From positions 1 to 64,000 of the forward strand of contig JAENRP010000166.1 of assembly GCA_024741835.1 (NCBI GenBank): a stretch of 64,000 nucleotides of DNA. Reading direction: 5' to 3'. Positions 1 through 64,000 of the stretch are shown one piece after another. The notes under the pieces were generated by a model that saw only the letters and a program-made list of their open reading frames with translations, was not told where the DNA came from and did no database searches. Every line of letters begins with the position of its first letter. Position 1 is the stretch's first letter. The position numbers were made by a program, and so were the translations under genes. This stretch comes from Diplocarpon mali. Taxonomy: Eukaryota > Ascomycota > Leotiomycetes > Helotiales > Drepanopezizaceae.

Positions 1-118
1 TTTTATATATGCGCTTTCACCTATAGGCCGGGCCCAGGAGTTAGAAAACGAAGCTAGTAATATAAATAAATAAACTATAGAATTGTAAAAACAATTAAAA
101 ATAGAACTAACTTAGGTA

Positions 119-3100
119 TTAGTTCTCTTTAGTTCTCTTTAAAGGTTAGGGAGAACTATTACTAGATAATACTCTTTTTGCTAAACGACTACTTCTTCTT
201 ATAGTATTGCTATTAGTATTTGATAAGATAGGTCTTAGTATAGCAGGAGCTTTTATACTCCTTGCGGATGCTAGTATAGTATAACGGCTTCTGCTAATAG
301 GGAGAGAGACTTATATTATAGTATTATTATTATTATTATCTTTATTATTATTATTATCCTCTAGAGAGTCACCTGCTGCTAAGAGAGATGCGGCAGGGGA
401 TTCTACAGATACAAGTTCCTTATCTTTGCCCTTCTTTAGATCGAGTCGTAAGCTGGGCCTAGGAGTCATTTCTAAGGTCTTTGCTTAAGGTTTCTTAGTA
501 CTGTATTTCTTAAGAAGAATGACTTTGTCAATCATATTATCGGCCTTAATATTATCATTTATACCCTTAGTCTTAGCTTAAGACTTATCTCTATATAGCT
601 ATAGCTCTAACTATTAAATTATTCTCTAAGTGTTTGCAAAATCTTCAAATAGTTCTTACTTATATTTCTTTAAATAAGTTATTAACTATATAATATCCTT
701 TAAGAATAAGTCTTTTACTATTATTATAACTAATGGATTATTCTATAGTCTTTTTCTTATAAGCGCCTTTAATAATAGACTACCTTTTATTATTCTAAGT
801 ATTATATAGAACTTTGCAAATGATTCGCCTATAATACTCTATCTTGCAGTCTAAGGTCGCTTTATATTAATAGCTTTAATTAAAAAGTCCTTTAAGTCTA
901 TTCTATTCTTAAGGGCTTTATTCCTAACAACTTTAGTATAATTGTTATTAACTATAAGGAAGCCGCCTTTGCTAAGTTCCTATTTCGAATCTAAGTTAAC
1001 GAATATTCCTTGTCTTATAAATATTAAGAATAGGATAGTCTTATTAGAAATATATTCTTTTAAGAACGTCCTTTATTTAATATTCAATTCTTTTTATTAA
1101 GCAGCGCTTTATACTAAGTTTATCGAAATCTATTAAGTATTCTTAGGTCTAATTAGTATAAGGATTAATAATTTATAAGACTTCTCCTATATAGCAAGTT
1201 GGCTAGTCGACTGTTTAGCTGCTAGAATAATATAGTAGTCAATAGTTCTATTATTAAGAGGACTGACTTACGAGCTAGGCCTAGGAGTTAATCTTATAAA
1301 TCTTATATTAGTATTAATTCTAATTGCAACGATTTTCAAGTAGTAGTTAACCTTAATAAACTATATAGGCTTAAGGTATATTACTAGCTTATATAAAGAA
1401 TTATAATAAGTAAGTAAAGCGCTTAAATACAATCTATAGTATATTCTCAAAGTCTATTATATCAAACTATAAGTTATATTATAAAGGAACGCAGATAGAG
1501 GAGCTAGCTTCTTATTAGAGACTTAGAAATGATATTTATACATTTCTAATTCTTCTTATACTAATATTAAAAATGAAGTCTTTGCGTAAGAACTATAACC
1601 ATATATACGTATAGTACTTAGGAAAGTATAACTGAATAGCTTAGGTATATTTAAAAAACCTTTGCTTTAAAATAATATTAATTTATTATTAATTAATATA
1701 GTATTATATTAGGCAGGAGTCTAGGCAATATTATAAAATAATTTCAAAGCTTTAAGCGCTACCTTAAACTTAGCGAATCCTAATAATATATCTTTCTTAA
1801 CCTAGCTTGCTATTCTATTACCGGTGGTTATAATTGCATAATTCCCTAAGTATAGTAAAAACAACTTTAGGTTAAAAGTAGTATAAAATTTATAGATATT
1901 AGACGATATATCTTTATTATTAAGGCCTATTATCGCCAGCCTATAGTGCTATGCGTATTATCGTTTNTTAAAATTAAAGTCCTCGAATATTCTTATTACA
2001 AATTTAAAGAGTCTTATTTTCATTTCTAGTATTACTATAATCTTAAATCTATTGTTATACTATAGTATTATCTTAATATTAAGGGGAACTTGATAGCATT
2101 CTATAAAGATAATAGTCGTACTATCTTTTGACTTTTCTTTAAAAATATAGTAATCACTATTCAATTTCTTATAGTTAATAAAGAATTATATAATATTATC
2201 TATAAAGAATTCGTCTTAGTGCAGTTTTATAATTTGTTTGATAGTTTTTGCCATTCCTTCTTATGCTAATAAAACTTCTCCCCGACCTTCCTTTCTCAAA
2301 TGCTTTATTATCGACTTATAGAATTTAAGAATAAACTTTTGCAAGTTCTTAAGGAAGGATTGAACGATATTAGAAATATCTTTCTTAGTATTATTAAAAA
2401 TTTCTAGCATATTAGTAATAGCACTATTCTCTTCCTCTAGTGAATCTTCTTCTAAATCTATATTATTATATATATTGACCTATAAGCCGGGCTTATAAGT
2501 CAATTTCTTTACTACTAGTATTTGAGATATTCTAAGCATTTCTAAGGATAGTAATTTAAATATATCTAAGTTTAAAGATTCGGGGTTATAATAGTTAGCA
2601 GTTTGTATTTCTAATATTATAGGTACCTTATACTTAAGGACTTTTCTATTATATGCTGATTCTACTTATAGGCTGGCCTATAAGTCAAATTTTCCTTATT
2701 AGTTAGTTCTACTAAGGGTGGTAGCATTTTCTAAGCTACGGGAATTTCAAATTCCTATCTCTCTATTTTATTATTAAAATAGTTTATAGTATACTTAGCA
2801 AGATAGATCATCTTTTCTTTTATAATAAGTAGATTATATTATAACTATTATAGGCTAAGGGTATTTAAAATTGTCTAATTAAGAAGGGCCAGACTATTAT
2901 ACTACGCAGGATCGTCTTTCATAGTCTGAATAGTAGAATGTATAATAGTACTTAAGAACCTAATAAATTTTCTACCTCTTATATTATTGCCTTAGAGTTT
3001 CTTTATACCTTCTTAAATAGTGAAATAATTCAATACCTATATAGCCTTTACTATTAGTTGGTATATCTTAAAAATTTTGCCTAGTCCTCGTAAGGCGTTA

Positions 3101-3573
3101 TTAGCTATAATATCAGTTATAAAATAGGTTTAAAAGAGGGTGCTATAAGTGCTACTTATAAACTATAGCAATCTTTTCATATCCTTATTCTTTTTATCTC
3201 AGTTTCTCTAAAACAAATCCACTAATATAGAATAACTTTAATACTTTTATAAAAACTTTTCATAATTAATTTCTTTAACCTTAAGCTCTCCCTTAAGAAA
3301 ATCATTAAAGCCTAGGAACCCCTCCTTAATAGTGGATATTCTATAGTTAAGTATATCAATAGACGAATTTAGGAATACTTATTATTCTGTCTCACCTAAT
3401 GTTCTATAAGTACTTATAATATCTTCTAATAACTAAAGAGTCTTACTATCCTATAAGAATCTACCTTTTAATATTAGTTTATTACTAGATATTACTAAAG
3501 ACTTGCTACCTAAGGCAATAAGTGATATATTCTTCTTAAGTATGACCTTTTTACCTATACTAAGGGAGGCCAT
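119..3573 (-). pseudogene. ORF3 relic of giant Gypsy copy A (function unknown)
   Basis: Counterpart of the interrupted ORF3 of copy B, but uninterrupted here, so it holds the empty site for the Gypsy-2 insertion near 400-425. The start ATG survives at 3,573 (reading Met-Ala-Ser-Leu), whereas copy B has ATA. The stop is at 119-121. The length, 3,455 bases, is not a multiple of three, so at least one indel exists; the Asp/Asn-coding trinucleotide tract near 325-360 is longer than in copy B and is one place where length changed. Stops in frame sit at former Gln and Trp codons. No domain was recognised; the C-terminus is acidic then basic. Three 23-bp palindromes lie at 1,266, 2,478 and 2,664 and one at 444. 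Confidence 0.75.
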
Positions 3574-4145
3574 AATGAATTATTTAATAAAAGTAATAGG
3601 ATTCCTTACTAAAGAATAAATCTCTAGAAAGAATTTATTAAGATTAGAAGCTTAGATTAGAAAAGATTAATAATAGAAAGATAATACTAATAGTATTATT
3701 AGTACTAGTGCTAAGTCTAGTAGGGTTATAGAAGAAGTAAAAAAAGTAAAATCGTTGTGCGAGGAAAGGCTTATTTATAAAGTTTGGAATCATACTAGTA
3801 CACAAAGGAAAAGTGGGCATAATGAGCCTGGAAGTAGGAACAAAAGTAGGGTATAACGCATATAAGGACCTACAATTAATAAATGATAATTTATTAAAGG
3901 TAAAGACGATATTTTAAAAGTAAGTGTTAGAAAGTTGTATATAAAGGAAATAATCAAAAGATAGATTATATAAAGAACAAAGTAGAGTAAAGAATATATA
4001 TAGAATAGAATAATGAATAGAGAATAAAGAGGTGCTAATATATAGGAAGTAGATAATCTTAAAAAAAAAAATTCAACTCTAATTTATAAGTTCTTTAAAT
4101 GGTCCTCTTTAAAAGAGATAGGCTAGATTCTTTAGATCGCTTGAC
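3574..4145. other. Spacer between ORF3 and ORF2 of copy A
   Basis: No reading frame is supported. The stretch matches 25,139-25,712 of copy B in reverse complement. The right two-thirds also match 51,834-52,220 of copy C, which starts inside this spacer. It may hold a promoter or splice signals for ORF3, but I see no clear motif. Confidence 0.6.
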
Positions 4146-7100
4146 TCAATTATCGGTTTTATTATTACTTTAGAGCCTTCTTTTCTTACGCTAGTTCTTA
4201 CTTCTTGGCGATTTCTTAGCTTTAGGGACCTCTTTTAAAGGATCTTCTATTAATACCCTTAGATTTAATAGCTAAGATTCATCTGAACTATCTTATAGGC
4301 TGAAGCTAGCTAAGTCTAACCTTACTCGCGGGCTAGGCTCGTAAGTCAGTCTTGGCGTTTTTAAGCTTAAGGGTAAAAATAGGAGATTGGTTCTTAAATT
4401 AGGGTCTAGTACTATATTAGTATTATAGCTTATCTCTTTTTCGAATTTTCTTATAATGATATCTTTATTAATTAATGTATTAGGCTTTTAGATAGCATTT
4501 ACTTTATCGCATTATCCTTAAGACTTAAGTCTATAAAGAAGCGACTTAGTATTTATAATATTCGTCTAAGCCTTAATAAGGGCGTTAAAGAGCCTTTAAT
4601 TATATTCTATAAAGTGGATTTTCAATTCGTCTTTATTAAGAAGAAATAACTCTTATACTTTAATTATAACCGATAGATTTATTTAAGAGCGTCGATTAAT
4701 AATAGCTTTAAAAAGGCTATTGCAGTTCTTAAGATGAAAAGCTGCCTTGAAAGGTGCAGTAGTTCTATTTGCGTTAATCTATTAAAGTACTAAGGGTTGC
4801 TTTAAAGCAGAGATTGAAAAGATAAGATTAGAGATTTAAGTCTTATTTTCTAAGGTATTCTTATCGCAAATAGCTATATAGTTATTATAAAAGGCTATAA
4901 AACTACTAGTTTTATAAAGTTTATCTAAGTATATTTTAAAAAGGTGCCTTTGTTTTATTATTATTATAATAGGGTTACTATTATTAATAATAGGCCGCAA
5001 GATCTCTTTTTACTTTATTTTTATAATTATATAAGCTAGTTGAGATTTTGAACCAAGTGCTTAAGAAGTCTATCGACTTATCTTCTTTATAAATAGAGTG
5101 AGTTTCACATTCGATTAAGAGCTAACTTACCTATTAAGGCTTTCAGAAGCTGGCCCTTATCTGATTAATAGGATTTGATAATCTAAGACTTGCTTTCTAA
5201 TAAAATTCACTTATAGGCTAGGACTGCGAGTAATAATCGGATTTTCTTTATTAATAATACTTGCATCTCTCTTTATTAAAACAACTTAATTATAAAGACT
5301 AAGACTAATTAATTAAAGAGGCTTAAGGTAGGCTATAAGCTGATAGGCTCTTTTACTTTTTACTATTATAATTAAAAGGTAGAGTTTATAATATATCTAA
5401 AGGACTTATTAAGTAAAATTAAATATTATATTATAGAGAAAATAAGAAGGTATAAAGGTCGCATTATCTATAAGATAGAAATGATAAAGGTATATCTTTA
5501 CTTCTTATCTTATAATAAAGAGGAATATACTTATAAAAGCACTATTATTAATAGTAAAATTGTTAATTAGGAAGCGGTATCTAAAGGATTTAGGTATTAT
5601 AATTAACCCTTTTTCTTCTATTTCCTTCTACTATTTATTACTTAATAATATCGATAAGAAGGAATTGTTCTATTCAATCGGTTCTAACGCTTTTAAAGCT
5701 TTAAGATCAGCCTTGAATTTTGCAGCACTTAAAGATGCTTCTATTATTAATAGGTTGGATTTATATATCTTTAAAGAGATAAAGAATTGATTATTAAAGT
5801 AGATTAGAAAAAGATCGATATCTTCTATTATATAAAGAAGTTTAAAGTATTTAATAGTTTTATTAATATTAAATCCTTTATAATTAAGATTATAGTAAAT
5901 CGAAAGAGAGCAAATATAAAGGTCGCAAGTCTTCTTCCTTTGATTCCTACGCTAAGGAGATACTGTCGAAAGCAAGTTTTTATTATAAAGGACACTTAAA
6001 TATTATATCGTTCTTTAAGCTTAAGGTTAAGAATAACCAATTGAGGCATATTACTATAATTATAAATATCCTAATTAATAGATTCCTCTTTGCGTTCTTT
6101 TTCTTATAAGATGAAATAATCTCGCTTAGTATTTAAGAGATTAGGTTCTTAACTTTTGTAATTATTAAAGAATTAAATAATATCCGTAGGGGCGAATTCA
6201 TTTAAGGTAAGCTATTGAATCTATCTAATAGCTCTTTTAATTATTTCTAAAGTAATAGGAATAGGGTCTTCCTTTATATTATCGTTTTTAAAGCAGTTGT
6301 ATATAAATATAAAAAAGTTGAGAACTAGCTCTTTTAAGTTATTAAAGAAGGAGTCTAAATAGGCGCGTAATCCTTTAATTTCAAATTGCAAATTAGCTAA
6401 GGTGGCTATTGAACGATCTATTATTTTTTAAAGTCGCGCTAAAATAGGTTGTCTAACTAAAGGAAAGTCCTTTAAAGACTTTAAAAAGTCTAATAAGGCG
6501 GCGCTAAGGGTTTAAGCAGTCTGTTTAGCTACAGTCTCTAAGGTTATTTTAGCAAAGGTTAGGTTGGATCCCCTTTTAGAATCCTCGGTTCTAACTCCTA
6601 GTCTAGGACTGCAAGTCAAATCATAGGGTTTAGTTCTTATTATATCGTTAGGCTAAGAAGCAAATTTTAAGGTAGGCTTAACTATAAATGACTAATTCCA
6701 TTCTTTATTATTAAAGAAATCTTATTTAAACCCTAGCATAAGAGTCTAGTTCTCTTTTAAAATAAGCAAACTATAAGCAGAAGCGCAAAGCCTTAGCATA
6801 TTAATAATAGTACTATAAAGTAGGGTAATATCTATAGCTTAATTTGATCTTTTTATAACCCTATTAGCTACTATAAGTACTATATTAGATAGGCCTATAA
6901 ATCTGCAATTGCGAATTCGATTGCCTTAGAATTTTACTACTCTTTTTTAAATAATAAAGAAATTGAGAATTTAAATAGCTTTAGCTATAGGAGTATTTTC
7001 CTTAAGAATTTTTTAATAATACTCGCCTTCTATTATTAGAATCAATATTTATTAGGAAGCGTAAACAAAATAGGAGTCCTCTCTTATTAGTAGTTAAATT

Positions 7101-7442
7101 ATCTAGCTATTGAATAGATTCTTCCCTTTTATCTTAATCCATTTTAAAAGTATTAGCTAAGGTTATATATTAATTTGCGTCGGCTAAGAATTCCTCTTTA
7201 AAGATTCCCTTTAGTCTTAATTCTTTAATTAGGAAGTTATTAAATTAGAGAATTCCAAGGGCTACTTAGGTTAAAAGGTTATTAATAGTATTTATATAAG
7301 CTAAAAGGAGTTTTTATTACTTTATATCTCCTAAGGCTATATAGGTCGATTTAAAGCTCTTTAATAATATAATAACTCTGCTATCTTAAGAGAAGTTTAT
7401 AACTAGTATTTGTTTATCTCCTATTATAATAGATAAAACCAT
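4146..7442 (-). pseudogene. ORF2 relic of giant Gypsy copy A (function unknown)
   Basis: Frame of exactly 3,297 bases, the same length as in copy B, from an ATG at 7,442 to a TGA at 4,146-4,148. Copies B and C have TAA at the stop, so the TGA is probably ancestral and was itself changed by RIP elsewhere. Many in-frame TAA/TAG codons stand at former Gln or Trp codons. No family recognised. A plus-strand open stretch at 5,560-5,790 is only the antisense of this frame. Confidence 0.75.
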
Positions 7443-7714
7443 TTATAAGTTCTTTAAAGGCATATTACTTATAAAAGATAGGGAGTATAAATAAGAGAGT
7501 TTAATAGGGTATAAGAATTAAAAGGGTATATAAGCTATAATAGGTTTACTATATATATATTAAGGAAATTGGACTTTTTATTTATTATTTAAAAAAAGTA
7601 ATAGGAATATTATAATTAAAGGCTAATATTAAGAATATAAAATAAGTTAAAGTAAATAAGAATTTAAAGTGATTTTAAAAGATCTATATCTTAAATAATA
7701 AAGGAGGCGATCTT
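7443..7714. other. Spacer between pol and ORF2 of copy A
   Basis: AT-rich linker matching 21,575-21,841 of copy B in reverse complement. The end of pol is uncertain here because stop-like codons could be old Gln or Trp codons. Confidence 0.45.
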
Positions 7715-10700
7715 GCTAAAAATATAAAAATAAGGATTAAAGGAAAGTAGGATAATTAATAGGCTAGGAAATTATTTAATATTCTTATTTGCATTTTTTA
7801 AATATTTTAGGAATAATAACTTAAGGTTATAATTAGTTAGGTATTTTAATATTCTTTACTTATAGGACTAGCTTATAGGTTAAGTTAGAAAAATCTTAGT
7901 CTTTATCTAAAGGTTTAAAATTGCTTATATTACTATCGGTTTTTATAGAAGATTTAAAGGTTATATCAATTTCTAATTTATCTTCTAAGGGAAATAAGGT
8001 CTAGTTATATTAATAAAAGCGCTTTAGTCGATTAGCTATAAAGGTTCCTTTAATATTAGCTCTATTAAGTTCCTAAAGAGAATAGTATCCCTTTTCTTTC
8101 TACTTAGATTTAACCTTAAATAGGCTAAGCTATTAATAGTTAAGTTTAATATCTATTAATATATTAATACTTTTTATAATATTATAAACTAAGATAAGAT
8201 TATCTTTTTAAATAAGGTAAGACTTAAGTACTTTAAAAGTAGCCTACGCTTCCTTAGCTTTTTCTTAATATTATTTCTTTTATAAGATAATCTCTTTTAT
8301 ATCTATATCTTAAAGCTTAAGTTATTAGCATCTTATTATAAGCAAATCGGAATAGTTCTGAATTTGACTATAATCGAATAATCTTTAAATAAGCTATTAA
8401 GATTTAAAAGGAAGCTATACTTCTCTACTATAGATAAAGAAGAATAGTATAACTCTAATCGGTTTATAGATTATCGTTCGATAAGCAAAGAGTATTTTAT
8501 AAAAGTGTTTTATCTAATCCTTAAATCCTTTATAAGTAACTTTAGATAGACTATTAAGAATATTATAGTATTCTTATTCTACTACTCTATTAGCTTTTGA
8601 ATTATACACTAAGATTTGAACCCGCTTAATACTATATTTTTATAAGAAAGCTTTAACCACTCCTTTATTTTTAAAGCCTCTATTAATAATTAGTTTATTA
8701 AAAAGTCTATAGCAATAGACTATATCTTCTTAAAGGAACTTTAAAATAGATTTAGAGTTAGTAGATCTTAAAGGCCGTCCTTTAAGCCATCCTAATAGGT
8801 CTTCCTTTATTAAAATAAAATATATTATCCTATTCTTAATAGTTAATATTTATATAATATTAAGGCTGACTTTATAGAAAAGGCCTAATAGCCAGGTTAA
8901 GAATAGAGGATTCTCTTTATAATTAGATTTTCGTTTTTAATAAGAGATACAACTTTTTATAAAAGCTTTATAGTCCTTAAAAGAACCCTTTTAAAAGAAT
9001 TTCCTTAAGAGTCGGTAGTAAGTGGACTTAGCTCCTTAGTAGCCAATTTCCTTATAAATATCCTAGATAGCCTTAGCCTTTAGTTTTTCATTATCTAAGT
9101 AGAATTATATAAGGAATAAGTTATCGCTCCTTTTAAACAATCGTCTTCCTTATATTAGATAAATTAGAGCTTTAGCTTTAAATTTCTAAAAATCCTTAAA
9201 AGCAACTATCTTTAATTATTTAAGTATAATTAAAAATTTCGCAATTTCTTTAAAGTCACTTAAGTAGTTAGGTAATAAAATTCTCTTATTTAACTCGTAA
9301 GCTAAGACCGCAAGTCGAGTCCCTTTTAAGTAATATATTAATAGATAATTAACTTTATTCTCTACCTACTTATTAATATCTATTTTATCTTCTTTAATCA
9401 AATTAAAGAGGTAAGGATAAGTTCTTTTTAAAAGGCTATTAGCGGTAGTATTTTTTATTCTTAAAATATATTTGACTTTAAAGTCCATTAGTCTTATTTA
9501 AGTAATCCATTTTATTAGTAAGGCTCTTAATAGGTCGCTTATAGCTTTATTTAATTATTCTATTAGCACTTTAGTATTAGTTTTAAAGATAAAGTAAGTG
9601 CTATAAAGGTCGCTTCTTATCTTTTTTATTACCTTTAAAGCGCTTTTGCATTCCTATTTAATAGTATTATACTTTATTTCTACTAGATTTTAAAGACTAC
9701 TTTTAAAGCGAGCTAAATATCTTTTTTATTAGCTATTAGCTTATTAAAAGATAGTACCCTATTTGATTAAGCTTATATTAACTATTAGTATAATTGGCCT
9801 AGCGTCGGCTCTATAGTCTATTTTAATTAGATATAGTACTTTAAGTAACGCTTGCTTTAGTTGTTTTATAGCCTTTATTTAAAGTTCCTCTTATTAAAAC
9901 TCAGCCCCTTTCCGAAATAAGGCGTAAATAGGTGCTGCCTTTTTAGTAAAATCCTTAATCCAAATGTAATAGTATACTATAATACTAATAAACGTATAAG
10001 CTTCTGCTATATTATTATACCTTTTTTATTTATTGATTTTAAGTACTTTAGTCTTCTAAGGACTTCGGCTATTAGAATTAGTAATAAAATTAACAATTTC
10101 TATTAATAGAAGATAGTATTATAACTTCGGACTAACTATTACTCTTACCCTTTCGAATTATATAAGCATTTAATTTAAGTTCTAAATATATTCTATTATA
10201 AATTATTATATATTAAGGAGAACTTCTTTATAGTTATAGAATAATCTTAATCCTTTTACTCCTATATTATCTATATAAAGGAACATAATATTAGATATAT
10301 AATCTACTAGTATTTTATAGATTACTTAAATAAATTGAGCGATCGAATTTATAGCCCTTTAAGGTAATCTTATTATTTAAAGTAGCTTAAGAAGGGTTTG
10401 AATTACTATTATATCTCTCGATCTAATATTAAGAATAAATTAGTTATATCTAAAGAAGAAGTTAATAAAAGAGCTGCAAGTTAATCCTATAAATTCATTT
10501 AAGAACTTATCTATATTTAAAGGAATATTAGCATCTTTAATAGTTACTCGGTTCATCTCTACTACTACTATTTTTAATCTATAAGTTACCTTCTCTTTCT
10601 GAGCAATTAAGAACCATTTATTCCTATAAAGGCTATTATAGAATTTAAGAATGCCTTATTTCAGCATATCCTTTAATATTTCGATTACCTTTTCTTAAAG

Positions 10701-12055
10701 AGCTTTAAAAACTCTAAATGTTTTCTCTTATTAAGCTTTATAGGGTATTATCTTAATCTTAATATAAGGCGTAACTTCTTCTTAAATCTAGCCTAGTTCC
10801 GTTTAATCAAAAGCTAAAGTATCCTTTCGATTTATTAAAGTTTTATAAAGTAGTTCGCATTCTTACTCTATTAAGTCGTTTCCAATTTTAAATATATTAA
10901 AATGTTCTTTTATTAGCCGATATCCAATAGGTTTATTAGAAAATCTACTTATAATAAACTTATCGAATTTGCCACTTAGCTTTAAAGGTTAAAGCTTCTT
11001 ATCTTATTTAAACTAATTATCTAAGCCTTTAAACTTTAAGCTATTAGAGATTCCCTAATCTACTAATTATACTTTATCTACTTTGCTTTTATATATAGTT
11101 CGAATATTAGCTAGTACTATACTTTTCTACTTCTTTCCTTTTTTATTAAGTTTTATAAAACGGTTTAAATTTTCTTTTTTAAAAATAAATAAAAGATTTT
11201 CTAAGTTATTAATTTAAAGTATATAAATGGAAATATTATTAGTAATTTTATTATTTTTCATATATAAGTCCAGCCTATAAGTGGTTTTTAAGTTTTTCAA
11301 AATGATTAATGAATTATTGAAATTTATAAAACGAACTCTCTTCTTTACTTTATTTTTCTTTTTTCTTAATTATTAAGCTAATAAAACGCCAATTGCACTA
11401 TTCTTTAAAATTCCAGATTGAACTCTTAAGCTAAGACTGCGAGTTAAATTGCTATTATTTAAAATCAGCAAACTCACCTTCCTTTTACTATAACTCTTTA
11501 CTAAATGCCTTCCTTTATTAGTATTAAGCTTAGTCCTTATACTAGCTAATCGTTTCCTAAAACCTTATTTTAAAATTCGGCTATATCTTTTATAATAATC
11601 ATCTATCCTTTTAAAGATCGATCTATATTCTAAAGACTAGCTTTTATAAGACTATCTTTAGGATAGTTAAATATTAGCTAAGATTTTAAAATAAAGGGCA
11701 TTTTTAAAAGAATATCATTCGAAGAATTCTCTATCACTAGAAAGTTGGTATAATTAATAATCCCTTTAACTTTAACCTTTACATTTTTCACTTATCTATT
11801 TAAATTGTATTTTAATCTAAAGATAGTCAAATATATAAGAAGTCGATTGCTAACAATTGTTAATTAAGCCATTTCTACCACTTTTCTAATTATCATATTA
11901 ACTTCTAAACTATAATTGATCAAAGCCTTTGCTTTAACTAATTCTTCTATTAAATAAATAATAATAGGGCTTTTTATTACAACTATTAAATAATTTCAAT
12001 TGATATTCTAAGATATTAAAGCTATTGCTATAATATTATAATACCTTTAGGTTCC
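7715..12055 (-). pseudogene. Protease-RT-RNase H-integrase relic of copy A
   Basis: Reverse complement of the copy B pol region with the same domain order. The YxDD box of reverse transcriptase lies near 10,270, within the part matching 18,420-19,060 of copy B; integrase lies around 8,400-9,000. Frame-breaking stops are almost all at Gln/Trp positions. Palindromes occur at 7,858, 9,293, 11,260 and 11,422. The change of frame between gag and pol near 12,040 is at the same position as in copies B and C. Confidence 0.8.
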
Positions 12056-13995
12056 TTTATCTTTTATAATCTAAAGATATTTAATCAAAGCTAAGTGCTT
12101 TTCGAAATTCTTTTATATTACAATTTCCATTTCCTTATTATTATTTAAATCTTTAAAAGCAACTAAGATATGCTTTCCTAGCACTTTATTAAAGCGTCTA
12201 ATTAAATTAAATAAATCTTTAAATATAAGGTTAATTTGCTAAGCTATAACATTCTCTATAGCTTTCTCTATTATAGTTAAACTAGCGTATTTATTAATGA
12301 ATTTTTCCTATTTTAATATCTATCTCTTTCGCTTAAGGTTAAGGGTCTGCGTAATAACTTCAACTTCTTAATCTTTAAGCTTAAAGCCATCTTTATCTAT
12401 TATATCTCTAATCAATTTATCTACTATATTAGCTTTATCCTTATCTACTATAGTTCTAGACTATTAGGTATCTTTTAGCGTTTGGACTTTATATTAAGAT
12501 TCTTAAGTTGCATATGCTAATTTCTAGACTTTGGCTAGTTTTATTAGTATTAGTAGAATGGAAGATGTAAAAGGATACTAAGAATTCCAAAGGTTCTTAA
12601 ATACAAAAGCAGTATTAATATTAGCTAAAATATTATTATTAACTTATCCTAAAATAGAGATGCCTTTAACTTCTATAGCTATTTGATTAAAAGCTAGGCC
12701 TTTAAGAACTCACTTAGGTAGATTGCTAATTAGACCTATATATATATAAGTTGGAATTTTAGAATTTATATTTATAATACGCTATCGTTCGACCAAATTC
12801 TTATCCTATTTTATACTATATATCATCGTTCGAATAGTCTATAACTATAAGCGATTCTAATACTTTTTAATAAAGATAGCTTTTAGCCTAGGATCTTTAA
12901 TACAAAGTATCCCATACTTATTAATATATATAACCCTTATATTAATAAAACGTTAGAAAAGAGGATATTTGTTATAATACTTATATAAAGGGCAATTAAG
13001 TTCCTTATTATTGCAAAAGTTGCAAATTAGTCTTCTTCTATTGCTATTTCCTTAGTACCCTATAATATTAATATTAGCAAAGTGTTAGTTAGGATTAATT
13101 TCTCCTTCTTTAATCAACTATTATATTCTTATATTAATTGGTTATTCCGAATAATAAGAAGGGAGAGTCTGGTAATAGGAACTACTAAGTTGGCTTATAA
13201 TAGCTGAGTTTTACCTATTATTAAACTAAGAAATATGCTATTTTTCTTATAAGAGATTATTAATCCTAGTTTTTAAGCTTTAGATTTAGAGTTTTGCAAA
13301 TTAGGTCTTAAGTTCCTTAATTCTAAGGTTAGATCTTACTCCTAAGTTAGGCCTGCGAGTGAAAGGTATAACTATTAAGTTCTTCTTTACCTCCTTTATA
13401 ACTTCTAAAGCCTTTAAGTATTCTTAGACTAGGCTCTTAAGGTCTTTAGTATAGGAGGAAGTAAAGGCTTTTTCCTACTCTATAGTATTAATAGTTCTCT
13501 TATTAAGATCTGATTTTAAAGCAAAGGCCGAGAATTCCTTAAATAAGGCAAAGGTTATAAAGTCTTACTTATAAATCTTAAAATGCTTAATGATCTTATT
13601 TCAAAGGCCAGTAGGTAATCTAAGTAAGAAAAGGCAGCCTCTTTCAACTTTATTAAATATTTTCTAACTGATTAAGGTATTCGATATATAAGTAAAAGTC
13701 CGATAGTAGTTCTTAAGTTCCTTAAGAGTCTAAGTAATTAAAATAAATTCCTTTAAAAAAGCTAAAGTATTGCAAATCTACTATCTATTAAATTTATAGA
13801 ATTCAGACTTAAGAGCCTTAATAAGGAGTTCTTATAAACTATGCGTTTTCTATTTAAGAAGGGATTTGATAATATCTTTACTTATATAATTATAGTAGCA
13901 AAGGAGCCGAGAAATCATATCTGCTTATAAAATACTAAAATTGTAATAAGTTTCCTTATATTACTTAAGGAAATCAGTAATATTAGCTCTTATAA
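12056..13995 (-). pseudogene. gag relic of copy A, 3' part
   Basis: Downstream part of gag, separated from its first 97 or so codons (50,540-50,831) by the copy B insertion. It matches 15,290-17,230 of copy B. A 23-bp palindrome at 13,338 corresponds to the one at 15,924 in B and 62,849 in D. Confidence 0.75.
13992..13995 (+). other. Target-site duplication of copy B, left (ATAA)
   Basis: ATAA directly left of the 5' LTR; the partner is 50,536-50,539. The uninterrupted site in copy B itself (15,289-15,292, reverse complement) has a single ATAA in the same context, which confirms the junction. Confidence 0.75.
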
Positions 13996-14240
13996 TATAG
14001 AGACCTGAGATGGATAGGTCTCGTAATATATATCATATGATCGGCGCAGGACAGTAGAGGATAAAAGGGCCATCCTCTGTATATAGAGACAGCGCGCGTT
14101 GTTATAAGTACTGAATATACCCTATACTTAGGACTTGTTCCTAACATCTTATTTAAGAGAGCCCGCTTATAATGCTTCCTTCTTTTGTTTTTAGGTCTTC
14201 CCTTAGGCCTATTCTTATATTATCTCCCTTCTATTTTATA
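13996..14240 (+). repeat. 5' LTR of giant Gypsy copy B (245 bp)
   Basis: Starts at what was TGTAGAGACC and ends at former TTTTACA. The same 245-bp unit is at 50,291 (B 3' LTR), 51,589 (A 5' LTR, minus) and 60,914 (D 5' LTR). The outer left end is well preserved while the inner right end is rich in C-to-T changes relative to the 3' LTR. Confidence 0.9.
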
Positions 14241-14241
14241 T

Positions 14242-14254
14242 TAATGATTTACGT
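14242..14254 (+). promoter_or_regulatory. Putative primer-binding site of copy B
   Basis: Lies one base after the LTR. Comparing copies (the least mutated is in copy A, near 51,576-51,588, minus) suggests an ancestral TGGTGATCTACGC, fitting a tRNA 3' end (TGG pairs with CCA). The tRNA species was not determined. Confidence 0.5.
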
Positions 14255-14914
14255 AAGGACCGATTTCTTAAGATTTCCATTCTTATATAACCTTATTAAT
14301 CTCTTAGTTTACAAATAAGAGATCGGCCTTTTGAAAAATACATCTTCAAAACACTTATAGCATTTTGATCAATTCTAAAAACCTTATCCTTAAGCGCCAA
14401 TTACTTAGAACTATCGATTTTCGTTTAGCAACTATTAATAACCTTAGATTTTCCCTTTTCGGCTTTGCTTTGAAAACCCCTATTTTCTTCCTTAACTTTG
14501 AGATTTTCGGAATTTTCAGCTTCCTAGTATAAAAAGTTTGGCGAACCTTATAATAGCAATCTCAAATAGCAGTAGTTTTAAGTACTTAAGTAATACTAAG
14601 CGCAAACTCTAACTGGAAGTGCCTCTTTAGAATCCTTAGAAATCCGAATCTGATAATTCAGCCGCCTCGGCTTAATAGAACTTTAAAAATTGCCCTAGAA
14701 TCGTCTTTAGAGACCCCTTTATTCTAAGGACTAATAGGAATTGGCCTAAAGGCTAAAAAGAATCTTTTAAATAAACCTTATCTTAGAAATTGGTCCTTAA
14801 TTAAGTAAACCTTATTTTATTATAATTAGTTGCAACGCTCCTATTAGCTATTTAATACCTATTTAAAATCTCTTAATAAACTTAGATTAAACTTTTAATA
14901 GAATCCGGAATTCT

Positions 14915-14937
14915 ACTCTAAGGCCTAGCCTATAAGT
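14915..14937. repeat. Palindromic module, site 1 (leader)
   Basis: Same site at 50,891-50,913 (copy A) and 61,840-61,862 (copy D). It is one of two sites in this element outside a reading frame. Confidence 0.8.
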
Positions 14938-14996
14938 AGAAGGATAAAAAGACGTCTTTAAATAACTTAAGACTGCTATCTACTTTTTTAATATTA

Positions 14997-17270
14997 ATAT
15001 TAGAAAATACTAAAAATAATAATAATTTTAAACTTTTTACTAACCTTTTATTTAAATCTTTTCAAACTTGTCCTAATCACTTTAAGATTGACTTAGATTT
15101 TAAGCATTTTTTAAGCCCTTTTAAATTTCGAAGTACTCCTTTTAGTAATCAATCTTGCGATATTAAAGCTTCCCCTTTGCCCTTTATAGATTCTATTAAC
15201 CTAAACGGTTAGTATAAAACGATAATAGCCGCATTTAAGGCTATTATTAGCCACTTTCCCCTCCTTAATTCCCTTGGTACTCCTTACTTTATAAGAGCTA
15301 ATATTACTAATTTCCTTAAGTAATATAAGGAAACTTATTACGATTTTAGTATTCTATAAGCGGATATAATTTCTTAGCTCTTTTACTACTATAACTATAT
15401 AAGTAAAGATATTATTAAATCCCTCTTTAAATGGAAAATGCATAGTTTATAAGAACTCCTTATTAAGGCTCTTAAGTCTAAATTCTATAAATTTGACAAA
15501 TAGCAGATTTGCGATACTTTAGCTTTCTTAAAGGAATTTGTTTTAATCACTTAAACTCTTAAGGAACTTAAGAATTACTATCGGACTTTTACTTATATAT
15601 TAAATACCTTAATTGACTAGAAAATACTTAGCAAAGTTGAAAGAGGCCGCCTTTTCTTACTTAGATTACGTATTAGCCTTTAAAATAAGATCATTAAGTA
15701 TTTTAGGATTAATAAGTAAGACCCTATAACCTTTACCTTATTTGAGGAATTCTCGGCCTTTGCTTTAAAATCAGATCTTAATAAAAGAACTATTAATACT
15801 ATAGAATAGGAAAAAGCCCTTACTCCCTCTTATACTAAAGACCTTAAGAGCCTGGTCTAAGAATACTTAAAGGCTCTAGAAGTTATAAAAAAGGCAAAGA
15901 AGAACCTAGTAGTTATACCTTTTACTCATAGGCCCGACCTAAGAGTAAGATCTAACCTTAAAATTAAAGAACTTAAGACCTAATTTATAAAACTCTAAAT
16001 TTAAAGCTTAGAAACTAGGATTAATAATCTCTTATAAGAAAAATAGCATATTCCCTAATTTAGTAATAGGCAAAACTCGGCTACTATAAGCTAACCTAGT
16101 AATTCCTATTACTAAACTTCTGCTTCTTATCATTCGGAACAACCAACTAATATAAGAACTTAATAGTTAACTAAAGAAGGAGAAATTGATCCTAACTAGC
16201 ACTCTACTAATATTAATACTATAAGGTACTAAGGGAATAGTAATAGAAGAAGACTAACTTACAACTTTTGCAATAATAAGGAACTTAACTGCCCTTTATA
16301 TAAGTATTATAATAATTATCCTCTTTTCTATTATTTTATTAATACTAGGGTTATATATATTAATAAGTATAAGATGCTTTGCATTAGAGATCCTAGGCTA
16401 GATGCTATCCCTATTAAAAAACACCAGAATCGTTTATAACTATAGATTATTCAAATAATAATATATAGTATAAAGTAGAATAAGGATTTGGCCGAACAAA
16501 AGCGCATTATCGAAATAACCACTAAGGTCCTAACTTATATATATATAGGTCTAGCTAGCAATCTACCTAAGGGAGTGCTTACTAATTAAACTTCAAACTA
16601 GACTACTACTAAAGTTAAAGGAATCTTTATTTTAAAGTAGGTTAATAATAATATATCTGCTAATATTAATACTACTTTTATATTTAAAAACCCTTAAAAT
16701 ACTTAGCGTCCTTCTAGATTTATAACTCCCTTAATACTAATAAAACTAGCTAAAGTCCAGAAATCAATATATATAACTTAGGAATTTTAATATAGAGTCC
16801 AAACGCTAAAAGATACCTAATAATTTAAAACTATAGTAAATAAAAATGAAGCTAATATAGTAGACAAATTAATTAAAGATATAATAGACAAAGATAGCTT
16901 TAAGCTTAAAGATTAAGAAGTTAAAGTTATTATATAGACCCTTGACCTTAAGCGAAGGAGATAGATATTAAAATAAGAAAAATTCGTTAATAAATACGCT
17001 AGTTCAATTGCAATAGAGAAAGCTATAAAGAATATTATAGCTTAGCAAATTAACCTTATATTCAAAGACCTATTTAATTTAATTAAACGCTTTAATAAAG
17101 TGCTAAGAAAGCATATCCTAATTGCCTTTAAAGATTTAAATAATAATAAGGAAATAGAAATTATAGTATAAAAGAATTTCAAAAGCACTTAGCCTTAATC
17201 AAATGTCTTTAAATTACAAAAGATAAAGGAACCTAAAGGTATTATAATATTATAGTAATAGCCTTAATAT
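14997..17270 (+). pseudogene. gag: gag relic of giant Gypsy copy B
   Basis: One frame runs from an ATA at 14,997 (still ATG in copy A at 50,831) to about 17,230-17,270, roughly 750 codons, with internal stops explained by Gln/Trp codons. It would be the capsid/nucleocapsid polyprotein. The middle (about 15,220-16,000) is helix-rich and charged. A cysteine-rich patch at 16,261-16,330 (four to six former Cys after RIP correction, better kept in copy D at 63,190-63,250) is probably the nucleic-acid-binding knuckle, but spacing does not fit a clean CX2CX4HX4C. A palindromic module at 15,924 is in frame, read Thr-His-Arg-Pro-Asp-Leu-Arg-Val. Confidence 0.7.
15924..15946. repeat. Palindromic module, site 2 (gag, in frame)
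   Basis: Same site at 13,338-13,360 (A) and 62,849-62,871 (D). It is read in the T-x-R-P-x-L-R-V phase. Confidence 0.85.
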
Positions 17271-17839
17271 CTTAGAATATCAATTAAAATTATTTAGCAG
17301 TTATAATAAAAAGCCTTATTATTATTTATTTAATAGAAGAATCAGTTAAAGCAAAGGCTTTAATCAATTATAGTTTAAAAGTTAATATAATAATTAGAAA
17401 AGTGGTAGAAATAGCTTAATTAATAATTTATTAGCAATCGACTTCTTATATATTCGATTATCTTTAAATTAAAATACAATTTTAATAGATAGGTGAAAAA
17501 CGTAAAGGTTAGAGTCAGAGGGATTATTAATTATACCGACTTTCTAATAATAGAGAATTCTTTAAATGATATTCTTTTAAGAATACCTTTCATTTTAAAA
17601 TCTTAGCTAATATTTAACTATCCTAAAGATAGTCTTATAAAAGCTAATCTTTAAAATATAGATCGATCTTTAAAAGGATAAATAGTTATTATAAGAGATA
17701 TAGCCGAATTCTAAAATAAGGTTTTAAAAAATGATTAGCTAGTATAAGGGCTAAGCTTAATACTAATAAAGGAAGGTACTTAATAAAGAGTTATAGTAAA
17801 AGGAAGATAAGTTTGCCGATTTTAAATAATAGCAATTTA

Positions 17840-17862
17840 ACTCGCAGTCTTTAATTAAGAGT
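17840..17862. repeat. Palindromic module, site 3 (pol, in frame)
   Basis: Same site at 11,422-11,444 (A) and 59,498-59,520 (C). Copy B is the most degraded of the three. Same codon phase as the others. Confidence 0.8.
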
Positions 17863-18001
17863 CATATCTGGAATTTTAAAGAATAGTACAATTAGTATTT
17901 TATTAGCTTAACAATTAAGAAAAAAGAAAAATAAGGTAAAGAAGAGAGTTCGTTTTATAAATTTTAATTATTTATTAATTATTTTAAAAAACCTAAAAAC
18001 C

Positions 18002-18024
18002 ACTTATAAGCCTGATCTACAAGT
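18002..18024. repeat. Palindromic module, site 4 (pol, in frame)
   Basis: Same site at 11,260-11,282 (A) and 59,336-59,358 (C). Read Thr-Tyr-Lys-Pro-Asp-Leu-Gln-Val in B. Confidence 0.85.
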
Positions 18025-19968
18025 GAAAAATAATAAAATTACTAATAATATTTCCATTTACGCACTTTAAATTAATAACTTAGAAAATCTTTTATTTATT
18101 TTTAAAAAGGAAAATTCGAACCGTTTTATAGGATTTGATAAAAAAGGAAAGAAGTAAAGAAGTATAGTATTAGCTAATATTTAAACTATATATAAAAGCA
18201 AGGCTAATAAAGTACAACTAGTAGATTAGGGAATCTCTAATAGCTTAAAGTTTAAAGGATTAGATAATTAGTTTAAATAAGATAAGAAGCTTTAACCTTT
18301 AAAGCTAGATAGCAAATTCGATAAGTTTATTATAGGCAGATTTTCTAATAAACCTATTAGATATCGGCTAATAAAAGAACGTTTTAATATACTAAAAATT
18401 AAAGGTAACTTAATAGAGTAAGAATGCGAATTACTTTATAAAACCTTAATAAATCGAGAGGACGCTTTAGCTTTTAACTAAATGGAACTTAGCTAGATTC
18501 GAGAAGAGGTTACACTTTATATTAAGATTAAGATAATACCTTATAAAGCTTAGTAAGAGAAAACATTTAAGGTCCTTAAAGCTCTTTAAGAAAAGGTAAT
18601 CGAAATATTAAAGGATAGGCTAAAGCAAAGTGTTCTTAAGTTTTGTAATAGCCCTTATAGGAATAAATAGTTCCTAGTTATTAAGAAAGAGAATAGAACT
18701 TATAGATTAATAATAGTAGTAGTAGAGATAAACCGAATAACTATTAAAGATACTAATATTCTTTCGAATATAAATAAGATCTTAAATGAATTTATAAGAT
18801 TAACCTATAGCTCTCTTATTAACTTCTTCTTTAGATATAATCAATTTATTCTTAATATTAAATCGAAAGATATAATAGTAATTCAAACCCCTTTTAAGCT
18901 ACTTTAAATAATAAGATTACCTTAAAGAGCTATAAATTCGATCGCTCAATTTATTTAAGTAATCTATAAGATACTAGTAGATTATATACTTAATATTACG
19001 CTCCCTTATATAAACGATATAAGAGTAAAAGGATTAAGATCATTTTATAACTATAAAGAAGTTCTTTTTAATATATAATAATTTATAATAGAATATATTT
19101 AAAACCTAAACTAAATGCTTATACAATTCGAAAGGGTAAAAGCAATAGTTAGTCTGAAGTTATAATACTATCTTCTATTAATAGAAATTATTAGTTTTAT
19201 TACTGATTCCAATAGCCGAAGTCCTTAAAGGGCTAAAGTACTTAAAATCGATAAATAGAAGAGGTATAATAATATAGCAGAGGCTTGCGCATTTATTAGT
19301 ATTATAGTATACTATTACATTTAGATTAAGGATTTTGCTAGAAAGGTAGTACCTATTTATACCTTATTTCGAAAAGGGGCTAAGTTTTAATAAGAGGAAC
19401 CTTAAATGGAAGCTATAAAATAACTAAAGTAAGCGTTGCTTAAAGCACTATATCTAATTAAAATAGACTAAAGAGCTAACGCTAGGCCAATTATACTAAT
19501 AATTAATATAAGCTTAATCAGATAGGGTACTATCCTTTAATAAGCTAATAGCTAATAGAAAAGATATTTAGCTTACTTTAAAAGCAGTCTTTAAAATCTA
19601 TTAGAGATAAAGTATAATACTATTAAATAGGAATGCAAAGGAGCTTTAAAGGCGATAAAAAAGATAAGAAGCGACTTTTATAGCACTTACTTTATCCTTA
19701 AAATTAATGCTAAAGTGCTAGTAGAATAATTAAATAGGGCTATAAGCGATCTCTTAAGGGCTTTATTAATAAAATGGATTACTTAGATAAAACTAATAGA
19801 CTTTAAAGTCAAATATATTTTAAAAATAAAAAATACTATCGCAAATAGCCTTTTAAAAAGAACTTATCCTTATCCCTTTAATTTGATTAAAGAAGATGAA
19901 ATAGATATTAATAAATAGGTAAAGAATAAAGTTAGTTATCTATTAATATATTACCTTAAAGGGACTTA

Positions 19969-19991
19969 ACTCGCGGTCCTAGCCTGCGAGT
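19969..19991. repeat. Palindromic module, site 5 (pol, other frame)
   Basis: Same site at 9,293-9,315 (A) and 57,369-57,391 (C). Near-perfect palindrome. It is the only coding copy read in another phase (Leu-Ala-Val-Leu-Ala-Cys-Glu). It lies between RNase H and integrase, a linker. Confidence 0.85.
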
Positions 19992-21403
19992 CAAATAAGA
20001 GAATTTTATTACCTAACTACTTAAGTAACTTTAAGGAAATTGCCAAATTTTTAGTTATACTTAAATAACTAAAGATAATTCCTTTTAAGGATTTTCAAAA
20101 GTTTAAAGCTAAAGCTCTGATTTATTTAATATAAGGATAGCGATTTTTTAAAAGAAGCGATAACTCATTTCTTATATAGTTCTATTTGAATAATAATAAA
20201 CTGCAAGCTAAGGCTATTTAAGATATTTATAAAGAGACTGGCTATTAAAGAGCTAAGTCTACTTATTACTAACTCTTAAGAAAATTCTTTTAAAAAGGCT
20301 CTTTTAAAGACTATAAAGCTTTTGTAAAGAGTTATATCCTTTATTAAAAACGAAAACCTAATTATAAGGAAAATCCCTTATTCCTAACCTAGCCATTAGG
20401 CCTTTTCTATAAAGTTAGTCTTAATATTATATAAGTACTAATAACCGAAAATAGGATTATATATTTTATTTTAATAAAGGAAGACCTATTAGGATAGCCT
20501 AAAGGATAACCTTTAAGATCTACTAACTCTAAATCTATTATAAAGTTCCTTTAAGAAGATATAGTCTATCGCTATAGACTTTTTAATAGACTAACTATTA
20601 ATAGAGGCCTTGAAAATAAAGGAGTAATTAAAGCTTTTTTATAAAAATATAGCATTAAATAAGTTTAAATCTTAGTATATAACTTGAAAGCTAATAAAGT
20701 AGTAAAGCGAGGATATTACAATATTCTTAATAAGCTATTTAAAGTTACTTATAAAGGATTTAAGAATTAGATAAAACACTTTTATAAAATACTCTTTACT
20801 TATCGAATGATAATTTATAAACTGATTAGAGTTATACTATTTTTCTTTATCTATAATAAAGAGGCATAGCTCCCTCTTAAATCCTAATAGCCTATTTGGA
20901 AATTGTTTAACTATAGTCAAATTCAAAACCGTTCCGATTTACTAATAATAAGATACCGACAACTTAAGCTCTAAGATATAGATATAAAGGAAATCATTTT
21001 ATAAAAGAAATAATATAGGAAAAAAGCTAAAGAAGCATAGGCTGCTTTTAAAGTACTTAAAACGCACTCTATTTAAAAAGATAATCTTATCCTAGTTTAT
21101 AACATTATAAGAAGCATTAATATATCAGTAGATACTAAACTTAATTAGTAATAGCTTAGCCTATTTAAAGTTAAATCTAAGTAGAAAGAAAAAGGATACT
21201 ATTCTCTTTAAGAACTTAATAGAGTTAATATTAAAGGGACCTTTGCAACTAACCGACTAAAACGCTTTTATTAATATAACTAAACCTTATTCCCTTTAAA
21301 AGACGAATTAGAAATTGATATAACCTTCGAATCTTCTATAGGAACCGATAGCAATATAAGCAATTTTAAACCCTTAGACGAAGACTAAGATTTTTCTAAC
21401 TTA

Positions 21404-21426
21404 ACTTATAAGCCGGTCCTGCGAGT
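21404..21426. repeat. Palindromic module, site 6 (pol tail, in frame)
   Basis: Same site at 7,858-7,880 (A) and 55,934-55,956 (C). In B read Thr-Tyr-Lys-Pro-Val-Leu-Arg-Val within the acidic C-terminal tail. Confidence 0.85.
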
Positions 21427-22666
21427 AAAGAATATTAAAATACCTAACTAATCGCGACCTTAAGTTATTATTCCTAAAATATCTAAAGAACGTAAATAGG
21501 AATATTAAATAATTTCCTAGCTTATTAATTATCCTACCTTCCTTTAATCCTTATTTTTACATTTTTAGCAAAGTCGCCTCCTTTATTATTTAAGATATAG
21601 ATCTTTTAAGATCACTTTAAATTCTTATTTGCTTTAACTTATTTTATATTCTTAATATTAGCCTTTAATTATAGCATTCTTATTACTTTCCTTAAATAAT
21701 AAATAAAAAGTCCAATTTCCTTAATATATATATAGTAAACCTATTATAGCTTATATACCCTTTTAATTCTTATACCCTATTAAACTCTCTTATTTATACT
21801 CCCTATCTTTCATAAGCAATATACCTTTAAAGAACTTATAAATGGTTTTATCTATTATAATAGGAGATAAATAAATACTAGTTATAAACTTCTCTTAAGA
21901 CAGTAGAGCTATTGCATTATTAAAGAGCTTTAAATCAACCTATATAGCTTTAGGAGATATAAAGTAATAAAAACTCCTTTTAGCTTACGCAAATGCTATT
22001 AATAACCTTTTAACTTAAGTGGCCTTTAGAATTCTTTAATTTGATAACTTCCTAATTAAAGAATTAAAACTAAAGGGAATCTTTAGAAAGGAATTCTTAG
22101 CTAATGCAGATTAATATATAACCTTAGCTAACACTTTTAAAACGGACTAAGATAAAAGTAAAGAATCTATTTAATAATTAAATAATTTAACTACTAATAA
22201 AAAAGGACTCCTATTTCGTTTGCGCTTTTTAATAAATATTAATTCTAATAATAAAAGGCGAGTATTATTAAAAATTCTTAAAGAAAACACTCTTATAGTT
22301 AAAGCTATTTAGATTCTCAATTTCTTTATTATTTAAAAAGGAGTAGTAAAATTCTAAGGCAATCGAATTCGCGGTTGCAGATTTATAGGCCTATCTAATG
22401 CAGTACTTATAGCAGCTAATAAGGCTATAAAAAGATCAAATTAGGCTATAGATATTACCTTACCTAATAATACTATTATTAATATACTAAGGCTTTGCGC
22501 TTCTACTTATATTTTACTTATTTTAAAAGAGAACTGGACTCCTATGCTAGGATTTAAATAAGATTTCTTTAGTAATAAAGAAGGGAATTGGTTATTTATA
22601 ATTAAGCCTACTTTAAAATTCGCTTCTTAATCTAAAGATATAATAAGTGCTAAACTATATAATTTA

Positions 22667-22689
22667 ACTCGCAGTCTTAAACTAGGAGT
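22667..22689. repeat. Palindromic module, site 7 (ORF2, in frame)
   Basis: Same site at 6,594-6,616 (A) and 54,671-54,693 (C). Confidence 0.85.
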
Positions 22690-24052
22690 TAAAAGTAAGA
22701 ATTTTAAAACTAGACCTAACCTACCTCTTATTGAAATAATTCTAGAAACTACTATTAAACAAACTGCCTAAACGCTTAGCGCAGCCTCTTTAGAATTTTC
22801 AGAATCTTTAAAGGACTCTCCTTTAGTTAAATAACCAATTTTAGCTTAACCTTTAAAAAGGATAGATCGTTCGATAGCCACTTTAGCTAATTTGTAATTT
22901 GAAACTAAAGGATTGCGCGCTCGCTTAGACTCCTTTTTTAATAACTTAAAGGAGCTAGTTCTTAACTTCTTTATATTTATATATAACTGTTTTAGAAATA
23001 ATAATATAAAAGAAGACCCTATTCCTACTACTTTGAAAATAATTAAGAGAGCTATTAGATAGATTTAATAGCTTACCTTAAACGAATTCGCCTTTGCGAA
23101 TATTATTCAATTCTTTAATAATTATAAAAGTTAAGAACCTAGTCTTATAGATATTAAGCAAGACTATTTTATTTTATAAGAAAGAGAACGCAAAGAGGAA
23201 TCTATTAATTAGGATATTTATAATTATAGTAATATACTTTAATCAGTTATTCTTAACCTTAAGCTTAAAGAATAATATAATATTTAAGTGTCTTTTATAA
23301 TAAAAACTCACTTTTGATAGTATCTTCTTAGCGTAGGAATCGAAGGGAGAAGACTTTACAACCTTTATATTTGCTCTCTTTCAGTTTACTATAGTCTTAA
23401 TTATAAAGGATTTAATATTAATAAAACTATTAAATACCTTGAACTTCTTTATATAATAGAAGATATCGATCTTTTTCTAATCTACTTTAATAATTAATTC
23501 TTTATTTCTTTAAAGATACGTAAATCTAACCTATTAATAATAGAGGCAACTCTAAGTACTGCAAAATTTAAGGCTAATTCTAAAGCCTTAAAGGCATTAG
23601 AGCTAATTGAATAGAATAATTCTTTCTTTTCGATATTATTAAGCAATAAATAGCAAGAGGAAATAAAGGAAGAAGGGTTAATTATAATGCTTAAACCCTT
23701 CGGATGCCGCTTTTTAACTGATAATTTTACTATTAATAATAGTATTATTATAGGTATATTCCTTTCTATTATAAGATAAGAAGTAGAGATATACCTTTAT
23801 CACTTCTACCTTATGGATAATACGACCTCTATACCTTCTTATTTTTTCTATAATATAATATTCAATCTTACTTAATAAGTCCTTTAGATATATTATAGAC
23901 TCTACCTCTTAGCTATAATAGCGAAAAGTAGAAGAGCCTATTAGCTTATAGCCTACCTTGAACCTCTTTAATTAATTAGTCTTAGTTTTTATAATTAAGT
24001 CGTTTTAATAAAGAGAGATATAAGTGCTACTAATAAAGAAAATCCGATTATT

Positions 24053-24075
24053 ACTTATAGTCTTGGCCTATGAGT
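24053..24075. repeat. Palindromic module, site 8 (ORF2, in frame)
   Basis: Same site at 5,209-5,231 (A) and 53,284-53,307 (C). The C copy is one base longer, a rare indel. Confidence 0.8.
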
Positions 24076-24937
24076 TAATATTACTAATAAGCGATTCTTA
24101 AATTATTAGATCCTATTGATTAGATAAGGCCCTGCTTTAGGAAGCCTTAATAGGTAGATCGGCTCTTAATCGAATATAAAACTTACTCTATTTGCAAAGA
24201 AGATAAGTCGATAGACTTCTTAAGCACTTAGTTCAAAATCTCAACCGGCTCGAATGATTATAAAAATGAAGCGAAAGGAGATCTTATAACCTATTATTAA
24301 TAATAGCAATCTAATTATAATAATAATAAAATAGGAATAACTTCTTAAAATGCTTTCGAATAATTCTTATAGAATTGGTAGTTTTATAGCCTTTTGCAAT
24401 AACTATATAGTTATTTATAATAAGAATACTTTAGAAAATAAGACTCGAATCTTTAATCTTATCTTTTCAATCTTTGCTTTAAAGCAACTTCTAATACCTT
24501 AATAGATTAACGCAAGTAGAACTACTATACCTTTTAAGGCAGCTTTTTATCTTAAGAACTATAGTAGCCTTTCTAAAGCCATTATTAGTTAACGCTCTTA
24601 GATAGACCCCTCAATTATAATCGAAGTATGGAAGTTGTTTCTTCTTAATAAAGACGAATTGAAAATCCACCTTATAGAATATAATTAGAAACTCTTTAAT
24701 GCTCTTATTAATACTTAGATAAACGTTATAAATACTAAGTCGCTTTTTTATAGACTTAAGTCTTAGGGATAATGCAATAAAATAAATGCTATCTAAGAGC
24801 CTAATATACTAATTAATAAAGATATTATTATAAGAAAATTCGGAAAAGAGATAAGCCGAAATACTAGTATAATACTAGACCCTGATTTAGGAACCAATTC
24901 CTTGTTTTTACCCTTAAGCTTAAAAACGCTAAGATTA

Positions 24938-24960
24938 ACTTGCGAGCCCGGCCTGCGAGT
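24938..24960. repeat. Palindromic module, site 9 (ORF2, in frame)
   Basis: Same site at 4,324-4,346 (A) and 52,399-52,421 (C). One of the best-kept copies; read Thr-Cys-Glu-Pro-Gly-Leu-Arg-Val. Confidence 0.85.
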
Positions 24961-25138
24961 AAGGTTAGACTCGGCTAGCTTTAGCCTATAAGATAGTTCG
25001 GATAAACTTCGGCTACTAAACCTAGGGGTATAAATAGAGGTTCCTTTAATAAAGGCACTTAAATTAGAGAAATCGCTAAGAGGTAAGAACTAACGCAAGA
25101 GAAGAAGACTCTAAAGTAACGACAGAATCGATAATTAA

Positions 25139-25712
25139 GTCAAGCAATTTAGAGAATCTAGCTTATTACCTTTAGAGAAAACCATTTAGAGAACTTACGA
25201 ATTCGAATTGAATCTTTTTTTTAGATTATTTACTTTCTATATACTAGTACCTCTTTATTCTCTATTTATTATTCTATTCTATATATATTCTTTACTCTAC
25301 TTTATTCTTTATATAATCTATCCTTTAATTATTTCCTTTATATGCAACTTTCTAACGCTTACCTTTGAAATATTATCCTTACCCTTAATAATTGTCATTT
25401 ACCAATTATAGGTCCTTATATACGTTATACCCTACTTTTATTCCTACTTTCGGCCTCTTTATACCCACTTTTCCTTTGCGCGCTAATACGATTCCTATCT
25501 TTATAAATAAACCTCTCCCTATACTACAATTATACTTTTTTTTACCTTTTCTATAATCCTACCAAATCCTAGCACTAGTACTAATAATACTACTAGTATT
25601 ATCTCTCTATTGTCAATCTTTTCTGATTAAAGCTTCTAGTCTTAATAAATTCTTTTTAAAAGATTTATTCTTCTACCAGTTGAACCCTATCCCTTTTGTC
25701 AAATAATTCATT
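25139..25712. other. Spacer between ORF2 and ORF3 of copy B
   Basis: Pyrimidine-rich, AT-rich stretch. A 67-codon hydrophobic open frame at 25,208-25,411 is not open in copies A or C and is not supported as a gene. It may carry the signals that express ORF3. Confidence 0.5.
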
Positions 25713-26600
25713 ATAGCACTATTAAGCATAAGCAAAAAGGCCATACTTAAGAAGAGCATAGCTGTCGTCGCATTAGGCAGTAAGACTTTGGTCGCCCTTA
25801 GCAATAAACTAATATTAAAGGGAGGATTCTCTTAAGATAGTAAAACTTTAAGATTATTAGAAGATATTATAAGCACCTATAGAACATTAGGTGAAATAGA
25901 ATAGCAAGTATTCTTAAACTCATCTATAGAGGTATTGAACTATAGAATTTCTACTATAGAAGAAGGATTTCTAGGATTTGATAACTTCCTCGAAAATGAA
26001 TTAAAAACCATAGGTATTAATTAGGAGAAGTTTTTACAAGAATATCAAGGTTATACTAACTCTATGGACTTATTTCGGAAGAATAGAGATAAAAAGGAGG
26101 AGTGTACCAAAAGACTATTGCAGTTTACCGGCAGTACCTATAGCATATTATTCCAGACCCACTTTATAATAGATATTATTGCTAATAACGCCCTACAGGG
26201 GCTTGGCAAAATTTTTAAGATATACTAACCTATAGCAAAAGCCATATAAGTGTTGAATTACTTTACTATCTAAGAAGGTATAAAAAAGCTAAAAGGAAAT
26301 AATGCGCGAAGTAGGAAGTTTGTTAGGTTCTTAAGCACTATTGTACACTTTGCCATTTAAACTATAAAAGATAACCCCTTATAGTATGATAACTTAGCGC
26401 TCCTTAACTAAATAGTTTTAAATACACTTGGACTATAGTAGTTATAATACGGTCTACTTATTGTAAAAGAAAAGATGGTTTACCTAGCCGAGTATATTAT
26501 GAACTTTTTCAATAATAAGATAGAGAGATAGGAATTTGTCGTATCCGCCGCCCCAAAGCTGCTACCACCTCCGGTAGAACAAACTAATAAGGAAAATTTG

Positions 26601-26623
26601 ACTTATAGGCCCAGCCTACAGGT
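26601..26623. repeat. Palindromic module, site 10 (ORF3, in frame)
   Basis: Same site at 2,664-2,685 (A). Read Thr-Tyr-Arg-Pro-Ser-Leu-Gln-Val. Confidence 0.85.
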
Positions 26624-26786
26624 GGAAGTACCATATAAGGAGGAGGTCCTTAAGCATAAGGTGCTTATAATACTAAGAATATAAATTGCTGACTATTAAG
26701 ACCCTTATTTATTAGACTTAGATGAGTTTGAATCGCTATCTTTAGAAATGCCTAAAATACCTTATATACTAGTAGTAAAGAAACTA

Positions 26787-26809
26787 GCTTACGGGCCCGG
26801 CCTATAGGT
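26787..26809. repeat. Palindromic module, site 11 (ORF3, in frame)
   Basis: Same site at 2,478-2,500 (A), 186 bases after site 10 in B. Read Ala-Tyr-Gly-Pro-Gly-Leu-stop(Gln)-Val. Confidence 0.85.
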
Positions 26810-28016
26810 TAGAATATATAATAATATAGACTCAGAAGATAAGCTAATAAATAAAGTAGATAGCCCTATTACTAACGTATTGGAAATTTTTAATAATATT
26901 AAAAAGGATTTATCCAATATCGTATAGGCTTTTCCTAAAGATTTGCAAAAGTTTGTTTTAAAATTCTATAAGTCTATAATAAAGCGTTTAAAGAAGGAAA
27001 ACCGGGGAGATGTTTTATTAGCATAAGAGGTAATAGTAAGAGCTATTAAATAAGTTATAAAGCTATAATAAGACGCATTTTCTATAGATAATATTATATA
27101 GTTCTTTATCGACTATAAGAGAATGAAAGGCGACTACTATATTCTTAAGAAAAAACTAAAAGATAGTATAGCAATTATCTTTATAGAATATTATTAAGTT
27201 CTCCTTAATATCAAAATGATACTATAATATAGTAATAGATTCAAGATAATAGTAATACTAGAAATAAAGATACGACTAAGCAGATTTGTAATAGGAATTT
27301 CTAAAGATACTAATAATAAAAAATTTTATACTCTTTATAAAAGACAATATGCGTAGTACTATAGGTTAGTATCAACCGGTCTTAATAATAAAGATATATT
27401 ATCTAATATTTATAAGTTTTATATAGCTCTAAACTTGAAATTTTTTTTATTATATCCCGGAAATTATACTATTATAGCTACTAGCAATAGAATAGCAAAC
27501 CAAGTTAAGAAGGATATATCGTTAGGCTTCTCCAAGTTCAAAGTAGCACTTAAAGCCTTTAAATTATTCTATAATATCGCCTGGACCCTAGCTTAGTATA
27601 ACGCTATACTAACTAATAATATCTTAATATCACTTTGCAGCAAAGGCTTCTTAAATATGCCTAAGTTGCTTAGCTATGCCTTTTTAAGTACTATATATAC
27701 GTATAGTTATAGTAATTATAAAAAGAATTCATTTTTAATATTAGCATAAGAGGAGCTAGAAATATACTAATACTATTTCCGGACCTTAAATAAGAAGCCA
27801 AGCCCCCCCTCTGCCTTCCTTTACAATATAACTCATAGCTTAATATAGCAGACCTTAAGGATATACTATAGTCTGTATCTTAGTGCTCTATTAACTTATC
27901 ATAATTCTTTATATAAGCTAGTAGTATATCCTAAGCTTATATAGTTTATAGGCATTAACTACCATTTGCGAATTGTTTCTACTAAGATTGATACTAATAT
28001 AAGATTCGTAAGATTA

Positions 28017-28039
28017 ACTCTTAGGCCTAGCTTGCAGGT
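28017..28039. repeat. Palindromic module, site 12 (ORF3, in frame)
   Basis: Same site at 1,266-1,288 (A). Read Thr-Leu-Arg-Pro-Ser-Leu-Gln-Val. Confidence 0.85.
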
Positions 28040-28838
28040 TAATTCCCTAGATAGTAGAACTATTGACTATTATATAATCCCTACTATTAAACAGTTGACT
28101 AGAGAATTTGCTATATAGGAAAAGTCCTATGAGTCATCTACACTTATACTCTATCGTCTTAAGAACTCTTAATAGATCTTGCTAAATCTGGCATAAAGCG
28201 CAGCTTAATAGAAAGAATTAAATACTAAGGATAGAACAATTCTAAAGGAGTATATTTCCAATAAGACTATTCCGTTCTCTATATTTATAAGATAAGGCAC
28301 TTTCGTTAACCTGGACTCTGATAAAGAGCCTAGGAAGGGTGGTTTTCTTACTATTAATAACAACTATATAGAAGTTATTAGCAATAACACACTTGAGAAT
28401 AGAGCTGATTTAAAGGATTTCCTTATCGACTTTATTAATATAAAGAAGCCTTAATTGTTAAGATAGGGCGTAGTCTATGAATCTTCCGCGAGATTCTGAG
28501 CAATAATCGAAATGATAAAAGGTAGTCTATTATTAAAAGCTCTTATAGGAAGATAACTATAGAATAATCCATTAGTAGTAATGACTATAAAGGAATTGTT
28601 TGCAAAAGATATATCTTAGCTAATAGCATATCTAAAGAAGTATAAATAAGAACTTTTTAAAGATTTTACTAGTACTTAAAAGCTGGTTTAATAACTAGAG
28701 CTATAGTTATATAGTAATAAGTCTTAGATAAAGACTAAAGATATAGATAACAATATCGAAGCTAATAATATGATTGATAAGGCGATACTTCTTAAGAAGT
28801 ATAGCATTAAGAAGCCTTATGTAAAAACCCTTGATATG

Positions 28839-28861
28839 ACTCCTAGGCCTGGCTCGCAACT
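28839..28861. repeat. Palindromic module, site 13 (ORF3, in frame)
   Basis: Same site at 444-466 (A). It ends 18 bases before the Gypsy-2 target duplication. Confidence 0.8.
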
Positions 28862-28878
28862 TGATCTGGCAAAGGGCA

Positions 28879-28883
28879 AGGCT
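28879..28883 (+). other. Target-site duplication of Gypsy-2, left (AGGCT)
   Basis: AGGCT, repeated at 49,652-49,656. Copy A has one uninterrupted version of this site. Confidence 0.9.
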
Positions 28884-29094
28884 TGTTACGGCAGCTCATA
28901 GGGGTGATTGGCTTGTATTAGCTACCTAGAGGTGCGGTCTATAAAGGGAAGAAAAGACAAAGAGAGAAAGGTCTCTTCGACTCTTCTTTAAAGTTAAATA
29001 TAAAACGACTAACGCGAAGCTAGCGCGCGCTAGGCCAAGCCCTTTTCCAGCTCTATAAGCTACCGCCAGTTACCTTAACCTACGAGTTATAGCA
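28884..29094 (-). repeat. 3' LTR of Gypsy-2 (211 bp)
   Basis: Plus-strand ends TGTTACGG and ATAGCA. The outer left end is unmutated and the inner right end carries changes seen against the partner LTR. Contains a perfect 14-bp palindrome, CTAGCGCGCGCTAG, at 29,020-29,033. Confidence 0.92.
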
Positions 29095-29097
29095 TTA

Positions 29098-29107
29098 CCC
29101 CCCCTTT
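29098..29107 (-). promoter_or_regulatory. Polypurine tract of Gypsy-2
   Basis: On the minus strand an AAA-GGGGGGG run three bases before the 3' LTR; it would prime plus-strand DNA synthesis. Confidence 0.75.
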
Positions 29108-29909
29108 AGAAGAACTATAACCGCGTAGTTGCAATTATCATATAATCGTCCTCAAGCTCCGAATAGTCGTCCACGCCATTATTATATGCTTCTAACCACC
29201 TTAAGAGCATTTGCGGTGGTCCAGCTGCTAAGGGGTAGCGTAGGTGGAAGCATCGAAGTATATAAGGAGCTATTATAGCATTAGAGCAAGGGTACTATTC
29301 GAGGTCCTCGTCAGCTCCTTTCTAATAGATCTAATATTAGAGAGCGTTTCGATATACGCAAGAGGCTAATATCTCTTCGATCTCCCATTTATCTTATTTA
29401 AGAAGCAGTTGTATAAGCACTAGCGCTGGCCGCACTTAGCTAGGGAGAGGGTTAGAGACGTATTTCCAAAGCGAGTAAGAGTGGAATATAAGGTATATTT
29501 TCCAGTCTTTAGGAAGCTTAAGCTTCTAACTCTCACTAACCTTTTCTATAACCTTTATAAGGCTATACCATTTATTAGAAAGCTTTTAAAAAGGGCGGTC
29601 CATTTTCCAGTTTACTATAAAGACTAGAACTATATCTCTTATAGCCTAATCTACTTTATAATAGCTGCGATTAGCAACTCTTTCCATTTTCTCTTATTGA
29701 GTTTTAATCGAAGATGCAGCGAACTTCAAAGCGCTCTCCATTCGAGTAGCGACTTGCAAGGCGTCCTCCTAATTTAAAGACTCTATAGCTGTCGCAGGTG
29801 GCTCTAGGTTATTAAGGTCAAAGGAGGTATATGCTTTATAGCTATTAAGCACTTGAAATAGAGCTATATTACTAAGAGATTTATACAGTAGGGTGAGTTA
29901 AGCGATGTC
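29105..29909 (-). pseudogene. Gypsy-2 integrase C-terminus with chromodomain (relic)
   Basis: Downstream part of Gypsy-2 pol, cut from the rest by Gypsy-3 at 29,909. On the minus strand a Leu-Pro-x-Asp-Trp segment near 29,515 (the linker after the integrase core) is followed by a chromodomain at about 29,385-29,280: Trp-Glu-Ile-Glu-Glu-Ile-Leu, then Lys-Gly-Ala-Asp, then Trp-Tyr-Pro (Trp now TAG). The tail is acidic (Asp-Asp-Tyr-Ser-Glu-Leu). The stop is at about 29,108-29,117, next to the polypurine tract. Chromodomains of this kind guide integration to heterochromatin. Confidence 0.8.
29905..29909 (+). other. Target-site duplication of Gypsy-3, left (ATGTC)
   Basis: ATGTC; partner at 38,010-38,014. 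Confidence 0.9.
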
Positions 29910-30215
29910 TGTCACGGTACGGTTGTATTATGGTCGCAATAGAACTATTAGAGCAGGTGCAATAGAGATAGTAGTACAACTAGAGGCGAAACAGACTAGT
30001 GCAATAGATACGCCGCACCTTTACTATACCTTTCCTTTAGTAGACAGAATATGACTTATTAGTAGAAATCGACTTCTAGGAGTCGTAGGCTAAGGAGAGC
30101 ATATTAGGAGGAAGGCTTCTTACTTTATATATACTCCTTAGCTTTGAATTTTATACGATTTAGCAGCCTTGATCTTAATAACTTTATCGACTTATGCCTT
30201 GCTTCTACTATTATA
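29910..30215 (+). repeat. 5' LTR of Gypsy-3 (306 bp)
   Basis: Begins TGTCACGG. The end, intact as CCGTCACA in the partner LTR, is here mutated to CTATTATA. Outer end kept, inner end RIP-mutated. Confidence 0.93.
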
Positions 30216-30319
30216 TAATTTAAAGCTTATACTCCCTTTAGCCTTATAAGGCGATATAATATACTTAGCAGAGGACTAGTACCCCCTTAGAGACCCTTCT
30301 TCCGACCGACTCCTATAAT
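30216..30319. other. Short 5' leader of Gypsy-3
   Basis: About 100 bases between LTR and gag start, where the primer-binding site should lie. It is too mutated to name a tRNA. Confidence 0.5.
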
Positions 30320-33300
30320 ATGCAAAAGCAACCTAAAGAACGGCCTCGATATTCAGTCCTTTCCTAAACTCAAGAATCGAAAGAAGAGCTAGTGGACTTA
30401 GCTAGAATAACTATCGATAGTCAATAGCTCTTAGCTGACTTTAAAAGAAATTATAGAATCTATAAGTTAAAGCATTTCCTAACTATAGCCCTTAATAGGA
30501 CGAAAACGTCATATAAGGACCTCTTACTCTAAGAGAATCAACCCTAAGATAATAACGCTAGTACCTCTTAAGTTAAGCAACCTCTCAATTAGAGAGGATA
30601 CCCCTTAAAACCCTGCGGAAGACGAATTCCTTATACCAGCCGACTCTACTAGCAAGCCTCGACCAGCCCCCTTTTTAAAACGAACCTTATATAATATAAA
30701 AGATATATCAACCTCCTTTAAATAAGAAGCCTTAATCCGACCTATCTTTTATACTAATGTAAAGGCTAAGAGAGATAACTTCTTTATATTACTAAGGTTT
30801 TAAACTAAGGCAGGCAAAAGATCTACTATATATAAGGATCGACTAGCAGTAGAGGAACGCCTAGTAGAATACTACTACTAATATATTAAATAATAAGATT
30901 CAATAGTTTAGAGTTTTTATAATTATATTCAAAAGATAAAGGAAGCGACTGCACCTATAACTGCGCGGCTGCGAAAAGAGCTTAGAATAACCTAAGAGAC
31001 TAGCGTATACTAGAAGAACTTAGCAGAAGAGCAATAATATACAAACTCAATCAGCCAGCCGGCTACCTCTACTCTATAAAGCCGACCTCTTTTTAAAAAT
31101 CCTTATAAAGATCCCCCTATTGCTTAGCTTAAATAGCCTATCGAAAGGGAACCCTACTCTAATACCCTTGACTTTAAAGGATAGAGTCGAACCCTTAAAC
31201 CTAATCGCTAGGTCTACTTAGCAAAGATCAAGGATCCGAACCCCTTTTTAAATAAAGGGGATATAAAGGTCAAGGACTAGATCTTCAATATATAGCAAAA
31301 GATAAAGGTCAATTATATAGAGTTCTTTAATAAATCGGTTGCCTTAGCATATACTACCAGTTTGATAATAGAGGACACTTAAAGCTTAATCCGAGATCGG
31401 CTTATAAAAGGATCTATTAGACAAATCGAAACGGCTGCGTAGCTATTCTAAATCTTATAAAGGGCCTATAGAGTTAATAAAGAAATTAAGCGATAGATAG
31501 CTAAAGACAATTAGATGAAGCTTAAATAAGGAAATACCCCCTTTATAGCCTTTTAGGCCGACTTCTGCAAACTAGCTTTTAAATTAAGGAAGTCGACTAA
31601 TAACTAATATAAGGCGCTTTAAGATAAGGTAAAAGTGTCTTTGCTAAAGTAACTCTCCAACCGGAAGTTCGACCACCCTAAAGACTTGGCCGAATGGTTT
31701 ATAAATAAGGAGAACCGACAACTCCGCCTTTTACTATAATGCGCTAATCGAAACGAGTATTAGGCTAAAACTTCCAACCGGCCCTCTTTTACCTCTCGAC
31801 AAATAGGACCCGTATGCTATAAACGAGCCCTAAGCTATTTTTAAAAGGAATTAAATATTACCCTTAGACCTTTAGGACTTAAAGATAATAAACGCACCCC
31901 TTATAACCGAACCCTAAAGACCGATAACACTTACTATAAGTATAGATAAAAAGGGCACTATAGCTAAGACTGCCTTAAATAATACAAGATCATGCTAATA
32001 GAGAAAGGCTACGATAAACTAAAGAATAACGCTAAGACAATAGACGATATAGAGGAATCGGGAAACAAATCGCTTTAGGATTTCAAGTATCACTCTTAAA
32101 GCGCAACCGATACTAGGAATCGGTCGACCTATCTAGGCTAATTAGAGGCTAGCAATTCGTAACCTAGTGCTAACTCTATTAGAAAGGGCACTATATTAAC
32201 CTAATAGCCCTAATAGACTGCAGGGCTAACGCCTTAAGAATTATTAATCGCAAGATACTCCTCTCTTTAACTATATAGCTAAAGCTACCGACTCACTACC
32301 TTAAGAGACCAATCCCCTTATAAAAATTTGACAGACAACCTAGCGAGGCTATTCGACAGATTATATAAATAGATATTACAATCGATAAACACAACTTCAA
32401 AGGACAGTTCTTCTTAGCCGCCGACTTAGGTTTATATAATATAATCTTAAGTCGCAAGTAGCTAGCTAAATAAGACGTAATCGTCGATTATAAGAGAAAG
32501 AAGCTATATTAGCCTAACGTTTATCAATTAGATTAATAGGACGCCGATTAAAGAGACTAGCGATAGCTTAATAAGACTAGCATCCTCAGACCGCCGAAAG
32601 CTCTTAAAGACCCTTTAACTAAGTCTAAGAATATGCTAATATAGGACTTTAATACTCGCCTAGCCAACTATAAATAATAAAGAGAGGAACTTAATATTAA
32701 TACCCTTTAACTAATAAGTATAGATATATCGATAATCTTAAGACTAGCCTTTAAAGTTAGCCTCCATTAAACTAATACTAAGATCAAGTCGGTTACGCTT
32801 ATAGAACTAGATCACCTCTTTAAAAAAAGAGATAGAAGAACCCCTTATATCCAAACTCGACGCAAAGCTATCGTTCGCCCCTTAGACTTAGGAATAGACT
32901 AGACCTCAATTTATATAATAGAAAAGGAAGAACCCGACGCGCTTAATAAGCATAACGCTCTAGGACCTTAAGAGGCTTACAAATTATGCGCCAAGTTACC
33001 ACCCTTCCTTTATAACTTAGTCATATGCTTCTTTAAAAGTATTATAAACACACTACCTCTATCGCAGCTAATTAATTATAAGATCGAGTTTAAAGGACTA
33101 CTATTAATAATGAAAACCGCCTACTTATATAAAATAAGCAAGCCCGAACTTAAAAAGATAAGGGAATACCTTATAGATAATCTAAAGAAGGGATTTATAT
33201 AACTATCTAATACTGCCTTCTTATCGCCTATCCTATTTATAAAGAAACCTAAAGGCGGCCTGCAGTTTTATATTAACTATTAAGAGTTAAATAGACTTAT

Positions 33301-36085
33301 TAAAAAAGACCAGTACCTCTTCCTTTTAATTATAGAAACCCTCGACCGACTTAGGAATACGACGCTCTTTATAAAGCTCGACGTCTGCTACGCATTTTAT
33401 CGTATCCTAATAGACCCTGACTCTATAATATAAGTAGCCTTTAGGATAAGGTACAGCTCCTTCAAACTAGTAGTACTCCCTTTCAAACTATACAATAGCC
33501 TAGCTACCTTTTAGCAGTATATTAATACTATCTTAATAGAATACTTAAACGACTCTTATTCTATATATATTAATAATATCTTAATCTTCTTAAAAACTAA
33601 GGATGAGCACTAATAATATATTAAATAGGTCTTAAAAAGACTATATAAAGCTGGCCTATAGGTCGATATTAAGAAGTACGAATTCGAAGTCATTAGCATC
33701 AGATTCCTAGGGTTTATTATCACCAACTAAAGAGTATAGGTCAACCCTACTAAGGTCAAGGTTATTAAAGAATAGACCCCCTTATCAATAAAGAAATAAG
33801 TGCAATCGTTCTTAGGATTCTGCAACTTCTATTAAAGATTTATTAAAGCCTATAGTCGAATTACGCGCCCTTTTAATTAGCTAATAATAAAGGAGACCAG
33901 CCTAACGTTTATCTTAACTAAGGAATAATAAGATGCGTTCGAACAATTAAAGAAGCGGCTACTAAACGCGCCTACCTTACTATACTTTAAAAACCACTAA
34001 TTAATAAGGATCAAGACCAACTACTTAAACCTAGCGGCGGCCGAAGTACTTAGCTAAAAAGATAAGGATAATAAATAATAGCACCCTATCGCCTTCTTCT
34101 CTAAAGGATTATAGAATACAGAATCATATTATAAAATCCATAATAAAGAGATACTAGCAGTTATACTAGCTTTAAAAGAATAGGACGCAGAGTTGCAAAG
34201 TATATTAAGCTTTCTAATGATTACCGATTATAAAGCTCTAAAGTACTTTAGAACTAAAAAACTCCTTAATAAACGATAAATCCGATAGATAAACGTACTC
34301 TTAAGATACAATTATTAAATCACCTATTACCTTAAAAAGGAGAATACAATAGCTGATATACTATTAAGGAAAGATGAACTCACGCCTATTTAAAAAGCTG
34401 CAAGAGAAGCTAAAAGGACCCGTTAGCTTCTTAACCTAACTAGCATTATTTAAGATCGTCTTATAATAGCTCCAGTCGACCTTATAATACCTAAGGAACG
34501 CTCCTCTATTAACAATTTCCAAATAATAAAAGAAGTCCTTAACGCTAACCGAACTTATAAGTCGCTATAATTAAAGCAAGAGAAAGCTATTAGAAAAGAG
34601 ACTCCTTAAACCCTACTAAAGGACAGACTACTCTTATATAACAAAAGGCTAATAGTTCCTAAAGAACCGGACAATCTCCGCACCCGCCTATTCCGCTAAA
34701 TCTATAATAGTATATCAATAGCTTACCTTAGCAGAACCAAGACCATACAATTCCTTTAATACTACTACTAATAGCCTACGTACCGCTGTAACGCAGAGAG
34801 GTACGTCGCTAATTATTACAACTGCCGACATTTACATAAACCTTAAAATAAGACGCCAGGACTCCTTAAACCACTACCCGTCCCCTTATGTATATAAGAC
34901 GACCTATCTATAGACTTCTATACTCTTAAATCAATTAGTAATAGCTGTAATACTATATTTATTATAGTTGACCGACTCTCTAAGCGGCATATCTGCCTAT
35001 TAATAATAAAGAAGGCTACTACGCAGACCGCCGCCTTCCTATTTTACCAATATATCTAAAGGTTTAAAGGGAGCCCTCTTACTATTACCAGCGACCGAGG
35101 ACCTTAGTTTATCTCCGACTTTATAAATAAGCTATTAATACTAGCGCAAGTCAAGCTCCAGCTATCGACCTCTAAATACGCTTAAATAGATAGACAGATT
35201 AAGATTATCAATTAGATAATCAATATACAACTACGCCCTTTTATCAACTACTTCCAAAATGATTAGGCCGACTTACTCCCTACTATAGACGCCGCCGGCG
35301 CCGCTTGCCCGAACGAGTCAACTGGCCTTTCTCCCTCTATAGTCAATTATAGCTATAAACCCCGCTTGGATTTTAACTAGACCGCCTATACCACTAAGCA
35401 CTTAAACCCTTAAGAGAAGCTAAATAGGGAAGAAGCGCAAGCATAGGCTTAAAGAATCGATAAAGCAGTCCAGTTTACTTAAGAATTTATACTAGCAGCT
35501 TAAAAGAGATAATCCAAATAAGTAAATAAAAAGCGACGCCAACCCAACTTCGGCCTAGGAGACCTAGTATATATTATAAAGAGAGCTTAGAAAATAGACT
35601 AACCCTTTGATAAGCTCGACTTCCCTATCGTAGGCCCTTTTAAAATTATTAATCTAGTCTACTACTCTTATAAGGTAGACCTACCCTTATCCTATCGAAT
35701 ATATAACGTCTTCTACGCCGACAGACTAAGGAAAGCCGCTAATAACCCCTTACCTAAGCAGATCAACCTACTAGCAGAACCTATTATTATCAACACTTAT
35801 CTAGAATAAGAAGTCGATTAAATCTTAGCGTTTGATATATAGTAAAAGCAACTCTATTATAAAGTCAGCTAAGTAGGATAGGATCCTAATAATTAATAGT
35901 ACCCTATTAGCAATTTTAAAAACGCGGCTATACTACTTAAGAAGTTCTACTCTAATTACCCTAATGCCCTTAGGCCCCTAGCGAGATTGTAGACCTAATT
36001 AGAAGCCGCCTCTAAAGACGAACTCGACCTAGACTACTTATTAGATAATGCCCCTAAGAACGAAGGTTATTACCAAACGCGCTAG
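30320..36085 (+). pseudogene. gag-pol: gag-pol relic of Gypsy-3
   Basis: Gag from about 30,320. CCHC zinc knuckle at 31,929-31,976 (Cys-Tyr-Lys-Cys, Gly-His, Cys after RIP correction). Protease active site at about 32,205-32,250 (Leu-Ile-Asp-Cys). RT at about 33,070-33,600 with YxDD at 33,566-33,590 now Tyr-Ile-Asn-Asn. RNase H at about 34,000-34,390. Integrase with HHCC finger (about 34,780-34,840) and DDE core (34,905-35,300). A Gly-Pro-Phe module is near 35,635 and a chromodomain at 35,811-35,960. Ends at a run of stops from 36,083. The zinc knuckle is in another phase than the ATG and the 3' end, so there is a frame change or indel in gag. Confidence 0.88.
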
Positions 36086-36423
36086 TAATAATAGTAGATA
36101 CCCTTACGACTATTTAACCTTAATAGAGACTAGGAATAAAGCGCTAGACGCTAATATACCTATTTGAAACGCATAATAAAGACCACCTTCCCTTTGAACT
36201 ATTCTTATAATTCACTGCCTTACTACTCGCTATTCTTTACTATTCTATTCCTTTGTTTTCTATTCTATACTAGTACTTCTGCCTAGATCTATTTCCTTAT
36301 AAATACTTCTCCTTCCTATTACCTTCGCTTTGCTTTTACAAATTAATCAACTCGCTCTTCTGACCTACCGCCCTACCGCTATATATTATATTATCGAACT
36401 GAACTACTTGGCTAACTATCACT
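36086..36423. other. Linker between pol and the downstream frame of Gypsy-3
   Basis: No supported frame. Pyrimidine-rich with several stops in all plus frames. Confidence 0.5.
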
Positions 36424-37690
36424 ATAAGTGAACTAATAAATAACCCCCTTCCCTCTAATAATAAGACTACCACGCCTGCTATCGCGCTCACTGACTCCCT
36501 TAATATATAAGACGACTTTATAATCGGTATTAATAATATAATAGCGTTTCTAATAAAGGTAGACCCTATGCAAGCCGCCCTTGCCTAATGAGTAATAGAC
36601 GACCAACTTACTATACCTATTAGAATAGAGTAAGTAGATTTCTAATTGCTATTTGCAAGTGATATAAATAGCGACTCCAATAACTCTAACAATAATAAAG
36701 ACGTCGAACCTACTACCTTACTATTGCTAATACCACTCCTAATAGATAATGAAATAAACGAATCTGCCGCCTTACTAACGCCAACCCCGACCCTCTTTCT
36801 ATTTAAAAATAGTACTACTCTTAATAAGAAGGTCCCTCTCGACTGACTCTGCGATAAGTTAAAGAATAAGAATAATAAAGATAACCGACCTACGCCTATT
36901 AAGATAAAAAGGGATAGCACGCTAATAAAGAGGAAAGATGGCACAATAATTAAAGAGTTATAACCTAGCAAGTTAAGACTCTTAAGAAACAACCTTTAGA
37001 GATAGCTATAATAAAATATCTCCAATTAAGACAAGACGTAAGTCAACCTAAGGCCTGCTAAATTCAGAGCGTCCGAATAGCGCATTTAAAAAATAGTTGT
37101 AAAAGCTACGCAAAGCAAAGAACGCCTGCCTACTAATATTAATAAAGTGGTCGCAAAGATCAAGGCCAAAGGAGGAACCTTTATATAAGGTGGATATATA
37201 GTCTTCGTTATACTATTTAAGGCAGTCGAGTTCAATCGCCTTCATAATAACCTTAACGACCAATTGTGCGAATTAAAAACCCTGCGAGCCAAAGCAAAGG
37301 AGGACGCATTAAAGCTTAAGACATTATAAAATAAGAACAATAAGCTATAATAGCAAGTCGCCACTTATACTATTATACAGAAGAGGAAGGCTACCCCTAC
37401 TACTACTGCTAGCACCCCTGCTAAACGATAGAAGTCAAACCAGATAGATTAGCTAGAATAGATACGCGAAAACTAATAATAATAACGCGATCTTAAGGAT
37501 CTACGCAATAGAAAGCTCGTCAGCGCGTTCGATAACCTAAATAAACTAGTCGAGACTGCTATTGAGACTATCTATACTAAAGGGGATCTAACAAACGAAA
37601 AGATAAAGAGCTTTATCAATAGAGCTAAAAATAGAATTATATACGACTTTATCTAAGAATAGGTCAAGATAAGGGTACCTCGCTTCTTAA
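36424..37690 (+). pseudogene. Downstream reading frame of Gypsy-3, coiled-coil, unknown function
   Basis: A relic frame of about 420 codons from an ATA (former ATG) at 36,424, kept in one phase through 36,646-36,846 (still open) to the polypurine tract. The N-terminal part is acidic (Asp-Asp, Ser/Asn-rich). The middle is Lys-rich (Lys-Asn-Lys-Asn-Asn-Lys). The C-terminal third (about 37,260-37,640) is heptad-like and charged, likely coiled-coil, and ends Arg-Phe-Leu-Arg-Gly-Gly into the G run. Not recognised. The antisense open stretch at 36,642-36,992 is a shadow of it. Could be an accessory structural protein. Confidence 0.6.
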
Positions 37691-37700
37691 GAGGGGGGGG
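37689..37700 (+). promoter_or_regulatory. Polypurine tract of Gypsy-3
   Basis: AAGA followed by eight G, three bases before the 3' LTR. Confidence 0.8.
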
Positions 37701-37703
37701 TAA

Positions 37704-38009
37704 TATTATAGCACGGTTATATTATAATCGCAATAGAACTGTCAGAGCAGGTGCAATAGAGATAGTAGTGCAATTAGAGGCGAAATAGACTAGTGCAATA
37801 GATACGCCGCACCTTTACTATACCTTTCCTTTAGTAGATAGAATATGACTTATTAGTAGAAATCGACTTCTAGGAGTCGTAGGCTAAGGAGAGCATATTA
37901 AGAGGAAGGCTTCCTACTTTATACATACTCCTTAGCTTTGAATTCTATACGATTTGGCAGCCTTGATCTCAGTGACTTTATCGACTTGTGCCTTGCTTCC
38001 ACCGTCACA
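37704..38009 (+). repeat. 3' LTR of Gypsy-3 (306 bp)
   Basis: Exactly the length of the 5' LTR. Start mutated to TATTATAG, end intact CCGTCACA followed by ATGTC. Confidence 0.93.
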
Positions 38010-38014
38010 ATGTC
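38010..38014 (+). other. Target-site duplication of Gypsy-3, right (ATGTC)
   Basis: Matches 29,905-29,909. Confidence 0.9.
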
Positions 38015-41000
38015 TATAATTAGCAGAAGAGAGCTCTAGTTATCTTAGTAGTATAAGTAAAAGGGGCGTAGTTATTGCTTAATATATTGATTTATAACTT
38101 CCGTTTGGCTATTAACATTAGGGTTATATACTATAGTCAATTTGACTTTAGTGCTAAGAATACAATAGTACTCATTTTAAAAGCTAAAGACGAACTAGGG
38201 GCCGCGGTTAAAGACTATAGAGTCAGGCATGCTAAAATGACGACTCTAATGGATTATAAAGAGCGTGGCCATCTCCTTTGCGTTAATTGATTTGTAATAA
38301 GAAATAGAAATAGGTTTCTTAGAAAGCCTATCTATAATTATAAAACCAGCATCGAAACCGTTCTCATTAAGGGGAAGCTTAGTAAAGTCTATTGTAAGGT
38401 GTTGGTATAGTCTTGCCGAAATAGGAAGCAGGTAGAGGAAACCTGGGGTTTTATCTCTTCTTGCTTTCATTTGTATACAGTTGCAATTGGCAATATATCA
38501 AGTAATATCAGCTATTATACCTACTTAATAGTATTTACTACTAAGCAAGATCTTGACCTTTGTATTTCCTATATATACAACTTAAGGTTAAGCGTAGATA
38601 TATCGAATTAAGGTAGTATAAAGCTCTAGAGGCTTTAATAGCACCTTTAAACGACCTTAGAAGAAGAGCTTCTTATTTATAAGTTTATACTCAAGGTGAT
38701 CTTAATAAGCCTTTTCTTGCAAAGGTTCTAAGCTTATAGAAGTCTTATTAGTAGAGAAGACTTGATCGATAATATTATAATTATCGATATTATAAGCGAT
38801 AACTAATATAGGGTCAGGCGCTTCTCTAGCTAGATATTCCTCTTCTAGCTCTATAAGGGCGATCTTTACGCAATTATAACCTTAGAAGTTATCAGTCTGG
38901 CTTATCTCTTAAATAGAAGCTAGCGAAGGCTCTTTGCGATTATAGTTCAGCTCTTAAAGAATCTCCTTATTGATCTTATTATTAGGAATCAGTTGCTAGC
39001 TATAAAGTGCGCGCTTCTTAGCCTTTATAAGGGAAAGGTCCTGATCTCTATAAGAGAGCGTATCTACCTAGGTGTTTATTACTCCTATTCTATATATGAT
39101 CTCGAAGTGGAATTGAGTAAAGAACTCAACCTAATATACTTAGCGAGTGTTAAGGTCTTTTATTATTATAAAGTACTTAAGAGCTCGGTGGTCAGTATAT
39201 ATATGGACCACCTTTTAGGCACCTAGCAGCTTTGGTTTATATTAATAAAAGGAGCGGAAGATTGCAAGAAGCTCCTTATTGTAGATTAGGTAGTTTAGCT
39301 TAGCGTTAATTATAGTTTTAGAGAAGAAGCCTATAGGGTGAAATAAACTATTGTCTTAAAGCTGCGAAAGCACGCTAGCGACCACTCTATCCGAAGAATT
39401 AGTTTCTAACCTAGTTTGCTTAAAGGGGTTATAGTAGCAGAGGATAGGCGCTATTTGTAACGCTTGACAAAGGCGCTCTTAAGCATCTTTGCAAGTGTTA
39501 GTAAAGTCAAAAGGGACGTCTTTTCTAATAAGCTTTATAAGAGGCCGATAGATTGAGCTATAATCTTTAATAAAGCGTCGATAGAAGTTGCAAAAACCGA
39601 GGTAACTTTATACACTTTAAATATTAATAGTATACTCCTAATTTTTAATTACTTCGATCTTCTTAAGGTTAACCTCGATACCCTTTATACCTATAATAAA
39701 CCTAAGAACTTGGTTTAAGTAACTCTAAACTCTGACTTCTTAATATCTACTTAAAGGCTGTAGTTACGCAAAATCTCTAAGATCTTTCGCATATAAATAT
39801 TATACTTAGCTTCTGAATTGGAGTAGATTAAGATATCGTTAAGGTAAGCTAAGCAAAAGTTGTCTAAGTGTTTTATAAGAATATTGTTAATAAAGCGTTA
39901 GAAGGTGGCAGGGCTATTGGTTAGACTAAAAGGAAGCACCTTATATTTATATATTTTATAGCAAGTGCAGAAGGTCGTAAGATCTTCTAATTCCTTTGAT
40001 ATTCGAATCTTATAAAAAGCTTACTATATATCAACCTTTATAAAGATCTTTAACTTAGAGATTTAAGCCATTATCTTATCGATCAATAGAATAGGGTAGG
40101 GGTCTTTTTAAGTGAGCTTATTGAGCTTTTGAAAATCGATATAAAAATAGAGGCCCTTACTAGCCTTCTTTGCTATAAGAATAGGAGTAGCCTAAGGGGT
40201 ATTAGATAGAGTAATAAAACCTTTATGCAAATTCTCTATAATATAATGCTTCGCCTTTGCGAGATACTTATCTAATATATAGTAGAAGGGCTCTATTTTT
40301 AAGGTGTTTTCCTTAGTAAGATTGATCTTATAGTTAACGTTCGGCTGTCTTATAGCTAAGTTGTCGAAGGCTCTAGTAGAGAAGACGCCTTCGAATTCTT
40401 TCCACTTAGCGAGGAGGCGTTTGGCGATCAAGTTATCGTTTTAGTAATACTTTGCCTTATAAGCTTCCTTAGGGGAGAGGCCAGCGTTAAAAGCGGCCAA
40501 TTCAATTATAGTAGAGGTAGACTCTTTGAAATGATATTAGATTTCGCTTTCGATCTCTTTAATAAAAGTAACTAACACTTTAGAGTCGTTAAAGGAGTTA
40601 GGTTTATTTCGAAGACTAGGCCCTTAAAATGATTTCGCACGCCAGAGGTAGAATTAGTATATAGAAGAGGCCGAAATCAAGTTGATATCGATAGTATAAG
40701 GTTCTTCCTTTGCTTTCTAAGCTTTACTTATAACCTACTAATAGGAAGAAGCCTAATCGACTACCTTAGGGGTTTTATAAGGGAAAGGGCTATTAGCAAT
40801 CTAATAGTCGGCCAGAATCTCATTTATTTTCGTAAAACCTTGCTTTAGCGCTCTTATAAATAAAGAAGGTCGAGGCTCTTAGGGGGTTTTCTAACTCGGG
40901 TTTATCTCTTTAACTAGAGCCTGGTTGAAGACGGCGTCCCTCCTCTTTTAGTCTTCTTAGTAATACATACTCTTAATATAAGTACCGGCCGTAGATTTGG

Positions 41001-41412
41001 AAGAGAGAAGGAGTTCGAGCCTTCGGTCGAAATACCTTTATAAAGGCATATTAGCAGGCTATTCTAAGCGATTTTTACTTTAAAGGTTATAGTTTTGTCT
41101 AAAGCTATAATGCTTTAGAAACTTTCGACTAATTAATATATTATTGCTTCTTAAGTTAGTAATAAGGAAGGGGAAGTTGATGCAATAGCGATTAATAGTA
41201 AGAGTGAGGAGAATCGCGTATTTAATAGCTTCACTAGCCTTCCTATTATAGCTAATAGGGAGGATAGGGTTAGGGAGAGCGAAGAACCTGATTTTAAAGA
41301 GAGTTTTGAGTTAGACGGCAATAGAGGTTTTAATCGCTTTAAAGATATTTGCTCTACTATTAATATATGCAATAGTTTTAATAAAGGATCTATTTCTTCT
41401 TAATTTAATATT
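38015..41412 (-). pseudogene. pol: Gypsy-2 protease-RT-RNase H-integrase relic (upstream part of pol)
   Basis: Minus strand. Protease active site near 41,340-41,360 reads Tyr-Ile-Asn-Ser-Arg-Ala (from Asp-Ser-Gly-Ala). A strand with Ile-Leu-Ile-Ser-Arg-Lys-Phe (the usual ILGRKW) follows near 41,130. RT spans about 40,430-39,800: the piece 40,192-40,431 is still open in the right phase, and the YxDD box at 39,820-39,850 is Tyr-Leu-Asn-Asp. RNase H follows at about 39,500-39,100. The integrase core includes a still-open piece, 38,246-38,470 (His-Leu-Thr-Ile-Asp-Phe, then Ile-Ile-Asp-Arg-Leu-Ser-Lys). The integrase piece is in another phase than RT, so an indel lies between. The gene continues at 29,909-29,105 beyond Gypsy-3. 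Confidence 0.87.
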
Positions 41413-42977
41413 AACTAAGAATTGTGTCGTGCATAATACCGCTCGGCCAAAATGTGAATCCACACCTTAGGGCGCGTACTAGCATATTTAGCCTATTTTC
41501 TGCACAACAAATTGTTTCCCTTTAATAAGAGAACGGAAATCAGCATTTAAATCCTTTTACAAATCGAGGTTCTAGCTATAATAAGAGACTGCTCTATAGC
41601 CTAATAGTTTCTTAAGAGCTTATTAAGCTCTAAAGGCATACTATCGTCTTCCTTTGTAAGATAATCAGAGTTTATCTCTAGGGACTTCTCGAGAGACTTG
41701 TCTCCTTAGTTCTCTCTAATCTCCTTTAAAAGCTTCTCTACCGATCTGCTTATAAGCTCTGCCACCTTAATAGCATTAGGATAATCGTTAGCCTAATGGC
41801 CTTTCTTAAGGTAGAGGCGATAGGTATTACTATCAATAGAAGCTTTGGTTTTAGTCAGAGGGTTGGGGTTAGTAGCGAAACGGATTATAGGAGTGCGAGT
41901 CGCCTCAGCCGGTCGTTCTACCTAAGTTTTCTTCATAGGAAGGGGAGCCTTGGTTAGTATAGTAGGAGTTATCGTTTTCTTTTGCAATATTTCCTCTATA
42001 GTAATATTATAAGCTTTACAATTAGTAATAGCAAGGTACTCGTTTAGCGTTAAGTAGTCGCTATTTATCTTATACTTCTTAGTGATAATATAAAGCTTTA
42101 AGGCAGAGGAGATCTTCTTATAGATATTATCAAATTAATAAGAGCGTGCGATCTTGCTAGTAATTGCAAGGTTAATGAATCTAATTTTAAACTAGTTGTA
42201 TATCATACTATTAGTCATCTTTAAATTGCTATAAGCGGTCTTTGCCTTTTATACGCGGTTATAATTAAAGAAGCATTAGTCTAAAGTAGTAAGGATAGCA
42301 GCTGAACTATTGAAAGTAGAAGTAACCTCTTTGTTTATATACTAGAGAATGATGGTTTTGGCTTCTCTATTAGTACACTTGAAGTAAGCTTTAACTTAAG
42401 CACTACCCTCTTTAAAGTTGCTAGAGAACTCTTTAATAAATAGTTTTATATCCATTTTCTATACGTTATACTCAATCTCCTTACTATAGTTAGTAAAGAT
42501 GAGATAAGGGTAGCGGATTTTATAAGACTTGATTAGTTTAATCGTAGGGTCGATCATTAGGAGGTAGTGATTAGGAGAAGGTTGCAGATCTGCGGTAAAA
42601 GCATAAGATCTACAAGCTGCGTCTTCGGCAGCCTTAGTAATAAGAGCGGCAGCTATAGTAGTGCGCATCATCTCACTAATAGTCGCTAATTGAGCGTTGG
42701 TAAAGGTTTAGTCAGCTATAATATCGGCAGGCTAAGGGAATAGGGGTTAAGGGGAATTAAAGGGAAGGCGAGGGAGTAAAAGAGCTTCTTTAACGTCTTC
42801 GAATTCGTTATAATTGCTTTCTTCTTTAATCGTATCGCTTTTAATAGAGTCGATTACATTAAGGGAAGTTGTGTCTTTTTTCACTCCTTTTGCAGTCTCC
42901 TTTCCTTTTATAACCTTCGCAAATTGTCCAAATTGTATAAGGGCCGAGGTTTCTTAAATACTATAGCAAAGTAGCAT
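41400..42977 (-). pseudogene. gag: gag relic of Gypsy-2
   Basis: One phase from an ATG at 42,977 to about 41,400 (some 525 codons). A 70-codon piece (42,459-42,671) is still open. The central region (about 42,430-42,060) has the helical capsid pattern of Ty3 Gag. A CCHC knuckle lies at about 41,780-41,825 (Cys-x-Leu-Cys, Lys-Lys-Gly-His, Asn-Asp-Cys after correction). It is followed by a Leu/Lys/Glu-rich tail. Protease starts one base back in phase, implying a -1 frameshift. The open stretch at 41,151-41,372 lies in the gag phase past the frame change and is not the protease frame. Confidence 0.8.
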
Positions 42978-43238
42978 ATAGGGGGTAGTAGTGTATTTAT
43001 ATTAAAAAGGTGACGCTAAGGGGTATGAGGAAAGCTATTGTACTAAAAAGGTAGCGCTAATAGGAAAGGTTCTTCAGCTTTTTCTAAGACTGCCTAAGTC
43101 GAGATATAAGCATAAGAGGCACCTATTCGAAGGTCGAAGTAGGTAGAGGTATAGAGTCGCCAGAGTCATACTAAAAAGGTAGCGCCGACTTCGAAGTCTT
43201 CCAATTAGATATTACTACTTCCTAGCAAGTTAAAGGTC
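42978..43238 (-). repeat. Gypsy-2 leader with three 17-bp direct repeats
   Basis: A unit close to ACTAAAAAGGTAGCGCT (plus strand) occurs at about 43,002, 43,042 and 43,164. The region has no frame. It lies between the Copia insertion and gag. Confidence 0.6.
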
Positions 43239-43243
43239 TTTTC
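43239..43243 (+). other. Target-site duplication of Copia, left (TTTTC)
   Basis: Partner at 49,433-49,437. It goes with LTR ends TATTGAG and CTCAATA. If the ends are taken as TGAG and CTCA (189-bp LTRs) no duplication is found. Confidence 0.65.
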
Positions 43244-43438
43244 TATTGAGATGGGTGATACAGCCATCACTCCGATGTATTATCATATGACCCTACTGCT
43301 TAGTCAGTAGGATGTTGATATGTATATAGCTATAGGGAAGAAAGGGGTAACCTTCCTTCTTTAACTCTTACTAATATATCGACTATCGACCTTTAAAAGC
43401 CTCCTTTACCTATTGCGCCGACTCACTTAAGCTTAATA
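43244..43438 (+). repeat. 5' LTR of Copia (195 bp)
   Basis: Outer end unmutated (TATTGAGATGGGTGATACAG), inner end RIP-mutated (GCTTAATA against GCTCAATA in the partner). Confidence 0.88.
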
Positions 43439-43842
43439 GGTTATAAGCCCTAGCTAGACCGATAATAGATTATTGACTTCCTTTAGAAAGCACTTATGCT
43501 GCAACTATTAGTAGGAAGTTGAATAAGACTTATAGTAAGAGGTAAGCAATCGGCGAATAGGAGGTATAATTCCTTATTTAGCCAACCTGTATTGCAAGAG
43601 GTATGATTCCTTGCTTTATAATCCTTTGGTACTATAAGAGGTGTGATTCCTTGCTTTACTGTATTTTATAGGAGGTATGATTCCCTGCGTTATAGCTTAA
43701 AAACCCTTTTCGATAAGAGGACTTCCTTCCTATTTAATACTTCTATAATACCTGCTATTTAATCATTTCGACTTTTTAATAGGAGGAGTGCCTTTAACTA
43801 TTTAATTTATTTGATTTTAATGCAATTCTATTTGAAACGGCA
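43439..43842 (+). repeat. Copia leader with four 22-bp direct repeats
   Basis: Right after the LTR is GGTTATAAGCCC, a plausible primer-binding site. Units close to AGAGGTATGATTCCTTGCTT start at 43,559, 43,597, 43,637 and 43,671 (spacing 38, 40 and 34). No frame. Possibly RNA-packaging or transcription-factor sites. Confidence 0.7.
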
Positions 43843-46800
43843 ATGGCTTCCGATTCCGATTGAAATACTAAGCTTAAAGACCTCTAACTCTTTTAAAAGA
43901 ACTGGTAATAATAGTTCGACGATTTAAAGCTTTACTTTAAAAGCAAAGGTATTAAAATGGCGATTTAAAAGACACTTATTAAATACGTAAGAATAGCCCC
44001 TTATACTCCCTCTACTAATTTATCTACTTCCACTTTAATAGCTAATACAACTGCTAAGGATTTGCCAGATATACTAAATAAGTTTAGCCTAAGAGCTTTA
44101 GTAGATAATAACTAAGAATCCTAAAGGTAGATTTTAAATATGGAAAAGGAGAAGGAGTATAGGCTAGCCTTAGCTAAATATAAGCTTAAGATCAATAGAG
44201 GTTTAAGCGATAAAGATTAAGATTTTATTTAAGTTTATAATAATGCGAAGATAAGATAGGATACTTTAAAGGCAAAATACTCTTAAATAACTGCCTTTAA
44301 TACTTAGCATCTACTATAGTAAATCACTTTATTTTAATATAGAGAAGATAAAGATAGTAAGGATATAGATATAAATATAGACTTTGCTTAATCTATATTA
44401 TATAAAGCGAAGAGGAGAGTAAAAGCTGCAGATCCTAAGATAGCTATAACTTTTAGGGAAACTTAGCTTTTTAGTTTCCTACTTAATAGCCTCTCTCTTA
44501 AGTTCGCTATTATAAAACAATTTCTTCTTATCCAACCTAACCTTAAGATCTATAAGAAGATCGACCTCCTTTGAACTATTAAGTAAGACCTTAAAGGATA
44601 CTCTAAATCGGCAAATGCTATATTATAAGGTAACGATAAGCTTAAAAAGAGGAAGGAGCGCAGGACGAGCCCTTAAGCTCATCGGGGATGCTACTTCTAT
44701 AATAGTGCTTATAATATTACTAATTGTGAAGTTAGAAGGCAACTGATCGATATAGTCGCTAGCTTTAATATTAAGAAGTAATTGAAGTAAAAGTTAAGAA
44801 GCAAATTGCCCTTATCTTACCAAAGGCTGTAACTACTAAGGAAAGGCAAAGGCAAAGGAAAAGGCTATTTAGCCAAAACTTTAGCAAATACTTCTAATAA
44901 TAATAATAGGTCATTTGAATTTGAATCTACTTCTAATAATTTAAATAATAATTATAATAAAGATACTTATATCTTAAAAGCCGATCTTTATAAGATCCTT
45001 GAATCCGATTAGTATAATAATACTAGTTATATAGCATATATAATTGATAAACCCTACCTATTTAAAGGCCTGCTTACTAAAATAAAAAGGCGCTTTATTA
45101 AGGTTAGTAGTAGAAGGTTATATACGGACTCGATAAGTATAGTAGAAATGAATATCGCTAGCATTTCTTTCCTTTTATAAAATATTCTCTTTATACTTAG
45201 CTTAAGTATTAATCTTTTATCTAGCTCTAAGATCTATATAAAGTTAAATTGTATAAGAGTTTTTAATAATCAATTTATATAGTTTATAAATAATAACTAT
45301 AAAGTGATCTTTAAAGCTAAAATCAAAGATAGACTTTATATTATTTTAAAGGTAATATTATAGAAATTGACTCTTAAGCTGGACTTATAAGTAGATTCCT
45401 TTAAGGAAAGTGCACTCTCTACCCTAATACAATTGAGTAAGGATAGGAAGAATAGATGGACTCTAGAGCTAGGATCGCAAGTGAAATTTGTAAAAATAAC
45501 TCTTAAGCTAAAACTATAAGTAAATTATAAAGTGTTTTTAAAAATGACTCTTAAGCTAGGATTATAAGTGAATTTAATAGAAATAACTTTTAAGCTAGGA
45601 CTGCGAGTAGATTTTACAGATTCGCTAATAATAACTCTTAAGCTAAGATCGCAAGTGAAATTCGCGGAAATAATTCTTAGGCTAGGATTGTAAGTGAAAT
45701 TTGCGAATTTATTAGAAACGACTCTTAAGCTAGGACTACGAGTAGATCTTGCTATTTTTAAGAAATCGACTCTTAAGCTAAGACCGCGAGTAGATCTTGC
45801 GGTTTTATTAAAAACGACTCTTAAGCTAAGCTTACAATTGGAAAATGGCAAAACCTTAAACTGCTATTATTAATCCTTTTTAGCTGCTAATAATAAAGCA
45901 TCGATTAATAATAGGCTATTAAAGCTATTAAAAGCTGAAAGCTTATTAAGGTATTAGTTAATATATAGAAGATTTGCGCATTTCAAGTTAGAGAAATTAA
46001 AGGGCTTATATAAGGTCTTAACTTTAAAACGGAAGATTTAAGTACTAAAGGATTGCCTAGTATGCCGAATTTGTAAGCTAATAAAACTTTAAAATCAGAC
46101 GCAAACTAAGCTTAATCTATAGAAAGATTTAATACTAGCACTAATATCTATTAATACTACTAGACTATTTATAACCTTAATTAAAGGAAATAATTAGTTT
46201 TCTTAAATAGTAGATAACTCTATTTAATAGATATAGACTATTTGCGCTAGGATTAAATCTAAACTTATAGAAAAGCTAGAAACTTAGAAAGTAATAAAGG
46301 AACGCTAGACCTAGTTAAAGCTAATAGCTATTAGGTCTAATAACGCATTAGAGATTAAGGCAAAGCTTAATAAATAGGTAAAATAAGGAGTTTATTATAA
46401 ACTAACTATAATATATAAAGGTTCTTATTAGAATAGTATCGCTAAGCGAAATATCTAATAAGTAAAGACTGACTATCGCGCTTTATTATAAGATGCTAAC
46501 CTACTATTAGAATTCTAGGACCTTGCGGTTAAAGCAAACGCATACTTGCGAAATAGAATAGGTAATAGACTAATAGTCAATAGGACCCGAATATCGCTAT
46601 ATAAGGCATATTTCAGATAGAAATTAAGCCTAGACTATATCTGCGTCTTTAAAAGCATTTACTACTTTTATATTAGCCTAAAGTCCTAGCCTATAGGTAT
46701 AAAGAGTAAGAAGCTAATAGATTAAGGTAAAGAGTATATATTTGTTAAGTATATTAAATAGATAATAAAATAGTAGATAGTATATACGCTAGATCTAGGG

Positions 46801-48936
46801 CGAGTAATTATATCTTTAGTAGTTGAGTTTGATAAATCTTAAAATAGGAGGGAGCTATCCTTAAAGCTTTATATACTTAGAGATTCGCAAGGTATACTAC
46901 TCGACGGTAATACTATTAAGCCGAACTAATAACCCCTTTCTCTTAGCTTAAGAATATTAAGTGCACCTGCTGATCGACGACCTATTAGTCGCCTAAAGGC
47001 CGAATAGACTATTCCTATTATCTGCGAACTACCTAAAGTATAGAATAACTTTAATATTATTATCCCTTTAATTAAAGTACCTACGGTAAAGGATATTCTT
47101 AAAATAGGTATAAGTAATAATAAGCTTTTACTATTAGAAAGCGGTTTCTTAAATAATAAGCCTATAAAACCTATAGCTGAACCTACGTCTTTAAAGAGAA
47201 ATAGAGACCTAGAACTAAAAGATACCTTAGACGAACGCAAGTTTAAGTATATCTAGGCTATAATAGCGCATAGGATTTATAAGCTTAAACTTTAATAGAG
47301 CTTTGATAAAGATAATGCATTCTTAGCCGCTAGGGGGATAATGAAAATCTCTCTTCTAAAGATATATAATAAAGCTATTAAGGATCTAGAGAATAGAGCA
47401 GTATAAAATGAGGTAATTTAAGAGGAGATAAGTTCTTTTATTATAAATAGTATATAGATAGAGGAATTGATACTAAAGGATATGAACTTAGTTTTAATAA
47501 AGTGGGTCTTTATAATTAAGATATATGCAAATAGGACCTTAGAACGTTATAAGGCAAGGCTTATAGCTAAGGGCTTCTTTTAATAGTATAGAGAAGACTA
47601 CTTTAACACATTTGCGCTAATAGTTCGTATAGATACCCTTTGCATATTTATAGTAATAGTAGCCGCTGAGGACCTTGAATGCAAATAGTACGATATTAAA
47701 AATGCATTTACTAAAGCGATTATAAAGGAATGGATTTTTCTCTTTTAATCTGATGGTATTCCTATACGCGCTGGCTACTCTCTTTATATACTTTGTAGTA
47801 TCTATAGGCTTAAGCAATTAGCCTATGATTAGAACCTCTTATATAGCTCTACTTTAATAGAAATGGGATTCGTTTAAAGCCTAGCTAACCCTTGTTTATT
47901 TACTTATATTAAGTGTAGAATTAAGTTACTATTATATATTAATGATATTACTATAGCTATAAAAACAATTACTTAATTAGATTGGTTCTTTATAACAATT
48001 TGGAAACGTTTTAATACTAAGGATTTAAGGGGAATTTATAAGATCCTTAGCATCTGCGTTATAAGGAACTACTCCACTTAAGAACTCTAATTAGACTAAG
48101 AGTAGTATATTAAGAAGATCCTAGACTAAATAAGACTCTTTACTTATATTCTTAACTTTAAGCTAAAGTGTACCCTAATTAAAGGAAAGTATAATAAGTT
48201 AAAGCCTATTAATGAAAATAAGTAGAAAGGAAATCTGAAGAAGTATTAATAGGATATTAAAGCGATTATATATACTATGGTATATATAAGACCAGATATT
48301 GCCTTTATTATTAAGCAACTTAGTTAGAACTTAAAGGATCTGACAATTTGATATAAGAATATAGTCAAGCGACTTAGAAGGTACCTTTAATTAATAATCA
48401 TATAAAAGGTAAGATATAGATTAATAAAATATATAAGTGCAAAGCTTAAGGTATATACTGATTTTAACTAGGCAAATATAAAAGGTCGGAAAAGTATATC
48501 TAAAAGCGTAGTAGTACTATATAGCAGACCTATATTATAAGGAAGTAGGAAGTAGAAATTAATAGCTATTGCAAGTACTAAGGCCGAATATATATTAATA
48601 TTATCAAATTATAAGTAAGGATTATAAATCGCTTAAGTTCTAAAAGATATAGGTTTTACTAAGTATATTAGATAAGATAAGAACTATATTAATCTTTAAA
48701 TAGATAATATAAAGGCGATTACACTTGCAAAGAATCTATACTTATATAAGCGATTGAAATATATTAATATTACCTACCACTTTATCTGCGACCTTATTAT
48801 AAAGAATAAGTTATTAATCACCTATATCCTAACTAATCGAATAGTAGCAGATGGATTTATAAAGCTATTAGAAACAGTTGTAAAGTTCGAAGCGTTTAAA
48901 GATATACTAGGGTTGCAGAAGATAGTAGGGGCTTAG
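43843..48936 (+). pseudogene. gag-pol: Copia gag-pol relic, 1,697 codons in one phase
   Basis: ATG at 43,843 (Met-Ala-Ser-Asp-Ser-Asp) to TAG at 48,936, exactly 1,698 codons. Gag knuckle at 44,689-44,730 (Cys-Tyr-Phe-Cys... with His and Cys, spacing CX2CX4HX3C). Protease DTG, now Asn-Thr-Ser, near 45,018-45,029. Then the Pro-Ser-Leu-x-Ile-Asn-Leu-Leu segment at about 45,190-45,230, a ten-unit palindrome array (45,370-45,851), the integrase zinc finger (about 45,975-46,085) and core (46,120-46,640). RT is about 47,440-48,000 with its YxDD box at 47,929-47,950 (Tyr-Ile-Asn-Asp). RNase H is about 48,450-48,800, and the last 60 codons are still open. Almost every stop is at a Gln or Trp codon. 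Antisense open stretches here are shadows. Confidence 0.9.
45370..45851 (+). repeat. In-frame palindrome minisatellite, ten units, in the Copia polyprotein
   Basis: Units start at 45,370, 45,460, 45,499, 45,547, 45,586, 45,634, 45,673, 45,721, 45,769 and 45,817. Spacings are 90, then 39 and 48 alternating, then 48; all are multiples of three. Each unit has the 23-bp module read as Thr-Leu-Lys/Arg-x-Gly-Leu-x-Val plus a 16- or 25-base spacer (90 for the first). It lies between protease and the integrase zinc finger. An open frame on the minus strand (45,525-45,851) is a by-product of the repeat. Confidence 0.92.
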
Positions 48937-49237
48937 TAGACTTAAGGACGACTCCTAGGCCCGCCTTATAAGTTAGGTCATATAGTCTTATAAAGGAAAG
49001 TTTTTAAATCAACTCTTAGGCCTAGACCGCGAGTTAAGTCACGTAGTCTTATAAAGGAATGCTTTTAGGAAATTTGACTCCTAGTCCTACCCTATGAGTA
49101 GGGTTGGTGATTTTAATAGAGGTTGCTATTAATTGATTATTTTTAATTTAAAAAGATATTTAAAAGTTGGATTAGCGCAAAAGGATAGTTATTATTTTCC
49201 CGACTATAGGTTAATTAGAGTAAGGTCTAAGTAAGGG
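48937..49237 (+). repeat. Copia 3' tail with three palindromic modules in tandem
   Basis: Modules at 48,951-48,973, 49,012-49,034 and 49,077-49,099, 61 and 65 bases apart. The spacer after the first two (AGTCTTATAAAGGAA shared) is also duplicated, so the unit is module plus spacer. A weak polypurine stretch precedes the 3' LTR. Confidence 0.85.
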
Positions 49238-49432
49238 TATTAAGATAGGTGATATAGCTATCACTTTAATATATTATTATATAACCCTACTGCTTAATCA
49301 ATAGGATATTAATATATATATAGCTATAAGGAAGAAAGGGGTAACCTTCCTACCCTAACTCTTACTAATATATCGACCATCGACCTCTAGAAGCCTCCTT
49401 TACCTACTGCGCCGACTCACTTAAGCTCAATA
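49238..49432 (+). repeat. 3' LTR of Copia (195 bp)
   Basis: Inner start heavily RIP-mutated, outer end intact. Followed by TTTTC and then, within ten bases, the Gypsy-2 LTR. Confidence 0.88.
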
Positions 49433-49440
49433 TTTTCTTA

Positions 49441-49651
49441 TATTACGGCAGCTTATAAGGGTGATTAGCTTATATTAGCTACTTAAAGGTGCGGTCTATA
49501 AAGGGAAGAAAAGATAAAGAGAGAAAGGTCTCTTCGACTCTTCTTTAAAGTTAAATACAAAACGACTAGCGCGAAGCTAGCGCGCGCTAGGCCAAGCCCT
49601 TTTCCAGCTCTATAAGCTACCGCCAGCTACCTTGACCTACGAGTCGTAGCA
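49441..49651 (-). repeat. 5' LTR of Gypsy-2 (211 bp)
   Basis: Partner of 28,884-29,094. The plus-strand left (inner) end is RIP-mutated and the right (outer) end GAGTCGTAGCA is intact, followed by AGGCT. The 14-bp palindrome is at 49,577-49,590. Confidence 0.92.
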
Positions 49652-49656
49652 AGGCT
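49652..49656 (+). other. Target-site duplication of Gypsy-2, right (AGGCT)
   Basis: Matches 28,879-28,883. Confidence 0.9.
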
Positions 49657-49947
49657 AAGGAAGTGGTATCTGTGGAATCTCCCGCCTCCCTTTCCTCTAT
49701 TACCGACAATTCCCCTAAGGATGATGACGAAGATAATGATAATGCTATAACACAAGTTTCCCTTCCCGTCGATCAAAGTCGTTATACTATACTAGCATTA
49801 GCAAGAAGCATTAAGACTCCTGCCATACTAAGACCTGTCTCATCGGACACTAATAGCAATGCTATAAGAAGAAGTGGTCGTTTAGCAAAGAGAGTATTAT
49901 TTAGTAATAGTTCTTCCTATCCTTTAAAGAGAACTAAGGAAAACTAA
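49657..49947 (+). pseudogene. ORF3 of copy B, last 96 codons (still open)
   Basis: Continues ORF3 in phase after Gypsy-2; a GTG at 49,663 is not a real start. It has an acidic tract (Pro-Lys-Asp-Asp-Asp-Glu-Asp) and a basic C-terminus (Arg-Arg-Ser-Gly-Arg-Leu-Ala-Lys-Arg), possibly a nuclear-localisation or nucleic-acid-binding tail. Unlike the first 1,057 codons it has no internal stop and few RIP changes. The copy A version at 119-410 is clearly mutated. Confidence 0.8.
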
Positions 49948-50290
49948 TACCTAGGTTGGTTCTATTTTTAATTGTTTTTGCGATTCTATAGTTTGTTTAT
50001 TTGTATTGCTGGCTTCGTTTTCTAACTCCTAGGCCCGGCCTATAGGTGAAAGCGTATATATNNNNNNNNNNNNNNNNNNNNNNNNNNNNNNNNNAAAAAA
50101 AAAAAAAAACTCTTCTTTTTTTTCTTTTTACCTTTAATAAGGATATAGCCCTAGTTTAGGCCTTTTAATATATTAGTTTTCTTATACTTAGGGTTTTGCT
50201 AATAATTGATATACTATTGCCTTAACCTATATTGTTTTATATTCTTTGCTAATAATAGTAAAGGCCACTACTTTTATTATTTAGGATATA
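49948..50290. other. 3' untranslated region of copy B with assembly gap
   Basis: Contains palindromic site 14 (50,025-50,047), 33 N (50,062-50,094), then a run of 15 A. The part after the gap is AT-rich with no frame. No clear polypurine tract is left before the 3' LTR. Confidence 0.7.
50025..50047. repeat. Palindromic module, site 14 (3' untranslated region)
   Basis: Same site at 19-41 in copy A. It lies 78 bases after the ORF3 stop, outside coding sequence. Confidence 0.85.
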
Positions 50291-50535
50291 TATAAAGACT
50301 TAAGATAGATAGGTCTTATAATATATATTATATAATCGGCGTAGGACGGTAGAGGATAAAAGGGCCATCCTTTATATATAGAGACAGCGCGCATCGCTAT
50401 AAGTATTGAATATACCTTATACTTAGGACTTATTCCTAACATCTTGTCTAAGAGAGCCCGCTTGTAGTGCTTCCTCCTCTTGTTTTTAGGTCTTTCCTTA
50501 GGCCTATTCTTGTGTTGTCTCCCCTCTGTTTTATA
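50291..50535 (+). repeat. 3' LTR of giant Gypsy copy B (245 bp)
   Basis: Start mutated (TATAAAGACTTAAG against TGTAGAGACCTGAG). The outer end is well kept. Followed by ATAA and copy A gag. Confidence 0.9.
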
Positions 50536-50539
50536 ATAA

Positions 50540-50831
50540 AGTAAGGAGCACTAAGGGAACTAAAGAGGGGAAAGTGGCTAGTAATAGCCTTAAATGCGGC
50601 CATTATCGTTTTATATTAACCATCTGGATTAATAGAATCTATAAGGGGCAAAGGGGAAGCTTTAATATTATAAGATTAGTCGCTAAGAGGAGTACTTTGA
50701 AATTCAAAAGGGCTTAACAAATGTTCAGAATCCGAATCAATCTTAGAATAACTAGGATAGGTTTAAAAAGATTCAGATAAGAGGTTAATAAAAAGTTTAA
50801 AATTATTATTATTTTTAGTATTTTTAAGCAT
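50540..50831 (-). pseudogene. gag: gag relic of copy A, first 97 or so codons
   Basis: Start ATG at 50,831 is intact and supports the gag start in copies B and D, where it is ATA. Continues across copy B at 13,995. Confidence 0.7.
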
Positions 50832-51588
50832 TAATATTAAAAAAGTAAGTAGTAGTCTTAAGTTATTTAAAGATGTCTTTTTATCCTCCTACTTATAAGC
50901 TAAGACTAAGAGTAGAATTCCAGATTCTATTAAAAGTTTAATCTACGTTTGCTAAAAGATTTTAAGTAGATATTAAATAGCTAATAAGAGCGTTGCGACT
51001 AATCGCAATAAGATAAGGTTTACGTAATTAAGGACTAATTTCTAAGATAAGGTTTATATATAAGATTCTTCCTAGCCTTTAGGCCAATTCCTATTAGTCC
51101 TTAGAATAAAGGGGTCTTTAAAGACGATTCTAAGGCAAATTTTAAAGTTCTATCGTCCTAAGGCAGCTGAATTATTAGATTCGGATTTCTAAGGATTCTA
51201 AAGAGATACTTCCAATTAGAGTTTACGCTTAATATTACTTAAGTACTCGAAACTACTACTATTTAAGATTGCTATTATAAGGTTCGCTAAACTTTTCATA
51301 CTAGGAAGCCGAAAATTCCGAAAATCTCGAAGTTAAGGAAAAAAATAGGGGTTTTTAAAGCAGAGCCGAAAAGGGAAAATCTAAGGTTATTAATAGTTGC
51401 TAAACGAAAATAGATAGTTCAAAGTAACTAAGCGATTAAGGATAAGGTTTTTAAAATTGATCAAAATGCTATAAGTGTTTTAAAGATATATTTTTCAAAA
51501 GGCCGATCTCTTATCTATAAACCAAGAGATTAATAAGGTTATATAAAGATGGAAATCTTAAGAAATCGGTCCCTGCGTAGATCACTAA
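50832..51588 (-). other. 5' leader of copy A
   Basis: Non-coding, conserved with B and D. Contains palindromic site 1 (50,891-50,913). The putative primer-binding site is next to the LTR (about 51,576-51,588) and is the least mutated of the family. Confidence 0.6.
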
Positions 51589-51833
51589 TATAAAACAGAG
51601 GGAAGATAATATAAGAATAGGCCTAAGGGAAGACCTAAAAACAAAAGGAGGAAGTACTATAAGCAGGCTCTCTTAGATAAGATATTAGAAATAAGTCCTA
51701 AGTATAGGGTATATTTAGTACTATAGTGCTACGCGCTTTCTCTATATATAGAAGATGGCCCTTTTATCCTCCCACCGTCCTGCGCCGATTATGTGATATA
51801 TATCACAAGACCTATCCATCTCAGGTCTCTACA
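51589..51833 (-). repeat. 5' LTR of giant Gypsy copy A (245 bp)
   Basis: Ends in an intact TCTCTACA at 51,833 (plus strand), the reverse complement of the LTR start TGTAGAGA. Confidence 0.9.
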
Positions 51834-52220
51834 GTAGTGCAGGAAGAGGTTTATTTATAAAGATAGGAATTGCATTAGCGCGCAAAGGAAAAGTGGGTAT
51901 AAAGAGGCCGAAAGTGGGAATAAAAGTGGGGTATAACGCATACAAGGACCTACAATTGGTAAATGACAATTATCAAAGGTAAGGATGATATTTCAAAGGT
52001 AAGCGTTAGAAAGTTGCATATAAAGGAAATAATTAGGAGATAGATTATATAAAGAATAAAGTAGAGTAAAGAATATATATAGAATAGAACCTTAAATAGA
52101 GAATAAAGAGGTGCTGGTATATAAGAAGTAGATAATCTTAAAAAAATTCAACTTTGATTTGTAAGTTCTTTAAATGGTTCTCTTTAAAAGTAATAGGCTA
52201 GATTCCCTAGATCGCTCGAC
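51834..52220. other. Spacer downstream of ORF2 in copy C
   Basis: No frame. Matches the ORF2-ORF3 spacer of A and B. Starts exactly at the copy A LTR. Confidence 0.6.
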
Positions 52221-55200
52221 TTAATTATCGGTTTTATTATTACCTTAGAGTCTTCTTTTCTTATATTAGTTCTTACTTTTCGGCGATTTTTTAGCTTTAG
52301 GGACCTCTTTTAAAGGATCTTCTATTAGTACCTTTAGATTTAATAGCTGAAGTTTATCCGAATTATCTTATAGGCTAAAGCTGGCCGAGTCTAACCTTAC
52401 TCGCAGGCCGGGCTTGCGAGTCAGTCTTGGCATTTTTAAGCTTAAGGGTAAAAATAGGGAATTAGTTCCTAAATCAGGGTCTAATACTATACTAGTATCT
52501 TAGTTTATCTCTTTTTCGAACTTTCTTATAATAATGCCTTTATTAATTAGTGCATTAGGCTCTTAGATAGCATTTAATTTATTGTATTATCCTTAAGACT
52601 TAAGTCTATAAAGAAGCGACTTAGTATTTATAATATTCGTTTAGGCCTTAATAAGGGCGTTAAAGAGTTTTTAATTATATTTTATAAAGTGGATTTTCAA
52701 TTTATCCTTATTAAGAAGGAACAACTACTATACTTCGATTATAATAGAGGGATCTGTTTAAGAGCGCCGATTAATAATAGCTTTAAAGAGGCTGCTATAA
52801 TTCTTAAGATAAAAAGCTGCCTTAAAAGGTATAGTAGTTTTACTTATATTAATCTATTAAGGTATTAGAGGTTACTTTAGAGTAAAGATTGAAAAGATAA
52901 GATCAGAGATTCGAGTCTTATTTTCTAAGGTATTCTTATTGCAAATAGTTGTATAGTTATTATAAAAGGCTATAAAACTACTAGTTTTATAAAGTTTATC
53001 TAAGTATATTTTAAAAAGGTGCCTTTGTTTTATTATTATTATAATAGGGTTACTATTATTAATAATAGGCCGCAAGATCTCTTTTTACTTTATTTTTATA
53101 ATTATATAAGCTAGTTGAGATTTTGAACCAAGTGCTTAAGAAGTCTATCGACTTATCTTCTTTATAAATAGAGTGAGTTTTATATCTAATTAAGAGCCGA
53201 TCTACCTATTAAGGCTTTTAAAAGCTGGCCCTTATCTAATTAGTAGGATCTAATAATCTAAAACTTGCTTTCTAATAAAATTAACTTATAGGCTTAAGAT
53301 CGTGAGTAATAATCGGATTTTCTTTATTAGCAGTACTTGCATCTCTCTTTATCGAAATGACTTAATTGTAAAGACTAAGACTAATTAATTAGAGAGGTTT
53401 AAGATAGGCTATAAGCTAATAGGCTCTTTTACTTTTTGCTATTATAGCTAAGAGGTAGAGTTTATAATATATCCAAAGGACTTATTAAGTAAGATTGAAT
53501 ATTATATTATAAAGAAAATAAGAAGGTATAAAGGTTATATTATCCATAAGGTAGAAGTGATAAAGGTATATCTCTACTTCTTATTTTATAATAGAAAGGA
53601 ATGTACTTATAAAAGCACTATTATTAGTAGTAAAATTGTTAGTTAAGAAGCGGCATCCGAAGGGTTTAGGCATTATAATTGACCCTTCTTCCTCTATTTC
53701 CTTTTACTATTTATTACTTAATAATATTGAAAAGAAAGAATTATTCTATTCAATCGGCTTTAACGCCTTTAAGGCTTTAGGATTAGCCTTAAATTTTATA
53801 ATACTTAAAGATGCCTCTATTATCAATAGGTTGGATTTGCATATCCTTAAAGAGATAAAGAATTAATTATTAAAGTAGATTAGAAAAAGATCAATATCTT
53901 CTACTATATAAAGAAGTTCAAAGTATTTAATAGTTTTATTAGTATTAAATCCTTTATTATTAAGACTATAGTAAACCGAAAGAGAGCGAATATAAAGGTC
54001 GCAAAGTCTTTTCCCTTCGATTCCTATACTAGGAAGATACTATTGAAAGCGAGTTTTTATTATAAAGGATACTTGAATATTATATTATTCTTTAAGCTTA
54101 AGGTTGAGAATGACCGATTAAGGCATATTACTACAATTATAAATATCCTAATTAATAGATTCCTTTTTGCGTTCTCTTTCTTATAAGATAAAATAGTCTC
54201 GCTTAGCATTTAAGAGACTAGGTTCTTAACTTCTATAATTATTAAAGAATTGAATAATATTTATAAGGGCGAACTTATTTAGGATAAACTATTGAATCTA
54301 TTTAATAGCTCTCTTAATTATCTTTAAAGTAATAGGAATAGGGTCTTCCCTTATATTATCATTTCTAAAACGGTTGTATATAAATATAAAGAAGTTAAGA
54401 ACTAGCTCCTTTAAGTTATTAGGAAAGGAGTCTAAGTGAGCGCGCAATCCTTTAGTTTTAAATTGTAAATTAGTTAAAGTGGCTATTAAACGATCTATCC
54501 TTTTTAAAGGTTGAGCTAAAATTAGTCGTTTAATTAAAGGAGAGTCCTTTAAAGATTCCGAAAATTCTAAAGAGGCTGCGCTAAGCGTTTAAGTAGTTTA
54601 TTTGATAGCGGTTTTTAAAATCATTTTAATAAGAGGTAGGTTAGGTCTAGTTTTAAAATTCTTACTTCTAACTCTTAGTCTAGGACCGCAAGTCAAATCA
54701 TATGATTTAGCACTTATTATATCTTCTAATTAAGAAGCGGATTTTAAGGCAGGCTTAATTATAAATAACTAATTCCCTTCTTTATTATTAAAGAAATCTC
54801 GCTTAAACTTTAGTATAGGAGTCTAGTTCTTTCTTAAAATAAGCAAACTATAAGTAAAAGTGCAAAGCCTTAGCATATTAATAATAGTACTATTAAGTAG
54901 GGTAATATCTATAGCCTAATTTGATCTTTTTATAGCTTTATTAGCTACTATAAGTATTATATTAAATAAGCTTATAAATCTGCGACTGCGAATTCGATTG
55001 CCTTAGAATTTTACTACTCCTTCTTAAATAATAAAGAAATTGAGAATTTAAATAGCTTTAGTAGTAGGAGTATTTTCCTTAAGAATTTTTAATAATACTT
55101 GCCTTCTATTATTAGAATTAATATTTATTAAAAAGCGCAAACGAAATAGGAGTCCTCTTTTATTAGTGGCTAAATTATCTAATTATCGAATAGATTCTTT

Positions 55201-55518
55201 CCTTTTATCTTAATCTATTTTAAAAGTATCGGCTAAGGTTATATATTAGTTTGTATTAGCTAAGAATTCCTCTTTAAAGATTCCCTTTAGTTTTAATTCT
55301 TTAGTTAAGAAGTTGTCAAATTAGAGAATTCCAAGGGCCACTTAAGTTAAAAGGTTATTAATAGTATTTATATAAGCTAAAAGGAGTTTTTATTGCTTTA
55401 TATCTCCTAAGGCTACATAGGTCGATTTAAAGCTCTTTAATAATGCAATAGCTCTACTATCTTAAAAGAAGTTTATAACTAGTATTTATTTATCTCCTAT
55501 TGCAATAGATAAAACCAT
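52221..55518 (-). pseudogene. ORF2 relic of copy C
   Basis: From an ATG at 55,518 to TAA at 52,221-52,223, 3,298 bases, one more than in A and B, so at least one indel (an extra base lies in the palindrome at 53,284). Palindromes at 52,399, 53,284 and 54,671. The plus-strand open stretch at 53,636-53,866 and the minus one at 52,872-53,075 are not independent genes. Confidence 0.72.
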
Positions 55519-55790
55519 TTATAAGTTCTTTAAAGGCATATTACTTATAAAAGATAAGGAGTATAAATAAGAGAGTTTAATAAGGTATAAGAATTAAAAG
55601 GGCATATAAGCTACAATAGGTTTACTATATATATATTAAGGAAATTGGACTTTTTATTTACTATTTAAGGAAAGTAATAGGAATACTATAATTAAAGGCT
55701 AATATTAAGAATGTAAAATAAGTTAAAGCAAGTAAGAATTTAAAGTGATTTTAAAAGATCTATATCTTAAATAATAAAGGAGGCGACCTT

Positions 55791-58700
55791 ATTAAAAATG
55801 TAAAAATAAGGATTAAAGGAAGGTAGGATAATTGATAAGCTAGGAAATCGTTTAATATTCTTATCTATATTCTTTAGATATTTTAGGAATAATGACTTAA
55901 GGTCGCGATTGATTAGGTATTTTAATATTCTTTACTTATAAGACCGGCTTATAGGTTAAGTTGGAAAAATCTTAGTCTTCGTCTAAGGGTTTAAAATTGC
56001 TTATATTGCCGTCGGTTCTTATAAAAGACTTAAAGGTTATATCAATTTCTGATTCGTCTTTTAAAGGGAATAAGGTTTAATTGTATTAATAAAAGCGCTT
56101 TAGTCGGTTAGCTGCAAAAGTTCCTTTAATATCGACTCTATTAAGTTCTTAAAGAGAATAGTATCCCTTTTCTTTTTACTTAGATTTAACTTTAAATAGG
56201 CTAAGCTATTGATAGTTAAGTTTAATATCTACTAATATATTAATACTTCTTATAATATTATAAACTAAGATAAGATTATCTTTTTAAATAGGGTAAGTCT
56301 TAAGTACTTTAGCAGCAGCCTACGCTTCTTTAGCTTTTTCCTAATATTGTTTTTTTTATAAGATAATCTCTTTTATATCTATATCTTAAAGCTTAAGTTA
56401 TTAGCATCTTATTATAAGTAAATTAGAACGGTTTTGAATTTGATTATAATCGAATAATCTTTAAATAGGCTATTAAGATTTAAAAGAGAGCTATGCCTCT
56501 CTACTATAAATAAGGAAGAATAGTATAACTCTAATCAGTTTATAGATTATCGTTTAATAAGTAAAGAGTATTTTATAAAAGTGTTTTATCTAATCCTTAA
56601 ATCCTTTATAAGTAACTTTAGATAAACTATTAAAAATATTATAGTATCCTTATTCTATTACTCTATTAGCTTTTAAGTTATACGCTAAGATTTGAACCTA
56701 CTTAATACTATATTTTTATAAGAAAGCTTTAACTACTCTTTTGTTTTTAAGGTTTCTATTAATAGTTAGTCTGCTAAAAAGTCTATAGCAATAGACTATG
56801 TCTTCTTAAAGGAACTTTGCAATAGATTTAAAGTTAGCAGATCTTAAAGGTCGTCCTTTAAGCTATCTTAATAAGTATTCCTTTATTAAAATAAAATATA
56901 TTATCTTATTCTTAATAGTTAGTACTTATATAATATTAAGGCTGACTTTATAGAAAAGGCCTAATATCTAAGTTAGGAATAAGGGATTCTCTTTATAACT
57001 AGGTTTTCGTTTCTAATAAGGGATATAGCTTTTTATAAAAGCTTTACAATCTTTAAAAGAACCTTTTTAAAAGAATTTTCTTAAGAGCCGATAGTAAGTA
57101 GACTTAGCTCCTTAGTAGCCTATCTCTTTATAAATATCATAAATAGCCCTAGCTCGCAATTTATTATTATTTAAATAGAGTTATATAAGAAATGAGTTAT
57201 TGCTCCTTTTAAACAACCGCCTTCTTTATATTAAATAAATCAGAGCTTTAGCTTTAAACTTCTGAAAATCCTTAAGAGAAACTGTCTTTAATCATTTAAG
57301 TGTAATTAAAAATTTTGCGATTTCTTTAAAGTTACTTAAGTAATTAGGTAATAAAATCCTCTTATTTGACTTACAGGCCGGGCTTGCGAGTCGAGTCCCT
57401 TTAAAGTGATATATTAATAAATAATTAACTTTATTCTCTATCTACTTATTAATATCTATTTTATCTTCTTTAATTAAATTAAAGGGATAAGGATAAGTTC
57501 TTTTTAAAAGGCTATTAGAAGCGGTATTTTTTATTCTTGAAATGTATTTGACTTTAAAGTCTATTAGTCTTATTTAAGCAATCTATTTTATTAGTAAAGC
57601 TTTTAGTAGGTCGCTTATAGCTCTATTTAATTATTTTATTAGCACTTTAATATTAGTTTCAAAGATAAAGTAAGTACTATAAAGGTCGCTTCTTATCTTT
57701 TTCATTACCTTTAAGACGCCTTTATATTCTTATTTAATAATATTATACTTTATCTCTACTGGATTCTAAAGACTACTTTTAAAGTGAACTAAATGTCTTT
57801 TCTATTAGCTATTAGCTTATTAAAGGATAGCACCTTATCTAATTAAGCTTATATTAACTATTAGTATAATTGGCCTAGCGTCGGCTCTATAGTCTATTTT
57901 AATTAGATATAGCGCTTTAAGCAACGCTTGCTTCAATTATTTTATAGCCTCTATTTAAGGTTCCTCTTACTAAAACTCAGCCCCTTTCTAAAATAAGGCG
58001 TAAATAGGTACTGCCTTTTTAGCGAAATCCTTAATTCAAATGCGATAGTATACTATAACGCTAATAAATGCGCAAGCTTCTGCTATATTATTATACCTCT
58101 TCTATTTATTAATTTTAAGTACTTTAGCCTTTTAAGGACTTCGGCTTTTAGAATTAGTAAGAAAACTAACAATTTCTATTAATAGAAGATAGTATTATAA
58201 CTTTAGACTAACTATTACTTTTACCCTTTCGAATCGTATAAGCATTTAATTTAAGTTCTAAATATATTCTATTATAAATTGTTATATGCTAAGGAGAACT
58301 TCTTTATAATTATAGAATGATCTTAATCCTTTTACTCCTATATTATTTATATAAGGGAGCGTAATATTAGGTATATAGTCTACTAGTATCTTATAAATTA
58401 TTTAAATAAATTAAGCGATCGAATTTATAGCCCCTTAAGGTAATCTTATTATTTAAAGTAGCTTAAAAGGGGTTTGAATTGCTATTATATCTTTCGATTT
58501 AATATTAAGAATAAATTAGTTATATTTAAAGAAGAAGTTAATAAGAGAGCTATAGGTTAATCTTATAAATTTATTTAAGAACTTATCTATATTCAAAGGA
58601 ACGTTAGTATCTTTAATAGTTACTCGGTTTATCTCTACTACTACTATTATTAGTTTGTAAGTTCCTTTCTCTTTCTTAGCAATTAAGAACCATTTGTTTC

Positions 58701-60131
58701 TATAAGGGCTATTATAGAATTTGAGAACGCTTTACTTTAGCCTATCCTTTAATATTTCGATTACCTTTTCTTAAAGAGCTTTAGGAACTTTAAATGTTTT
58801 CTTTTGCTAGGCTTTATAAGGTATTATCTTAATCTTAATATAAGGCGTAACCTCTTTTCGAATTTGATTAAGTTCCGTCTAATCAAAAGCTAAGGCGTCC
58901 TTTCAATTTATTAAGGTTTTATAAAGTAGTTCGCATTCTTACTCTATTAGGTCATCTCTAATTTTCAGTATATTAAAACGCTCTTTTATTAGCCGATATC
59001 TAATAGGTTTATTAGAAAATCTGCTTATAATAAACTTATTAAATTTGCTATCTAGCTTTAGAGGTCGAAGCTTCTTATCTTATTTAAACTAATTATTTAA
59101 TCCTTTAGGCTTTAAGCCATTAGAGATTCTCTAATCTATTAATTATACTTTATCTGCTTTACTTTTATATATAGTTTAAATATTAGCTAGTACTATACTT
59201 TTCTACTTCTTTCCTTTTTTATTAAATCCTATAAAACGGTTCGAATTTTCTTTTTTAAAAACAAATAAAAGATTTTCTAAATTATCAATTTAAAGTGTAT
59301 AAATAGAAATATTATTAGTAATTTTATTATTTTTCACTTATAGGTCCGGCTTATAAGTGGTTTTTAGGTTTTTTAAAATGATTAGTAAATTATTGAAATT
59401 TATAAAACAAACTCTCTTCTCTACTTTATTTTTCTTTTTTCTTAATTATTAAGCTAATAAAACGCCAATTATACTATTCTTTAAAATTCCAGATTTGACT
59501 CTTAAGCTAAGACCGCAAGTCAAATTGCTATTATTTAAAATCGGCAAACTCACCTTCCTTTTGCTATAACTCCTTACTAAGTGCCTTCCTTTACTAGTAT
59601 TAAGCCTAGCCCTTATATTAGCTAATTGTTTTTCGAAACCTTATTTTAAAATTCGGCTATATCTTTTATAATAACTATTTATCTTTTTAAAGATCGATCT
59701 ATATTTTAAAGACTAGCTTTTATAAAACTATCTTTAGAATAGTTAAATATTAGCTAAGATTTTAAAATAAAGGGTATTCTTAAAAGAATATCATTTAAAG
59801 AATTCTCTATTATTAGAAAGTTAATATAATTAATAATCCTTTTAACTTTAACCTTTACATTTTTCACCTATCTATTAAAATTGTATTTCGATTTAAAGAT
59901 AGTCGAATAAATAAGGAGTCGATTGCTAACGATTATCAATAAAGCTATTTCCGCTACTTTTTTAATTATTATATTAACTTTTAAATTATAATTGATTAGA
60001 GCCTTTACTTTAACTAATTCTTTTATAGAATAAATAACTATAGGGCTTTTTCTTACAACTGCTAAATAATTTCGATTAATATTCTAAGATATTAAAGCTA
60101 TTGCTATAATATTATAATACCTTTAGGTTCT
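55791..60131 (-). pseudogene. Protease-RT-RNase H-integrase relic of copy C
   Basis: Same order and spacing as in copy B (reverse complement). Palindromes at 55,934, 57,369, 59,336 and 59,498. The gag/pol phase change is at the same place (about 60,100-60,130), which argues for programmed frameshifting. Confidence 0.8.
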
Positions 60132-60529
60132 TTTATCTTTTATAATCTAAAGACATTTAATTAAAGCTAAGTGCTTCTTAGAGTTCTTTTATGTCGTGCA
60201 GAATGGGCGGAGTCTCCACTTATTCTGGAGACCCTCCACGTGACTCCTGCTGAGTCATAGACTCTCCCTTTTCTTTCCGAAGTCTCCTTACCATACATAC
60301 ACTAGATAACAATACAATCAATCATCTTTATCCACATCTGCGAGCCTCCTGAGCGACCCAATGAAGGCCCTCCAGCCGACCGCACCACATTTTATATTAC
60401 GATTTCTATTTCCTTATTATTATTTAAATCTTTAAAAGTAACTAGGATATACTTTCTTAATACTTTATTAAAGCGTTTAATTAAACTAAATAGGTCTTTA
60501 AATGGAAGGTTAATTTGCTAAGCTATAAC
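60132..60529 (-). pseudogene. gag: gag fragment of copy C, interrupted
   Basis: About 195 bases of 3' gag, split by the solo LTR and cut off at 60,529 by another LTR. Confidence 0.65.
60192..60389 (+). repeat. Young solo LTR (198 bp), not RIP-mutated
   Basis: TGTCGTGCAG... to ...CGCACCACA, flanked by a perfect 5-bp duplication TTTTA (60,187-60,191 and 60,390-60,394). GC content is far above its surroundings and CpA/TpG are common. No other copy in the window. Strand is arbitrary. Confidence 0.9.
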
Positions 60530-60913
60530 TGTGACGACTGGGAGTGTAACCTCTGCTCGGCACCGATACGCGTACGAGTCATATAGCAATGCTAATAGAA
60601 CGTCTTAGTAATGACTTAGAATCAATAACTATAGAGCCCTAAAGGAGTGGAAGGGCATAGTATATATATATAAAGAAAAGAGGGTTACCTGCTTAAGGGG
60701 AGCCGAACCGGATGCCAACCAGGGGTAACCTGGTTTATAGCTTATACTAAGATTGCGCTAAGCCGTAGCCGAACCGGGTACAAACTAGGGTATAACCTAT
60801 ATATAGTAATAATCTGTTATATCACTCCCCCTCTTGAAAAAAGCTCGTCCTTAAGCGTTTAACTATAGGTTTATTACTATTCAACTTATTGTAATCATCT
60901 ATACTATTGGTAT
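60530..60913 (-). mobile_element. 3' end of another LTR retrotransposon (LTR plus 89 bases), minus
   Basis: LTR 60,530-60,824 (295 bp): plus strand begins TGTGACGACTGGGAG and ends TGTTATATCA. Next to it a minus-strand polypurine tract (AAGAGGGGGAG) and the last codons of a polyprotein (Leu-Lys-Asp-Glu-Leu-Phe-like). ATAAC at 60,525-60,529 would be one target duplication; the other side is lost or beyond the window because copy D inserted at 60,914. Superfamily uncertain. The LTR contains a diverged repeat, units near 60,700 and 60,765, sharing AGCCGAACCGG. Confidence 0.75.
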
Positions 60914-61158
60914 TATAGAGACCTGAGATGGATAGGTCTCGTGACATATATCACATGATCGGCGCAGGACGGTAGGAGGATAAAAGGGCCATCTTCTATA
61001 TATAGAGACAGCGCGTGTCGCCATAGTACTGAATATACCCTATACTTAGGACTTGTTCCTAATATCTTATCTAGGAGAGCCCGCTTGTAGTGCTTCCTCC
61101 TCTTATTTTTAGGTCTTCCCTTAGGCCTATTCTTATATTGTCTCCCCTCTATTTTATA
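60914..61158 (+). repeat. 5' LTR of giant Gypsy copy D (245 bp)
   Basis: Same length and ends as the other three LTRs. Outer end well kept. Confidence 0.9.
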
Positions 61159-61921
61159 TTAATAACCTATATAAGGACCGATTTCTTAAGATTTCCGTCC
61201 TTATACGACCTTATTAATCTCTTAGTTCGCAGATAAGAGACCGGCCTTTGAAATACGTCTTTAAAACACTTATAGCATTTTAATTAACTTTAAAAAAAAA
61301 AAAAACCTTATCCTTAATCGCCCAGTTACTTAGAACTATCGATTTTTATTCAGCAACTATTAACAACCTTAGATTTTCCCTTTTCGGCTTTGCTTTGAAA
61401 ACCCCTATTTTCTTCTTCAACTCTGAGATTTTCGGAATTTTCGGCTTCCTAGTATAAAAAGTTTGGCGAACCCTATAATGGCAATCTCAAACAGCAGTAG
61501 TTTCGAGTACTTAAGTAATACTAAGCGCAAACTTCAACCGGAAGTGCCTCCTTAGAATCCTTAGAAATTCGAATCTGATAATTCAGCCGCCTTAGCTCGA
61601 AAGAACTTTAAAAATTGCCTTAGAATCGTCTCCAAAGACCCCTTTATTCTAAGGACCTATGGGAATTGGCCTAAAGGCTAAGAAGAATCTTAAATACAAA
61701 CCTTATCTTAGAAATTGGTCTTTAATTAGGTAAACCTTATCTTATTGCGATTAATTGCAACGCTCTTATTAGCTATTTAATACCTACTTAGAATCTCTTA
61801 GCAAACTCGGATTAAATTTTTAGTAGAATTTGGAATTCCACTCCTAGGCTTAGCCTATAAGTAAAAGGATAAAAAGATATCCTTAAACAACTTAGGACTA
61901 CTACCTACTTTTTTAATATCA
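61159..61921 (+). other. 5' leader of copy D
   Basis: Non-coding. Palindromic site 1 at 61,840-61,862. A run of 13 A near 61,293-61,305 is longer than in other copies. Confidence 0.6.
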
Positions 61922-64000
61922 ATACTAGAAAATATTAAAAATAATAATAATTTTAAACTTTTCACTAACCCTTTATCTAAATCTTTTCAAACTCGTCCTA
62001 ATCACTTTAAGATTGACTCGGATTCTAAACGTTCTTTAAGCCCTTTTGAATTTCGAAGTACTCTTCTTAGCAACTAATCATATAATATCAAAGCTTCCTA
62101 TTTGCCTCCTATAGATTCTATTAATCCGGACGGCTAATATAAAACGATAATAGCCGCATTTAAGGCTATTACTAGCCATTTTCCCCTCCTTAGTTCCCTT
62201 AGTGCTCCTTACTTTATAGGAGCTAATATTACTAATTTCCTTAAGCAATATAAGGAAACTTATTACGATTTTGGTATTCTATAAGCGGATATGATTTCTT
62301 AGCTCCCTTGTTACTATAATTATATAAGCAAAGATATTATCAAATCCTTTCTTAAATAGAAGACGTATAATTCATAAGAACTCTTTATCAAAGCTCTTAA
62401 GTCTGAATTCTAAGAATTTGATAGATAGCAGATTTGCAATACTCTAGCTTTCTTAAAGGAATTTGTTCTAGTCACTCGAACTCCTAAGGAACTTAAGAAT
62501 TACTATCGGACTTTTACTTATATATCGAATACTTTAATTAGCTAGAAAATACTTAGCAAAGTTAAAAGAGGTCGCCTTTTCTTACTTAGATTACCTACTA
62601 GCCTTTGAAATAAGATTATTAAGCATTTTAAGATCGATAAGCAAGACCTTATAACCTTCGCCTTATTTAAGGAATTCTTAGCCTTTGCTTTAAAATCAGA
62701 TCTTAGTAAGAGAACTATTAATGCTATAGAGTAGGAAAAAGCCCCTACTCCCTCTTATACTAAAGACCTTAAGAGCCTGGTCCAAGAACACTTAAAGGCT
62801 TTGGAAGTTATAAAGGAGGTAAAGAAGAACCTAGTAGTCATACCTTTCACTTATAGGCCCGACCTAGGAGTAAGATCTAACCTTAGAATTAAGGAACTTA
62901 AAACCCAATTTGCAGAACTCCGAATCTAAAGCTTAGAAACTAGGATTAATAATCTCTTATAAGAAAAACAGCATATTCCGCAATTTAATAATAGGCAAAA
63001 CTCGGCCACTATAAGCCAACCTAGTAGTTCCTATTACCAGACTCCTACTTCTTATCATTCGGAACAACTAGCTAATATAAGAACGCAATAGCTAGCTGAA
63101 GAAGGAGGAATTGATCCCAATTAGCACTCTGCTAATATTAATACTATAAGGTACTAAGGAAACAGCAATAGAAGATAACTAACCTATAACTTTTGCAATA
63201 ATAAAGAACCTAACTGCGCTCTATATAAGTATTGCAACGATTGCCCTCTTTTCCTTCGTTTTATTAATACTAGGGTTATATATATTAACAAGTATGGGAT
63301 GCTTTACATTAGAGATCCTAGGCCAGAAGCTATCCCTATTAAAAAGCATTAGAATCGCTTATAATTATAGACTATTCGAATAATAATATATAGTACGAAA
63401 TAGGATAAGAATTTAGTCGAACGATAGTATATTATAGATATGAACGCTAAAATTCCAACTTATATATATATAGGTCCAATTAGCAACCTACTTAAAGGAG
63501 TTCTTAAGGACCTAGCTTCTAACTAAATAGCCACGGAAGTTAGAGGTATCTCCGTCTTAAGGTAGGTTAATAATAATATATCTGCTGATATTAATACTGC
63601 TTCTATATCTAAAAATCCTTAGAATACTTAACGTCCTTCTAAATCTACTACTTCCCTAATACTAATAAAACTAGCCAAAGTCTAGAAATCAACGCGTGCG
63701 ACTTAAGAATCTTAGTATAAAGTCTAAACGCTAAAAGACACTTAACAATCTGAAACCGCAATAGACAAGGATGAAGCCAATATAGTAAACGAATTGATTA
63801 AAGATGTAATAGACGAAGATGGCTTTAAGCTCGAAGATTAAGAAGTTGAAGTTATTACATAGACCCTTAACCTTAAGCGAAAGAGACAGATATTAAAATA
63901 GGAAAAATTCGTTAATAAATACGCTAGTTCAACCGCAATAGAGAAAGCCGTAGAGAATATTATAGCTTAGCAAATTAACCTTACATTTAAAGACCTATTT
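61922..64000 (+). pseudogene. gag: gag relic of copy D (3' end outside window)
   Basis: Starts at ATA 61,922 (former ATG). Same phase and features as copy B gag: in-frame palindrome at 62,849-62,871 and a Cys-rich patch at 63,190-63,250, which keeps more Cys codons than B (Cys-Asn-Asn, Tyr-Cys-Asn-Asp-Cys). Internal stops at Gln/Trp codons. Confidence 0.72.

Follow-up and report, generated by a model that had tools for sequence, protein, structure and literature searches.

A short dyad-symmetric module recurs throughout the 64,000-nucleotide stretch of Diplocarpon mali DNA analysed here (the window), where it forms a dispersed family of 23-bp dyads. Tentatively, with a probability a little short of even, the module is explained as a DNA word that acts in cis, measures at least 27 bp and occurs in several LTR-retrotransposon families, a putative protein-binding site kept in living elements. 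The repeat itself is real: when symmetric and oriented forms are scanned together and C>T/G>A decay is tolerated, the window holds 38 copies, against 0 matches in five dinucleotide shuffles and 0 in the reversed sequence. When C>T and G>A changes carry a low penalty, 31 window sites are found, compared with none in the reversed sequence. The dispersal claimed in a preliminary description therefore stands, but the length of 23 bp does not.

The literal palindrome, with up to 3 mismatches, has only 4 matches in the window, and many modules are oriented, one arm carrying CCT and the other CGC or CGG. A perfect palindrome, as first proposed, thus describes the symmetric form (422 sites genome-wide) and is rejected as the general form; it coexists with the oriented form ACTCCTAGGCCNGG[AC]C[CT]GCGAGT. 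Similarly, the absence of stops from every frame is true of the symmetric form, but the oriented form contains TAG when read forward in phase 3 or in reverse in phase 2. Position -2 is fixed as a pyrimidine (strand hits number 618 for Y and 0 for R), and this Y, like the R at +2, is no less fixed than the module core; the unit is therefore at least 27 bp. The core covers 23-27 bp, the symmetric tendency extends to ~39 bp and the outline is TYN-ACTC..GAGT-NRA. The left half alone does not exceed the control (left half plus pyrimidine found 4 times versus 11 times, for the left CCT half only). Covariation between the arms is weak (z at most 3.2) and is negative for flanking pairs. Strand hits with at most 2 mismatches number 2,100, some sites being counted twice.

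Among the matches listed, the module is seen in ~26 contexts belonging to at least four LTR-retrotransposon families (two Gypsy, two Copia); these contexts are partly dependent, as four are units of one array. The 132 stretches fetched were drawn from the matches listed and are a sample rather than a census of the genome. All placeable contexts in them lie in retrotransposon repeats, so that host-gene insertion is rejected as the main habitat. No host-gene copy is recognised in the 132 stretches, leaving aside the contexts at 50025 of the window, L105:227 and L119. The last regions fetched repeated already known contexts in 17 of 18 cases, and the context of L039, L043, L050, L052 and L094 found no place in the window. 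Both Copia families carrying the module contain RVT_2, and the Gypsy-2 family matches RVT_1 and RNase H. The giant Gypsy has weak Pfam matches to RNase H and integrase H2C2, below curated cut-offs; we read its ORF2 as including RT, a region with no Pfam match. Each element contains several modules, in both orientations and largely in former coding sequence; the main locations are apparent linkers between domains and 3' non-coding DNA (Table 1). Protein searches returned D. coronariae only or nothing; of those using the arrays, one gave no candidate and another 4,413, of which none reached E 10. Prokaryote and viral collections, scanned for exact patterns, gave 0 matches each. We found no fungal counterpart described in the literature, although absence from print is not claimed, and 'palindrom' is absent from the main text consulted of the Diplocarpon genome papers.

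Table 1. Modules and host elements in the window (phase 1, ACT as codon 1).
Feature	Position	Strand	Remarks
Module, giant Gypsy copy B, near ORF1 start	14915..14937	+	phase 2, less certain
Module in ORF1, gag-like position, reverse	15924..15946	-	phase 1 by ORF-wide frame, locally weak
Module in ORF2, heavily decayed	17840..17862	-	phase 1, read from translation only; presumed orthologues 11422 (copy A), 59498 (copy C)
Module in ORF2, symmetric form	18002..18024	.	phase 1
Module lying between stretches that resemble RNase H and integrase H2C2 (Pfam matches, under curated cut-offs)	19969..19991	.	phase 2; orthologue 57369
Module in ORF2	21404..21426	.	phase 1 by ORF-wide frame, local stop counts tied
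Module in ORF2 C-half, reverse	22667..22689	-	phase 1; matches 26601 in ORF3
Module in ORF2 C-half	24053..24075	.	phase 1, locally weak; matches 28017 in ORF3
Module in ORF2 C-half	24938..24960	.	phase 1; matches 28839 in ORF3; orthologue at 52399 a perfect palindrome but for one mismatch
Module in ORF3, symmetric form	26601..26623	.	phase 1
Module in ORF3	26787..26809	.	phase 1; no counterpart in paralogous ORF2 C-half
Module in ORF3, forward	28017..28039	+	phase 1
Module near ORF3 end	28839..28861	+	frame not legible
Giant Gypsy ORF2 region, extra C-half, stop-riddled	17381..25300	+	weak RNase H, integrase H2C2 matches
Giant Gypsy ORF3, paralogue of ORF2 C-half	25263..28750	+	no Pfam match
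Giant Gypsy copy A modules, corresponding sites	444..13360	.	444, 1266, 2478, 4324, 5209, 6594, 9293, 11422, 13338
Modules of further giant Gypsy copies, corresponding sites	52399..62871	.	52399, 54671, 57369, 59336, 59498, 61840, 62849
Copia array, ten units, upstream of RVT_2 domain	45370..45839	+	all phase 1; starts 45370, 45460, 45499, 45547, 45586, 45634, 45673, 45721, 45769, 45817
Three modules past apparent Copia ORF end	48951..49099	+	48951, 49012, 49077; spacing 61 and 65
Module adjoining assembly gap	50025..50047	+	

No long reading frame survives intact in the window, which lacks ORFs of 250 aa and even of 120 aa, and frames in decayed copies were read by stop density. Phase 1 is found at 15 of 17 coding sites, in both orientations, some being read weakly or from the ORF-wide frame. 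Among the giant Gypsy sites with an assigned frame it is locally clear at 18002, 22667, 24938, 26601, 26787 and 28017; at 15924, 21404 and 24053 it follows from the ORF-wide frame, local stop counts being close or tied. The bias reported earlier holds and 19969 is indeed odd, but it is not the sole exception, as 14915 also appears, less surely, to be in phase 2, and the count is 10 of 12 rather than 11. The accompanying chance of 1 in 7,000, calculated for twelve independent sites, was overstated, because the paralogous ORF2 C-half and ORF3 share module positions. Moreover, the stops of the oriented form bring the fair null for phase 1 nearer to 1/2 than to 1/3. That all ten Copia array units are read in one frame was correct.

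Tandem multiplication of the module is seen as arrays in both Copia families and as variable unit number in Gypsy-2, where the 32 copies matched on both flanks have one unit (15), two (13) or three (4). One Copia ORF contains array A forward and array B reverse, both in phase 1. The text on the two sides of the ten-unit array has no Pfam match; we take it to be protease-like on one side and GAG-pre-integrase-like on the other. The other Copia family, in our reading, has modules before Pol_BBD and after SH3_retrovirus. The 23 array intervals listed by hand are all divisible by 3.

The ORF2 C-half and ORF3 are old duplicates with modules at matching positions, which at 26.5% identity points to old sequence. 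Three module pairs keep matching columns even when the modules are masked before alignment, although one of the three is 34 columns off in 1 of 4 alignments. The flanks are near saturation and the modules still recognisable; since these were picked by motif match, the evidence lies in the coincidence of position only and not in their likeness. The argument concerns three pairs in decayed frames, and homogenisation could mimic conservation.

We infer selection on the DNA, a putative binding protein and its action as follows. Living elements would have needed the module in several places along them. Its most likely role there is as the target of a putative DNA-binding protein, specific for the sequence and probably of two-fold symmetry, that belongs to the host or to an element and might, for example, resist silencing or steer transcription or chromatin. 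Because the constraint would lie on DNA, modules would survive where added residues are least damaging, in inter-domain linkers and 3' non-coding DNA, mostly in the phase open both ways. Tandem repeats would arise from linker copies, with lengths in multiples of three. This reading is favoured by the occurrence of the same word in both coding phases 1 and 2 and in DNA that is apparently non-coding, by the pyrimidine that always occupies -2 together with the left half found below its control, and by the spread over two Gypsy and two Copia families, with arrays A and B in opposite orientations. The masked paralogue pairs, the patchy RNA fold (strong in 3 of 8 copies only) and the frame-keeping array intervals argue in the same direction. 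It is weakened by decay no slower than that of the flanks, the three-pair paralogue basis, weak covariation and protein searches that show the module in no other species. In dead copies, module transitions reach 0.20 versus 0.11 in flanks; decay is thus at least as fast as in flanks, and nothing suggests that the modules are protected at present. Protection from C>T decay, hinted at by copies chosen via module match, disappears in a less biased comparison and is rejected.

The module had been proposed to be a very small mobile or copied element. It does sit, with a phase bias, where a peptide insert is tolerable, but a mobile element now entering genes is not supported, because no host-gene copy is recognised in the stretches fetched and no empty site was found within any family examined (this genome; two comparisons scored 40 of 152 and 40 of 321 candidates). 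The refuting condition set earlier gives a split result: the module does extend beyond the two families first noted, but empty and occupied pairs inside families were not found. Nor were the flanking duplications suggested earlier: bases -1 and +1 agree in 8 of the 26 contexts, compared with a shuffle mean of 7.3, and direct repeats flank the module as 2 bp in 2 of 26 contexts and as 3-9 bp in none. Target duplication is rejected by these counts; a 1-bp duplication would give 24 bp and save the frame, which insertion of 23 bp, not a multiple of three, would by itself break. A fossil of such an element, a palindrome of 23-39 bp once copied between retrotransposons to the ~26 contexts and since only inherited, is somewhat unlikely. 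Near-identical words in unrelated contexts require copying or strong selection, different linkers are occupied in the two Copia families (in our reading), the symmetric flank preference could reflect target preference, and 26787 lacks a paralogous counterpart, the ORF2 C-half showing a 21-residue gap opposite it in one alignment. However, the failure to find empty copies, target duplications or host-gene copies (among the matches listed), the length indivisible by three and the common module positions of paralogues with near-saturated flanks all speak against it.

Shared ancestry and tandem duplication within retrotransposons, with neither function nor mobility, would account for the inheritance of copies at one site and for arrays differing in unit number. 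This is improbable as the whole explanation, since Gypsy contexts differ from Copia contexts, and even separate sites of one element lie in different contexts, and modules remain recognisable where paralogue flanks approach saturation. Equally improbable is a peptide signal, in which T-x-R-P-G-x-x-V would serve between polyprotein domains, either as a linker or as a site of protease processing. Phase 1 at most coding sites, the linker positions and the frame-keeping arrays are consistent with it, but the same DNA lies in apparently non-coding 3' DNA and in phase 2, the reversed module encodes a different peptide, and codons 2 and 6 hold much variation while third positions of several codons are fixed. 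A hairpin of the retrotransposon transcript serving packaging, priming or translation is very improbable. The fold is strong (z about -3) in 2 of 3 symmetric copies and reaches z -2.3 in 1 of 5 oriented ones, but the other four oriented copies range from -1.4 to 0.2, and an Rfam scan of the window gave no family at gathering score. With z below -2 in 3 of 8 copies only and weak arm covariation, an RNA hairpin is rejected as the common denominator.

If the DNA-binding explanation is true, regulatory words in retrotransposon coding sequence, common to different superfamilies, would connect genome defence with element survival and polyprotein architecture. The module would then show a DNA-level constraint dictating codon phase and linker peptides, and would be a concrete bait for a fungal factor on which transposons depend.

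Compared with MITEs, the module has inverted arms and lacks a target-site duplication. In yeast mitochondria, GC clusters are short palindromic repeats in AT-rich DNA, some of them in reading frame. Fusarium mitochondrial palindromic repeats, as outlined in the cited text, are a further case of short palindromic repeats in fungi (PMC7218506). Unlike these mitochondrial repeats, as far as the accounts go, the module is retrotransposon-borne. Bacterial REP-type palindromes, in the portion of the source used, are 20-40 bp long, high-copy and extragenic by name (PMC3733652); the module is also short, palindromic and high-copy, but lies largely in former coding sequence of retrotransposons. Rickettsia palindromic elements are described in the excerpts cited as bacterial, ~100-150 bp long, forming long RNA stem-loops in host genes, many orthologues keeping the insert at the same site (PMC3767692, PMC2229807). 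Like them, going by those excerpts, the module is a palindromic repeat inside unbroken reading frames, in coding and non-coding DNA. In contrast to them, it is 23-39 bp long, folds strongly as RNA in some copies only, is recognised only in retrotransposons and belongs to a eukaryotic nucleus; a fossil mini-element would parallel the Rickettsia elements in a eukaryotic nucleus. The VANC motifs of Arabidopsis VANDAL transposons are, in the sections cited, 9 bp long, mainly non-coding, same-orientation and family-specific, and are bound by an element-encoded anti-silencing protein (PMC5735166, PMC10398659). On that description, both are short words dense in transposons, several per element and multiplied as tandem repeats. 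The module differs in its length of at least 27 bp, its location largely in former coding sequence, its two orientations and its presence in both Gypsy and Copia. It is possible, though doubtful, that Copia and Gypsy share a common cis-acting code, a 27-39 bp dyad repeatedly placed in polyprotein linkers and kept through deep divergence, with the unrelated selfish elements using or exploiting one putative DNA-binding factor. Such a code would be a fungal counterpart of anti-silencing target motifs, situated inside protein-coding sequence.

The module is a nearly palindromic 23-bp DNA word that occurs in a symmetric and in an oriented form. A decay-tolerant rescan of the window places it where the preliminary description had put it. 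The perfect palindrome claimed there stands in part: the symmetric form exists, but the oriented form is also abundant, and the literal palindrome has only 4 matches in the window at ≤3 mismatches. Scoring C>T and G>A cheaply yields 31 window sites against 0 in the reversed sequence, and adding the oriented form yields 38 (reversed sequence 0, five dinucleotide shuffles 0). The window is 70% A+T, and most differences between its retrotransposon copies are transitions, as would be predicted by repeat-induced point mutation (RIP). No ORF of 250 amino acids, and none of 120, is left in it. In the whole-genome search set (49.4 Mb, 676 contigs), the symmetric pattern with C/T and G/A allowed, as proposed earlier, finds 422 sites (control 0). 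The oriented form, ACTCCTAGGCCNGG[AC]C[CT]GCGAGT, is abundant throughout: one variant has 119 exact matches, and at ≤2 mismatches there are 2,100 strand hits, in which near-palindromes may be counted twice (control 0). The flanks, numbered outward, are part of the module unit. A pattern with a pyrimidine at -2 gives 302 + 316 strand hits, and one with a purine gives none. Among 214 sampled modules picked irrespective of flank sequence, 213 have Y at -2 and all 214 have R at +2; counted by context (one distinct flank setting), these become 25/26 and 26/26, with A at +3 in 21/26. Skew is also present, roughly symmetrically, at -6, -5, +6 and +8. Followed by a pyrimidine at position 13, the left CCT half has 4 occurrences versus 11 for the control, so that this half, the one covered, is not free-standing.

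In the window and stretches L001-L113 of the same genome, 221 modules form 40 flank groups, 26 with flanks long enough for judgement; many of the others represent terminal units from the same arrays. Eighteen further regions comprise 17 already-known contexts and one weakly matched context adjoining an assembly gap. Apart from the unassigned window 50025, L105:227 and L119, the contexts recur in repeats. N runs adjoin the modules at window 50025-50047 and L119, and these gaps may hide further arrays. The module is not confined to the two families in which it was first seen, and occurs in at least four LTR-retrotransposon families, two Gypsy and two Copia. The giant Gypsy label is made partly by sequence reading, because the RNase H and H2C2 matches fall below curated Pfam cut-offs and the RT has no Pfam match. 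In five stretches carrying the Copia with arrays A and B (L055, L057, L058, L060, L064), a KRGRP text, presumably an AT-hook-like motif, lies 3' of array A in the integrase-RT linker.

Module-bearing elements and positions (domain names without Pfam support are motif readings; L027 is a fetched stretch)
Feature	Position	Detail
Giant Gypsy, copy B	window	13 module sites
Phase 1, copy B	15924, 17840, 18002, 21404, 22667, 24053, 24938, 26601, 26787, 28017
Phase 2, copy B	19969; 14915	14915 less surely
Frame unreadable, copy B	28839
ORF2 C-half, beyond pol	22000-25300	paralogous to ORF3
ORF3, beyond pol	25700-29000	paralogous to ORF2 C-half
Second Gypsy (Gypsy-2)		RVT_1 E 5.8e-26; RNase H E 1.6e-22; integrase matches below cut-off
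Gypsy-2 module	L027:3037	upstream of RT
Gypsy-2 module	L027:4999	between RNase H and integrase
Copia with arrays A and B		RVT_2 E 3.5e-22
Array B	before Pol_BBD	Pol_BBD weak, E 0.13
Array A	after SH3_retrovirus	SH3_retrovirus E 1.4e-07
Extra module, same Copia	~1.95 kb 3' of array A	beyond last long frame
Window Copia		RVT_2 E 1.1e-21; ten-unit array and three modules past apparent ORF end

In copy B, stop density suggests three successive plus-strand frames, the margin being small in ORF1 and parts of ORF2. Local stop counts are decisive at six sites where the module's ACT is read as a codon (phase 1), and weak or tied at 15924, 21404 and 24053. Phase 1 is found at 15 of 17 coding sites overall (copy B, two Gypsy-2 sites, arrays A and B, and the array of the window Copia as a single site; L027:1262, unreadable, is excluded). 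The single preferred phase noted earlier is thereby borne out, but 19969 is probably not the sole exception. The supposed lack of stops in any frame fails for the oriented form, in which one phase on either strand contains a stop; only phase 1 is open in both orientations, making 1/2 a fairer null than 1/3. At least 15/17 in phase 1 would arise by chance with probability 4.5e-06 under 1/3 and 0.0012 under 1/2; with two paralogous pairs merged, phase 1 is at 13/15 (about 0.004 at 1/2, by hand arithmetic). Because arrays B (reverse) and A (forward) of one Copia ORF are both in phase 1, the phase is not explained by one peptide. All 23 of 23 array spacings, listed by hand, are multiples of three, as are 9/9 in the window Copia array; the three post-ORF modules of the latter element have spacings of 61 and 65.

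The ORF2 C-half and ORF3 (26.5% identity, E 7e-64), the latter lacking any Pfam match, could encode an accessory protein, possibly one that binds DNA. When the modules are masked, two of their pairs share a column in 4/4 alignments, and a third is ≤2 columns apart in 3/4 and 34 off in the fourth. In the flanks, ungapped transversions run at 19-30 per 60, and in the modules at 2-3 per 23; since modules had been picked by motif, the weight lies on matching positions, not on module likeness. Module 26787-26809 (ORF3) lies opposite a gap of 21 residues in the paralogue; this single candidate occupied/empty pair is all that hints at an empty site. In P0002, a database protein (Diplocarpon coronariae Gypsy piece), RNase H is joined directly to text located after the module; this junction is probably a predicted intron, not a true empty site. 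Empty/occupied pairs, expected of a mobile element, were not found inside families in within-genome comparisons: no module-free copy appeared among Gypsy-2, giant-Gypsy-type, window-copy and long-locus comparisons. Of the 57 rows from the Gypsy-2 query, which scored 40 of 152 candidates, 15 run across the site and carry 23 additional bases and 8 match a single flank; there are also 17 split pairs, whose spacing accommodates two units in 13 cases and three in 4. For three giant-Gypsy-type contexts (40 of 321 candidates scored), 38 rows span the site with 20-23 extra bases and two lie on a single flank. Window copies have a module-length stretch at 11/11 alignable sites (of 12; 28839 has no aligned copy), and in the long-locus flank scan the gaps measure 18-32 or equal array lengths, with 0 below 15. 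Within dead copies modules decay no slower than flanks, as expected from their higher G+C. One comparison suggested protection from decay, but its choice of copies was biased, and a less biased comparison showed none.

The module is best explained as a DNA binding site needed by living elements. This reading draws on a word that is orientation-blind, roughly symmetric to +/-8 and unchanged between coding and apparently non-coding locations, that has no consistent RNA fold (z below -2 in 3/8 copies, including 1/5 oriented copies), and that holds matching places in old paralogues. Living elements would need it as a protein-binding site, and the lowest cost for such sites is expected in linkers between domains and in 3' DNA.

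The search for protein relatives found just two D. coronariae entries, of which one has a module-like peptide in the corresponding position; a published genome of this species measures 51.2 Mb, Copia making up 20.74% and Ty3 elements 5.67% (PMC11527701). The module may be likened to two known systems, membership being claimed in neither. In anatomy the Rickettsia palindromic element comes closest, although its size, RNA fold and habitat are different (PMC3767692, PMC2229807). The closest parallel in function is the Arabidopsis VANC motif system, in which the targets are short words in transposons multiplied by tandem repeats, but mainly non-coding and family-specific (PMC5735166).
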